Assembly (NCBI GenBank): GCA_947179485.1
Contig: OX359250.1
Span: forward strand, 36,300,783-36,364,782
Length of the DNA: 64,000 nt
Source: Allacma fusca
Taxonomy: Eukaryota; Arthropoda; Collembola; Symphypleona; Sminthuridae
Reading direction: 5' to 3'
The notes below the pieces were generated by a model that saw only the letters and a program-made list of their open reading frames with translations, did not search any database and had not been told where the DNA came from. A program made the position numbers and the translations under genes. Positions 1 to 64,000 of this stretch are shown here, piece by piece (position 1 is the first letter of the stretch; each line of letters starts with the position of its first letter).

Positions 1-359
1 GGCTTACAAAGGCATGAAATTACGCGGCTCTCCACAGCCTTCCAGGAGTTGAGGGAATGACATTAGATTTCCTGACTAGCGGAAATTGTTGGAACATGTT
101 TCAAAGGAATCAAAGTGACAGCATAGCTTTCCGGCCATCGCACTCTCATGTAACTAATGTCTATCATAATAAGACTTGCACGCTCTCATGCTGTACATAA
201 TCTGCCACATAAGGATTTTCACTTGTTGGAACCCTTCAACACTCATTAGTTCCTCCCGGATCATGTCTCTTTCCCCCTGCAAAAAAATCCCACTGCTTTT
301 CTTAATGTGCAAATCTTACTTCTTTCTCCGGAACCTCAAACACACACCTCAACAGTAAT
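1..359. other. Unique non-coding sequence, left edge
   Basis: No gene recognised. The first 57 bases form an open frame (GLQRHEITRLSTAFQELRE then stop at 58-60) that could be the tail of something beginning outside the window, but 19 codons without a stop is expected often by chance. The rest is ordinary AT-rich sequence becoming pyrimidine-rich towards the following array. Confidence 0.5.
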
Positions 360-429
360 TTTTTCCCCTGAAATTTTTCACTTCTTGAGACTGATATACA
401 TCCCTCTAAGTCCCTCAGATATATATTTA

Positions 430-1020
430 AACTCTTTTAATTTTTTCCAAACGCAAAGAATATTTCCCCAATTTCTCAGAATTTGTTTTCAATTTCACAA
501 AATTTTAACAAATTGCTCAATATTTCTCTAACGTTTCCCTGATTTCCCCCATTTTCTCAAATTCGTTTTCCAATTTCTCCTAATTTTTTACCATATCTTA
601 GATTTTTTCACCATTTCTTAGAATTTTTTGCGATTTCTCAAATTTGTGCTTCAATTTCACAAAATTGTTTTCCAATGTCTCAAAAATGTTCCCAAATTAT
701 CAAAAAATTTCTTAATTTCTCAAATTTGTTTTCGATTTTCTCAAAAATTGTCCCAATTTCTCAAAAATTGTCCCAATTTCTCAAAAATTGTCCCAATTTC
801 TCAAAAATTGTCCTAATTTCTCAAAAATTGTCCCAATTTCTCAAAAATTGCCCCAATTTCTCAAAACTTGTCCCAATTTCTCAAAAATTTCCCCAATGTT
901 TCAAAAATTTCCCTAATTTCTCACAATTTTCCCCAATGTTTCAAAAATTTCCCGAATTCCTTAAAAATTTCTCCCCCAATTTCTCAAAAAATTTTCCCAA
1001 TGTTTTCCAATTGCTAAGAT
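430..1020. repeat. 20-bp tandem repeat array, core 741-900
   Basis: Tandem units of TCAAAAATTGTCCCAATTTC. From 741 to about 900 eight units follow each other in an exact 20-bp register with only single-base changes. Upstream (about 430-740) and downstream (about 900-1020) the units decay gradually, keeping the CCCAATTTCTCAAAA theme but with indels. The pyrimidine-rich strand is the plus strand. Open frames across it (for example 675-1160) read a repeated SQKLSQFLKNCPNF-like peptide with a 20-residue period (three units). That follows from the repeat and is not evidence of a gene. Confidence 0.93.
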
Positions 1021-2400
1021 TTTTCCAAATCAAAGTGAATTTATTCCATGTACTAAAATATTTGTGTAATGTCTTAAAGATAAAGGGGGATTCAAATATT
1101 TTGTTACACACTGTACAATGCGGAAAAATGCGAAGGAATGGAAAAGTTTTTTGTCCGTAATTAATTCTAAACCTGACCGACCTCAAGCCCAAGCTCTGGC
1201 AATGTCTTATATGTATCTCTGGAGTAGCTCCAAGATGTATCTACTTTTCAAGACCAAATTCCTACTCTTGTTACAGTGTATTCCAACTGTAAGAGACCTT
1301 AAAATAAGAATATTTATTCTCCAGTAATTACATAACACACGAGCACTAATTTAAAATGTGTTGTAAAAGAGTAAAAAAATTTAGACATTGTAAGAATAAA
1401 ATTTTGCCACTACAATACTTGGAAACATCCCGGATTATAACGATATAATTTTTTCTTGAGAAGGAAGGATTCTTGACTGAAATTTCAGGTCTTTCAGGGG
1501 TGTTCATATAAAGAGATTGTACGGTGTAATTTCCATCAGACGCGTATAGAGATGCTGGAGAAGGTAAGGAGGAAAGATAGATGGAAGGAATTGGCAACTC
1601 AGCTACTCTTCCCGTTCCAGCTGTTGTTGTTGGATTGTGAAGGAAGCAATGAGACACATAAGAGGATTTACTTGCATTTGACAAGGATACAAAAAAGACA
1701 ATTCATGCCGTTGTTGTTTCTTGTTCTCGTTTCTTTGATCACATTTCATCCCTGGGGAAGCGTTTCTGAGAGTACCCGATCCCTCTCTCTCTCTCCCTTT
1801 CTGTATGCAGGAGAGAGTCAGACAAGAAAAAAACACAGGTCCCAGTAGCTTACACGTAATATATGTTACCATGTTTTCTTACGCATTCAGAAACCCACTA
1901 TTGAGCCCTATATATCCCTGTAGCCCAGTGTGGGAAGGAAATCAAGAGGGGATCTTATATGCTCTCACGAATCCATAGCTACATCTCCAAGCTACAGCAT
2001 TTTCTCCCTAACTTTAGCGAATACGCCAGCAAAACTCTATGTGTGGGATTGGGAGAAGATGGATTTATTCCTTGGGTTTCAATCTCACCGGCCTGGAGCA
2101 TTCTGTGTATGTAGAGAGTATTTTAGCGTATTATCTTTTAAAGGTTTCTCCCATTTTGCATCACCACCTGGACATTTTCTAAATTAGAGGCAACTCTCGA
2201 GATGATAAATATTCCACTTGAGCTCCTTTCACGCGCTTTCAGTCTACACCGCATTAAATATTACTCGAGGTGAGAAAGTCAGGGGAAAGTTTACTAAAGT
2301 TGAAAACACCGCAAAAATTACAGTTCCAAGGAGTAACCACGAGTCTCGTGGGGACGGATGGTGAATCAAGGAACTTACAATTACAACAATGGGGAAAAAT
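1021..2400. other. Unique non-coding sequence
   Basis: No gene recognised. Contains a short (CT)n run at about 1783-1798 followed by CCC. Overlapping short open frames on both strands show no motif and no coding-like composition. Confidence 0.5.
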
Positions 2401-2510
2401 CGGGAGAGCAAGTAAAAGCAACTGGAAGTTACTCAGAGGAATCTGAAAGAACAAATGTGTATGAAAATTATATGTATAACTTTGTAAAAGTTTGCGAGAA
2501 AGCAACTGTA

Positions 2511-2712
2511 ATTAACAGAAAGCAAGTGAAAGCAAGAGAAAGCAAGTGAAAGTAAGAGAAAGGAAGTCAAAGCAAGAGAGAGTAAGTAAAAGTAAAAGAA
2601 AGCGAGTGAAAGTAAGAGAAAGCAAGTGAAAGTAAGAGAAAGCATGTGAAAGTAAGAGAAAGCAAGAGAAAGCATGTGAAAGTAAGAGAAAGCAAATGAA
2701 AGTAAAAGAAAG
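2511..2712. repeat. 10-bp phased GAAAGYAAG array
   Basis: About 20 consecutive decamers (AGCAAGTGAA / AGTAAGAGAA variants) run without a single indel, so a GAAAG core recurs exactly every 10 bases. Alternation of the T-type (AAGTGAA) and A-type (AAGAGAA) units gives a weak 20-bp dimer. A looser shoulder of related sequence begins near 2400. Open frames on the minus strand read F/L/S repeats and are not genes. Confidence 0.95.
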
Positions 2713-4276
2713 GTAAGAGATTTGCAAATATAAGAGATTTTAAGAATATTCGGATAATTTTCGGGCTACCGCTGTGATAATTGTTTCCTTCTTGAAAGTA
2801 CATGTCATTACAAGAGTTAAATTTTATTCCATTTCTAGCGTTTCCCTTAAAGAAAGTACACTGCTAATCTTTCTGGTAATGACAAATAACTCCAGTCACA
2901 GGGATTCTGCATTTACCATTAATTGAGCAACTACATAGCAAAATTACATGGAAATGTTTTCTTAAAGTAAATTGCATTTGCTATGTTTGTAGTCAAGGCA
3001 CAGGGAGAAAGCTGTGCTGCTTCCAAGGGGTCTTGTACATCAAGAGTACAAAATAATTGGAAGAGAAACGCCAGCGTTAGAACGTATTCCTATCGGAGCA
3101 GATATATGGAACACAAAGCAAGTGAAAGGGAGTAGAAATGGAATGAGAAAAATTCGAGGAGGAAGGAGTTAAAAGAAGAGAAAGAAAGAGGGAAAGATGT
3201 AAGATATAGGAGTGGAGGAGGGGATAATAATAAAAAAGAATAATGAAAAATGGCTCGCTTAATACAAGGGAATAGGTTGCGGGGAAATCCTCACTTGGCC
3301 TCCCGAGCAACAATACTATGGGGAAGTGAGGAAGTGGAAGGAGAAGGTTTGGATTTGGTTTAGACAAGGAGCAAAATAGCAATCGGAATGGAAATTAGTT
3401 GTGAGCTTTCTCCTCCCTCACCTGCTCCTTCCCATTCCTCTTGTTGTGTTGAGACTCATTACTGCTTTCACTTTGACTTTCACTCCTCTCATGCTTGACT
3501 GGATTTCCTATGGAAATTATTCCTTCCCGACTTTCTTCTCCCGCTTCCATCCCAATCTAGGTTGGGTCTAATCCCTCCATCCTTCTCATCACATTTCATC
3601 CCGACCTTTTTTTAACCGTACTAATCCAATGTACATTAATCTACGGAGTCAGTTCCAACTTTTCTCAAGGAATTTTCCCTTCAAAAAAATTCTACAACAT
3701 TAATTTCTCTACAAATACAATCTTCAATACAATTTTATTCTGCCGAGTCTTTCAGACAAATTGCTTCTAAGACATTTTGTCTATTGGCATTTTTTCTCGT
3801 ATTTATATCATATTTGAAAACACCGCATGTATGGAGAGGAGAATTCAGGATTGTCAGTTCTATTTTTCAAAAAGAGAACTGACAATTTTATTTCATTTTT
3901 TGCTTTTATCTTAAACTCAAGTATGAAACCTTTTTATTCCCCTGTTTTTAGGGTTTTTACAAAGAAAATTATTAGGGACATGTATGTTGGGAAAATCCAT
4001 GCTACGTCTCCAAATTTATATATGTGCAAGTCGTATTTAAAGCCAATGCCCACACACCCCATTTCAAAACATCCATGCGGAGAAAGGAATGGCTTCATTT
4101 TATCCTCGAACAAATTACACTAATTAAACTTGTAGAGTGAAAGGGGTGAAAGTATTTCCTTTGAAAGAGTGGATTTTTTCTTTGAAAACACCCGCCCAAA
4201 ATGCCAGGACTTGACTGAAGCCCTTTTTTCTACATTTACACGTGTGTATTTTAATATGGGGCGCAACAAATATTTA
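2713..4276. other. Unique non-coding sequence with purine-rich patch
   Basis: No gene recognised. About 3110-3260 is strongly purine-rich on the plus strand and 3400-3560 pyrimidine-rich. Contains the hairpin at 3847-3889, listed separately. Confidence 0.5.
3847..3889. other. Perfect 12-bp inverted repeat (hairpin)
   Basis: Arms ATTGTCAGTTCT (3850-3861) and AGAACTGACAAT (3875-3886) are exact reverse complements around a 13-base spacer, which itself has TTTTT and AAAAA that could pair. The outer side extends by two G-T pairs and one A-T pair. It is shorter than a typical animal microRNA precursor and has no oligo-T terminator pattern attached. It may be a foldback remnant. Confidence 0.75.
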
Positions 4277-4286
4277 CCCCCCCCCC
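4277..4286. repeat. C10 homopolymer
   Basis: Ten consecutive C bases, unusual in this AT-rich context. Confidence 0.9.
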
Positions 4287-5880
4287 ACTAGTCACAGGGG
4301 TTGCATAAGCATATGGCCTATGGTTGTTTTAATTCTCATAATTCTTAGAAAATTTTCTAACGAATTTTTATCAACAGATTTTCAAGTACCAGCAAATTTA
4401 GGACGTGTTCTCTTGTAGTTAATAAAATTTACTACAAATTCCACTCAAAATTAATTATTTTTGGAGGTTATTCTGGAAAGAAGGAAATTTTGAAAGTGAA
4501 AGTTTTTGCTCCACTCGATGTGTCCATACTATGTGATCACATGTTTTGACATGGACGGATGCTTAAATTTGTCTACAAATTTTAAGAGAAATTGTTTCAA
4601 AATTGGGTGAAACTAAATCTTTTGGATAGAACCTTTGATCTGACATAGACAGAGGGGGTTTTAAAGCTTCCTACACCCTGCACAAGCAAGAGCTTGTAAT
4701 TGCATTCGCAGAGAGTCCCACCTCCTTTGACATTTCCTCTCCATTTGATTACAATGTACAACTTTCCCTTTCTCCCCCGCCACGGTCTGCATGGAGAAAG
4801 CACTTGGAGCTCATGTGACAATGCATTCCTCATTACCATTTTTTAACAGGATAATTGCCAACTGACTTACAATTTCCCTTGAGCAAGTCAGCTCGAAAGG
4901 GGGAAATTCCGGGTCGGCAGAATGATACCAGAATAATTAATTTTTTCCTCGCTCTCTGTCCACATAAATTTTTCCCCTCCCTTTTGCTCACAGTCATTCC
5001 GATTCCCCTACTTTATATAATTTTTACTCACTTTTATAAAAATCCCTCAAAATTTATTTCAATGGCCCATTTACAAACTCCCTACTATCTGGACTTGCAA
5101 AAATTAAGGAAATTTATGCAAACCTACATTTTAATTTTAATCCCAAAATACTCCATATTTTCATGCAAACCTCCCCTACAGTTAAAATAATTATAGTTTT
5201 TTTTACAAAAACATTTCTTGCAGCTAGAATAATAAGTATATCGCTATACTTATTACATCACTAAAATTATGGGCATACCATTTTTACACATGGAAATTTC
5301 TTGATAATATGTTCCATTGAAAAATTCTATTCGAGAATAAATAATGAAATTATTTCCTGACAATTTAACAATAGATAATTACTTGAAAAGGTACATGCCC
5401 AAAAATTTTCCATCCAAAGGAAAAGGCTCTTCTCAGGGTGTCTATGAAAGCTTGAGAGTTTATTGAAAAAACAGTCCGATCTTTTTACAACAGTATCTTT
5501 AAATATAAAAAATTTGAGGATATTTAAAAAAAAATGATTTTGTACACAAAAAAAATAAAATTCTGGCAAAAAAGAGAAAGTACAAAAAAATTGACTTTCT
5601 CTCAATTGAAAATTCAGCATGAGGAGGGGCTGTTTTTTGGCTAGTCGACTGTACTCACTTTGAACTTCCTAACCTTCTGTATACAAAGTTGGTTCTTTGA
5701 GAGTTCTTTGAGAGTTTGAAAAGTTTTGGTCTCTCCTTGCATAGCAATGAATTGGGTCTCGCACATTTTCAAATTCTTATGCGTCAAATGGAGGACGAGT
5801 GCTTTAAAAGTTGGTAACTCCCCGATTAAAAGTGTACAGTCCGCTTTTGTTACTAGGACCGTCTTAAGATTTGGCTGCTG
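4287..5880. other. Unique AT-rich non-coding sequence
   Basis: No gene recognised. 5500-5600 is A-rich with two family-A motifs in opposite orientation, GAGAAAGT at 5574-5581 and ACTTTCTC at 5594-5601. Confidence 0.5.
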
Positions 5881-6448
5881 GAGGGAGAGAGCCCTGTAAG
5901 AAGGCTGGTCCTATGTATATGTACATATGTAGATATGTGAACGCTAGTCTCCCTTGAGCCAGTGTATTGGCTTGGACTCATTTCCTAACTGACTCTTCTA
6001 GCCCGGGTAGGGAGTTGGGATGGGAATGCCTGGGTGTTTTTGCTTTCACCAAAGCACCTCCACTTCCTGACTTGGATCTGAGCAGGGAGGAGGGGCTCAA
6101 AATACATAATACATATGTACATGCCAGGGCTCGGGGTTAAGAGTGTAGTGGGACCTTATCGTTGGGGGGAAGGAACTACCTCAGAGCAAGCGATTAGCTT
6201 TGCATACACGCACTTTATCAATTATTCATTTCCCTTCTTGTCTCCCATTCTCTGTTCGGATTTTCCTCGGTCACACAACCTCAAGTCACTTTCACTCCGC
6301 TCTTTCAAATCTAATGGCTTTTTATCCATCCCTGGATTCTCAGCATTGTTTTCTCTCCTGGGCTTTCTCCCCATAACATAAAGCACGGAGGCCTTTGTAC
6401 AGAGCAGGGCTGCTATAATCGCATCCGTATTTACAATAGCATCTTCCT

Positions 6449-6480
6449 TTGGAAGGAAAAAAAGTCACTTTCCCTTCCAA
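6449..6480. other. Imperfect hairpin ending in TTGGAAGG/CCTTCCAA
   Basis: TTGGAAGG (6449-6456) and CCTTCCAA (6473-6480) are exact inverted 8-mers. Between them AAAGT-C-ACTTT (6461-6471) continues the pairing, leaving a few unpaired A/C bases. Confidence 0.65.
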
Positions 6481-6647
6481 GAGAAAGTTAACAAAAGCAG
6501 ATATACTATTTTTAGGGAAATTTAGAGCATTGACCTGACCCGATTTTTATGACCACGGGCTTTGGAAATGTGAAGGGAGGTTCTGATCCCAAAAGCTTTG
6601 AATTTAAATTTCCACAAAATTTATAAACTTTTTGCTTGGAGGCGTAA

Positions 6648-6716
6648 ATATATATGTATGTAAGTGCTAGTGCATGTGTATACATGTATGTACATATGTA
6701 TGTATGTATGTGTATG
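6648..6716. repeat. TATG/TACA microsatellite, interrupted
   Basis: Alternating TATG, TACA and TGTA tetranucleotides with interruptions. It includes TACATATGTA and a short (TATG)n run at about 6685-6710. Confidence 0.8.
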
Positions 6717-7339
6717 CTAGGGAATGGAGGGACTAGGGCGGCTATAGGAGGACGTGTATGGGAATGTGTACAAATGTAATCAGACGCATGTGTAAATACA
6801 AGCGTGTACATAATGTAAATGTAAAATAACAAGTGGAAGTACAGGCGTTCAAGCATATGTGAATCCCCAGCGGAGCCTGCCCAGGACACAGGCCCAGTGT
6901 GAATAATTGGGAGTTGAGAATCAATGGAAAGTGGGAAGCATTATTGTCGCCAGACTTGGACCGCCCTGGCTCCCATAACATTGCTCTCCGATAGTCAATT
7001 GGATCACTCGAGAATGGTTAAAATTCTAGTGCCACAGTATTTACAAATAAGTATCTCCAGCCAGTCAATCCGAACTGGTATCAATTTCCAGCCCAATCCC
7101 CCATCCAGCCCAGGACTAAATTTCGGTGTATATGTATGCACAAAATGCACTTGGGTGTATAGGACATTCGGTAAACATTAACAGTTGCGACTCAAAGCTC
7201 TTCATTCAACTTACAAGGCATTGTAAACTTCCGGGGCAATTTATGGGTCGTACTTAAATCCATGTGCAGTTCAGCAGGGCTTCGTTCAATTAATTCCTCA
7301 ACTTTTCCCGATATCCAGTCGAATATTGACTCTCTATAT

Positions 7340-8040
7340 CAAAATCATTTGAAATTGACCCTTGACCCAGATTTTTGACCCAATCTTGACCTATGACCCT
7401 TCAATCAAATTTTACTATCCTGGTAGATGTTAAACTAACAAATTAAATCACATAATCAATTTTCATTATCTAAATTAATGGAACCTTGACCCTGTAGGAC
7501 TAAAATTGACCTTGATGACCCTTGACCTCTATTTCCTGTACCTTTTAGTATTTCTTTCCTACATGCGCCTGATATCACTTGACCTAGGTCTCTAAAGTCA
7601 AACTTTACTTCCGAAACCAGAGTACACTATTTGACCTAGATTTTTTGACCTAGAGGTCAAAGCTTGACCGAAATCCTACGCAGCGTGACCCAACTTGATC
7701 GAAACATATTCAAACTTCCTCAGCTTTGGTCAAACTAACCTAACATGAATGAACCTGACCTCAACTCTTCCTGTGCCAAATTTTACTACAACTGACCTTA
7801 TTAAGCTTTAACATCAGCTTGACCTGATCTCGGTCAGAATTCGTCAAATCTGACCCAATTTTTAAAAATCTACCAACAAGGGATCTATGAAGAAAATAGC
7901 GTCTCATGCTACTGATGGCTCAAGAAAGAATTTGCGACCACAAGATTAAATTTGACCTCAAGATAGAATTTGTGACCCTAATTGACCGAATTGCAAGACA
8001 GCATCCGGAGTTTGAGGAAACTTGACCCGAAATGAAATGA
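7340..8040. repeat. Degenerate TTGACC-rich interspersed repeat tract
   Basis: TTGACC/TGACCT (reverse complement AGGTCA/GGTCAA) recurs dozens of times at irregular spacing with no fixed tandem period, fading at both ends. Notable pairs are TTGACC-TAGA-GGTCAA at 7645-7660 and GACCTAGGTC at 7581-7590. It could be a very old, decayed tandem array. AGGTCA is also the half-site bound by many animal nuclear receptors, but density alone does not show binding. Confidence 0.75.
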
Positions 8041-9530
8041 AAGCTCCTGACGCATGACTTGAACTTGCAGTGAGTTCTGCATAGAGAAAGTGTAGTACGA
8101 GGACCAGAGAAAGCCAACTGGAAGCGGAACTATAGGAATGTTAATCGGGTTCGTATTTCCTTTGCAAGGAATCACGCCGCAGTAGTGGAAGTGCGGGAGC
8201 CGATGGGAGAAGAAAAATTCAAATAAAAAGCAATGACTGTTCCCCGAAGAAAGTCAAGGGATAAAGGAACCGCATAAAGCAATGTAAACTATGATTATGT
8301 TACAGGCCGCATTCACTTGTCCCATTCCCTTTACTAATTTATCCCAGTATTATGTATCACAATAGGCATTATTAACCGAGACCCTGTCCTCCTATAGAGG
8401 ACCTTACTAAGTCTGACTCCTCAAGAAGCAGCAGCGCTTACACTTCTCAATGTGAGAGCTTCCTTGATTCCATGGAAGGGAGGAGAAAGTACAATGTAAT
8501 TGCATATATATACGCATGGTGTGAAAAGGCAACAAGGACGAAACCCTGGAGAGGGCCATTTCCTTTACAACTGTATAAATAACAGTAGCGATAAAAGTCG
8601 CAAATGGTCTCCTAGCAAAATGTCTTAATAAAACAAGATGAACTCACATTCAGACACACACACACACACACACAAATACATATCTCCACCTATCACTCCG
8701 TCCTTCCAATAACATTCTCATATTATCAGACCAATTGTCAACCCTTAATGAAACCTCGGGACTCCAGACGCTTTTCTTCAATACAGGATTCCCCAAAATA
8801 CTTCCAGCTCCCCCCTACAAAATTCTTTAAAAAAATCCAAGAATTTTATCATATTTGTTTCCAACTCTATACAGATCCACATTCCTTTTTTTTTAAAACG
8901 GTTTCCACAATTTCAAAGAAAAAATCTGGGATTTGTGTATTAAAAAATTTCGAAGAATGTAATTTTCTTAAAATATACTCAAATTTTTTTGGCACCCTGT
9001 AGAGAAAACATCAACGGCACATACACAACTCGAGACACTTCCGGAGGATGCACACAGCTCTTTCCCTATCTTTGATTTCAAATATCGTCCAAATGCAGAG
9101 GCTCCACATAAACTCTGGGACATTTCCCTCTGAACTTACTTTCCCCCATAATTCTGTCTAAAATCCAAAGTGCATAGAAAATAGCAAATATACGTCCATA
9201 CGCTCTGGGAAAAATGTCCTTCTTGTCATGTCTGTATACGGCCACCATTAAAATACATACTTGTGTATGCCCTGGTCCTGGGTAGCAAAAATTCTCGTTC
9301 CTTTTTTAACAGGCAGGGATTCGAATGCTTACTAAGAATTTTCCCTTCCTGGGGAAAGGTCGCCTTGGAGGAGTCTTTGATGAGAGAGGGGAAAACCGTA
9401 AAAACTAGTGATGAAAGCAGAAATGATGTGCACAAGTAATTTGAATTAATGTAATTAGGCACATTCGAGACCAGGAACGCACCGTCATCAAAAGGTCAAC
9501 TGCAGCTAAAGCAGAATTGGGAACACATTT
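8041..9530. other. Unique non-coding sequence
   Basis: No gene recognised. Single family-A motifs at 8084-8091 and 8483-8490. A/T-homopolymer-rich around 8820-9000. Confidence 0.5.
8653..8674. repeat. (CA)n microsatellite
   Basis: About ten uninterrupted CA dinucleotides after GA. Confidence 0.9.
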
Positions 9531-9534
9531 TTAA

Positions 9535-9975
9535 AGAGAAATGTGGGAGAAAGTCAAAGCTGGAAATACATTTTTGAAGGGAGAAATTTATCATTTCTTC
9601 CTGAAATTCTTTGAATTATTTCATTAAAATTTAAAAGGTATTTAGTGGGAGAAATATTATTTGGGAAAATTCAGGGAAAGTGGAGAAAGTGGAGAAATTA
9701 TAAAATGGGAGAAAAACGTTGAAATATTCTAAACCGAGAAAGTAGAGGAAATAAGAAACTGGGGAAATTTTTTAGGAGAAAGAGAGTTGAGAGAAAGTGG
9801 AGAAAGCACCGGTGAAAGCTAATGCCGTCAACATAAAGACCAGTGAGCTGAGAAGATAGAAGAAGTGTGTAAAAAGTGTGATAGAAAGATTGGCGGAGCG
9901 TAGAAGAAGGTTCTGGAAAAACTGATTCCAATTTAAGGAGGAATGATATAGAAGAAGAGTGGAAGAGGTGAAATG
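9535..9975. repeat. Loose GAGAAAGT cluster (purine block)
   Basis: Purine-rich plus strand with several GAGAAAGT/GAGAAAGC motifs (for example 9547-9554 and around 9680, 9737, 9790) separated by 20-60 bases of related purine-rich sequence. No fixed period. The minus-strand open frame at 9698-10009 is L/S/F-rich and has no recognisable domain. Confidence 0.7.
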
Positions 9976-10559
9976 TGCGCTGAGGCAAAAATTTCATTAG
10001 AGCACCCACCCATTATTATTGTCACGGTGAAAGTGAATCGTCAAAGATGTTACAAGCTCCCAGACATTTTACTTATTTATTCATCTTTCCCCTCTAAGTT
10101 ACCCAAGAGGGTGATATTGTGTACACACGCCCAGCCTTTCAAACCCTCTCGTTCCTGTTTACTCGTTTCCGAGAAAATGAATTTAGGAGCCTTTAGTCTC
10201 ACTCTCCATGCAGTCTTAATGCCAAGCCCTATGTGTTTGTAACAAATTTAGTAAAATCCATCCGTCCATGTGCGTCTTCAGATATTAACAACCCAGAAAT
10301 TTCAAGAGAGAGGGGCTTTCTCCGTCTTCAAAAGCGAATTCTCTCAAATTGCTCTGGTAACCTCTGACCTACGTATTTATATTTAACCACCACAAACGCC
10401 CCTGCCGTATAATTATTCCCGCCATCCTTTCTTCCCCCTCCTCCAGTGCTTAGCAAGGGGAAGTTTTCCCATCTTCCTCAATTTGGATACTTATTCCAAA
10501 CTTTCACTGGGAAAACATGCTTATCATAAAATAAAAATTCGTTTTATGATAGGAATTGC
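9976..10559. other. Unique non-coding sequence
   Basis: No gene recognised. The 89-codon open frame at 9973-10242 shows no motif. Confidence 0.45.
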
Positions 10560-11120
10560 GAACTCAGAAATGTTGGCCCGAAATTCGAATTCTTTTACCC
10601 CGATTTTAGAATTATTAACCCACTATTCCCAATTATTGTTGAAACAAAATTTTCAATTTTTAACCTGGAATTCATAATTGATGATCCAAAATACACAACA
10701 GAAACAATTCTGCATTCACAATTTTTGACACGTAATTCAGAATTATTGACACAAATTGAGAACTTATTGACCCGAAATTCCCAATTAATTTTTGGCCTTA
10801 AATTCACAATTGTTGACCCGGAATTCACAATTTTTGAACCGGAATTCACAATTTTTGACCCGGAATTCACAATTTTTGAACCGGAATTCACAATTTTTGA
10901 GCCGGAATTCACAATTTTTGACCCGGAATTCAGAATTGTTGACACAAAGTGCGAAGTTATCGACCTGAAATTCCCAATTAATTTTGGCCTTAACTTCACA
11001 ATTGTTGACCCGGAATTCATAACTGGTGACTCGGAATTCGAAATTGTTAACCTAAAATTCACAACTGCTGACCCAGAATTCAGAATTATCACCCGGTATT
11101 CCCAAATAATTGGCAGCTCG
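10560..11120. repeat. 21-bp tandem repeat array, core 10800-10946
   Basis: The unit is GAATTCACAAT followed by TTTTGACCCG. GAATTC falls at 10821, 10842, 10863, 10884, 10905 and 10926, exactly 21 bases apart. Units on either side are progressively diverged (AATTC/AATTG plus TTGACC themes). Because 21 is a multiple of three, the array stays open on both strands (10725-11204 plus, EFTIFDP period of seven residues; 10595-11128 minus, IVNSGSK period). I treat neither as a gene, because both have exactly the repeat's period and have no non-repeat domain. Confidence 0.94.
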
Positions 11121-13310
11121 AAATTCATAATTATTTACCCAGAAACTATCATCATCCTAAATTTGGAACTACAATTTCCTAAAAGAATTTTCTGGTCCTG
11201 GTAATTCTCCATAATTCAAAACTAGTCCCAAAACAAGGCAAAGCCTGTTGGAATTCCTAAATCAGCCCAAATCTTGGATCGTACCCGTTCCCAAGCAATC
11301 CCAACACCTCTTTTCCCATCGAAACCTACGAAACAGCCGTTGGGTTTTCTCTGACTCTAAAGAGTCCTCAGAGTGTGAGGCAATTGCAATTGCTATTTTG
11401 TGAGGAGTCCTCCCTATGAAAAGACCTGTGAGTCAATGCTCCGTCTATAGCGAGGGCAAACGTGGGGATAAATGCAATAAGCTTTTGGACCGGCTTGCAC
11501 AATGCTTTCTGTACGTAAGGAATTTCAATCATTAACGAAGCTATTTAATTTATGAACAAAGTCCAATTGTGCCTTCCGCTCCGTCCCCAAAACTTGCGTC
11601 TTCCCCTCTCCACAAACTTTACATGATTATATCTATAGGAAGGTAACGTCAAGGAAGGGGAGCGTCCACACAGAAATCTCACTTCTGGTCCCCACATTTC
11701 AATAGCCCAGTCAATGCAAACTAATATTCCAGATTGCACAACATTTCCACAAACAGAGTATCAACAGAGGAACGAACACTGACTTGAAATCAGAGGAGTC
11801 ATTCTCAAGCCCCAGCCAAATTTATAATGAATTCTATTTGTACAATTCCAACCTCTCCCTGTCCTTATTCCCTTAAATTGACTGTCTCCCACATCCTGGC
11901 AGATATTGTCTTTATTCAAATGCTACAATAATTCCAGTAGACCCTCATTAGTGAAGCATCTCTCAACCCACGGAAATTAAAATGACAAAATGTACAAATC
12001 CACAAAAATAAATACGACGCTCGGAGTCAGCGTTCAAAAATTCCCCCTCCTTCAAAAAGCGTATTTGAAGGGGGGGTCCTTTTTACAAGGTTACACTGTG
12101 CATGGATGCAGAGTGTAAGGAATTATTGCTCGTTGGAAAAATGCTGGGGGTTTTCCCCAACAGGGAGAAAAGTCAGGAGAGGTTACGCATCTGGAACAAT
12201 TTGTTTAAATCAAGAGCCAGGTGACACAATAAATACTGAAGAATGAACGAAAACAAGAGAAAGCAGGAGAAAGTTGAGCCAAGGCAAGAACTTCCTCGCC
12301 ATAATTTATGCCGCGTCCCACCTGTAAATTAAAGCAACAACTTCCCTTCCCCAAGGAATGGGGTCAGGAGGATGAGATCATGTGCGTTGATATGGACTAC
12401 TGTATAGCGTATAGAGCAGAGGATTTGAGACACCCTGTGTGTCCACATGTGAAGTCCATATTTATAGAAACAGCCGAGCTATAATAATCATAGTAGGGAA
12501 AGTAAAAAAGGGAGATATGAGTTGAACTAAAGGGGACTGTCAGAGCGCCTTTGAAAACAAGGGAGAAAGCAGAGGCTGGACGGGAGCATTAGCGAGGCAT
12601 AAAATCACGTGGGACCCCAGAACTTCCCTATCTCTGTCCATGCAGAGTTCCATGTTTAACAAGGAAAACATGACAGGGGAGAATGCACAGAATCATGGGA
12701 AAGCCAAGAAACTATAGCGATGATAGTGAGAGGGAGAAAGTCAGAAAAATGAGACAGGACAAAGCCAGGAACTCTGGAGCTATTTCAGTATCTCTCTTTC
12801 TCCGTCTCCTTCCATTACATATGTACCTTCATGTCTCCCCGCTATTATTCTCGTCACCACTCTCATCGTCCGAGCACAACTTATAAATAATATTCTTTTC
12901 CTCCTTTTCTTCCCTTCCCCACGCTCACTTTTTTTTCTTCTCCCGACTTCTCCCTTCACACAAAAACATGTCTCTCTTGTAGGACAGGGAGGCTAAGTGG
13001 GGAGAAAAGTAAAACACAATGACTTTTCCCTCTGTACTATTTCACTTTGGATCGCGTGCTCCGCTAAAAGACCTCTTGGGTTCAGATGGGATTTCAAAAG
13101 GAGAAAGTCCCTGTCACTATCCTCCAAAATTTTATTTAGTGCTTACTTGGGGGAAGGCTCAGAATTTAAAATTATTTAGAATGTATTCCCATGCGTTTCC
13201 CCATTCTTCATTATTTAAAAAGCTGGAGGACGGGTTTTCAATGGCATGTCCAAGGTTTAGTTCTCTTGCCGGATCATTCTGATTTCGTATTATGAGAGAT
13301 TTTACATTTC
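11121..13310. other. Unique non-coding sequence
   Basis: No gene recognised. Scattered GAGAAAGY motifs around 12258, 12266, 12560, 12734 and 13101. A CT-rich patch lies at 12790-12960. Confidence 0.5.
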
Positions 13311-14085
13311 ATGCAAGCCAGTGAAAGTTGGGGAAATTAGAGACAGTTGGTGAAAGCAGAAAAGCTAGAGAAAGCAGAGAAAGTTGGTGAAAGCAGAAAA
13401 GCTGGAGAAAGCAGAGAAAGTTTGTGAAAGCTGGAGAAAATAGAGAAAGTGGATGAAAGCTGAAAAATGGAGAACGTTGGCGAAGGTGGAATAATCAGAA
13501 AATGAGAACGCTGGAGATATCAGAGAAACAGGGTAAAAGAGAAAGTATAATCAAGTTGTTAAAAACTCAGATCAAGAAAGTAGAACAAAAGCGAACAAAA
13601 TCAAGAAAAAATTTAATAAGTTTCAAAATGAGAAAAGAGGAGAAATTCGAAGAAAAAAGCGTAAGATTTAATAGAAGGAAAATAAATTTGGAGAAAATTA
13701 ATATATGATAAAACACGTGAAATTTGAGAAACAAGATCTGTGAACTGGACAAAGGGAAAGAAAGCAGTAAAATTGAAAAAGTAAAATAAAACAGCACGGG
13801 AAATAAATATTTTAAAAGTGTAACAGAAAGCGAGTGGAGTTTTGACAAAACAACTTGTAATGGTTCAAGAAAACCTGGTAGGAGAGAAAGTTGAAGAATG
13901 AAGACAACGGTAAAAACCCCAAAGACGGTAAATTACAGGGAAGCTCAAGGAAAGGAAAATAGTGTGAGTAAAATTAAGGAAAATAAATAAAATCTCAAAA
14001 TGCAAAAGTCCCCAGATGTACACAAATAATCGTGAAAAAGAATAATAAATTCACAAATAAGAGAAAGCAAACCCGAAAAAGCCAA
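13311..14085. repeat. GAAAGY purine block with 9-10-bp repeats
   Basis: From about 13320 to 13500 units such as GAAAGCAGA, GAAAGTTGGT and AAAGCTGGA repeat at 9-10-base spacing, including GAGAAAGC and GAGAAAGT several times. From 13500 to 14085 the sequence remains strongly purine-rich on the plus strand with isolated GAGAAAGT/C (about 13541, 13881, 14061) but no clear period. A lysine-rich plus-strand frame and a leucine/serine-rich minus-strand frame here simply reflect the purine bias. Confidence 0.85.
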
Positions 14086-15307
14086 AGGGCTTAATGCACA
14101 GAGCTTGTGCTCCCCTTGCCTATATGCAATCAAATAATGCTGATGTAGAACATAAGCTCCTTCCTATCCCCCATCCCCATCTCGAAATCCTAGGCTGGAT
14201 ATACAAAATCCGTAATTCCTATACACACAAGACAGTGACCCCCGACATTATGAAAATGCATCAAATATACACATATCCCTTAAGCTTCCTCACACTTCCA
14301 CATACTTCTGCCTGACAGGGGAAAAAGAGGAAAATAATACAAAGCATGTTTTGGGGAGGAAAGTTTTCAAAACATGCAACCCCAATATATTTTTTGCGCT
14401 ATAGATAATAGTTCCTTAGTATTTATGCATGTACATATGTGTATACTTACAAATTTAGACTCTGTAAACGTATCGTTTGACTTTCATGGTAAAAGTTTCC
14501 CCACGTGTCCCTGCTTTCTCTCCCGATGCACACATACATATGCATATGCGTCAAAAGCCAAAGCGGAGCTGCAACTTTTTCAAACCGAGTGAAAGCAAAT
14601 GGGAAGAGCGAGTGAGGGGGGAAATGACAGGGGGCTAAAATTCCTAGCCCCACCCTAGCCCCTTTAAAAATTCATAATGAAGAAAAAAGCCCCTTTTTAG
14701 TGACTTTCTTCCAGACTTTATAAAAAATTCTATCGACCTAGGTCAATAAATTCAGTAGTGATTCAGAGTACAAAATGAAGTGGAAAATTGTGCCGGATTT
14801 TAAATATTTCCCCCACAAAAGTTTGCAAAATCCTGAACCTAATTTGACCAAGAGGACAGTTTCCTTAAAATATCGTAAAATTGCTGAGAAAATTTAGAAA
14901 AATTGCCAAAAAATCCTGGGATCAGAAATAACTAGCTGTCTTTCAATATAATATGGAAAATATGTTGGGGGGTGAAATAGGGAAATTTGTAATAGTGATC
15001 TTGACAGGGACTAGGAGAGTAAAAGGGTTTCCAGGCACTCTGTACACAAATAAAAAGAGGGAGACAAAAACAAGACAGTCAGAAGCAGGAGCAGGGAAAC
15101 GTGTCAGATGAAAAAGTAAGACAGCTGGAAAGGTTCTATGAAACAACACCATGAAAATACAAGAATGCATTATGCTCAAGACTTCACATAGAGACTCCTT
15201 TTAGCTTATAAATGTAGAAACATTCAGGACATGAATTTTTTTCCCTCTCGCAAAAAAATAGTTTGGCATTCTGTCCTTCCATTTACTTCCAAAATCCTTG
15301 CATTCCC

Positions 15308-15331
15308 TTTCTCTCTCTCTCTCTTTCTCTC
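15308..15331. repeat. (CT)n microsatellite, one T interruption
   Basis: CT dinucleotides interrupted once by an extra TT. Confidence 0.85.
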
Positions 15332-15824
15332 GTTTGTCCCGCACCTCGTCTTTCTTCGTACCTTTTCAAGGGGAAAATTCCTCTATGTATTCTCCTTCAA
15401 TTACAGTGCTTTCTCCAGCACATACCTCCCTCATGTACATTTCTCTCCGGGAAGGAATGGGAGGAGGTGCACGCAAAAATGTTAACGAGTGCTGAAGCTT
15501 TCACTTGACTTATGGGACACGATGCTCAGTTCATGGGGAAAGGAGCTACTTTCCCTCCTTCCATTTTTTCTCTCCTCTCTTCCTCTTCCATTGAATTTCC
15601 CCCCGATTTTTTCCCCTCCCATTATCAACGTTTTTTTTTCATTTTAATAGTATCCCTTTCCCTCTCCAGTTCTTCCCCAAGTCATTGTAACTGTATTCTC
15701 ATTTAATTTTTTTTTTAATTTCGCGGTTCCCAATCCCTCAAATGCTAAAATTTCATGTTTTATTCCATATTTCAAAATCCTCAGTAAAATTCCAGGAACG
15801 TTAAAGGGTTGGGAAATTCCTGGA

Positions 15825-15837
15825 GAAAGTAACTTTC
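15825..15837. other. Inverted pair of GAAAGT motifs
   Basis: GAAAGT (15825-15830), one A, then ACTTTC (15832-15837), a perfect palindrome around a single base. Confidence 0.8.
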
Positions 15838-17640
15838 ACTTAAGAGAACTCAAACTTGCTCCTCTCCTAGACTTGCTGGAGGGGAATTCTAATCATTGGA
15901 GCTATGTATATATTCGGACCGGGTGCCTGCTAAAGATGCTGGACTCAATAGGGAGCCTCCTATGTATATAAGCTCTGAGGTTTTGAGGAGGATATTGGAT
16001 TTGAAAGCGGAGACTGACTGTGAGACGGGAAAGTTGGGGAGCACATACCTGTAAAATTTAATGTGCTCGAAGTTGATTCATCAATTACATATATACATAC
16101 GAAGAAAATAACTCCGTGGCAAGTGTCTAATTGTTATGGCTTATTTACAACAGGGCAATTTATACTTGATAGATTGTCGAAAGAATGGAAAGCCATTATC
16201 AAGTTTTCCCATAGGGCCCTTCCATTGTAATCTCTCTGAGTATATGCATACAACCCATACATATGTACGTATGTGTCGTAGGCTGCCTCTGGACAAACAT
16301 GACTTTCTCCGCTTTCTCCAGGACAAATCCAGGGTCTGTGCAAGGGAAATGCACTACCTCATGTGTTTCTGAATCAATCCTGGGATAAGCTCGGAAATTC
16401 TTGTTTAGATGCATACAAGGGCATATATGCATCTTTACTGGGTCTCTTTTAAACTTCATCCCCTCCAGAATTTTTTTGTGTGGAAAACAGCTCCGCTCTT
16501 GTTTTTAAAAAAATTGAGGAAAATTTGCTACAATTTTTAAAAATGCTTAAAAATTTACGATGTTCGGTTCCTGGGAGCTACTGACGGGGAGAAAGCATTT
16601 GGGGGACCGTCCATGGGTTATGTATGAAAAATATAGTGCTAGCAATTTATATGATAAAATCACACATGACAATGCACAGGCAGAGATTCAAGTACATAGT
16701 TTCAAATGTTATTTTATGGTTCAGACTGGCTTCGTGTGTGGAGCTAAATATTGGGAGGAAATATGTATATCTGTGAGAGGATTCTGTATGGAGCTGATAT
16801 ACTGTGAGTGTATGGAGAGAAAGTAGAGGAGGAGTAGGAGGAGAAAGAGGAGAGAGAATTTATTCGTTTCAAGATTGAGGATGAATGCACCATTATAGCA
16901 TTCATGGATTTCAACTGCAGAGGATTCAACGAATTGCGGAGGAAAGTAAAACGAGTAAATTGCACAAAAAAAATCTATCTCTCAAGTTTGCACTCACAAG
17001 TCCATTGATTTCAAAGCTTAAAAAACGCAAGAGTAACCAAGCACCTCAATTGAAGGGCAAAAGTAAAAACAGCACTTTCAAATATGCCCGAATTTTTTTA
17101 TGCAACTTTTTTATGGGGCTTTTCGAAAGGAAACTTCGATTTCCCCATACTTCCCGCATGTATCTTTTTGTACTGTAGAAAATATTTATAACAGTGTCTC
17201 TAAATTCTGGGAACAATTTTTAGAGTGAAGGGACACTCCTCCTAAGGATATAGGATTCTCTTACCCAGAGATTTCTAGTCTTGGGGGAAAAAAATTCAGG
17301 GATGAGAGTGCTAGTATTTGAGGATAAATTTGGCTTGGAAACATCATTTTTCATGAGGAAATTCGGGCCATGCGGATGAATTCCCGGGTGAGGAAAAATC
17401 GGCGATGGGATCAACAGCTACATATTTATTCCCTTCCAAACCTCAGCTTTCTCCAGTGCGTCCGAAGGCCTTTCCTTTCTCTACAATATGGGCGTAATCT
17501 TCGGCAATCGCTTCCTCATGTAATCATTTCCAATGCAGATTTCACACCGATTCCTATTTGAAATGTCATATGGATAGATTCTGTACGGATGGTACTGAAG
17601 GATTAGTTCAGTGGAGGACTATGTTGGGCTTATCCAATGG

Positions 17641-19160
17641 AGACAAAATTGAGATTGTGTTCGGTAGAACGTTCGGATGGACGAGTGAAAGTTCAAAGGA
17701 ACCTTAGAATGAACATTGAACATTAAAATGAACGCTACAGTAAACTTTGGAATTACTTTTAAATACTCGTTTGAACGATTATTAGAATAAATATCATGAT
17801 GAACATTGAAATGGGCGTTCTATTGAACGAAAAATTGGGGGTTCGATTGAAAGCTAAATTGAAAGCAAAATTAAACTTTCTGCTGAACGAAAAAATGGAC
17901 GTTCTATTGAACGCTAAAATGAACGTTCTATTGAACGCTAAAATGGACGTTCTATTGAACGCTAAAATGGACGTTCTATTGAACGCTAAAATGAACGTTC
18001 TATTGAACGCTAAAATGGACGTTCTATTGAACGCTAAAATGGACGTTCTATTGAACGCTAAAATGGACGTTCTATTGAACGCTAAAATGGACGTTCTATT
18101 GAACGCTAAAATGGACGTTCCATTGAACGCTAAAATGGACGTTCTATTGAAAGATAAATTAAACTTTCTACTGAACTCTAAAATGGACGCTGCGCTGAAC
18201 GCTAACATGGACGTTCTATTGAACGGTAAATTGAACGCAAATTGAAAGTTCTATTGAAAGGTAAATTGAACTCCAAATTCAACTTTCTACTGAACGCTAA
18301 AATGGACCTGAACGGTAAATTGAACGGTAAATTGAAAGTTCTATTGATTTAAAAAATGAACGTTCTATTGAACGCTAAATTTAAAGTTCTATTGATTTAT
18401 AAAATGAACGTTCTATTGAACGCTAAATTTAAAGTTCTATTGATATCTAAAATGAACGTTCTATTGAATGCTAAAGTGGACGCTATTATGAACATTTTGA
18501 AAAACAAATTTTGAATAAATTTAATATGACCATGAACACAAAATGTATTTTCGATTGGACGCTAAAATGAACGCAAAAAGTGTGTTCGAGTGAGATCTAA
18601 AATGACCGTGTAAGTAAACTTTAAACAGGATGATTCCTTGAGTGATAAAATCGAATGAACGTAAACATTTCAATTGAATTGACAACGGTAGGCACGATCA
18701 AATTCGTAATTTGAATCTGAATGAATTGACCATCTAATAACCATTCCACTAATCCTTAAATTAAAGACCATTTGGTTGTTCAAGTGCTAATTAATTTGCC
18801 CGCTGCGTGATAGTTCTATTAAGCGTTCATATGATCGTTAATTTCAATGTCACGTGACTGTTCTAACATATGTTCGAAATATCGTTAATTTGCTCTTTGG
18901 GTGTCTGTTCTAGTGAACATTCGAATGACTGCTAATTTGAACATCACGTAATTTTCTAATGAACATTCTAATGAAGTGTCAGTGTTAAACTATCTGATGA
19001 CCTTTAAATTAAACGCCGAGACATCGTTCAAACCAACATAAATTAAATTTGAATTGAAATGTATTAAACGTGAGACTTTATACGTTCTAAACGTTCGACT
19101 GAACGTCAGCTGATCTCCAATGAACATCAAATGAACCTTCTCCCGAACAGCATGGGAACG
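17641..19160. repeat. 24-bp (2 x 12) tandem array, core 17881-18170
   Basis: Each 24-bp unit is TTGAACGCTAAA plus ATGGACGTTCTA, two diverged 12-mers. GTTCTATTGA begins at 17901, 17925, 17949, 17973 and 17997, an exact 24-base step, and about 12 near-identical units run to about 18170. Shoulders keep GAACGTT/TTGAACG themes but decay through 18600 to about 19160 and upstream to about 17640. Both strands are open for 149 codons (17796-18245 plus, LLNAKMDV period; 17759-18208 minus, LAFNRTSI period) because 24 is divisible by three. Neither looks like a real protein. Confidence 0.95.
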
Positions 19161-21300
19161 TAAGAACAAAGAAAGTACAGTTGAAAGTTCTAGGTCAAGT
19201 GCGGATATAGGGTATAAAAGAAAAGTGAAAGTAACTGGAATTGGATGAGTTTTTATACAAAGAGAAAAGGGAGGAAAAATTGGTCGCCTATCTATTAACT
19301 GAGAATAAATATTGACGGTAGTATTTTATGCAATCCAATTTTATCCACTGTTTTCTTTCGAGGGAAAATGTGCTCAGTGGAGAAAGTACTTTATTGGATA
19401 TTGATTTATTGAGCCGAATTGCTACACATCCATTCCATTTGATATCTGCCAACATGATTAAATTAGAGACTTGAGCTTATTTACTTCCCTGACTTACAAG
19501 TCTTTCAACGGCCGCACTTCCACACACACACACACACACAAACTATACACACTTAACTTGTCTCAAGAGTAAATACTCCCAAGTCTATATAACGGTGTGA
19601 GTTACAGAATGCAAACAAAATTATGGAACCCTCCAGTTCCCACAACTTCTGGGCCTTTGATGTCCGCCGTTTTTACTCCCAGTCCTGGAGATGAGAAGCC
19701 CTTTAAGTTTTTTCCTCCTCATCCGTTCCCAGCCAAGGTTGAGGGAATTGTTCAGAGAAAGCACACGGGAGGGAAAAAAAATTGATCGATATGAAAATCA
19801 ATTTTTTCATGTCTCCCTTCATATTAGATTTCTTCGGACTCGTGCCTTTCCCTTATATCAACTTTTTATTTTTCCCATAGTCTCCTCCCAAAAACAAAAA
19901 GGTCTCAGAAATTTCTCAATTACAATTTCATCGGTACATTTCAAAGGGAGAAATTACCTTGTAATACGACGTGTTCAATTTTGTTTTAAATTAATCGGAA
20001 ATGCATCCCGACGGTTTTCACTCTTTCAAATGCATGCTTCAATAAGGTTCGCATTGTATGGAAGAGTCCCAGAATTTTTTTTATCAAAATAGGATGAAAA
20101 GTTGACCCTTGGCAGAGACAAAGTATACGGAGAACGTGTAATTCCCAATCGCCATTGCTCTTGTCCTTGTCCATTGGCTCTCATGTTGACATGGCGTCTC
20201 TTGCATGCTTTGTCAACCGTCTTATTAAACCAAAGGAGCGTCTGAAGGGAGCTGAGAAAATATTTCATGTGCTTGAAGCCATACAGGCAATTCTGTATAT
20301 AACGGAGAGGAGGAGACTCTACATCGGAAATTTAATTCGGAAATTTTCACATCGAGGATTTAGGGCTCATCGGAGAAGTTTGTAACAAGACTTGACTGTA
20401 TGGACAGATACCTTCTCTGGATATAATTACCTTTGTGATATTTGCTTAGAACAGACCCCTGAAAAGTGAGTGCCGTAATAGGAAGAGCTAACTGTAGTAT
20501 ATTTTTTGGAAATGAGGGAAATTCCTTCGGGAATCAAACTCGAGATGACCAGAGGAAGACGAGATTTGAGATTGGGGTGAAAGTTGGTGGGGATTCTTTG
20601 TGTTTGAGAGAGCATTCCTCAAGTCAGTATGAAATATTTTCTTTCGCACTTTTGCCTTTTACAGTCAAATTCGAATGTGAGGGAAATCCTTGGAGGAAGA
20701 TTGTCCCTGTGGTGGGAAAAATAAATGGTGTTTAGCTGAATGATATTTTTGGGGAGTGATGGAGGAAATGTTTTGGGGATATTTTATGGGTTTTTTGAGA
20801 TTGTTTTGAGGGATTTTTAGGGGAGTTTTTTGGAAATTTTAGGGGGAGACGCTATAGCAGGGGTAGACTGTGATGGCAGTTTTCTTGTTCACTTTGAGGG
20901 AGAAAGTTCAAAGAGAAAGTAGATTTTTCTTTGGGCCTTGCGCAATAATGTTTCACATTATTTCTTAATTCCGATGTACTGCTGCCGGTGAGTGGGATCC
21001 TTTTTAAAGGGAAAATGCTCCGGACTTTTCCCTTCCCCTGCTTTTAGTCCAATCGACATTAAACAATGTCAACAAACATGTGTTCCCCATTTGATTTCCT
21101 GTGGAGGTTCCCGCATGAGGAGATAGCACTCAGGGCACTTTCACTCTGCTTTTCCTTTCCTGTCTCAGATCCCTTAAAAATTTAATGGGAGAGTAATGAC
21201 TTCCAGAAACCATTCATTTGAGGCATTTTCCTATACATTTTAAATGCTGGGAGGCCCACTGGGTTTTGACACTAACAAATATCCATACATTTTTCACTAG
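19161..21300. other. Unique non-coding sequence
   Basis: No gene recognised. GAGAAAGTACTTT at about 19379 contains a 10-base palindrome AAAGTACTTT (19383-19392). Two GAGAAAGT copies lie 11 bases apart near 20902 and 20913. The 133-codon open frame at 19691-20092 lacks any motif I can identify. Confidence 0.5.
19521..19540. repeat. (CA)n microsatellite
   Basis: Ten uninterrupted CA dinucleotides. Confidence 0.9.
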
Positions 21301-21970
21301 ACTAATGTTCTTTCGAGATTGTTTACAGCTCTTTAAATTTTAAAACTAATTTGAGTTTTCTAAAAATATCCAAAGTTTACAAATGCTCTGAATTCTTTAA
21401 AACACCCTAAATTTCTTAAAAAATTCCTCAAATTTTTGAAACCGCTTTTATTTTTCTGAAAATATCAAATTTCATTAAAACATCCTAAATTTTTTAATTA
21501 GCCCTAATTTTTTAAATTATTCCCTAAATTTCTTAATTTTGCCCTAAATTTCGTAATAATGCCCTAAATTTTATAATAATGCCTTACATTCTTTTAGTCT
21601 GCCTGAATTTTTTGAAATTATCTTGCATTTTTTAAAACACCCTTATTTTTGTTTAAGTGGCCTAAATTTTTAAAGCAACTCGAATAGTTGAATACAATTA
21701 TTTTATTTAATATGCCTTGATGATTTTATATCCCTTAGTTTTTTAAAACTGCCCTTGTTCTTCTCAAAATGCTTTAAATGTTTTTAAAATGCCCTAATTC
21801 TTATAAAAAGTCCCTAATTTTTTAAAAAATAGCCTCATTTTTTAAAGGTACAATAAAGTTTCAAAAAATCCTGTAAATTTCTAGAAAAGGCTCTAGAGTG
21901 TGTAAACATTTCCCAATTTAAAAAAAAGTCTTCCAATTTAAAATTTACATTTCTATCAAAATTCATGAAC
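21300..21970. repeat. Degenerate ~20-bp CCCTAAATTT array
   Basis: GCCCTAAATTTYTTAAAAT-like units recur about every 20 bases with many substitutions and indels, clearest at 21490-21600 (GCCCTAAATTT at three or more successive positions). No conserved core survives. It looks like an old array. Confidence 0.75.
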
Positions 21971-24719
21971 GCCTAAAATCCGAATTTTCCTAAAATCAAA
22001 AAAAATCCTTCCGAAATATTTGCAAAACAGGAAAAGTTTTCTTTAAAATTTTGGCGAGATATATTTACTTCCCAGACAGAAATACAATAAAAAGTGGAGG
22101 TTCAGCCCAAATATTTCCAGCGCTGCAAAGTAATAAGTGAAAAGGAAGCAGGTGTGAGGAGAAAGTCTATTGGAGAGGAATTGTCCCCGTAAAAAAAATC
22201 TGAGTAGGGAGATTTGGGACCAGCAGTTTTTAATATACAAGAATGTTTTTTTTCGCCCAAGTAACTCCCCCATATGCTACTGTATTGATTCCGGAATATT
22301 ATTTATGAACAAGATTGAATCCAAGAGGAAGGTACTCCCAAGCGTAATTTAGACATGAACTTTCTCAAGCATGCTCTTGATTTCGGGATGTTTGTAAAAC
22401 TTCCCAGTCAGCATTTTTCATTTCATTGTGTAATGTGCAGTGAGCACATAAATATGAAAAGCCTTTTGAAAGTATTGAGGACGAGAACTGGGCCACACAA
22501 TTTTATCTTTCATGACCTCAAAAAAATATTTCTATCAAGTGACATTAAATACATTCTACTTCCCTACTTTTCACTCTACCTCACACGGTTTTTTCCCCTT
22601 CTATATAAAATGTCCTCTGCAATATAAAAATAGCTGATATTTTACTCTGCTTCAAGACATTGTCGTGTCAAACATTGGATTTATATTCCTCCGATTTTTT
22701 TTTGTATTGCAGATTTTTAAAATCCTTTGAGACAATTTTTAAGCCCCATCGTATGAAAACACAGCGATTGAGTCAACCCACTTACAAAGTAGACACCATA
22801 AGGAATTTAATTTAAGAACTAAATCCTATCTCACTCTGAAATACATAATAATATCCCAAAAGGGTAAAAAAATCAAATATACTCACCAATTTTTCTCATG
22901 GGCGTAAGTCCAAATGTCTTCAAAGTTCCTCGTAATTTTCCATGAAAATATAATTTTTTTTGTCAAGCTTCACTACAACGGGTTCCTGGTAAAAAAAACA
23001 TTTTCATGAGCTCTTATGAAGTCAGAACTTAAAAAACAATAGTTCAACACAATGCCCTAATGCGGACTTGAAAGGCAGAAGGCAACAGATTTCCAAATTA
23101 CATTTCCATGCAATTCCTTGCACATCAAATGAAACAAGAACTCAAAGGAATATCCCCCTCGCTTTAGTATATCACAGGTGCATAAGAAAATGCACTTAGC
23201 TCAGTTATGTATGTATAATTGAATTTCCCGCCTTTTCTCCGAAGGAGAAACTAGGACTAGGTAGAAACTTAAACTTCATAACTACACGTATGTACATATG
23301 TACGTGCCATTGGGCTCCTCTTGGAAGTACCTTGGGAGCGAAGGTTGTATTTTAGCATTGGACGTCATACGGGCAAGTATAGGAGAAGAACACTGGGCAA
23401 ACGCAATATTAACATTAGGGAAGATAGGGAAAATTCCAAGCCACAAATAGAAACAGGCTTTATTTTTCCCAATTTAATTCTAGCGAGCTTTCTCTCCGAA
23501 CCTTAACTAAGTTAATGCTCCCAGCTTCCTTTGATGAGTTTTTCTATGAAAGCTTATGAATTTACGTTACAGTGTACTCTTCCTATTCAGGAGCCCTTCA
23601 AACCCAAACTTTCTCCGGAGGTGGGGAAATATAGTATTTGTGTGGAGGAATTTAAAAATGAAGTAAAGTTCGGCTGGAGCTGCTCCGAAGGTTTGGTAAG
23701 GAAATAAAGGAGAAAATTTGGACGACATATAGAATTCAGGGATTGTTCGATGAAAGAAAATTTCTAGGTCTGAGCACGTACATAGGAGCGTACGGGTAGG
23801 GAATTGGGACATTTAGATTTGACTGAAAATGAGAAAAAGGAGAGTAAGATGCATTCATTAAAGTAACTTCTTTTTCTTCTTCTTCTTCTTTCGGAGGGAC
23901 TGGCACGGTTGGGGTGGGGAAAGTTCAGTGAAAGAAGCAGAAGATACACAAAAAGAGAATCTTCTCTCCTCAGCACTGTCACGACTCCAGAGGTACATGG
24001 AAGCAGCGCAGACCTTTTACGTACTTATAAATGATGACTTATTATGACATTAGGGCTGGATACGGAGCAAACTGCAAGGCTCCTACAAAAAAGTTCCTAT
24101 TTTTATCCCCACTTGCTTTTTTCTCCTATCTTTTCCCTTCTCGCATTTTTAATATCCTCCAAATGTTAATAGCACTTAAATCACAGCTCTCCCTTCCCAT
24201 CTCCATTTATCCTATAATAGAGAAATATTTTCACTTGTGTCCTATTTACTCCTACATATTTTTCAGTACGTTACCATTTTCACACATCATTCCTCTTTTA
24301 CACATATGGGAGCCAATTTTTTCCTGGATCCATTCAGCCCAATTCCAGACTCAAATAAATATACATTTCATTTCAAAATATTTCTTCCTTTGATATATGT
24401 ATGTATGTAGGGGAACGTATTTTTTAATATCAAGTATATATGGGAAAGAGATTGGGGGGAAAATCTTGTTACAATTTGAGAATGAGCATGAAGGGGAAAT
24501 TAAAAGCCAGGAAGGGAGGAGTCAAATTTGTTGAAAAGTCCTGTATTTAGGGAAATTTAAAAAATTGGTTCAACAAACTGCAATGTTAATTTGATTATCT
24601 TATGTAAATATACTAATTGATTAATATGTCTGATTATTTCATATAATTTCCTCATACTGTAGAACATTATAGAAAATCAAAAATTTAGAAATTACACATC
24701 TCGAAGTGTCAGTGTTGGA
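21971..24719. other. Unique non-coding sequence
   Basis: No gene recognised. Contains a TACATATGTAC motif at about 23290, isolated family-A motifs (about 22159, 23489, 23619) and an AT-rich stretch 22640-22980. Confidence 0.5.
23873..23891. repeat. (TTC)n microsatellite
   Basis: Short TTC trinucleotide run. Confidence 0.8.
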
Positions 24720-25440
24720 GAGAAAACATTTAAGATTCCAAATTGGAGAAAGTTAAACCTGAAAATAAAGTTAAAATTCGAGAGCTTAAAAAATGAAGTA
24801 GCGAAATTTCAGATATTGTGAAAATTGTAGAAAGTAAGAATTGTAGAAAGTAAAATTTGAAGAAAATAAAAATTGTAGAAAGTAAAAATTGAAGTAAAAA
24901 TTGAAGTGTCAAAATTTGCGAAAGGAAACGTTAAAATATCAAAGTTGGAGAAAGTAAAAATTTAAGTGTATTAATTGAAGAAAGTAAAAATTTAAATGCA
25001 AAAATTTTGGTGTAAAAATTTGAGAAAGTAAAAATTTAAGTGTCGGAATTAGCGAAAGTAAACATTAAATGTAAAAATTCAAGTGTCAAAATTGGAGAAA
25101 GTAAAAATTTAAGTGTATTAATTGAAGAAAGTAAAAATTTAAATGTAAAAATGTAGGTGTAAAAATTTTGAGAAAGTAAAAATTTAAGCGTCAGAATTGG
25201 CGAAAGTAAACATTAAATGTAAAAATTGGAGAAAGTAAAAATTTAAGTGTTAAAATTGGAGAAAGTAAGAATTTAAGTGTAAAAATTGGAGAACGTAAAA
25301 ATTTGAGTGTAAAAATTTAGGTGTAAAAATTTGTGAAAGTAAACATTTAAAAGTAAAAATGGGAGAAAGCAGCAAAATGGAAGAAACTTGTAGTTGGAAA
25401 AAGTAACAGAATTGGGAAGATGTGAAAGTTTTTGGAATTG
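24720..25440. repeat. ~30-bp GAGAAAGTAAAAATTTAAGTGT array
   Basis: The unit is GAAAGTAAAAATTTAAGTGT followed by TAAAATTGGA. The register is 30 bases at 25231-25290 and degenerate elsewhere, with units shortened to 15-25 bases. Each complete unit embeds the family-A motif GGAGAAAGT. A GAAAGT-to-GAACGT change is visible at about 25291. The left part (24720-24920) and right part (25330-25440) are diverged shoulders. Confidence 0.88.
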
Positions 25441-26880
25441 GAAATTGTAAAAAACGGGAAAAATTAAAGGGTTAGAGAAAGAGTTGATAATGGAATCGAA
25501 AATGTTTAAAAGGCCTGCATTGTTATTCTGTGTAGACTTGGTTCTATAGATTTGAGTGTGTTGCCTCAACTCATTATTATTTCATGGGAGAAATCCAGGA
25601 ACACATGTAATTATATTGACGAGGCTTTTTATTTCCCGACGGTTTCCTTTTGTGGAGAAACTGTCTCCAGCCCCCACCTTGGTCTAAATTTAATAGAACA
25701 CATCTAAAGGCTGGAGGTGACAAGTTTTCCCACGTAATATTTATCCCGAAAGTAGCACTATGTGGAGGGAGCGGTAGCCGAAGAAAAAAGAAGAGAATCC
25801 CATCAACTTCCCGGGAAAAATAAGGTGATGGGGGAGTGTGTTTCTTTTCATCAAAGGGATTAATTCATTAGTTGCAAGAGTTAATAAAACTTTGGCTGCC
25901 TCTCCTCATTTAGTTTTCCGTCTGCGTCCCGAGTTCCCTGGAATCTCAAGCCCAGTAGCAAAGCCACTGGAGAAGATCCCGTCCTTTTCATCCTACACAG
26001 ACCTTTAACTTTTATTTTTCCAGCGGTAGATCCGTCTAAATTAACGCCTCAAATTGGCTTCGCACAAATATTCTTTAATTTATTTCCCTATTTTTTATGC
26101 TCTTCAACCCAGTTATAATTCAAGTTGAGTTCAAGTTCAATTTTCCGTTCAAGTGAGAGAAAGGTTCATTTCAAGTCAGAACAGCTCAACAACATAAGAC
26201 TAAGGTTCCACATTTGGTCAAATATTAACAAATTCCAGGGAATATGCTCAATCCGGTAGTCCTGGTAGAATCCGAAATTAGAGTATGTCGTTGATTTCTA
26301 TGTTTTAGTAATTTGTTACAGGGTGTTTGGAAGGTGCTGATTTGTGACAGTTGCTCCAACCACAGTGTCTCGAGCATTATTTATTACACGGATGAAGCGG
26401 TGATTTAAGACTCGGAGATTCTCTAAAATCCAATTCATTTGCTTACTTTTCCTCGAATATTTCCTCATGAATTTCCATCTCCCAAAAGATTCCCTTTCCT
26501 TGGCAGTTCTGGGTCTCTCCAGAGGATCAAAAGGAATAGAAGCCGAAATCAAATTTCACAAACGAGTATTTTCTCTCTCTCTCTCTTTCACCATTATAAC
26601 CTAGTCTTTTAGGAAACTCAAGGGCAGTTGCCATCAGTATATGCAACTGATTGCATTCATTTCCCCCTTTTTATTGTCCGTATTATTCAAAAAATTCTAT
26701 ATTTTTATATTCGAAAAAAAAATACACAGGCAGAGAAGATGTCGAATTTAAAAATAAACACTCAAGTTGAACACTTTTCTTCAAGTCTTTCATCTTCACC
26801 AATTTATAGTATCAAAAACGGACAATTTTGCAAACTTTCCTGACAGTCTGCAGTACGTACTTTTTTTCGTCGAAACAACA
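25441..26880. other. Unique non-coding sequence
   Basis: No gene recognised. A small TTCAAGT cluster lies at about 26115-26180 and a (CT)n run at 26574-26587. Confidence 0.5.
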
Positions 26881-28430
26881 GACAAAAGAAAGCATACGAG
26901 GAGCTTACATTAAAGTGGAAGATTGCCAGCAAAAGAGAAAGCATGAGCGAGAGAAGCGGGAGAAAGTAAGAGAAAATTTAGGGAATGTGTAAGAAAAACA
27001 CAAAGTAATTAAAACTACAGGAACAAGCGCTTATGATAAAAACTAGGAGAAAACGTGAAAAACTACAGGAGAAAGCACAGCGTCAAAAGCTAGAGAAAGT
27101 ATGTACATGGAAGGTTCCTACAAAAATTCAAAAATGAAAGAAATTTACAAATGAAAGAGTGGAAAAAACTGGAGAAAGGGAATACCTAAAGTATAGTGAA
27201 AGTTGGCATGAAAAGCAAGGAGTTAGAAGCACAAAGAGAAAGTGGGGAGGAGAAACAAGGAGGAGGCGAAATAAACAGGACAAGGGGCAGGTGTGTAAGG
27301 AACACTAGAAAGTGAAAAAGAAAACAAAGAAAAGGTGAATACGAAAAACAAAGGGAAGGATATCAAAAACAAGGAGAAAGTGCACAAGAAAAGCAACGAG
27401 AAATTTCACAAGACAGCACAAAAATTACCCATGAATAGCAAATAGAAACTGAATAACGAAAGCACGGAGAAAGTTCATAAGAAAAACAAAAAGCCCACGA
27501 GAAAAACAAGGCGAAATTGCACCTGAGAGTGCATAAGGAAAACAACAAGACATTCTACCCAAAATGCATAAACAAGGAGAGAGTGCATGCAATAAAGAGA
27601 GAAAGTGCATTCGAGTAACTGAAATTGCACCAGAAAAGCCACGAGAAGTTCCACAAAGAAGCACAAAATTTGCATGAGATAAACGGAGAAAGTTCGTAAA
27701 GAAAACAAATAGAAATTGCATGAGATAAAAACAGAGACAGTGCACAAGTCAAATAAAGAGAAATTCCATGAGAAAAATAAGGTGAAAGTGCGGAATAAAT
27801 CTACGAGAATGAAGTAACAAATGCTTCAAATAAATATAAATAATTTCCTAAGAGGATAAACAACAACTCCATGGGAAAATGGGGCTGAAATAAAGGAACA
27901 AATAGAAGAAAATATGTAGGAAAAATAGGAGAAAGCTTATTAGACCAAAATTTAAAAAATACAAACCAATTAGGAACAGCGCTTCGGACAAAAATTCGTG
28001 AGAATACATAACAAAAATAAGAGAAAGCACAGAAAAATCCTAGAAAAAGTACGAAAAATCCTAGAAATAGTACATAAAATAATTACTGGGAAAAAAACTC
28101 AAAAAGAGAAAGTCAAAATACTTGGAACTTACTTAAACAAATTCACGGAAAAAATTGAAGAATTAGCGCCAGAATGCAGGAATCATCCAGAAAAATTACA
28201 AGTAATCCCAGAGAAAGTTCACAGAATTAGAAACAAATCAAGGAGACAGTCCCATGGAAATAGAGAAAAAGAAAACAAATAGAAATGGTACAATCACTGG
28301 CTTATAGAAATATCACATGAGAGAGAGAGAGGGAAAGCGAAGAAGAAAAGCGCAATGGAGAATGGTTCAAAAAGTATGGGAGAAAGTGCAGTAGAAAGTA
28401 TTAGAGCCTGCATCGGAAAAGCGCAATATA
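26881..28430. repeat. Long GAGAAAGT/C purine block
   Basis: About 1.5 kb of purine-rich plus strand with at least 14 GAGAAAGT/GAGAAAGC motifs, many as GAGAAAGTGCACAAG or GAGAAAGTGCAT within loose 25-30-base units that also contain AAAACAAG. No exact period survives. Minus-strand open frames here (27363-27752) are cysteine/serine/phenylalanine-rich and overlap in all three frames, which argues against coding. Confidence 0.8.
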
Positions 28431-29404
28431 AGCACAAAAAGGAATGGAAAGGGAATTCAAGTCTTCCCCTTTCTTATATTTTACCACTTTCTAAAATGCA
28501 AGGTGTGCACTCTTGACTTGTAAGGAAGGATCAGAGGAGAGTTAAAAATCTTATAAAATCCAGCTTCCTATTTTTATAAAGAGCACAAATGCAAAAACTA
28601 GAATGTCTCACGTTTATGCAGGGTTCCACGAAGGATTTACTCCTAAAAATTACATTTCTTTAAATCCTAAAAATTGGAGAAAGTAAGACCGTTATTTTTT
28701 CAATTCTTTTGCGTTAATTTTGTTAGACGCTGAAAAAGAAAATGTTTCAAAATGTGATCCAGCAGTGACAAGTTATTTTAATTTAAATTGTGGAGGGCAA
28801 ATTGTTTTGACCTGTAGATTTCAAAATATTTAAAAAAATATATATACTATAAAAAATTAGATATTTTAAGGTATGAAAGATGGTTTTTGACGCAATTGGT
28901 ATTAGGAGAAAGTCGGGAGAAGATTTTTGGGGATCTTGGACCTAAGATTTTTTCGAGGATTGAGTGAGAGTGGGAAAAAATTCCCCAAACTATGAGGATG
29001 GAAAAAATAGTGAGTGTTGGAGATTTTAGGAGGGAGAGAGCTTGGGACCAGTGGAAATGAGCGGAATTAAAAAAGATTGTGGAAACGTGTCGCTGACATC
29101 TGATCGATCACTTTCAGTCTACGTAGTCACAAGATCAAAAGAAAAGCGTCACATGGTCTAGCAGTATTTTCAGTAACCACTGCCATATTACGTTCTGTAT
29201 TTCAGAGTTCTAACAATCCCTTCGTACTTGGACTCCTAGCCATAAAAGCAGCGTAAGAGCTATACACGTGAAAGAGAGGGATTAGAAAAGTGCAGGACTG
29301 TGTGGAGCCTCCAGTCCTTTGTACTTTTTTTCTACAGAAACATTCTATAACTTTCTACACTAAGTACATTATAACGCTCTTAGCACACACATAGGGTCAG
29401 TCGT
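28431..29404. other. Unique non-coding sequence
   Basis: No gene recognised. GAGAAAGT at about 28677 and 28909. Confidence 0.5.
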
Positions 29405-30060
29405 CCGTTCAGGTCAGGTCAGGTCAGGCAAAGGGCTTAAATTCAGGTTCCGGACTAATATACCAAAATTCAGGTTTTTGTTCTAATTCTCAAGCATACA
29501 AGTTGGTTTCAAGATGAGCTGCTACTTTGGTCCTTAATTTGAATTTTGCTTGAAGCTCAAATTAAAAAGATTACATTAAACACAACCTTAACTTGATCTT
29601 GACCTGCAAGTTTTTTTTGAACTTGGCAAGCTTGACAACTTTGCCTTGGCATGGGGTTTCTCTTGAACCTGAACCTTAACTTGAACCTTAACTTGAACCT
29701 AAACCTTAACTTGAACCTAAACCTTAACTTGAACCTAAACCTTAACTTGAACCTGAACCTTAACTTGAACCTTAACTTGAACCTAAACCTTAACTTGAAC
29801 CTAAACCTTAACTTGAACCTAAACCTTAACTTGAACCTGAACCTTAACTTGAACCTTAACTTGAACCTAAACCTTAACTTGAACCTAAACCTTAACTTGA
29901 ACCTAAACCTTAACTTGAACCTAAACCTTAACTTGAACCTAAACCTTAACTTGAACCTAAACCTTAACTTGAACCTAAACCTTAACTTGAACCTGAACCT
30001 GAACCTTAACTTGAACCTAAACCTTAACTTGAACCTAAACCTTAACTTGAACCTAAACTA
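29405..30060. repeat. Hexamer-based 18-bp array, core 29662-30059
   Basis: The core is built of hexamers AACTTG, AACCTA (or AACCTG) and AACCTT in a strict six-base frame. The 18-base trimer is dominant, with occasional 12-base units. The left shoulder begins with three tandem AGGTC (29411-29425) and continues with decayed TTCAGGTT/CTTGAAC sequence to 29661. The reading frame at 29651-30109 spells Leu-Asn over and over because every hexamer is AAC plus a leucine codon. The minus strand reads AAGGTTTAGGTTCAAGTT, with TTTAGG elements reminiscent of telomeric hexamers. Confidence 0.95.
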
Positions 30061-31925
30061 TTTTACCAAAAGTTGTCCCAATCTCGACTCAATCTCAATC
30101 AAAAATTGATCCACACTGCACCCCCTCGAAACAACTTTACCATCGCAAGAAACAAACCCCCCACGAAATGTATCCCCAGATCCCTCGAAACTCCGCTCAA
30201 ACTTCATTTGGGGCTTGTCCAGTAATTTCTATAAAACTCGACCCCATCTCTGGATACTACCCAGGGAGGGATAAACCATAAAAGTATTTCTTTTCACTTG
30301 TTTTACTTTTCTGAGTTCCTTTTTGACATCACAATAGCAATCTGATGGATGTGTGAGAACTTTTTTCTGGTTATTTGGAAATAGTAACTTTCCCCGCAAA
30401 ACTCTAGCATTTGAGGGAAAGTCACTTTCCCAGGTAAAATTACTCAACACATGCATACACACACTACACACGTATATAGTAAACAACTGGTTACCATCCC
30501 AGAGTAAAATTTTACCATAATTTTGGGTAAAACCCACATTTCCCTTCTTTCCCAGTTTTCCCTATTTTCCCCCACAACATTAAAAAAGGGCTTAAAAATG
30601 TTCATGTTTTTTTTGTCAAAATCATATTTTCCCAACAAGACCAGTAAAAGAGGTGTAAAATTACTCTTTTACTATCTCCAGCTTTAAATAACATATATGG
30701 GGAATTTGCATTGTAAATAATACCGAGGGGGTAAGGTTAAAATTTGATGAAATCTTTTTTTCCTGGGGAAAGAAATCATGGGAGAAAGTAAAAAAAAAGG
30801 AAAGAGAAAAAAGGGGAAATTCGGGAAGGAGTCGACAGACGAAACTCGAGAGTTAGAGGAATAGCATGTTTGAAGTAACAGTACACAAGAGAGCTATCGC
30901 ATCGTGCCAAATAAATGCATGGAAGACGAGGAAAGAGATTTTATGGCTCCACGCAAATCCCTATTATAGGCCTAGAATGGAAAATGCTTCCTCAGGCCAA
31001 CCAACGCACTTGTGTACTTTCCCCATATGCTATGCCTATGGAGAAAGTATATGGGAAATTACATGGAGAAAGTCCAGGGTCCTGGTAATATTTTTTCATA
31101 CACAAAAAACACCGGTAAATCGAAAGTTTTTATTTAGAAAATTTTTATGCAAAAAATTGGGTTTCCCAAATTTTGATATATTTGATAAAATTCAGAGTGT
31201 GATCAAATTGAGGGAAAATTCTCGGAAAAATTAGTGCTTTTTAATTGGGAAAATCTCAATATTTTGTGAACTGAGAATTACTGAGGTTAGTGAAGTGAAT
31301 GAGAAAACATTCCTAGGGAAAATTCTTTCCGAGTGTAGGAATAATGTATTTGGAAAATTCATGAGTAAAAACTGATGATATACATTTTTTTCCCAGGATT
31401 TTTGAAAATTTGGCGGATAGTTTTGGTTCATTGAAGTTGAAAATATGAAAATTTAGGCAGGGAAGGAAATTTTTGATTCTGAATAATTTGGATGGTAATG
31501 GGGGAATTGAGAATTTTGAAATTGACTTGATTCTTTGAGAAAAGGAGGGGTGTGGAGTTTACGAGGACCCTATAGTAAATGTATGGGGGAAGAAGAAGCG
31601 GTTACTTTTGGCTTCGGTAGCTAGTTTGGGAGTCCAGAACCAAACATACTGTTTTGTATTTTGTGTGCCGACACCTTTCCCTCAATTCGGAGCGAAATAG
31701 GAATTCCTTCATTACATCCATGTGCGGATGTTGGCTGCACATGCATTATACAGAGCTAGTCCTGATTCATGCATAAATTCCGGCCCGTATCGCGGTTTCA
31801 TTGACTTTTTCGTGCGCATCTGAAGCTACTCTCTTCCAGTGGTTTCCCAGCCCTTCCATCTCTCCCATTCCTATTGTATCATTATTACCTCACAACCTCT
31901 CAACAATAAAACCAAATACCATTAC
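30061..31925. other. Unique non-coding sequence
   Basis: No gene recognised. The 122-codon open frame at 30866-31234 has no recognisable domain. GAGAAAGT occurs at about 30783 and twice near 31040-31070. Confidence 0.5.
30415..30431. other. Inverted pair GGGAAAGT-C-ACTTTCCC
   Basis: Eight-base arms (30415-30422 and 30424-30431) are perfectly complementary around one C. Confidence 0.85.
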
Positions 31926-33020
31926 TCTGCAAACTTAAACTTTAACCCAAACTTCTGGAATAACATGAATTGAAACTTAAACTTCAGTTTCAACTCAAAC
32001 TTCTGGAACAACTTGAATTGAAACTTGAACTTCAGTTTCAACTCAAACTTCTGGAACAACTTGAATTGAAACTTGAACTTCAGTTTCAATCCAAACTTCT
32101 GGAACAACTTGAATTGAAACTTGAACTTCAGTTTGAACCCTAACTTCTGGAACAACTTGAATTGAAACTTGAACTTCAGTTTGAACCCTAACTTCTGGAA
32201 CAACTTGAATTGAAACTTGAATCGAAACTTGAATTGAAACTTGAATTGAAACTGGAATTAAAACTTGAATTATTTGAACTTGAATTCAAACTTGAATTCA
32301 AACTTGAATTATTTGAACTTGAATTCAAACTTGAATCGAAACTTGAATCGAAACTTGAATTAAAACTTGAACTGAAACTTGAACTTGAACTGGAACTTGA
32401 ACGGAAACTTGAACTTGAACTGGAACTTGAACGGAAACTTGAATTCGAACTGAAACAAATTTGATCTGAAACTTGAATTTGAATTTGAATTGAAACTTGA
32501 TTCGAAACTTGAATTAAAACTTGAATTAAAACTTGATTCGAAACTTGAATTAAAACTTGATTCGAAACTTGAATTAAAACTTGATTCGAAACTTGAATTA
32601 AAACTTGAACTAGAAATTGAACTGAAACTTGAATTAAAACTTGAATTAAAACTTGAACTAGAAATTGAATTAAAACTTGAACTAGAAATTGAACTGAAAC
32701 TTGAATTAAAACTTGAACTAGAAATTGAATTAAAACTTGAACTAGAAATTGAACTGAAACTTGAATTAAAACTTGAACTGAAACTAGAATTTGAAGCTAA
32801 ACTTGAACTAGAGATTGAACTGATACTAGAATTTGAAGCTAAACTTGATCTTAAATTTCACCAAACGTAATCTTGAACTTGCTAAACTCGAACTTATTAC
32901 TTGATCCTAAAACTCACTAGAATAATTGCAAATACTTGACTTTACCTTGAAAATATTCCTCAACGTGAAACTTGAAATATACTGTAGCTTGATTTAAATT
33001 AGAACCTGGACTTGAACTCG
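31926..33020. repeat. 48-bp array passing into 12-bp array
   Basis: CTTCTGG starts at 31952, 32000, 32048, 32096, 32144 and 32192, exactly 48 bases apart. Each unit is CTTCTGGAACAACTTGAATT plus a GAAACTTGAACTTCAGTTTC stretch and AACTCAAA. From about 32200 the unit collapses to 12-mers such as ACTTGAATTGAA / ACTTGAATCGAA mixed with 6- and 18-base variants to about 32860, followed by a decayed shoulder to about 33020. Open frames (31922-32203 minus; 32210-32464 and 32490-32870 plus) read KLEL/FKLKF periodic peptides set by the repeat. Confidence 0.94.
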
Positions 33021-35240
33021 ACTTTACTAAAACTGGCTCTTCTGCATGTTTGTAAAAGGGGCTAAAACGGGAGGGTCCCAAAGAAATATAAAATTATTAC
33101 GAGCATTTTATCTTGTACGAAGACCTAAATAATTTTACGCCTTGAGTGCCTCCCACTTAAAAACTAAGTTGGAGAAAGTCCTTCATAAAAAGCTCGTACT
33201 GGCAAACGTATTTCTTCACCTAAGATTTAACGTTCCGTTAGACTTTTTCCAAACACTTTTGGCATGGTGGATTTTTCAGGTAATTACCTCCGTTTTAGTA
33301 GTTTAGTGCCTTTCAGGCATTAAATGAGTTTTGTGGTTTCCACGCACTTCAACCTGGCTACGCTCAAACTCCACCACAGCATATGTATGTGTAAACAATA
33401 GGGGGATCCTAGATTTAACAAAACCTGTCTTAAATTAACACAGGCTTTGGAGAGTATGAACTTAAGAGCCCACACTTGAAACAGTCTCTTTCTTTCCCTA
33501 CGCCTAGCATTTGGACAGCATCATTTTACAGGGTCCCTCAAAAATTTCAATCTATTCGTGAATTTTCAACAAATTTCCCACCTTTTCCTATTTTTGCAAA
33601 CAATTCCGCAGAAAAAAGTTCATATTTTCTCCTCCAAAATTCCACCGCCCCCATTAACAAAAATTCAATATTTCCAGTAAATATTTCCAACAAAATTACA
33701 ATTTTTTCTAAAAAAAATTTGTTACCAATATTTCCACCCATTTTCTTCCCCAATTTCCATGAACTTGTCTCACATTCATCAAATTTTATGGAAACTATTT
33801 TCCTTTATTGTTTCCAGCAATTTACACAGAAAACACCAGAAAAATGTTTTAAAAAATTTGATAAAATTCCAGCAAATTTTGAGCAAAAATTTTTTTTTCG
33901 TCTTCTGTAAAATATTTGCCCACAATTATTTTAATCCGTTTATTCCGCAAACAAAATTTGTATTTATTTCCGAAAAAATTACCCGTTTGGAAAAAAATTC
34001 TTTTCAAAAAATAAATTTTCCCCGATTTTCAAAAATGGGGTCCAAAAGCCATTATCAACCATGATTGCGGCATCCTGATAAAAAAATTGGGATGCTGGGC
34101 GCAAAATAGGATGCTCAGGTTGTCTTAGAAAATGGAAAGGCACAATAGCTGTCATTGAGTGTGAAGTCGGAGAAAGTTTTTTCATTAGACGTAACCTCTT
34201 AAGTATAGGGTCGAAGCGTCAAGATTTCTATTTTAACACCTTTTTTAACCCTGTCGACTTCCAGGCCTTGCTATCATCTCAACATTTTATTACTAAAGCT
34301 CGAGTCATGTCTATTTCCGCAACGGGACCTATCTCCCATTCATCAGACCAGATTTCCCCTACACTTTCACCTCAGCATTTCTACAAGGTCCCACACAAAA
34401 TTTCTCCTCCCAAAATTCCCCTTCCAAAAGTAAATACAAAATTCTGAACTCCACTCAGATTAAGTATGAGCTCTTGGTAAAGTATTTTTTAAATTTATTG
34501 GATTTATTATAATTTAAAATAAAATTACCCTTTTATAGAATTTTTTTAAAAAACTTTAAAATTCGTAAACGAGTTTCATAGTTGAACGGAAATTTTGAAG
34601 TGATAATAATTTTTTGTATAAATTTAATGAGTGAGGTTTTTTTTTAAGAAAATGAGAATTATTTGCTAAAAATTTGTTGGGACCTTGTATGGATATAAAA
34701 GTATGGGGAAAATATATAGAAATGTTTGGGATAGTGAAAGTGGTGAAAGGGAAAGAAGCTCATAAGGACTGAAATAAAATGAAACGATCTCCTCCTTTCA
34801 CCGGAAGCTCCAACGAAATCAAACTCAAGTCATTTGAACCTCAATCTTGTGTGGGACTATGGGTGGTTGAAGGAGGCCAGAAAAAGAGTGGGATATGAAA
34901 GCTAAGAACTTTGAGCATTGCTTCCAGTCTGGACTAACGGCCTCAGATTCTCCAATTACCCATTACCATCTCCAACTAACAAGTTACACTTGCCGATTCA
35001 ATTTCACTTCACGTACATCACTTCCGAAATTTTCTCTCCGCCATTCACTCCTTTGAGAATGTTTCGCTCTCGCCCTTTCCACAAACACCAACTTTCTCTA
35101 AACTAGAATTATTAGAATTACTGGGATGTCACATACTGAGTCAGAGAAACTTTCTCTGGAGAAAACGGCAGTGTAGGCAGTCATTGCACACGTTGGAGCG
35201 ATACTCAGTTAAGCTGTTTTGAGAGTATGGATTTCAATTC
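33021..35240. other. Unique AT-rich non-coding sequence
   Basis: No gene recognised. 33540-34020 is rich in A and T homopolymers. The 144-codon frame at 33476-33910 is a composition artefact (F/N/P/S-rich, no motif). Confidence 0.5.
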
Positions 35241-36300
35241 CAGTCAGTCGGCTTCAACATGAAATTGACCTGAAATGCAACTTAAAATAGGTCAGAATCT
35301 GGATTCGGATGTCGGAAGAGGAACACAAGACTTAACTACTATTTGACCCGGGTTCAATCTCTATTTGACCTAGGATTGACCTTTACTTAACCTGGCTGTA
35401 GTTTTATTTAACCGTGAATTACACTTTACTTGACCAAGGTTCAACCTTTGTAAAACCCAGGCTTAACTCCTATATGACATAGAATTACACTTTACTTGAC
35501 CTTTACTTGACCTTTACTTGACCTTTACTTGACCTTTACTTGACCCAGGCTGAACCTATACTTGACACAGGCGCAACATCTGCTTGATGGATTCTTTACT
35601 TCTACTTAACACGGAACTCAACTCTACTTGAGCCAGATTTAATATTTACTTGAACCACACTAACTTATGTAACCCATACTCAACCTTTACTTGACCTAGA
35701 CTTAATCTCTTCTTGACCTAGACTTAATGTCATACTTAACTTCTATTGGGCTCATACTTAGCTCCTATTTGACCCAAGCTTAGCTTCTATTTGACCCATA
35801 CTTAGCTTCTATTCGACCCAGACTAGACTTCTATTTGACCCATACTTGACGTATACTTGGCCCATACTTCACCTCTATTTGACCCAGACTTGACCTCTAT
35901 TTGACCCAGACTTGACATCTGTTTAACCCAGACTTGACTTCTATTTGACTCGTACTTGACTTCTATTTGACTCGTACTTGACTTCTATTTGACTCGTACT
36001 TGACTTCTATTTGACTCGTAATTGACTTCTATTTGACTCGTAATTGACTTCTATTTGACTCGTACTTGACTTCTATTTGACTCGTACTTGACTTCTATTT
36101 GACTCGTACTTGACTTCTATTTGACTCGTACTTGACTTCTATTTGACTAGTACTTGACTTCTATTTGACTCGTACGTGACTTCTATTTGACTCGTACTTG
36201 ACTTTTATTTGATCCAGAATTAAATTCTACTTGACGCAAGCATTACTTTCTCTTGACTTAAACTCGATCCCGACTTGACCCCTAGAAGCTTCAAACTTGA
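35241..36300. repeat. 11/22-bp TTGAC array, core 35925-36210
   Basis: The 22-bp dimer is TTGACTTCTAT plus TTGACTCGTAC, repeated about 13 times at 35925-36210 with few changes. At 35490-35545 the single 11-mer TTTACTTGACC repeats five times. Between and around these, TTGACC/CTTGAC units decay with irregular spacing (35241-35490, 35545-35925, 36210-36300). Confidence 0.94.
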
Positions 36301-39300
36301 AATCTCGTCAAGTGTATTCTGTCTAGACGCACTTCTACCAGCCGACCGAAAATTGATGAAGTAGTGAAGAATGCGGATATATTTAACAATAGGGGTTTTT
36401 GCGCAATATAAATTTTATCAGAAGCCAGAGTTGACTATTTTCAAGGCCAGTTCCATTTAAATTTTTTTTCAGGGGTGCTATAATGCTCTCTCCGGGAGTG
36501 CAAAGGAGAATTCGGTTATCACTGGTGAGAGAGTGCAGGAGGGTGGATATGAGAAATTCGATTAGTTTTCTCTATACACGTATGTACTCCTCTGCACAGC
36601 CTGGTAAGAAATGGGCTGAGGAGATATTAATAGAGGAGTAAATCAGAGCGTGATCCCAAAAAAACCGTTATCATTGTAATTCCAAAGTTGAAATTCAGTG
36701 CGGAGAGGAGAAATGTGAGTGAGAGATTGCAAATTGGTAACGGATGACACCATTTCCATTCCATGAGTTTGCTACAGAGGGGATAGATAAAGACCGAGAA
36801 AATATGGTGAGAGAGCGGATGTTGCTCCACATCAGAAAATATAATCTAAATTATATTTTTGCCAGGTTAAAGCCCATGCCGTCAAATCTCCTTACACCAA
36901 CATCCCTCAGAGATGAAAAATTCTCCCGTATAAAATCTCTAACATTTACATGAAAAAAAATTAAAATGGCTTTACCAAAGACTTTCTCCATAAAGTTTGA
37001 CCAGCTTGAATTTCTCCATACATTTATGCCAACTTAATGACAATTTTTTTACAAAGGGGTCCGTTATAACAAGAGCTAACTCCATCCAAGAGAAAAATCG
37101 TTCAGCTGAGAATATTCCTATTGAATTTTACCAGCTTCCCTTTTTTTACCAATATTTTCCCCTTTTACACACTTTCTTCCCTCCCTTAGCTTATGCACAC
37201 GTATGATTAGAGTACAGTCTGCCTATTACACCACTCCTGGAAAAACTTGGAATTTATGCATAAAATTTGCTACTAAATTTCCAAGGTACTCTGCAATAGA
37301 CAAATATTAATGCGTGAAAATATTACTGCACATTTGAAGTAACCTGATGTCAGAAGGGGATCCGTTATAACCAGAAGTCTCTGTGCACACGTTTTTCATA
37401 AGGAACAAGGCAGGTGTCAATCGATATTTCATAAGAGCCCTCCAACTAAATCTCGTACCTAGACAGATCGAAAAGTCATCTCAAGGCTTTCCCTCACATT
37501 CCCCAACATTATGGACCTCAAAAAAAATTCTATAGAGAAAATTCCCCTCTCTACAGGAGTCCTTCTTCGAGGATAAAAATACATTGAAAATTCCCTCCAC
37601 AAAATATAAACGTGAAATACAGGAAGAGCTTCGTATAAGAGTTACGACATACAGTGTCCCCGGGCAGTAACAACACTTTTTCTAAAATTATGGGCTCGTG
37701 TTTAAAAAAAATTCTGAAAAACGAAAAAAAAAGAATCTCGACTTTTTACAGGAATTAGCATTCAAAAATTTTAAGTGAAAGCACATAAACACTTGTGAAC
37801 GTATGTAGTTGTTCTACTAATTCTATATACATTGTTATACGCATGGTAAAGAAAATATTTAAAATTTAAAACAATTGAAAAATTTTAGCAAAGTCCTTAA
37901 AAAGTGAAAGCGGAGAAAGTTTCTTTAGATTTTTAATGTTTGAGAAACAAAAATAATTTAAATGAACACAGAACTTTAAACAATGAATTTTAGTCAAATA
38001 ATAAAAATAGTGAAAGCGGTGAAAGCACTTGAAAATTCTGATTTTAAAAATTAAAATAAATTAAAACTGAATGTTTAAAATTTCAGTAAATTCATACATA
38101 GCAATTAATAAGTGAGCAGGATTTTATTCCATTTTGAATTGTGTCAGTAAATTATAAAAATCAGTAAAAATAAAAAGAAGTAGTGAAAGTATTGAATACG
38201 AATAATTCAATTCATAAAAAAACTCCCAAAAATCAATAACACAAGTGAAAGCATAGACTTTTGAGGGATAATGAAGGCAGGAGTGAAAGCGGGGAAAGTC
38301 CTCTGATTATGCAATCTCAAAATCCACATCTCTTAAGAACATGTGAAATTTTCTACCTCATAATAAATCTCTAATGAATAACATCCACAATTTCTAAAGC
38401 TTTATATTTCTAAGGATTTATTATTATTATTATTATTATTATTATAGAAAGGTAAAAAAATCCCTGGAATATATCTGAACTATATCTTTTCACTGAATGG
38501 CATACAGAAAACGTGCTAAAATATTCCCCAACATTGACGCTCCCTGACAGACTCGGAAGAGCCTCCGGTTGAACTAAAACGAGAGGAATTCCAGGCAATA
38601 AAAACTAGAGATAGTGTACCCCCAACCGTTCCCTTCCTCTCTCGCTCATTCACACGTAATTCCTGAAAGAGGAGTCAGGGCTAGATATTAGCGAGGAGCT
38701 GATAAGAAAGTGGACGGAGAGAAACATGCATTTAAAAGAAAATCGGGTGAAAGAGAAAGTAGCCTGTAGGAAATTACTTTCTTCTTATGTTTACATTTAC
38801 AGTGCATACACAGCCACAAAAACCAGTCTCGTCCCTCATGGCTCATTAAAAAGAAGTTATTAAATATGTTCATTTTGCAAAAATTGCCTTTTTCTTTCTC
38901 TCTGTGTCAGATTTTCCAAAATTTGTTTTGCTGTCAAAATTTAAAACATGTGAAATTTCCAAAGTCACAAGGTTTTCATTCCTGTGTGACAATATTTTTT
39001 AGGGAATTTCTGGAAAGCATAAATTGAATATTTATTACCAACGACCCTTACATGGGCTAAGGGGGAGAGAAAGTTTTGTGGATCCTGATGCAATGGCTTT
39101 CACATTTTGGGGGGAGAAACGAAGCTCTCTTGTGAGGATAAAATTGTGCCGTCAAAAAGTAAGATGGTGTAAAGGATGCCATTAGCTCGTACTAAAACTT
39201 AGGGAGAGAGCTAATAGGCTTTCCCCCGTAACATGACAATGTTTTCTCCTGGGCTTTCCATTGAAAACTGACTACAGACACAAATTACGCTACTTAAATA

Positions 39301-39845
39301 TCATCATCATCCTAATTGTGCGTAGGCAGGTAGACTTTCTCCAGACATGGTGGCCATTGAGGGGAACATTCCCCTCCTATCCTAACAAAATGAGGATGTG
39401 TATAATCCAAGGCTCTTATCTGAAATAATCCTTAGCGTCAAACCCCTCCTTGCCCATAAGACCCTAAACCTCACCAAACTTTTACTAAATAAAGCTAAAT
39501 TAAATTTTGAAAATCCTCTCCCTCCTTCCTGCAGCTCCTTCCCTCCTCTACGGAAAATTACTTTCTCCCATCTAGGCCTGCCTTGGCTTCCGTGTGTTAT
39601 ATTGGGCTGTCAGCATTGTGCTTTATCTTGCACATCTGAACAACTCCTTGGAATGTGTGCACACCAACACAAGACATCCATCTGTTCCCACTTTTACTCG
39701 TCTTTCACTCTGCATCTTATAGTGTTCCCTGGCAGTGTAATGCGTATGCAACTGATATTACAAGGTACAGTTTCTGTATTTATTCTTTCCCTTCCACTGT
39801 ACTTATACGAGGATTTTCTAGGCCTAGACGGCCTAATACGTATCC
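36301..39845. other. Unique non-coding sequence with loose AGTGAAAGC cluster
   Basis: No gene recognised over 3.5 kb. At 37905-38300 the variant AGTGAAAGY/GGTGAAAGC appears about seven times in an A/T-rich background. Single GAGAAAGT/ACTTTCTCC copies lie at about 36981, 37913, 38753, 39068, 39333 and 39562. The 177-codon frame at 39398-39931 has no recognised domain and no coding-like composition I can defend. Confidence 0.5.
38417..38445. repeat. (ATT)n microsatellite
   Basis: About nine uninterrupted TTA/ATT trinucleotides. Confidence 0.92.
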
Positions 39846-41070
39846 CTTCCAGTCCTCTACTTTCACCGTACTTTCACCGTACTTTTACAAAAGCCATATG
39901 CTCATACTCTTCATTTTATAGAATCATGTAGATACTTACATTCTGCATTTAGAATGGTTTATACTTTCACTGTGGTTTCACTGTACTTTCTCCATGAATT
40001 GTAGATAAGCATGTAGGCTCACAAGGCTTTCTCAAGGATTTGTATGTATTCCTGCTGTTTTCACTCTCCATTTACTATACTCCTTGGACTGACATTTCCA
40101 CAAGCCTTTCACTGCAATACTACTACGCTTTCCCTGTACTTTCACGTTCAATATTTTCGAGTTGTGTACATTTACTATACTTTTGCTGTACCATGGAGTG
40201 GCGTTGTTGTAAATTTTCGTTGCTTTTCTATGCTCTAGAAACATTTTTTGTTATTTTCATCATGATTTGCGTATAGTTCTTTTTACTTTCACTGTACTTT
40301 CGCAGCTGTGGATACATTTTAATCTGCAATTTCCGCCTTTATTTGCGATAGTCATTAATTTTGGATATATTTATTTCAGTCACACATTTTCATGTAGGTT
40401 TCGTTGGGTCTCAGTGTACTTTTACTGTACTTTTAATATATTGCCAATGTATTTCACTGTGCTTTTCTTATCATTTTACTTTTATAAGGATCTGTATGCA
40501 GTCATCTTTTTTATGATTTTATTGAATATTTCTTTTGATTTTCATACTGGTCAGCACCTACACCATTGGGATTTTTCACGACTCATCTTGAATATTTTTG
40601 TGAACTATCACTATACTTTCAGTATACTTCTATAATGCTTTCTCCATACCATGTTTTTTCTGTACTTTCACTATACTTTCACTTTACTTTCACTATGCTT
40701 TCACTATGTTTTCCCTATACTTTCACTATATTTTCCCTGTGCTTTCCCTATACTTTCACTATTCTTTCCCGTTACTTTCACTATGATTTCCCTATGCTTT
40801 CACTATATTTTCTCTATGCTGTCACTATGCTTTCCCTATACTTTCGCTTTGCTTTTCCTGTACTTTCACTATGATTTCCCTATACTTTCGCTATGCTTTC
40901 CCTATACTCTCGCTATGCTTTCCTCATTCATTCACTATGCTTTCGCTATTCTTTCACTACGCATTCCCTATACTTTACAAATAAGCATATGCTTTCACTA
41001 CGCATTCCCTATACTTTACAAATATGCATATGCTTTCACTATACATTTATCACGTCTAAAGTATACAATC
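39846..41070. repeat. 11-bp phased CTTTCACTATG array, core 40665-40983
   Basis: From 40665 an 11-mer CTTTCMCTATR recurs in perfect register (for example 40687, 40698, 40709, 40720, 40753, 40775, 40797, 40863, 40885, 40951) for about 28 units without an indel. CTTTCACTATG and CTTTCCCTATA types tend to alternate, giving a 22-bp dimer. A broad left shoulder (39846-40660) carries CTTTCACTGTA/CTTTCACCGTA pairs spaced by unrelated sequence. The minus strand has GAAAG every 11 bases. Overlapping open frames read SLCFPYTF-type repeats and are not genes. Confidence 0.95.
40951..41032. repeat. Tandem 41-bp duplication
   Basis: 40951-40991 and 40992-41032 are identical except for one base (ATAAG versus ATATG). 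The duplicated unit contains the last three phased 11-mers plus an unrelated ACAAATAAGCATATG tail. Confidence 0.9.
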
Positions 41071-43598
41071 ACAAAGGTTTTCTATTCCATTTGTTGTATT
41101 CCTAGACTTTCATCAAGTTGTTACTCCAGTGTAATTTTTCTGCTGTGCTGCCATTACACTTAGTTTTAGCCGTATCTACGTTCATACACTTTCAGTATGC
41201 CCTCTCCAATATCTAGGTTTACCACAGACTGAGCTTTGACTATATACTCACCAGTATTTGCGTCCACATGCTGTATAGTGTGTAAAAATAGTAATGGAAG
41301 AAAGTTGGGGAAATTTCACGCAAGGGCTTGACAAAGGAGAAAAATGTTTCCGTTGATTCCGAAAACTTGTTTTTTCTATCCAATCGAATCACATGAATGT
41401 AGCAAGTTTTTTCTACTCTGACTCGGTCGCATAAATCAGGATGGATATTTTCCTCTCATAAATACTCATAGGTTATTTGAGTGAGCAGAAGGATTCCTTT
41501 AAGGACATTCTTTTCCGACGAACTCTCCCCGTCCCATTCCATCTTTCACCAGTCAATCAACCCTCGCATCAACAATTTTTTTCCCTTTCATGCCTTAACC
41601 GGGAGGAAGAAACTCCCTTGCATTGGCTATTATCATCTATTCACGGATTTTCTCCTCCCAAACAAATCTTGTATTTTTACTCGTCAAGCCCCACTATGTC
41701 TCCTTCACAATAGTACTTTCATCATCATTGTCCGCAACCATTATCCCTCTCTTCATACTTATTACATTTGCTTCTCTGACATTTTGTATAATTTCGTTTG
41801 TAAATTTTCACATTTTATGAAATGCTTGTTGGCAGACTGAAAAATGCTTAAAAAATAGCGTTATAACTTATTTAATGCCCAAACATAAAGTAGGTGGAAT
41901 TTTGAGATAAATTGATATATTAAAAAATCGCTTGTACAGTAACAAACCTAAAAAATAAACAAATTCCCGACGAAGGAATGTTACTTCATTTGTTAAATAC
42001 TGCACATTTGAACTTCCTCAACTCCTACTACTTTCCGTATCTTAACCCAATGAATTCTCGCATCCAATCTGAAGACATGGACAATACGTTGAATATTACA
42101 TGAGCGCATGGTTCATAAGCTCCAAAGTTTTGACAATTGTATAAATGACCCTAAGGGAATGGACCCCTAGCCTTTTGTATGTGTTCCTGTTAAGAAGTAA
42201 AGTGGTAACAATTGAATGTATTTTGGAGAAAAATTTCTTGAGGTATAATTTTTTGTGCAAGGCTAAAGCTCGTTTTGTTTTAGTTGACGTATTTTTAAAA
42301 ATTGTGGAAGATACTCGGAAATTGTAGGACTGGATCCATTTTCCCTCTTAACGGACGTAATGGGATTGTGAGATGCTACAGTGAATAGAATTTCATACTG
42401 GAACTGAAGGCCAGCATGGATGGATGGATGGATGGATGGGGAAGGAGCAACAACGTCTTGTGACCCGTAACTCAGCACATTGTCGGAATTTGTTTCGGAG
42501 GAAATAAGTATTCGACACGCCGTGAATTATTCATGAAAACCATAACCAGGGGTCCTGGAGAAACCAGGCTTTAGAAAACTACAATGTGGCTAAAGAATGA
42601 ACAACAAAAGGATGCGCATTTTTCCTATCTCCTAGTGCTCGTTTACTACTACAGAGGGTCACAAAATGTTTTTCTCCTACCCCCATTACTCACATGTGTG
42701 TACAACGAGTGAAAAGATTTTCAAATATTTGATCCCGCTTATTTTGTGGGAAATTTTCCAAAACTTGTAGTCACTGAAGGGTAAAATAATTCTGATATGA
42801 AATATACCCATGGGTTTTTTTTCCTATCTTTGAGCAAGGTCGTTGAAATAAATTTGACAAGTTTTCAACCAAGTGTTCTAAATAGTCTGAAAGAAATTTA
42901 TTGGAAAAATATCGACTAAAAAATATGGGCATTTTTGAAAAAACTGCTTCCATGAGAAAATCATAACTTTGAGTAACTTTTTTCTAGTCCAAGGTGAATA
43001 TTGACGTAGGTCGGTGTTATAAATTTTAGAACATTGACAGGAGAATTTGATGTAAAAATGGGGAAAATTCTTGTAAAAGGAGGAGAAAATCCTTGAAAAA
43101 TTGAGGGAAAATTTATGCATAAAGTTTAATGGGAGAAAAAATTTGTGGGCTCCTGTACCCAAACTGTGAAAAGTTTAAAAAAGAAATTGACGTGATACAT
43201 ATTAATATATGACACATTGAATAAATGTGTTCTCCTTGAATGGAGCAAAGGAGCTCCTGGGCCGAAATCAATTTAAGAAATGCTAAAGCATTGAGGTCCA
43301 GGGATGGATTTTTCCTTTGCTTGCTTTCTCCTCCTCCGTCTCCTCAGCTTTCTCTTCCGCCTTCTTCAAGAGCCGGAATTGTCTCCACAAAACTCCCATA
43401 AAGGAATGCGCCTGTGTTTAATATGCTCGTTCCCTCACGGTCCTTATTTGTATTCACTTGTTGTACTCTGGCACATTGGGCCGAAATGAGCATGTACTTC
43501 CCGAGGAAAAAAATTCTACCTTTCTCTCTTTCCACTCCGCCATAAATAATTTGGGAATTATGCAGTCAAATTACTTGCAATGGATAGGGACCTTGTTT
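41071..43598. other. Unique non-coding sequence
   Basis: No gene recognised. AT-rich at 41820-42000 and 42880-43200. The overlapping 60-120-codon frames at 41477-41840 lie in two frames of the same strand and show no motif. Confidence 0.5.
42416..42439. repeat. (ATGG)n microsatellite
   Basis: Six tandem ATGG/GGAT tetranucleotides. Confidence 0.92.
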
Positions 43599-43650
43599 CC
43601 TCTCTCTCTCTCTCCCTCTCTCTCTCCCTCTCTCTCTCCCTCTCTCTCTG
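43599..43650. repeat. (TC)n with 12-bp higher-order unit
   Basis: TCTCTCTCTCCC repeats about four times, a (TC)n tract with CCC inserted every 12 bases. Confidence 0.92.
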
Positions 43651-45780
43651 GGAACTGTCCTTCCCCATAGTTTTTAACGTGATGGTCTCATGCCCACGGA
43701 TGTCATAACAACCTCCTTAGGAATAACAATCCTGGTTTTTGTACGTCCTTTATCTCATTTTTCCACATATTTCCCATCTTTACAGACTTTTGGGGAAAAC
43801 TTTCCCCCGGAAAGTTCCCAAGGAAATTATTAACTCAATGGCACAACCATACGTACGGAGCCTACAAAGACCTATCCCATTGTATGTAAATGGGAGTTTG
43901 GGAAGTGTTGTGAGAATTCTATAAAAATGCATTCAATACTCACGAAATTTTTTTTTGTGGGTGAGAAAAGGAGCAAACTGCTACTCTCGCCTTGTCTGCA
44001 TGCCCGCCTGATTCACTACGAGTTTTGAATGGGAAATAGGATTGGGGAAAAAAATGGGCCAAACATGCAAAGCAAGTTTGGGCTCCTCTTTCGTCCTCCA
44101 AATCTACCATTGGACTGGAGAAAGTTGCAATTTCTGGGGTATAAATCCCTTGGAACTTTTGCATGCAAAATATTAAATCCACTTTCACCACTGAACGTCC
44201 CGGTTTCTCTTTTTATTTGTCATACTCACTCCAATCTAGCCCAAACGGCTGTTATTCAATATCGAGCGTGTCTCAAGTCTAAGCAATAGAAATACAAAAT
44301 TTGGGTTCGGGAGAAAGCAAATTTGAGGGGTTGCGGGAGAAAATAAATTGCGAATTTTTTTTGGAGAAAGTAAATTTGAGGGGTATCGGGAGAAAATAAA
44401 TTTTGGAGGAGGGGTTGTTTGTGCTAAATTTTTTGTTTAGAATAATATCATGAATTTAGGGTGAAAGTTGGATTTAGATAGGTTCATAAAATTTTGCATA
44501 AAAACTTGAGATCAATTTTGGATTCAAATTATGTTTAATGGATTGGGTTCATGATCAAATTGAATTTTAATTAGTAATTACCAGCAGTTTGGGTTACATT
44601 TTTCATTGAAATAGTGTAGTGTAAGTTACAGATATTGAAATTGCAGGAATAACAGATTCTTTAGAAAAGGTAACCCGAAACTTATTTCAGTTCAAGACAT
44701 TCCGTCTGTTGGAAAGGCTCAAATTTCGATATCTTTTCTCTGGAGAAAGTTTCCTTATTTTAACAGCGCCTTTCTTAGATCCAGTGTTGTCTCCTCAGAA
44801 GCGAGGAATTCTTACGACATATGAAAAAGTATACAAAAAAACCTTCATCAAAGTAAATATGTATCTAATTCATGTTCATACATATGTTCCAGTAGAAAAT
44901 GGGATGTCTCTAGAATTGAAAGGGGAGTCGTATCTTAAAAATGGCATTAAAAGCCCGAGGCCTTGAGAAACGTTTTCCTTCTTTTCTTTCTGTCAAAAAA
45001 TAGCCCCATTTAAATTTTTTGCGGGTGGTTATGCCTCAAAATTTATGTCACACTAATTTCCAACAAACATAAATCTTTTCCCTCCCGAGACTTTAAAAGA
45101 CTTTGAAGGATGAGCAGTTACTTGTGTACAGGGCTCATGACTTAATTAACTTTGGAAAAAGTGCTATTTCCCGGGAAATACCATTTGAGTAAGAAACTTT
45201 CCAAATGATTATTTTTCCAAGCCCGTTTTCCGAGGACAGGGAAAAAATCCTTGAGGAATATGACATTACAATGCGAGACATTTCTTCCTTATCATCTCCT
45301 TCATATCCACAACTCCTCGCCTTTGAATTGCATCCCATTAACGTTACATTCTAATGTGCTGACCTCCTTTAAAAAAATTCATGTCGGACGTAATTGTGGA
45401 AGTACATAGTTAAACGACAGTGTGGAGAAACTTCTACTGACAGCTTGGGATTCCCCGCAAAAAAAACTCCCAAGTAACTTCGTGATCTTAGTAATTAGTC
45501 CATTCTGACTAGATGCTCCAGATTTCCCCCACATTTCTCTCCATGAGTGAAAGTCAAGGAAATATTTTTTTTGCCCTTCCCTATTTTCAGACCTTTGGAT
45601 TAGAACCGACTTCAGAATTTTTCAACCAAAATTATCCACTCATCCTTTACATAACTTTTGTTTGGGTGAAAGTCGGACTTCATAATAACTGGGGATAAGC
45701 AGTCAGAAAATATATTCCAGGGAAAGTATACACACTTGAGGTAGAAGATAATTGCCAAGTCTGGTTCGTACAGATATAGA
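43651..45780. other. Unique non-coding sequence
   Basis: No gene recognised. A minor GAGAAAGT/C cluster lies at 44310-44400 (three copies within 90 bases), with single copies at about 44120 and 44745. Confidence 0.5.
45165..45180. other. 16-bp perfect palindrome
   Basis: TATTTCCCGGGAAATA is self-complementary. It is flanked by TTTGGAAA (45151-45158) and TTTCCAAA (45198-45205), themselves complementary. Confidence 0.85.
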
Positions 45781-46450
45781 TATTAAAAGGAGATTGGAAA
45801 GAAGAGAAAGTAGGAAAGGAAAAGAAGAAAAGCTATAAAACTGAAAACTACAGGAGTTGCAAAGAAAGTGGGAAAAGTAGAATCAGACAAAATGCAAACA
45901 TGCCCAGACACATTTTTACAGGAGAATAAAAATACTTCCTAATCTTAAACTGCTGAAAATTGCAAAGCTACAATATCATAGAAAGTAGACAAACTCGCCA
46001 GATTAAAACAAATTAAGGAGACAGTACAAAAAATCTAGAAAATAGATTATAAAAAATAGGAATTATAAAATCTAGAGCAAAAACTATTGTGAAATTCCTC
46101 GATGAAAAAATAGATGACAAGGAGAAAAAGTAAAAAGTATGGATGCAAAATTAGGATTGAAAAAAAGATACTAAAAAATTATGAAATATGGGCAAAGAAG
46201 AACTACTTTCAAAATAGAGAAGCAGAGAAAACAGGGAAACCAAATCCCCTAAAAATACCAGGGAAATTTAGAGAAAGTCCGAAAAATTTAGCTTGGAGAA
46301 AGCAGGAAATTGAGAAAGTATAAAAATAAAAAAGGAGTGACAGTGTGAAAAGCAGATAAATCGAGAAAATCCGAGACGGGGGAGAAAGCAGGGAAAGCAG
46401 TGAAAACATTAAAACTGCGGAGAAAGTGGAAAATTTCCAAGAGAAGCCTG
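45781..46450. repeat. Degenerate GAGAAAGT purine block
   Basis: Purine-rich plus strand with GAGAAAGT/C at about 45803, 46272, 46298, 46312, 46383 and 46420. The intervening sequence is AGAAAA/TACAAAAAA-like without a clear period. Lysine-rich plus-strand frames reflect composition. Confidence 0.72.
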
Positions 46451-46731
46451 CTAAGAGGGAAAAACAGTGTATTTTATTTGCTAAACACACAAATAAATAA
46501 ATGTGTTCCACATGTTTTCCTCTAAAATAGGTTTCATACGGGACTCTTCGAGGTCTGAATGGGTCACAGCTGATGCAAATGTACACATTGGAATAATATA
46601 CGGCCTTAAAGTGGAGTAAGCAGTTGAAAGCCGGCTTTCTATAAGCGCATTATATACATATGTACCATTCTTTATACATACGGCATTGTATGAGTTAAGT
46701 CTTACTTTTCTACTTGGGACGGAGGGAAAGG

Positions 46732-46752
46732 GAGAGAGAGAGAGAGAGAAAG
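46732..46752. repeat. (GA)n ending in GAGAAAGT
   Basis: GA dinucleotides running directly into the family-A motif. Confidence 0.85.
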
Positions 46753-47861
46753 TGTGCGATTGAGAGCACGCCAAGCGTGAGGATTTTGTCTGGTCCGTAC
46801 CAGACGGGGGAGACATGTGTATATAAAAACATGGGCTCTTATTCGAGGGAAAGTATGCATATTTACAGGAGACTCTCGCTACAAGAGCCTCCATTCAAAT
46901 AGGACTTTCTGCAGAGGAAGCTATTCCTTAAGTAAAGGAGTAGTAAGATTCCATTCTAAGAGGACGTTCATTTCTGTGAGAAGCGTGAGAGCTTCCATTT
47001 TTTTAGAGAAAATTCTTGGCACCCTTGGGACCCCTCTTATCACCCGAGTTCACTGTAAATCCATATATATACGGAGTGGAAGATGGGGACGTGTGTTTGG
47101 AGCTTTCTCCCATGAAATAGATGCCGTAAAGTATGACAAAGTGTGGTATAGAATCCGCTTGTGTGATAAAACGCTGGCAATACTTGGCCCTATTTTGTAT
47201 GCTTTATGGTAGACATTGGAACATGAAAGTGGATAGAAGATTTGGGTTATCTTCTTCTCTAAATCGCCCTTAGTCAATTCTCTTGTACGGATATGGATAC
47301 AAGAGCCGGGAAATGCTCTCGCTATGCAAAGCGCATCCATGAGTCTTCCCTTGCTTTTCAAAGCGTCCTCTTTGATACAAAACAGAGTGTGCTCTCGCTA
47401 TAATGGACTCCATTGTGAGAGCATTAGCTCTCTAGGAGTGAAAATATTTCGAAACATTCTCATTCAGTACAATCCTAATTTTTATCCTTCTAATTGCAAC
47501 TGTTAATTGCCTGAACTATGGCTACAGTGGAAGTCCTTAGATACTCATTTGTCTCTTAGCTGAAGTACTTTCACTGAGCTAGTTCTAACAGACAAAATCC
47601 TGAAATATTATAAATCCTATTTTTTCCAACGATATCAAAAGTATATTTTTACATACAGTGTCATTCATCCCAGTGGAAGCTGGTGTTAGGTTTGAAAACT
47701 GAAGCCTCAGAAAATTCTGCCTGACTTTGATTTTCCCCAAAAATTTTCTAATGGATTCAAAGTAATTGGGAGGATACATTAGTGATTTGAGGTGTAGAAT
47801 AACTGGATAAGTAATGATGCATGTAGAAGACTGGTGTTCCGATATGAATTTACTTTCACCA

Positions 47862-47884
47862 AAGAGAAAGTTAAACTTTCTCTT
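47862..47884. other. Inverted pair of AAGAGAAAGTT
   Basis: AAGAGAAAGTT (47862-47872) and AACTTTCTCTT (47874-47884) are exact inverted copies around a single A. The complete family-A motif is present in both arms. Confidence 0.92.
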
Positions 47885-48490
47885 CTGCCCCGTTAATGGA
47901 AGGGGAGAGGATTTAAGTAGAGAAAGTCCTTATTTCCAAGGGAATACATACAGTAAGGGCGAAAATGTCATACGAGTTTGTGGCCGGAGCTGTTCCCGTG
48001 AAGAAAGTTAATAATTACAGAGGATTCAGTGAGATGTATAATTTTAATGACTGTTCAATTACGGATTTAAGAGGAATGAGGGCTCCACAAAAATAATACA
48101 AGGAGAGGTGTTAAAGTTTGATGAGTTTTGTTCGTGAAATTGGCTGTTTCCTTGTGGAAGCACTTTCTCCCAACTTTCCCCCTTCCGTCTGCATACAAGC
48201 CCTGCCCTATAAAACTATGTGTGTCGGGACACAAGCACGTTTCCACAATTAATGACTTACTTTATGGCGGGGAATAAATCTTGATTCCTTATGCATTTAA
48301 GATATTCCCACGTCCCCACTTCCAACACGGGGAGAAAGTTTAACCTATTAACTCCCGTTTTTACAGGCTGTCTGCAGTTCCAGATGCTCTCAGGGTTCCA
48401 TACTGACGTCCTACGTTTACACGGGAGCAATTCTAGGGAAGGAAATTCTAGCAAAAACAATGTCTAATTGTAGGAATGAACAAATCCTAC

Positions 48491-49045
48491 AAGAGTGACT
48501 GGTTGGAGATAGAGAGAGAGAGAGTTTAGAAACGAGAAATTCTGGCGAAGCACAAAATCTGGCACATGAGAAGTTCAGGGAAAGCACAAATTTGTGAAAA
48601 AGAGAAAGTCTGGGGAAGCACAACTTCATGAAAACCAGAATGTCTGAGGAAGCACAAATTCTGGAAAAATGGGTTAGAAATGCACAATTTCTGGAGAAAA
48701 AGAATTTGGAAACGAATTTTGAAGAGAGTCCAGGAAAAGCACGATTCCCAGAAAACGAGAAAGCCTGGGAAAGTAATAATTCTTGAAGAGTAAACTGGGA
48801 ACATACAAATGTAGAAAAAGTTTAAATTGACATATCAAGAAATCTTTTTAAAAAAAGAAACCCCGTGCAATGATAACGACTAGGTCAGGAGAAAATATGC
48901 AAAGGCGATAACTATGAACAAATTTGGGAAATTCGGGAAAGAAAACAGGACAGAAGAAACTTGCCTAATAGAGACTGTATGAAAGAAACAGTTCTACAAA
49001 AATAGAGTTTCTAAGACACAAGACTGTGCTGGAGAAAGTAGAAAA
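48491..49045. repeat. ~33-34-bp GAAAG/GAAGCACAA array
   Basis: GGAAGCACAA-type elements lie at about 48547, 48580, 48614, 48648 and 48681, spaced 32-34 bases. Each is preceded by a GAGAAAGTCTGG-like half and followed by TTCTGGAAAA. Later units (48720-48830) are irregular. A (GA)n run at 48510-48524 sits at the left boundary. 48840-49045 is purine-rich but unpatterned. Confidence 0.82.
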
Positions 49046-49940
49046 ACCAGGACTCGTTTTGTTAGAAGGATCGACCTTAAACGCGTGTCCCCCCTGATTG
49101 TAAAACGTCTTTGTATGTTTGAGTGAAGAAGGGAGCAGGAGAAACAATAATCATCGATCCTTTTAGTGTGACACAAGGATAATAAAATCCCTTCAACCCT
49201 TTCCTTTTCAACATAAATTATACCTTCCTCTATTACTCTTGTTCTCTGAGCAGAGGAGAAAGCTGCCAAAAAATGTCTAAATACCGAAACTTCCTCCTTT
49301 CAAATCCTTACCGGTTTCTTCCCTTGCCTTTCTCTTTCAAGTCTTACCTATCCCTTTTCAATAGCAAAAGAAAATTCTCAAGGGTGGTCACCTCCAGGAA
49401 GGAGTAATGATCAAGGTGAAAGAACTAGACCGGTGGAAATCAAGCTGGAGAGGCAGAGTGTGAGGAGAGGAGAGAGCGGAATGAGAAGAAACAAGGAAAG
49501 AGAAAAGGAGGAAAAAAGAGGTTGAAAGAAAAGGGCAAAGGATGCTTAGATGAAAATTAATCGTAATCGATCTTCCTTATAAAACTTACAGGCACACACA
49601 CCACCGCTCACTTATAGATATACTTATAAGCATTTCACATGCCTTGGATTTCAGAGCCGTAGAGGTATTTAGTTCCTTCCTTTCCGTCTGCTTTCCCTTC
49701 CTTCCCTTAAAGAAGATTCGGCAGATCTTAAAAGGTTTTTACTCCAACTCCTTCATACGTGCATACAGTTCTCTTAGGTTACATTTCGAGCTTGTTCTGA
49801 GATGTTCCTATTCCATGTGAGAATTTTTGGGCATAAAACTTGCTATTGTAATAAGGCCGGATGGCGTACAAGAATAGACAAGACGGGCTTAACCACATTG
49901 AAGGACGGAAGTAAAACAAAATCTCACTCCTATTACTTAC
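49046..49940. other. Unique sequence, purine-rich 49400-49560
   Basis: No gene recognised. GAGAAAGC at about 49257. 49420-49550 is almost wholly purine on the plus strand. Confidence 0.5.
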
Positions 49941-50320
49941 CTTCCACTTTCTCCATATTTCTCTGCTTTCTCTAACGTTCTTGCTTTCACTTTACCTTCA
50001 TTATACTCTGCGTCCGTGTACCGTTTATACTTTCGCTATGGTTTTTTATACTTTCACTTCACTATACATGTTTTTTTAATTTATATAAAAATACTTTCAC
50101 GATGCTTTCACTATACTTTCACTTTGCTATATACGCATTTACTATGCCATAAGTTTACTATAGGTGCATTTATTATGCTGTTAGTTTGCTATATTTAGAT
50201 ACTTTCACTATGCTTTCACTTAACTATTGATGTACTTTCACTACGCCATGAACACATCTCTGTGAAACGCGAGATCCTCTTACCATGGTTCGCTATGCTT
50301 TCCCTGTTCTACATGTTAGC
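49941..50320. repeat. Second CTTTCACTATG locus, degenerate
   Basis: CTTTCACTATG/CTTTCACTATA 11-mers recur singly or in pairs (about 50050, 50094-50130, 50200-50220, 50236) among TACTATGCC-type remnants. It starts with ACTTTCTCC and GCTTTCTC at 49948-49970. This is the same unit as the 40.7-kb array, in the same orientation but without a homogeneous core. Confidence 0.82.
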
Positions 50321-53300
50321 TATGTATACGTAATCCCTCTTTCACTAAGTTTTTTTTACTCTTTATTCATAATTTCATCATAAGTATACTTTTCGCATAC
50401 TCCTATTTTTTACGAAGCATTTCAAATGCTTCGACTTTGCTTTCTACATGGCGAAAATGCTTGGAATATATTTTCCTCAGCCTTTCTCCATATTTCCTAC
50501 AAGACCCAGGAACATTGCGGGCAGCATGCTTTTGCTGTACTTTCTGTATGTTTCCTCCAATTTTCTCCCCCTCTTTTGTGAATGTACATAAAATGACGAG
50601 AGCTGACTTGACGGGGTCGCCCGTTTTAATACGACTAACACAAGTCAGTGGAAAGTGTTTCCAGAATACGGTTACACCCAGCTTTATCCCAAGTTATTAT
50701 GCTCGTTTGCAGCTGGAGAACGAGCACAATCTAAAAGGAGCTTCCTCTCCAGATCTTCCCTCCGCCGGCTTTATCCACCGAATATGAGCTGATGTATGTA
50801 AAGCAGTGTATGCGTTCACCTCGATGACTTATAGAGGAGTAGGGATGGAGATGAGGGAAGGAGATTGAGGGAAAGTGCTGTTTTAAAAAACGAGAACTCA
50901 CAAATTGTCGGGCATGTGCTCACAAGTTTAAGTAAAAAAAGTAGAAGGAAGTGAGGAAGATTTCCTCATTGCCTTCCCGCCTTGCTCCGTGTATTGCCTT
51001 GGTCTTGTGCCTATCTCTTGAAATTAAATAAACTGTTCCTCGCTGACTTCCCTATTTATTTAGAGCAACAGCTCATCATAATATTCCTTATTTTATCATC
51101 TTGGGAGTCTGGCTCAGGAAGGCTTTCACCGGCATAATTTTTTGTCCCTGTTCTCATCCCTCATCCTTTGAGCCATTTTTAACTATTGTTTCTTCATAAG
51201 AGCTACTTTCTCCCAGGCTTTATCATTACCATAATTTCCATACATTTCAGTCCCTCCTTCCTTTCCTGGCCGAGTAGACAATGCATTGGAATACGCAACA
51301 CTCACAATCATATACATAGGTATTCTACCCACGTGCATTCAATTATCCGCAAATAATGATACAATTCATAGCACATACGAACGTACATACATACATATGT
51401 ACAGACACATGCAGAATTTATAAACGCTTAGATAGCCTAGCCTGAAAATACCTGGGATAAAATACAAGGCAGCACACTTTTCCACATTTCATTCCTGCAT
51501 TTAGTTCTCACTACATGACTGGATATATAATAACACAAGTGCTTTTAGTAAATTTCAAATACAGGGAAGTAGACGCGAATAATGTAAACACGGAAGTGGA
51601 GTATGTACTGACTGTGTTCTCCCATGGGCTCAGAACAGTACACATGAACATCCCTTTAAGCAAGCGTACGCACAGACACACATCCGTTTAAATAAACCAG
51701 ATAAGAGGATATGTGGAGATTTCAAAAGTAGGGATGGAAGCGTGTGTCAGAACGTGATGCAATGCATGTATGTAAATATGTTACAAGCTGAGGTTGAAAC
51801 AGTCGGACATTAAAACCCATGTTAGGAGTAACATGTTAAAGTTAAGCAGCCATAAATAGGACAAATATAGAATCCTAGGTCTATTTCCACACATTATATC
51901 ATATACGGGAATCAACGAACCCACAGTGGAGTCACTATATTGTCAAACGTAAATGGATCAAATATGGGTTGAAACCTTGAGCACACACAGAGTATTGACA
52001 CAAGTTAAAACTTGTGTGCTCTGTGAAACCCTTGAAGATATGGAAATCCATTTTAAGCGAGATAGGATCTTGCTTAGAGCGCAAATGCTAATTATTTTTT
52101 TAATTAGAAATCAGAGATGTCCTCTTCCCTGAAACCGCCTCCCTTTGATTTAAAATTCTATCAGAGAAGAAAATTGTGCACAAGTTGTTTCTTCAAAGGA
52201 AAATGTTTATTATTAGGAGAAAATATTCCAGGGAAAAAACGGGATAACGGATTAAATAATGTAAGAGATTTTATTGACAGAGTGGAAAACCAAGAGGAAG
52301 AGGGGAAATTTTGGGGGAAAAGTCCTGGAAATCTTAGGACAGCGGATTTTACATGAAAGCTACCACAAGTTCTGAGCGATACAATTTTAACTGAAAAAGT
52401 TGCAATGCTACTTTTTACTCAGTCTCTCTCATCCAACATGTTCGGTGTGTATGGATCTCCACTCCTTTTTGCAACTTCCGTCTTTTTTTCGTCAATTTTC
52501 TCCACTCCTATGGACCCATACGTTGGGAATCGTCAGGGACGTTTATGTATTCATAGAACTTTCCTAGCTTTGAAACTTTTGTCAAACTTTGCTATTTTTG
52601 AAGGGAACACTCCAGTCCGCAGTTAGGGGATACGATGCTGCTGGGTTGCGGAAATCTTGCCTTTTTAATAACTCATCTCTTATTCCCTCTTCCTGTGCTC
52701 ACTTTCTCTCTCTCCCCTGCTAAATATCTATTTTCACCACGTGGTTCCCCTCTATTAATTTATAAGATTCTTTACTTTTTGTACTTTCTCTTTTTTAAGT
52801 CTTTCCTACTTAATCTATTTTTTTAAATATTCCTATTTTTCCACTTTCCACCTTTCTCAATAATAATTCAATTTACGTACTCTCATTTTATCTCGGAACT
52901 TTCCCATCCCTGCTATTTTAAACTTTTTGTCTGTGCGATTTTACCAGTTGCTCGTCTCTCAATAGCATTTCTCTTGCTATTCCTCTCCTGAACTTTCTCC
53001 ACTGTTTTTGTTTCGTTCAAATTCCTTATACTTGCTATTTTTTGTTTTTGAAACTTTTTTAATTTTTTTTGTTATTTCCGTATGTGAATGATGCTTAAAG
53101 CGCTACCTGGGGAAAGATTACTTTCATTTGCTTTCTCCGATTTCGGAAATTGGAAATGGGTCTCTTCTATTATTTTGATACATTAATGATGGGTGTGTGT
53201 GTTTGTGTGTGCTATCTCTGCGTAGTTTTACGGTTTGTTTGCTTATAATGAATTCATTGATTGGCGGCTCTCTGTTAGATGGAATACTTTTGCTGCCTTT

Positions 53301-53955
53301 CCCTCGCTTACTTTTCAGCTTATTTGTCTGTAGGGGTGGATTTATGGCGGATGATTATTTAAGTTTCTTCATTGAGAAAGTCAGTGAAAGCTGAGGAGAA
53401 AGTCGGGTTGCCAGAATTAGGTCAAAGTAATACTATATCATAATGTAAGGGCTGGGGTGGGCTCGAACGCTAATATATTACTTTTTGTAGAGAAAATCAT
53501 AGGGTTGAATGTAAGGGACCATAATTCATAGGGGAAATAATAATTCATGGGAAATAAGGAGCATTTTAATTGAAGTCTGGTGAGAAGAAATCCGGGCTGG
53601 GAAATAAATGGTCATATAATAATGACGGGAGGGAGGAAGGGAACTGCATTAGGCTAGTCCCTGGAATGGTTTATAGCCAAGATTAATTCATTAGGAAATC
53701 CATAAAATTGATAAAGGGATTTGCAAGAGCAGCAAAGATAGAAATCAATTTTTTGTGCAGTCATGTATAAGAAATCGCTTCCTTTACGGACTCTCCCTCA
53801 AGGAGAAAGTAGGTTGGGAGTTGGGAGGGAGATCTACCTTAAATATAGTAAATCCTCTACTTGAGAGTATTCACCCACATGAACTTACTGGCTGAGTAAA
53901 ATATCTCCATAGGAATTCATTGGTCTCATGACTTAATTATTTTTCAATTCCATCA
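50321..53955. other. Unique non-coding sequence
   Basis: No gene recognised over 3.6 kb. TACATATGTAC at about 51397. Pyrimidine-rich 52630-53060. Scattered GAGAAAGT or complement near 51210, 52700, 52990, 53130, 53380, 53397 and 53800. Confidence 0.5.
51966..52034. other. Nested inverted repeats
   Basis: ACACAAGTT (51998-52006) and AACTTGTGT (52009-52017) are perfect inverted 9-mers two bases apart. A second pair, GAGCACAC (51979-51986) and GTGTGCTC (52014-52021), overlaps it, and GGGTT near 51967 can pair with AACCC near 52029. Two alternative hairpins are therefore possible. Confidence 0.75.
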
Positions 53956-53960
53956 TCAGC

Positions 53961-53973
53961 CTCTCTCTCTCTC

Positions 53974-54004
<31 letters not shown>
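53961..54004. repeat. (CT)n microsatellite, interrupted
   Basis: CT dinucleotides with TT and CC interruptions, followed by ACTTTCTCTC (family-A complement). Confidence 0.92.
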
Positions 54005-54960
54005 TACTTTCTCTCGAGCTCCTTTTGTGTTGAAATCTGATGAGAGTGGGCTGACTGGGACGAAAAATCAGCTTAAAGCTGCCGTCATTTTTAATATATA
54101 TAGCTTTCAGACCTTCACCAAGACGTATGACACTTTCACAATAAAGTGCACCACACCGACCGAGCTCCACCGTTGTCATCGTCCCTGTCGACTCCGTGGA
54201 TTTATCCCCAACTTACTCTCTTCTTTCTTACACTCCTTTCTCTGGCACTTTCTCACTTCCTTGCTTTCCATTTCCCTTTCCATCTCAATTTTTCTTGCGT
54301 CTGCTCTCGCTTTTCCCTGTCCTTTGTCACTTTCTCTTCCCTTCTCCTCGACTTCCCCTTGCTCGGCTCTCCTGTTTTTTTCCGCTAGTGTCCTTTTACT
54401 TTCACTTGTATCTATTGCTCCTCCTTGCTCTCCAGCGCTTTCTCTTAATTTCATATTGCGTCCCAGTGTCTAATGAATTTTACCAGCTTTCTATCAACCA
54501 TCTTCCCCTGGACTTGAAATACGAATTCTATTCTCAGTTATTTAATTTCTCTGGGACTGTTTCGCATTTTTGCATTTTGTTTCTCGTTTCCTCAGCGTCA
54601 GTCCCTCTCATTCTTTCATCACAATTTGCCTATTTTCACTTTCCCTCTCTTGAGCTCGCCTTCTTGTCTGACATCCCAATGTTTAATTTATCTCTCTCAG
54701 ATCCAGTTTTTAATTTCGGACATTTCTACTCGAAAAATTTCCAGCAAGATTTCTCTGCTCTATCTTGATTCCTCGTATAATCTCTGGCTGTCGCTTTCTC
54801 CAGATCTTTTATTACTGGATTTTGCTATCGCATGTGGATCCTGCTTATATAAGATCCTTGCTGCTTTCTCCGGCTTTTATTAACATTTGATACCTCCTAA
54901 TTTGTCTTGGCTTTCTGCTTCTTCAATTGATTGCCCCCCTTACTCCAACTTAGCCTTTCT
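54005..54960. other. Pyrimidine-rich block
   Basis: About 1 kb dominated by C and T on the plus strand, with ACTTTCTC/GCTTTCTC motifs repeatedly. The frames 54027-54473 and 54196-54768 (148 and 190 codons) overlap, are L/F/S/P-rich and have no recognised domain. I regard them as products of the composition rather than genes. Confidence 0.6.
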
Positions 54961-55758
54961 CTCTCTCTCACCGTATGTGCATATTTATAAAAAGATTGTG
55001 TGAAGGAAAGTAGCTTTCTCTGAATTTGAATTGCTATCTCAGAAATTTTGGGTCTAAGGGAAAGAAGCTCGCTCTCTCAATTTAGCTTATTTAGTTCATC
55101 CCACCCCTTGTTTTCCTTCAAACTAAGGGAACTTTCTCCTCGGGAAAACTTCAATCCCCTAATTACGACGCACGTTAGGATTTCAAAGGGAAGAAATTAA
55201 ATTTATTTATGAAAGATCAATGGAGTCTTAGAAGTATGCGGACCATCCGCCCGCTTTATGATTTCCATATGTTGCGGGGAATAACAACTTGAGAATGTTT
55301 TATGTCCTTTGCTAAAAGCGGCTGCCTATAAAAAAAAATGAAAGTTGAGCATGGACCTTCTGTAGAATAGAAATCCCGGCTGGCTCTGTACTATTTGTAT
55401 TTAGATCTGCCCATGTAGAAATTCACGTGCGTAAGTGTGCACTTCTGGAGCAACAATGGGGATGGGAGATGCTCTTCAGCATGTAAATAAATGGACTTTC
55501 TCCCGAAGAGGATCCCATTCACAAACAATGGGACTGGAGTGTAAAAAAGGATAAAATCTCCCTGCCTTTATCTGTGCCATGTTGTAAACATGCAGTAAAT
55601 ATTATGCCCCTCTTGGTATATCAAATTGTAGTATAAAAATGGTATAAGCGTATTAATGGGGGAGTACCATGCGTTCGCACGATTAGTTACCACTAAAAAG
55701 CAAGACTCACTAAAGCCCCTTCCTTTTTTCTCCCGCACAGTCCTCTTATGTTACGCCG

Positions 55759-55809
55759 AGAGAGAGAGAGAGTGAAAGAGAGAGAGAGTGAGAAAGAGAG
55801 AGAGAGAGC
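55759..55809. repeat. (GA)n microsatellite, interrupted by GTGAAA
   Basis: Three GA runs separated by GTGAAAG and GTGAGAAAG. Confidence 0.92.
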
Positions 55810-56246
55810 TAATTTAGTAAAGAAAGGCGCGCTCCTGTCTCCGTCCTTATTATTATTTAGGAAAGACTGGGAAAAGGGAAAGGAAAGTGAGCATTGGAAG
55901 GACTCAGAGGAAAGACGATTCTGAAGGCTTACGAAGAATTTGAGGCAGTAGTAGCAAAGAATAAGCTAACAACTTTTGTTTGCCTCCAAGCGTGGAAAAA
56001 TAATCCCGAGATTCTCTCAATTTTTCCCGTCTCCTTTCCCCCTTCCCTTTTCTTACCTACATATTCACTCGCCTGTCAATATTTCTTCCTCCGATATTTT
56101 TCTCCCTCCTTCAAACCTCTCCCATATGTATCCCTTGTATCCCTGCCATAAGGAAAATCGGCGGCAGAAATCTGCACCGACGATCCTGGCTCTACAGGAG
56201 AAAGCATTTGTGATGGACCATCTACTACAAGAAGAAGGCTCAACTG

Positions 56247-56248
<2 letters not shown>

Positions 56249-56278
<30 letters not shown>
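56249..56278. repeat. (TC)n microsatellite
   Basis: About 14 uninterrupted TC dinucleotides. Confidence 0.93.
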
Positions 56279-56279
<1 letters not shown>

Positions 56280-58806
56280 AACCACTTCAAATATCATGGA
56301 TTATTTCCAATATTTCTCGGGTATTTACTTTCTCTCCACATTTCATTCCTTGGAATAAGTAATGATTAGGAAAGTGCACCCCCTTTATCCCAGCCTCCGA
56401 TGACTGCTTTCTCCATGTGTTGCGAGTTGAGACAGTCTAGTCAAATTTTTCTCCGAGGATATTTTCCCCTCAAGTACTAATTGCCCTCTTTAAAAACTCA
56501 AGTTACTGTATGTAATAAAAATGCAGAGGTTTTTTATAGGTCTCAGCTCTCCCTGGAATGTCATTATGACGGGAATCTACATCATCTCTGGAAAAAAATA
56601 CAGCCTGGGGGTGTGGGAGTAAAAACAGCTTTAGTGCATAGTTGAGAGGAAGATACTCAGCAGAGATCAAATTTTTATGGACCTTTGTCTGTGAGGATTT
56701 TCCCTGGCTTCTGTTTATGCACTGGCCCTATTACATCTTTGGAAGCATATGTTTTATGTCTGGGAGCAATTCTGAATGAATCTGTAGATACTCGAAGAAA
56801 GTTCGTACGTAAACATACGTATGTACATAAGGACCCTTGTAGATACACAGACCCAAACGGAGTGACTTTAGCCTTCCCGGACTTAATAGGAGGATTGAAT
56901 TTAAGTCAACACATTTATCGCCCAATCCCAATTCACGTCCAGTCACTTACTCCGGTCTCAATGTTTATTTTTTTTGAGGAGAAAGTACAACTCACGTGAG
57001 ACATTCCCCCATCTCATTGGCTCTTCACCCACCCTGCCGTAAGAGATACAGTGTAAATTTTTCCCATCCGTGCAACTCAGACATACTGAACGGACATACT
57101 GAAGGGAAAGTCATTGGGAGGAACTCTTTAAATTTGCTCCTCCAAGGGCACGTATGTGCAAAAGTGTGTTAAGAGAAGATGTCACTCGCATTCCATTCCC
57201 ACTATATTTTTACAATGGCCCCCCAACTGACATATTTTCTTCTACATGGTCTGACACATTTTCCTTGGAATTGCATTCCGAGTCAAGGAGAGGGAAAAAT
57301 AACAGAAACTTTTGGCTCCGCCAAAATCCTCCGTCCTTCCCTTCCCGTCGATGACGTCCCACACAAAAGTGGGACTGATGGGGATTCAATTTTACAATTT
57401 CACGTCAATACCCTTTGAGTCAAGATTCTCTGAGAACCTGCCCGAACCTTCAATAAGATATGATTGAATGTATTTTCTATTGTACAACTTCCCCTATGCA
57501 GAGTACGAAAAGAAAATCTGAAGTCGTTCTGAATTGTAAATTTTTTAAAATCCGATGACAATAATTATTACAACTTTTAAAAATTGGGAAGGAATAAAAT
57601 TATTATGTAAAACTTTTTTCCCAGGGTAATAATACCCTTGAAGTTATCTTTCTGCTAGCGAATGGTACTTCTACAGGAATAATTAATTTTTAAATAATGT
57701 TTAAAGTACGAATAACTCTAGCATTAATTCGTATGCTCTAACTTCCTGCGGAGTTTAAAATGTTCCATTAAAACAGGTCCAATTTTAGAATGTTTCCACA
57801 GACAGGATTTTTTCCCCATTTAATTATACTGTATGTATAATGGGCAGACAGCTTTCTAATTTTCCTTCTTTTATTTTAAAGGGAAAGTCTCTGGGCCTTT
57901 TTTCCTAGCTGAGCATTCAAATGAGCCCCATTGAGTATTACATACATAAATGCTCCGAGGAATCCTCCATTCTCAAAGGGAAGAGTGAAAGGAAAACTTT
58001 CTCCCGTATTTACACACCTCAAGTCATTCCTTTTAGAGGGACATTGAAAATTTACATGGGGAATGTGTATCATTCCAGATCCTAGTAGAATTTCAAAGGG
58101 GATCAAAAGCAACAAGGAGTTCCCCTACAGTCCAGGTCTTTTATCCTGGAACCAATGGAGAAAGTCGTAATAAATTGACTCCACTGCTCCACTAGAAAAA
58201 CAAATTTGAAAAAACAAATTTGTAAAGGGAAATAACCTTACAACTTGCTTTGTTTATCCCCTTTAAAAATACAGTTGGGCGTCTTTGCACTTACAGGATC
58301 AAAGGCTACATTTCGAGAGGTAAAGAGGGAACACTTTTCCCTGAAATAATTGCAAATTTTGTTGTTTTTGCAACATTGGGGTCTGTTTTTAAAAGGAGGG
58401 CCCTACTAACTATTTCCTTGCGAGAGTCCTTCCTCCAACGGCATCCTGGACGAAGATGACTAGAGATGGCAATTTTTTCCGGGAATTTTCGAATAAGAGA
58501 AAATTGATTGATAAAATGAGTTGAACGTCCCACTCACACAGGGCACATGTATAGATATTCTTAAGTGGAAAGAGATTGGATGAGGTACGATTCTTGGGAA
58601 TAGGGAAGAAAAATTCCATTGGATTTTATATTAAAAATTCTTGAGACTCTGAGTAACTTGAACCTGGGAAAATATGTATAGGAATAATAGGGAGGCTGGG
58701 GCCATTGGTACAGAGTGCTTTCTCCTTTCACTTTCCCCGTCATTATTTTTATTATGGAGTAATTACGCTGGATTCCCTGGCTAAAGGAAAGACAGTGTAG
58801 TCAAAG

Positions 58807-58829
58807 GAGAGAGGAGAGAGAGAGAGAGC
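58807..58829. repeat. (GA)n microsatellite
   Basis: GA run with one GAG interruption. Confidence 0.88.
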
Positions 58830-58980
58830 ATTCATAAAAACATTATAGTAAAGGCTCCGGGTCATATAACCTCCGTACAGGGAATTTATGAAGGGGGTCA
58901 GAAAGAGAGGAGCACATCTGTGTTCCATTAAAACCTGACTGGAGTATGTATTCCCTCGGGTTGGTGCATATTGCCAGGGT

Positions 58981-59008
58981 GAGGGAGGGAGAGAGAGAGA
59001 GAGAGAGC
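58981..59008. repeat. (GAGG)n/(GA)n microsatellite
   Basis: GAGGGAGG followed by about nine GA dinucleotides. Confidence 0.9.
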
Positions 59009-59564
59009 CGGGTTTCAAAAGCCAGTCCATAGTGATTGGATGGGCAACGAGCCACTAAGATTTAATTTGAATTGATGACAGCAACATTACCATTCCTGGA
59101 GCGTGAATAGTGTTCAAACCTTGTCATTAATTCTGGCCACTTAAGGATTTTATTCAATTTCCTCCGCATTAGACCCATTTGTCCAGCAACCAACACACTT
59201 GACACTACAATTGACCAAAAATTCATATCCTAATAGCACCTACCAAATTTCTATCTAATTTCCACATCCCCAAAATTATACTCGGAAGTCTCTGGTGAAA
59301 GTACGCATTTCTGAATATTTAATGGAACTCTGGTGGGGGGAGCATTTTCGAATCATTTTTGGTTCTACTCTGAATACTATTTTTATCCCATCGTCTCTAT
59401 GTACTCATGAGATCATTTTTCTGAAAATTGAAGCAATTATTATTGCAATTACCATGTCGTTCTGTTTAGAGAATTTAACTTCGGGAAAATATTAATTTAC
59501 AAAAATGTGCTTTTTTGAAATGCTTCGTGCTTTATTTTTTTGGTGTCCTCACGTCTATGAGGTA

Positions 59565-59790
59565 CTTTCGATCACTTTCGATTACTTTGGATCTTCTGCT
59601 AATTCTGATACTTTTTCGTACTTTCTGCTTTTTTTGATACTTCTTCGTACTTTCTGCTTTTTTGACACTTTTTGATATTTTCAGCTTTTTTTAATACTTT
59701 TTGGTGCTTTCTTCCTTTTTTAGATACTTTTTGGTATTTTCTACTTTTTTTGATACTTTTTGGTATCTTCTGTGTTTTTGGTATTTTTCG
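59565..59790. repeat. ~29-bp GATACTTTTT array
   Basis: GATACTTTTTCGTACTTTCT plus GCTTTTTTT repeats about seven times with 28-30-base spacing and many substitutions (CGTACTTTC versus GGTATTTTC). The minus strand carries GAAAGTA or GAAAATA in each unit and reads KYQKVSKKAE-type lysine-rich frames (59599-59820), which are repeat artefacts. A decayed right shoulder runs to about 59870. Confidence 0.88.
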
Positions 59791-59879
59791 AATTTTTAAT
59801 AGATTTGGTCTTTTTTCCATATTAAGTGCTCTTTGATACTTTTTGGAGTTTCGCTTACTCTTTTGTGAGGTTATGGACG

Positions 59880-61430
59880 TAATTCTTTGTGCTCTTCAGG
59901 AAGAGTTTAAATCTTCATATATATTAATACTCTTCGGAGAATTGGGCCCCGTCAGTATTTCGGTAATTTTAAAGCAAAATTCTGCTCATCCAAAACGTTT
60001 GCCCTCTTTCGACCTAGCATGATACGTTTTTTCAAGCCTTGTGACACATTTTTGTATACAAGTTTTGGCACCCTTCTGTATTTACGTTTTAAAAATCTGA
60101 ACCAAACAATGTATTTTTGCGCTTTGTTTTAACTTAATATTGCAACTTTAATATTTTGTTTGACCATTTGAAAAGATTTGGTGCATTTAGGACGCTGTTA
60201 GAGAAGATTGTCACCTAGAAGTGTAAAAGATAGGGGAAAACTTACCGGTGAAACTGCGTTGATATCCAAAACTAACAGTTAATTTTCGCACGTGCCCGGA
60301 ACAATTGGAAAGTGAACTGAAATAACCTTAGGAACACCACGAGTTGCGGAAGTATTGTTGTCGAGCGCTACACGTGAGACAGTGAATTCGGATTTGCACG
60401 GAGGAAAAGTGTGAAACTATTCATGACTCTTGAAAGTTGTCGGGGCAGAGATGTTGAGAAGGAATTGGAGGAGAGTGTGTGCATAAATGGTTTTAAATGA
60501 ATGGAACAGTTCAACTTGTAAACTTATTCACCTTTTCCCAGACAATTTTCACACCAAGTAAACTTGTTCCCTCTCAGATTGGCACACCATATCCTTTGCT
60601 CGGGAAAAACTTTTATGGTTTACCCTCGACGACGTTTAGTTACACCAAGTGATAGTACTGAACCAAGTATTTGTTGTAATGGCAGTCAAACGATGACTTT
60701 CTTTTTTGTCTTTATCCAACACTTTCCCTATCTCTCCCTTTCAACACACTCCTCAAATACATATGTCCACAGGAGTCACACAAAATACGAAGATCCTCAT
60801 GTAAATACTGAAATCAATCGTATAAAATATGCTCAGTCCTTCATGTCCGGGATATTATTCCGAAAAGTTATTTCTTTCGTAATTGGAATTAATCTATCCC
60901 TCCATTCAGCACTCCTTCAAGAATACTTTCCTACGGCTCAATCGTCCTGGAGGAAATCGAAACTCTTCCAATTTTTTTAATTTATACTTTCTTGGCACTT
61001 TTCCCTCTTTGTTTCTTCCAATGTCTTTCTCTTACCAAATTTTCCCTCTTACTTTCTCCTCAACTCCAAGGTTTACTGCAACAGTAACTTTGATTAATGC
61101 AACTATCACTAATTCCACTGTCTTATAATTGTTTATACTTCAAATCACAGGACAAATTTTACACAACTATTTTCCCTAGTCGAAGTCCTCACAAGAGAGT
61201 TTTTTTCAATTCAAGGGAAAACTGTACGTTTTGTGGATACCAGTGGACAACCTCAACATTAATATGATGGAATGAAGGGCAATTAAGTTTCCTAAAAATA
61301 CGAATTCGATTTTAGTCAAAGTTAAGCCCAGCTGAAGTGTAGAAATTGGAATCTACCAATTGTGGAAAAATTCATAATCAGCTAAATATGAAAAATTTAA
61401 CTTTGGTGAAAAATCCTTAAAATTCTGATT
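59880..61430. other. Unique non-coding sequence
   Basis: No gene recognised. The 138-codon frame at 60564-60980 contains no motif I can identify. Confidence 0.45.
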
Positions 61431-61660
61431 TCTCACTTGGGTGAAAATGGAGAAAGTTAATTTTGGAGAAAGTGGAGAAAGTTATTCTCGGAGAAAGTTC
61501 GTGTCAGAGAAAGTGGAGAAAGCCAACTTGAGTGAAATTGTTGGAAGTTAACTTGAGTGGAACTATATTTCGTGGAAAGCGAGGGCATGTAGCAATACTA
61601 AAATTGAAAGTTGAGATTAGTGAAAGCGTAGAAACTCGTCAGTTGTGAAAGCAGAGCTAG
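61431..61660. repeat. GAGAAAGT cluster
   Basis: Six GAGAAAGT/GAGAAAGC copies within about 80 bases (61448-61523) at 12-28-base spacing, separated by TTAATTTTG, TTATTCTCG and TTCGTGTCA. GTGAAAGC variants continue to 61650. Confidence 0.88.
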
Positions 61661-63886
61661 GAGCCAAAGTGATTCAAATCCGCTGAACAGACAAGATGAA
61701 AAATGTATTTCCAGATTGAATGCCACCAAGTCAAATAGGATCCAGAGTAGATTAAGGAGGAACTGACGTTTGTTGATTAGTAATGCAATTTTCACCAGTT
61801 TAATTAATAAATGTCATGCACTTGAGAGAAGGTGAAAAGAAGAGATACAGAAGGAAGGCGCCGGAAGGAATGCGCCAACTTTGATACTTATACCGAGCGG
61901 TTTAATGCCCTTGTTCCAGGTTTATTTCCACCAGATTTAGTTCTTCCCTAAAAAAAGAATCCTCTTTTTCTGTCAAATCTTCCTCTCGAGTTTGGTTAAA
62001 TTCCAAAAGCCGGGTAAAAACCACTTTCTGTTTTCCCCAAAATTTCCTTTTCCCGAAAAAAAAAGAAGTAACGGTAAAAAAATTGCAGCCAACTAATAAA
62101 ATATTGTTGGGAGGAAATTGCCTCCTTTACACACTAGATTCGTCAAGCCCCACAGAAACAGTAGAAATTCATGCTGTTGGAAGTTTCCTTGTTGAGACAG
62201 ACGAGATGTTGTGTCCTCTCCGAGTGGATTGCGAGAGTGAACTGAGAAAAGCCGGGCCAAGATTTCTAAACTTGAGGGTGGGAAAAGCAAGGAGAGAGTG
62301 TAAGAGAAAGTCGTTGGAAAAGCGTGTGTAGATCCGCTTTTGCTGTTGAAATCGATCGGAGACCCAAGGGTTGCTTCTACATCACTATTCCTGTTAAAGG
62401 CATGCGCTTCCCTTCACTCACACACACACACAGACACACACAAACTTTGTGTTGGAAGCTAGGCCTCAAAATCTTACATATAACTATATAATTGCACACA
62501 CTCCAAGTGCCCTCGTATCATACGTCAGAGGGAAGTCTGAGAGTATGTACCATTTGGATGTATATAAATACATGTATAATGGGAAGGAACAGGGTTCTCT
62601 CTCTCTATATATATAGGAAAAACCTCATGCCTCCTTTCTCCTCATGCTTTCCCCCGGTGAGTATATTCTTGCCATTTCATCTCCGCGATCTCTCTTTGTA
62701 GTTTGCTTCCTCGCTGGTAGTTTCCCTCGTAGTATTATCCTCTCTTGACATGGACTATTTTCGCAAAAAATTGCAACTTTTGTCTTGGCAATTGCCACCA
62801 GAAGCAATCACATTCTATCGCATTGAGGAATTGTGGGAAATAATCTTGCATAATTGCTGCAACCACATTCCTTTCCCTTTCATTCTCACTCCATGCTCTC
62901 TGTGGATCCCCTCTCTCCTCTCTCCTTTCTCTGCACTTTCACCAGACTTTCACCATTCAACATTTCCTAGTCGGCCCAAGATGATCATTTAATAGTCCAG
63001 TACTTTCCTCATTCCTCCTCCTCTTACACACAATTATTACAAGTTACAAGCTAGACGGAGCATACGCCGGGGTCATAAGTATGTCCTCCTCTTTCACTCC
63101 TCCTATGCCGGTCCTAACGAGCCTCATCCTCCTCGTAATGCAAACAGTTTTCGGATAATTTCATACTCTCATCATTACTATTCTCCCTTTGAAGGGGGCC
63201 GGTCTCCGCTGTCCTACTATCCCCTGCTCTCTTTCACTCTATTTTTTGCTCCCACTTTCTCTCGCTTTCCCCGACTTTCTCCGTCCCGTCCATTTCCACC
63301 CGTAACTACACCATTATAAATAGCAAGTGACGGACGGCTGTTATATAACTAAAGTAAGTTACTCAGAAATTCTGTTTTCTCCTCAACGTTGCTCGCCAGC
63401 AGACAGGCATGACATGCTCCCTGCATCTACTCCAACTACATGCTTCCCATATTTAACCATCAACCTTGCCATACTCAAAGAACATGGTTTTCGTGTACGG
63501 GACAAGCTAAAGAACCAAAAGTGTCTGGAGAGAGCTGATGAAAGCAATGAGCTAGTAGTTCCAGGAAGAAGTCAAATAAATGCCTGCACGGCTCTTGATG
63601 CACCAACATTGAATCTATGACCACGCTAATGCCCTACTCTAACGCTCACTTTCTCCATGTGATTTCAGTGGTTTTTCCCCCCGATACATCGAGCTATCTT
63701 CGTAAAAATCCTTGGAAGAGGTGCAAAATTTAACTTTAGTACTCGCCCTTTCTAGTAAAGCTCTCTCTAGTAAAGCTACCTCTAGTATCTACAGGAATAA
63801 GGAGAAAATGTAAGATCATTATTTTCAGTGGGATATTACATGGATCTCAAAAGCACGGAGAAAGTATTGTTGTCAAATGTCTTTAA
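61661..63886. other. Unique non-coding sequence
   Basis: No gene recognised. Frames at 62083-62331 (82 codons) and 63327-63620 (97 codons) have a more balanced residue composition than most here, but no family is recognisable. CTCTAGTAAAGCT is repeated about three times at 63748-63790. Confidence 0.45.
62417..62442. repeat. (CA)n microsatellite, one GA interruption
   Basis: CA run with one GA interruption. Confidence 0.9.
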
Positions 63887-64000
63887 TATCGAGGGTTTGC
63901 TGTGTCTGCCTCCAGCATCGTAAGAGGCAACTCACTTGAGGAAATTATGGACTACCTGGAAATGTTTGCTTATGAATGCGTAATTATTTTCTATGTGGCT
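63887..64000 (+). other. Open frame running off the right edge
   Basis: After a TAA at 63884-63886, 38 codons remain open to the window end, reading ...RGNSLEEIMDYLEMFAYECV... . A TCTGCCTCCAG preceding part of it could act as a splice acceptor. It resembles protein more than most frames here, but 38 stop-free codons are common by chance and I recognise no family. Confidence 0.12.

What the first reader, a model, noticed from the sequence alone, without database searches (positions are those of the whole stretch)
1..64000. A dispersed GGAGAAAGT motif saturates the window on both strands
Scanning by eye I count about 100 copies of GAGAAAGT or GAGAAAGC (or their complements), most often as GGAGAAAGT. 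At roughly 38% GC each 8-mer should appear only a few times in 64 kb counting both strands. Many copies are solitary in otherwise unique sequence (for example 8483, 12734, 22159, 28909, 33172, 34170, 44120, 47922, 49032, 56980 and 58160), so array expansion alone does not explain them. Dispersed short motifs that recruit chromosome-scale machinery are known (Drosophila GA-rich MSL recognition elements on the X; C. elegans pairing-centre motifs bound by zinc-finger proteins). That this motif is such a site is inference.
Basis: partly seen in the sequence, partly recalled or inferred. Interest (0 to 1): 0.8.

Follow-up and report, generated by a model that had tools for sequence, protein, structure and literature searches.

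The report
Dense motif domains on springtail X
A stretch of what appears to be a springtail's X chromosome carries a sharply defined nine-letter DNA word dozens of times more often than neighbouring DNA, as if it were a landing platform for a protein, in an animal known for throwing away X chromosomes.

Summary
The window has 155 GAGAAAGY; 122 lie outside tandem arrays, and 70 of those are over 100 bp from any other copy. The word is sharp, [G/A]G[A>T>g]GAAAG[T>C], and GAGAAAGT ranks first of its 280 letter permutations. Scaffold sizes point to the springtail Allacma fusca and to contig C9 as its X2 chromosome (inference). A. fusca males lose one X1 and X2 early in development. The enrichment is regional: dense at C9 25.0 and 36.29-36.41 Mb, background at 36.20 and 36.50 Mb. 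The first 10.9 Mb of C1 (chromosome 1) show only background, at most 4 GGAGAAAGT per 64 kb against 59 here. No gene was found in the parts of the window tested. Most likely these are binding platforms for a sequence-specific, perhaps Blimp-1-like, protein that marks X-chromosome territory. X-limitation, the protein and the purpose are unproven: the genome server stopped answering before X1 and the other autosomes could be counted. Main rival: neutral minisatellite turnover, nearly as likely.

The parts
1..64000 (.). Interior of a motif-dense domain on contig C9 (X2 by length), G000:C9:36300783-36364782. Also dense at 36.2928-36.3008 (L031), 36.3648-36.3748 (L021) and 36.40-36.41 Mb (L022); background at 36.20-36.21 (L020) and 36.50-36.51 (L023). 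The domain is thus about 117 to 290 kb if continuous; 36.3748-36.4000 was not read.
   Evidence: GAGAAAGY per 10 kb: window 24.2, L021 30, L022 28, L020 1, L023 0; L031 16 in 8 kb.
2496..2720 (+). Array of about 11 units of 20 bp built of two motifs (GAGAAAGC, GTGAAAGT)
   Evidence: core mismatches 10/135 versus 16/89 at other positions
13319..13462 (+). Degenerate array of about 19-bp units, consensus CAGAGAAAGCTGGAGAAAG
24821..25369 (+). Array with nested units of about 30, 74 and 134 bp, AAAATTGGAGAAAGTAAAAATTTAAGTG type
   Evidence: 24892-25369 scored with the 134-bp unit: core mismatches 1/67 versus 32/395 elsewhere
26935..28387 (+). Co-oriented run: 14 of 14 GAGAAAGY copies on the plus strand, in A+G-rich, mostly non-array sequence
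40663..41041 (-). Array of 22-bp units read on the minus strand as TAGGGAAAGCATAGTGAAAGTA
   Evidence: 40663-40976: core mismatches 11/172 versus 27/142
48530..48669 (+). Array of 34-bp units with AAAAGAGAAAGTCTGGGG; the one array of seven whose motif core is more diverged than the rest (5/24 versus 13/114)
51205..55502 (-). Predominantly minus-oriented run: 14 of 17 GAGAAAGY copies
61450..61523 (+). Cluster of six GAGAAAGY spaced 9 or 16 bp
8482..8490 (+). Example of a solitary GGAGAAAGT, next GAGAAAGY 376 bp away
33171..33179 (+). Example of a solitary GGAGAAAGT, next GAGAAAGY 998 bp away
34169..34177 (+). Example of a solitary GGAGAAAGT, next GAGAAAGY 921 bp away
56978..56986 (+). Example of a solitary GGAGAAAGT, next GAGAAAGY 573 bp away

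Best explanation
The window is the interior of a long domain, with no gene found so far, on the A. fusca X2 chromosome. It is studded with about one copy per 260 bp (248 in 64 kb, arrays included) of a sharply specified site, RG[A/T/g]GAAAGY. I propose that a sequence-specific DNA-binding protein, most likely a C2H2 zinc-finger protein of Blimp-1/PRDM1-like specificity, recognises the sites. Because many sites sit close together over 100 kb or more, it builds a cooperative chromatin platform there. Such platforms, repeated along the X chromosomes, would let the cell tell X from autosome. In this species the two processes needing that are the early embryonic loss of one X1 and X2 in males and any dosage compensation of the male's single X set. 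Shown here: the motif, its sharpness, its regional packing on C9, solitary copies without shared flanks, and its absence from the listed part of chromosome 1. Inferred: that C9 is X2 (scaffold length), that a protein binds, that the domains are X-limited, and what they are for.
For: (1) Sharpness. In 92.4 kb of TRF-masked dense sequence, RGAGAAAGY occurs 194 times (background scaled 4.4). Changes at the third position are common (T 68, G 39); single changes at the four GAAA positions total 84 where background predicts about 46; changes at the second-position G total 41 (15 expected) and at the eighth-position G 68 (24 expected). An old expansion decaying neutrally would lose all positions about alike. 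(2) Independence. Outside overlapping neighbours, flanks of the 70 solitary copies match one another only in GA or A-rich/T-rich simple sequence and one 16-bp word that is itself motif-like (29 rows, 9 of them neighbours). The window has no blastn match at E up to 1e-5 to any of 28 other loci, and among the dense or intermediate loci the only match is a shared 24-bp tandem unit of L022 and L031. Yet L015 at 25.0 Mb, about 11 Mb away, carries the same word at the same density. (3) Regional packing: see parts. (4) Chromosome contrast. The first 100 GGAGAAAGT on C1 span 10.87 Mb (9.2 per Mb; reversed-word control 8.0 per Mb genome-wide), at most 4 in any 64 kb. In 8 of 8 C1 loci fetched the seed copy is the only GAGAAAGY in 3 kb; in the window 56 such stretches average 8.6. 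C9 grid: 16 copies in 14 loci, 140 kb, 114 per Mb. (5) Arithmetic: were all autosomes like the start of C1, about 10,500 of 13,079 copies would fall on X1, X2 and unplaced sequence, about 100 per Mb, close to the C9 grid. (6) Identity: held genome 392,743,791 bp, C1 81,893,619, C9 48,059,808, against published 392,786,974 bp, longest scaffold 81,897,997, N90 48,066,046 and X2 48.07 Mb (PMC10427803). (7) The GAAAG core resembles Blimp-1 sites (PMC4497732, PMC6448932 passages).
Against: X1 and most autosomal sequence were never counted. The C9 grid rests largely on one locus: L015 supplies 11 of the 16 copies. Copies are co-oriented at short range (83% same strand under 250 bp, 72% at 250-500, 60% at 0.5-1 kb, 44-54% in the bins beyond 1 kb) and follow local purine skew (r = 0.67), as local sequence turnover would produce. 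Counts per 2 kb outside arrays are mildly clustered (variance/mean 1.8). Core positions inside seven arrays diverge less than other positions (29/501 versus 101/1015, p = 0.006; lower in 6 of 7 arrays), but not once compared base for base (p = 0.19). Lack of cross-locus matches is weak evidence: only 4 of all 406 locus pairs match at all. Nothing shows binding or expression. Dosage compensation is not mentioned in the main text of the A. fusca elimination paper. Elimination removes the X set of one parent only, so X-linked sites alone cannot explain it; an imprint would also be needed.
Confidence: 0.38

Rival explanations
1. Neutral turnover: an X region with high tandem-duplication activity repeatedly makes and erodes GA-rich minisatellites; the word is the commonest product, and solitary copies are remains of eroded arrays.
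For: Seven arrays (non-overlapping best TRF rows with at least 3 copies and period 9 or more, in five dense loci) carry the word in their unit. In the hand-masked window GNGAAAGY copies pair on the same strand at 9-13 bp (23 pairs). Orientation runs and purine skew correlate. About 10% of the window is tandem repeat, and many arrays have unrelated units, e.g. AACTTGAATTGA or TACTTGACTTCTATTTGACTCG, so turnover is general here. With arrays masked on both sides GA 8-mers are also about 5-fold up in dense loci.
Against: 70 of 155 copies are isolated with unrelated flanks. Decay products of the GAAA core are few. The same word dominates loci 11 Mb apart. Loci L019 and L020 are also array-rich (8 and 6 arrays of period 5 or more) but have only 0 and 1.1 GAGAAAGY per 10 kb.
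Confidence: 0.34
2. Clustered small-RNA loci: each motif is a promoter element of a tiny transcription unit (as in worm 21U-RNA clusters, recalled), or marks piRNA-source chromatin (as Kipferl's GRGGN does in flies).
For: Dispersed short motif in large domains; strand runs of about 1 kb; Kipferl shows that a zinc-finger protein with a short motif can define such domains (PMC9531945 passages).
Against: The worm-type word CTGTTTCA (recalled) is not enriched (2 in the window, 6 in 129.8 kb background). No second conserved element at fixed distance is seen from 30 bp before to 39 bp after GAGAAAGY. Transposon content of the domain, which would matter here, was not properly tested. No small-RNA data.
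Confidence: 0.12
3. Gene regulation: enhancer deserts of one or a few X-linked genes with many sites for one transcription factor.
For: The motif resembles a real transcription-factor site (Blimp-1). An F-box protein reading frame lies at C9 36.50 Mb, outside the domain (L023).
Against: 155 sites in 64 kb and recurrence 11 Mb away at equal density exceed ordinary enhancers (judgement); sites outside arrays are only mildly clustered (spacing CV 1.1, variance/mean 1.8).
Confidence: 0.1

Closest known systems
Drosophila MSL recognition elements (MRE / CLAMP sites)
   Same: Short purine-rich word linked to an X chromosome; many copies.
   Different: Core is GAGAAAG, not GA repeat. Fly MREs are on average 1 per 6 kb on X and only 1.8-fold enriched there (PMC3343056 passages); here GGAGAAAGT is about 60-fold over sparse C9 loci inside the domain, though the fly figure compares X with autosomes.
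C. elegans rex sites / MEX motif
   Same: X-linked clustered motif; clustering matters for recruitment (PMC8825453 passages).
   Different: Different word (recalled MEX: 0 window matches with up to 2 mismatches). Here the dense places are of order 100 kb.
Blimp-1/PRDM1 binding site
   Same: GAAAG[T/C] core (PMC4497732, PMC6448932 passages).
   Different: A is preferred at the third position and C nearly excluded, whereas the vertebrate consensus that I recall has T or C there. No domain-scale packing appears in the passages read.
Kipferl (GRGGN) piRNA-source domains, Drosophila
   Same: Zinc-finger protein and short motif specify chromatin domains (PMC9531945 passages).
   Different: Motif differs; fly source loci are transposon-rich (start of abstract).
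Sciara controlling element for X elimination
   Same: X-linked cis element in a species that eliminates the paternal X (PMC12385170 abstract).
   Different: A mapped locus with a 1.2 Mb repressive region; no dispersed sequence motif of it appears in the passages read.

Membership tests
MSL recognition element / CLAMP site | GA-repeat core | tested here: not met
   GAGAGAGA 12.8 versus 7.0 per 10 kb background, while GGAGAAAGT is 9.22 versus 0.15; with arrays masked on both sides GA 8-mers are about 5-fold up, GAGAAAGT about 18-fold
MSL recognition element / CLAMP site | X enrichment over autosomes | tested here: inconclusive
   C9 grid 114 per Mb versus C1 first 10.87 Mb 9.2 per Mb; other autosomes and X1 not counted
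C. elegans MEX / rex | 12-bp MEX word (letters recalled) | tested here: not met
   0 in window with up to 2 mismatches; 1 in 129.8 kb background
C. elegans pairing-centre motif (HIM-8 type) | HIM-8 12-mer (letters recalled) | tested here: not met
   0 in window with up to 2 mismatches; 6 in 129.8 kb background
Blimp-1/PRDM1 site | GAAAG[T/C] core in the recalled frame AG[T/C]GAAAG[T/C] | tested here: met
   54 in window, arrays included, versus 4 in 129.8 kb background
Blimp-1/PRDM1 site | T or C, not A, at the free base (recalled consensus) | tested here: not met
   RGNGAAAGY in masked dense loci: A 194, T 68, G 39, C 3
Blimp-1/PRDM1 site | bound by the protein | not testable with these tools
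   Needs pull-down or ChIP; the search for a PR-domain gene in the genome got no answer
Nematode-type piRNA promoter cluster | CTGTTTCA word (recalled) | tested here: not met
   2 in window, 6 in background
Tandem repeat / satellite family | copies explained by head-to-tail arrays | tested here: not met
   122 of 155 copies lie outside TRF arrays; eroded arrays below TRF's threshold are not excluded
Interspersed (transposon-borne) repeat | copies share flanking sequence | tested here: not met
   flanks of 70 solitary copies unrelated apart from simple sequence and one 16-bp motif-like word

The most novel reading that the evidence does not exclude
GGAGAAAGY domains are the X-marking elements of globular springtails: platforms found only on X1 and X2 that a zinc-finger protein reads to single out the X set for elimination in male embryos, or to compensate the X set that remains. 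To my knowledge they would be the first dispersed-sequence code for whole-chromosome elimination.
Probability: 0.2. Interest if true: 0.95.

Novelty: new variant of a known kind. Interest (0 to 1): 0.7.

Why it matters
How an embryo recognises the chromosomes it will throw away is poorly understood in animals with paternal genome elimination. A sharp, countable DNA word packed into domains on an X chromosome of such a species gives a handle: it can be counted per chromosome, compared with the globular springtail Dicyrtomina minuta, and used as bait for the protein. If X-limited, the contrast inside domains would be far stronger than the 1.8-fold enrichment of the fly element. Four paper searches (10 of 214,985, 15 of 17, 15 of 16 and 10 of 10 papers listed) showed no title on a sequence motif of springtail X chromosomes; no bioRxiv preprints are held, and beyond listings I saw only the papers named.

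Tried and rejected
Considered and rejected or weakened: (a) compositional accident, by permutation and Markov tests; (b) transposon or segmental spread, no shared flanks; (c) GA microsatellite, only 1.8-fold up, or about 5-fold with TRF arrays masked on both sides, still well below the motif; (d) coding region: none of 10 window reading frames gave a Pfam match at its cut-off (10 of 34 frames of at least 120 aa were sent; best E 0.23), no Rfam match at gathering score and no tRNA, and of four frames sent from dense loci L015, L021 and L022 none matched; introns and short exons are not excluded; (e) a fixed spacing or helical phasing of sites: no clear period over 273 pooled sites, apart from an excess at 9-13 bp; (f) within-array constraint, suggestive but not after base matching. 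A literature search for the word itself gave 1,375 papers, the 30 listed being on unrelated subjects by title. A broad motif/domain paper search gave leads only.

Background choice: the 13 sparse C9 loci were chosen after densities were seen. Left out were L013 (5 per 10 kb), L024 (9 per 10 kb, intermediate), L009 (half N), the dense L015, L021, L022 and L031, and the C1 loci. The background is therefore somewhat too low. The C9 grid figure of 114 per Mb uses 14 loci and includes L013, L015 and L024, but not L009, L020, L021, L022, L023 or L031. Masking differs: searches used a hand list of 24 stretches; searches used TRF rows. The comparison printed window matches over 40 bp only and lacked L031; one search repeated it without these limits.


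Full report
What was claimed and what is there. The window holds 155 (GAGAAAGT 75 on + and 29 on -, GAGAAAGC 30 and 21). Thirty-three touch tandem arrays found by TRF; 122 do not, and 70 of those have no other copy within 100 bp. With 24 array stretches masked, the word has the highest score of all 8-mers seen at least 8 times against an order-3 Markov model of the masked window (83 observed, 9.4 expected; an order-5 model expects 42.7), and it is first of the 280 permutations of its letters (83, mean 5.1). It is not simply GA repeat: GAGAGAGA is 12.8 versus 7.0 per 10 kb in sparse neighbouring loci, GGAGAAAGT 9.22 versus 0.15.

The motif is sharp. In 92.4 kb of TRF-masked dense sequence (window, L015, L021, L022, L031), RGAGAAAGY occurs 194 times, where sparse loci predict 4.4. 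A purine comes first, then G, then A or T (less G), then GAAAG, then T or C. Changes at the four GAAA positions number 84 in all, where background predicts about 46; changes at the second-position G number 41 (15 expected) and at the last G of GAAAG 68 (24 expected); T at the third position alone gives 68. A neutral family of decaying copies should lose every position about alike. The flanks from -30 to +39 add little beyond mild A richness. The shape, a short core with one free base, resembles Blimp-1/PRDM1 sites, whose GAAAG core is described in PMC4497732 and PMC6448932 (passages seen), but the preference for A at the free base differs from the consensus that I recall.

Where it is. The window is G000:C9:36300783-36364782 in a genome of 392,743,791 bp. 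A COX1 copy reads openly under the invertebrate mitochondrial code. Lengths differ by about 0.01%, so the held copy is probably the same assembly with altered gaps; I treat C9 = X2 and C1 = chromosome 1 as strong inference. In A. fusca one copy each of X1 and X2 is lost from male embryos, and sperm carry one parental haplotype only (PMC10427803 section 4; PMC9630974 passages).

The enrichment is regional. Of the 19 C9 loci fetched, three are dense: L015 at 25.0 Mb (26 GAGAAAGY), L021 at 36.365 Mb (30) and L022 at 36.40 Mb (28). L024 at 37.0 Mb is intermediate (9), L013 at 15.0 Mb has 5, and the other 14 have 0-3. L031 just left of the window has 16 in 8 kb. L020 (36.20 Mb) and L023 (36.50 Mb) are at background, so this domain is about 117 to 290 kb if unbroken. 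The window matches none of 28 other loci at E up to 1e-5; among dense and intermediate loci only L022 and L031 match, by a shared 24-bp tandem unit; but only 4 of all 406 locus pairs match at all, so this says little about transposons. I found no gene in the window: 10 of its 34 long reading frames were sent and have no Pfam match at cut-off, and there is no Rfam or tRNA match. An F-box reading frame lies outside at 36.50 Mb (L023).

Chromosome contrast. The search listed only the first 100 GGAGAAAGT, all on C1, covering 10.87 Mb: 9.2 per Mb, at most 4 in any 64 kb against 59 in the window; four pairs lie exactly 1,159 bp apart, and one fetched copy lies in a Pao-type retrotransposon (L004). 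In 8 of 8 C1 loci the seed is the only GAGAAAGY in 3 kb; in the window 56 comparable stretches average 8.6. The reversed-word control is 8.0 per Mb over the genome. On C9 a grid of 14 loci gives 16 copies in 140 kb, 114 per Mb, 11 of them from one locus. If all 282 Mb of autosomes were like the start of C1 they would hold about 2,600 of the 13,079 copies, leaving about 100 per Mb for X1 and X2. That agrees with X-limitation but does not prove it: from then on the genome server answered only one more request, so X1 and the rest of the autosomes are uncounted.

Turnover is also real. Copies are co-oriented at short range (83% below 250 bp, 60% at 0.5-1 kb, 44-54% beyond), and net orientation follows local purine skew with motif and arrays removed (r = 0.67). 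Seven arrays carry the motif in their unit. Core positions in them diverge less than others (29/501 versus 101/1015, p = 0.006; lower in 6 of 7 arrays), but the difference is not significant when A is compared with A and G with G (p = 0.13 and 0.26; both bases together 0.19). Local duplication therefore probably supplies copies, and the question is whether selection keeps them.

Verdict. The best reading is a domain-scale platform of sites for one DNA-binding protein on an X chromosome, with X recognition (for elimination or compensation) as its most attractive use; I give this 0.38. Neutral minisatellite turnover remains nearly as likely (0.34). The known systems it works like are X-recruitment motifs (fly MRE, worm MEX) and motif-defined chromatin domains (Kipferl). 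By sequence it is neither the fly nor the worm element; the Blimp-1 test is mixed. The Sciara controlling element shows that X elimination can depend on an X-linked cis locus (PMC12385170 abstract), but that is one mapped locus with repressive marks. Whole-assembly counting would settle the X question and should be done first.

Noticed in passing
G000:C12:58139742, C12:57617062, C5:4638854, C8:22971501 (loci L028-L030 hold three): Four near-complete COX1 copies on contigs other than C91, with only TGA stops inside the frame (11-13 each); they look like recent nuclear copies of mitochondrial DNA or assembly inclusions.
   Followed up: no
L009 (start of C9): Five 125-aa reading frames recur every 622 bp near the C9 end, suggesting a 622-bp satellite.
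   Followed up: no
window 29662-30058, 31944-32852, 35490-36212, 17812-18605, 10714-11105: Long minisatellites with units unrelated to the motif, e.g. AACCTTAACTTGAACCTA, AACTTGAATTGA, TACTTGACTTCTATTTGACTCG; L022 9373-9999 has TACTTGAACTTGACT-type units, so a TACTTGA-type word may be a second family of these domains.
   Followed up: partly
L004 (C1:753367-756375); C1 pairs at 2.38, 3.39, 6.60 and 8.21 Mb: Background GGAGAAAGT copies on chromosome 1 include one inside a Pao-type retrotransposon; four pairs recur at exactly 1,159 bp, so even the low chromosome 1 count is partly repeat-borne.
   Followed up: partly
L024 (C9:37000001-37010000): Intermediate motif density (9 GAGAAAGY, no arrays of period 5 or more): possible domain edge or older domain.
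   Followed up: no
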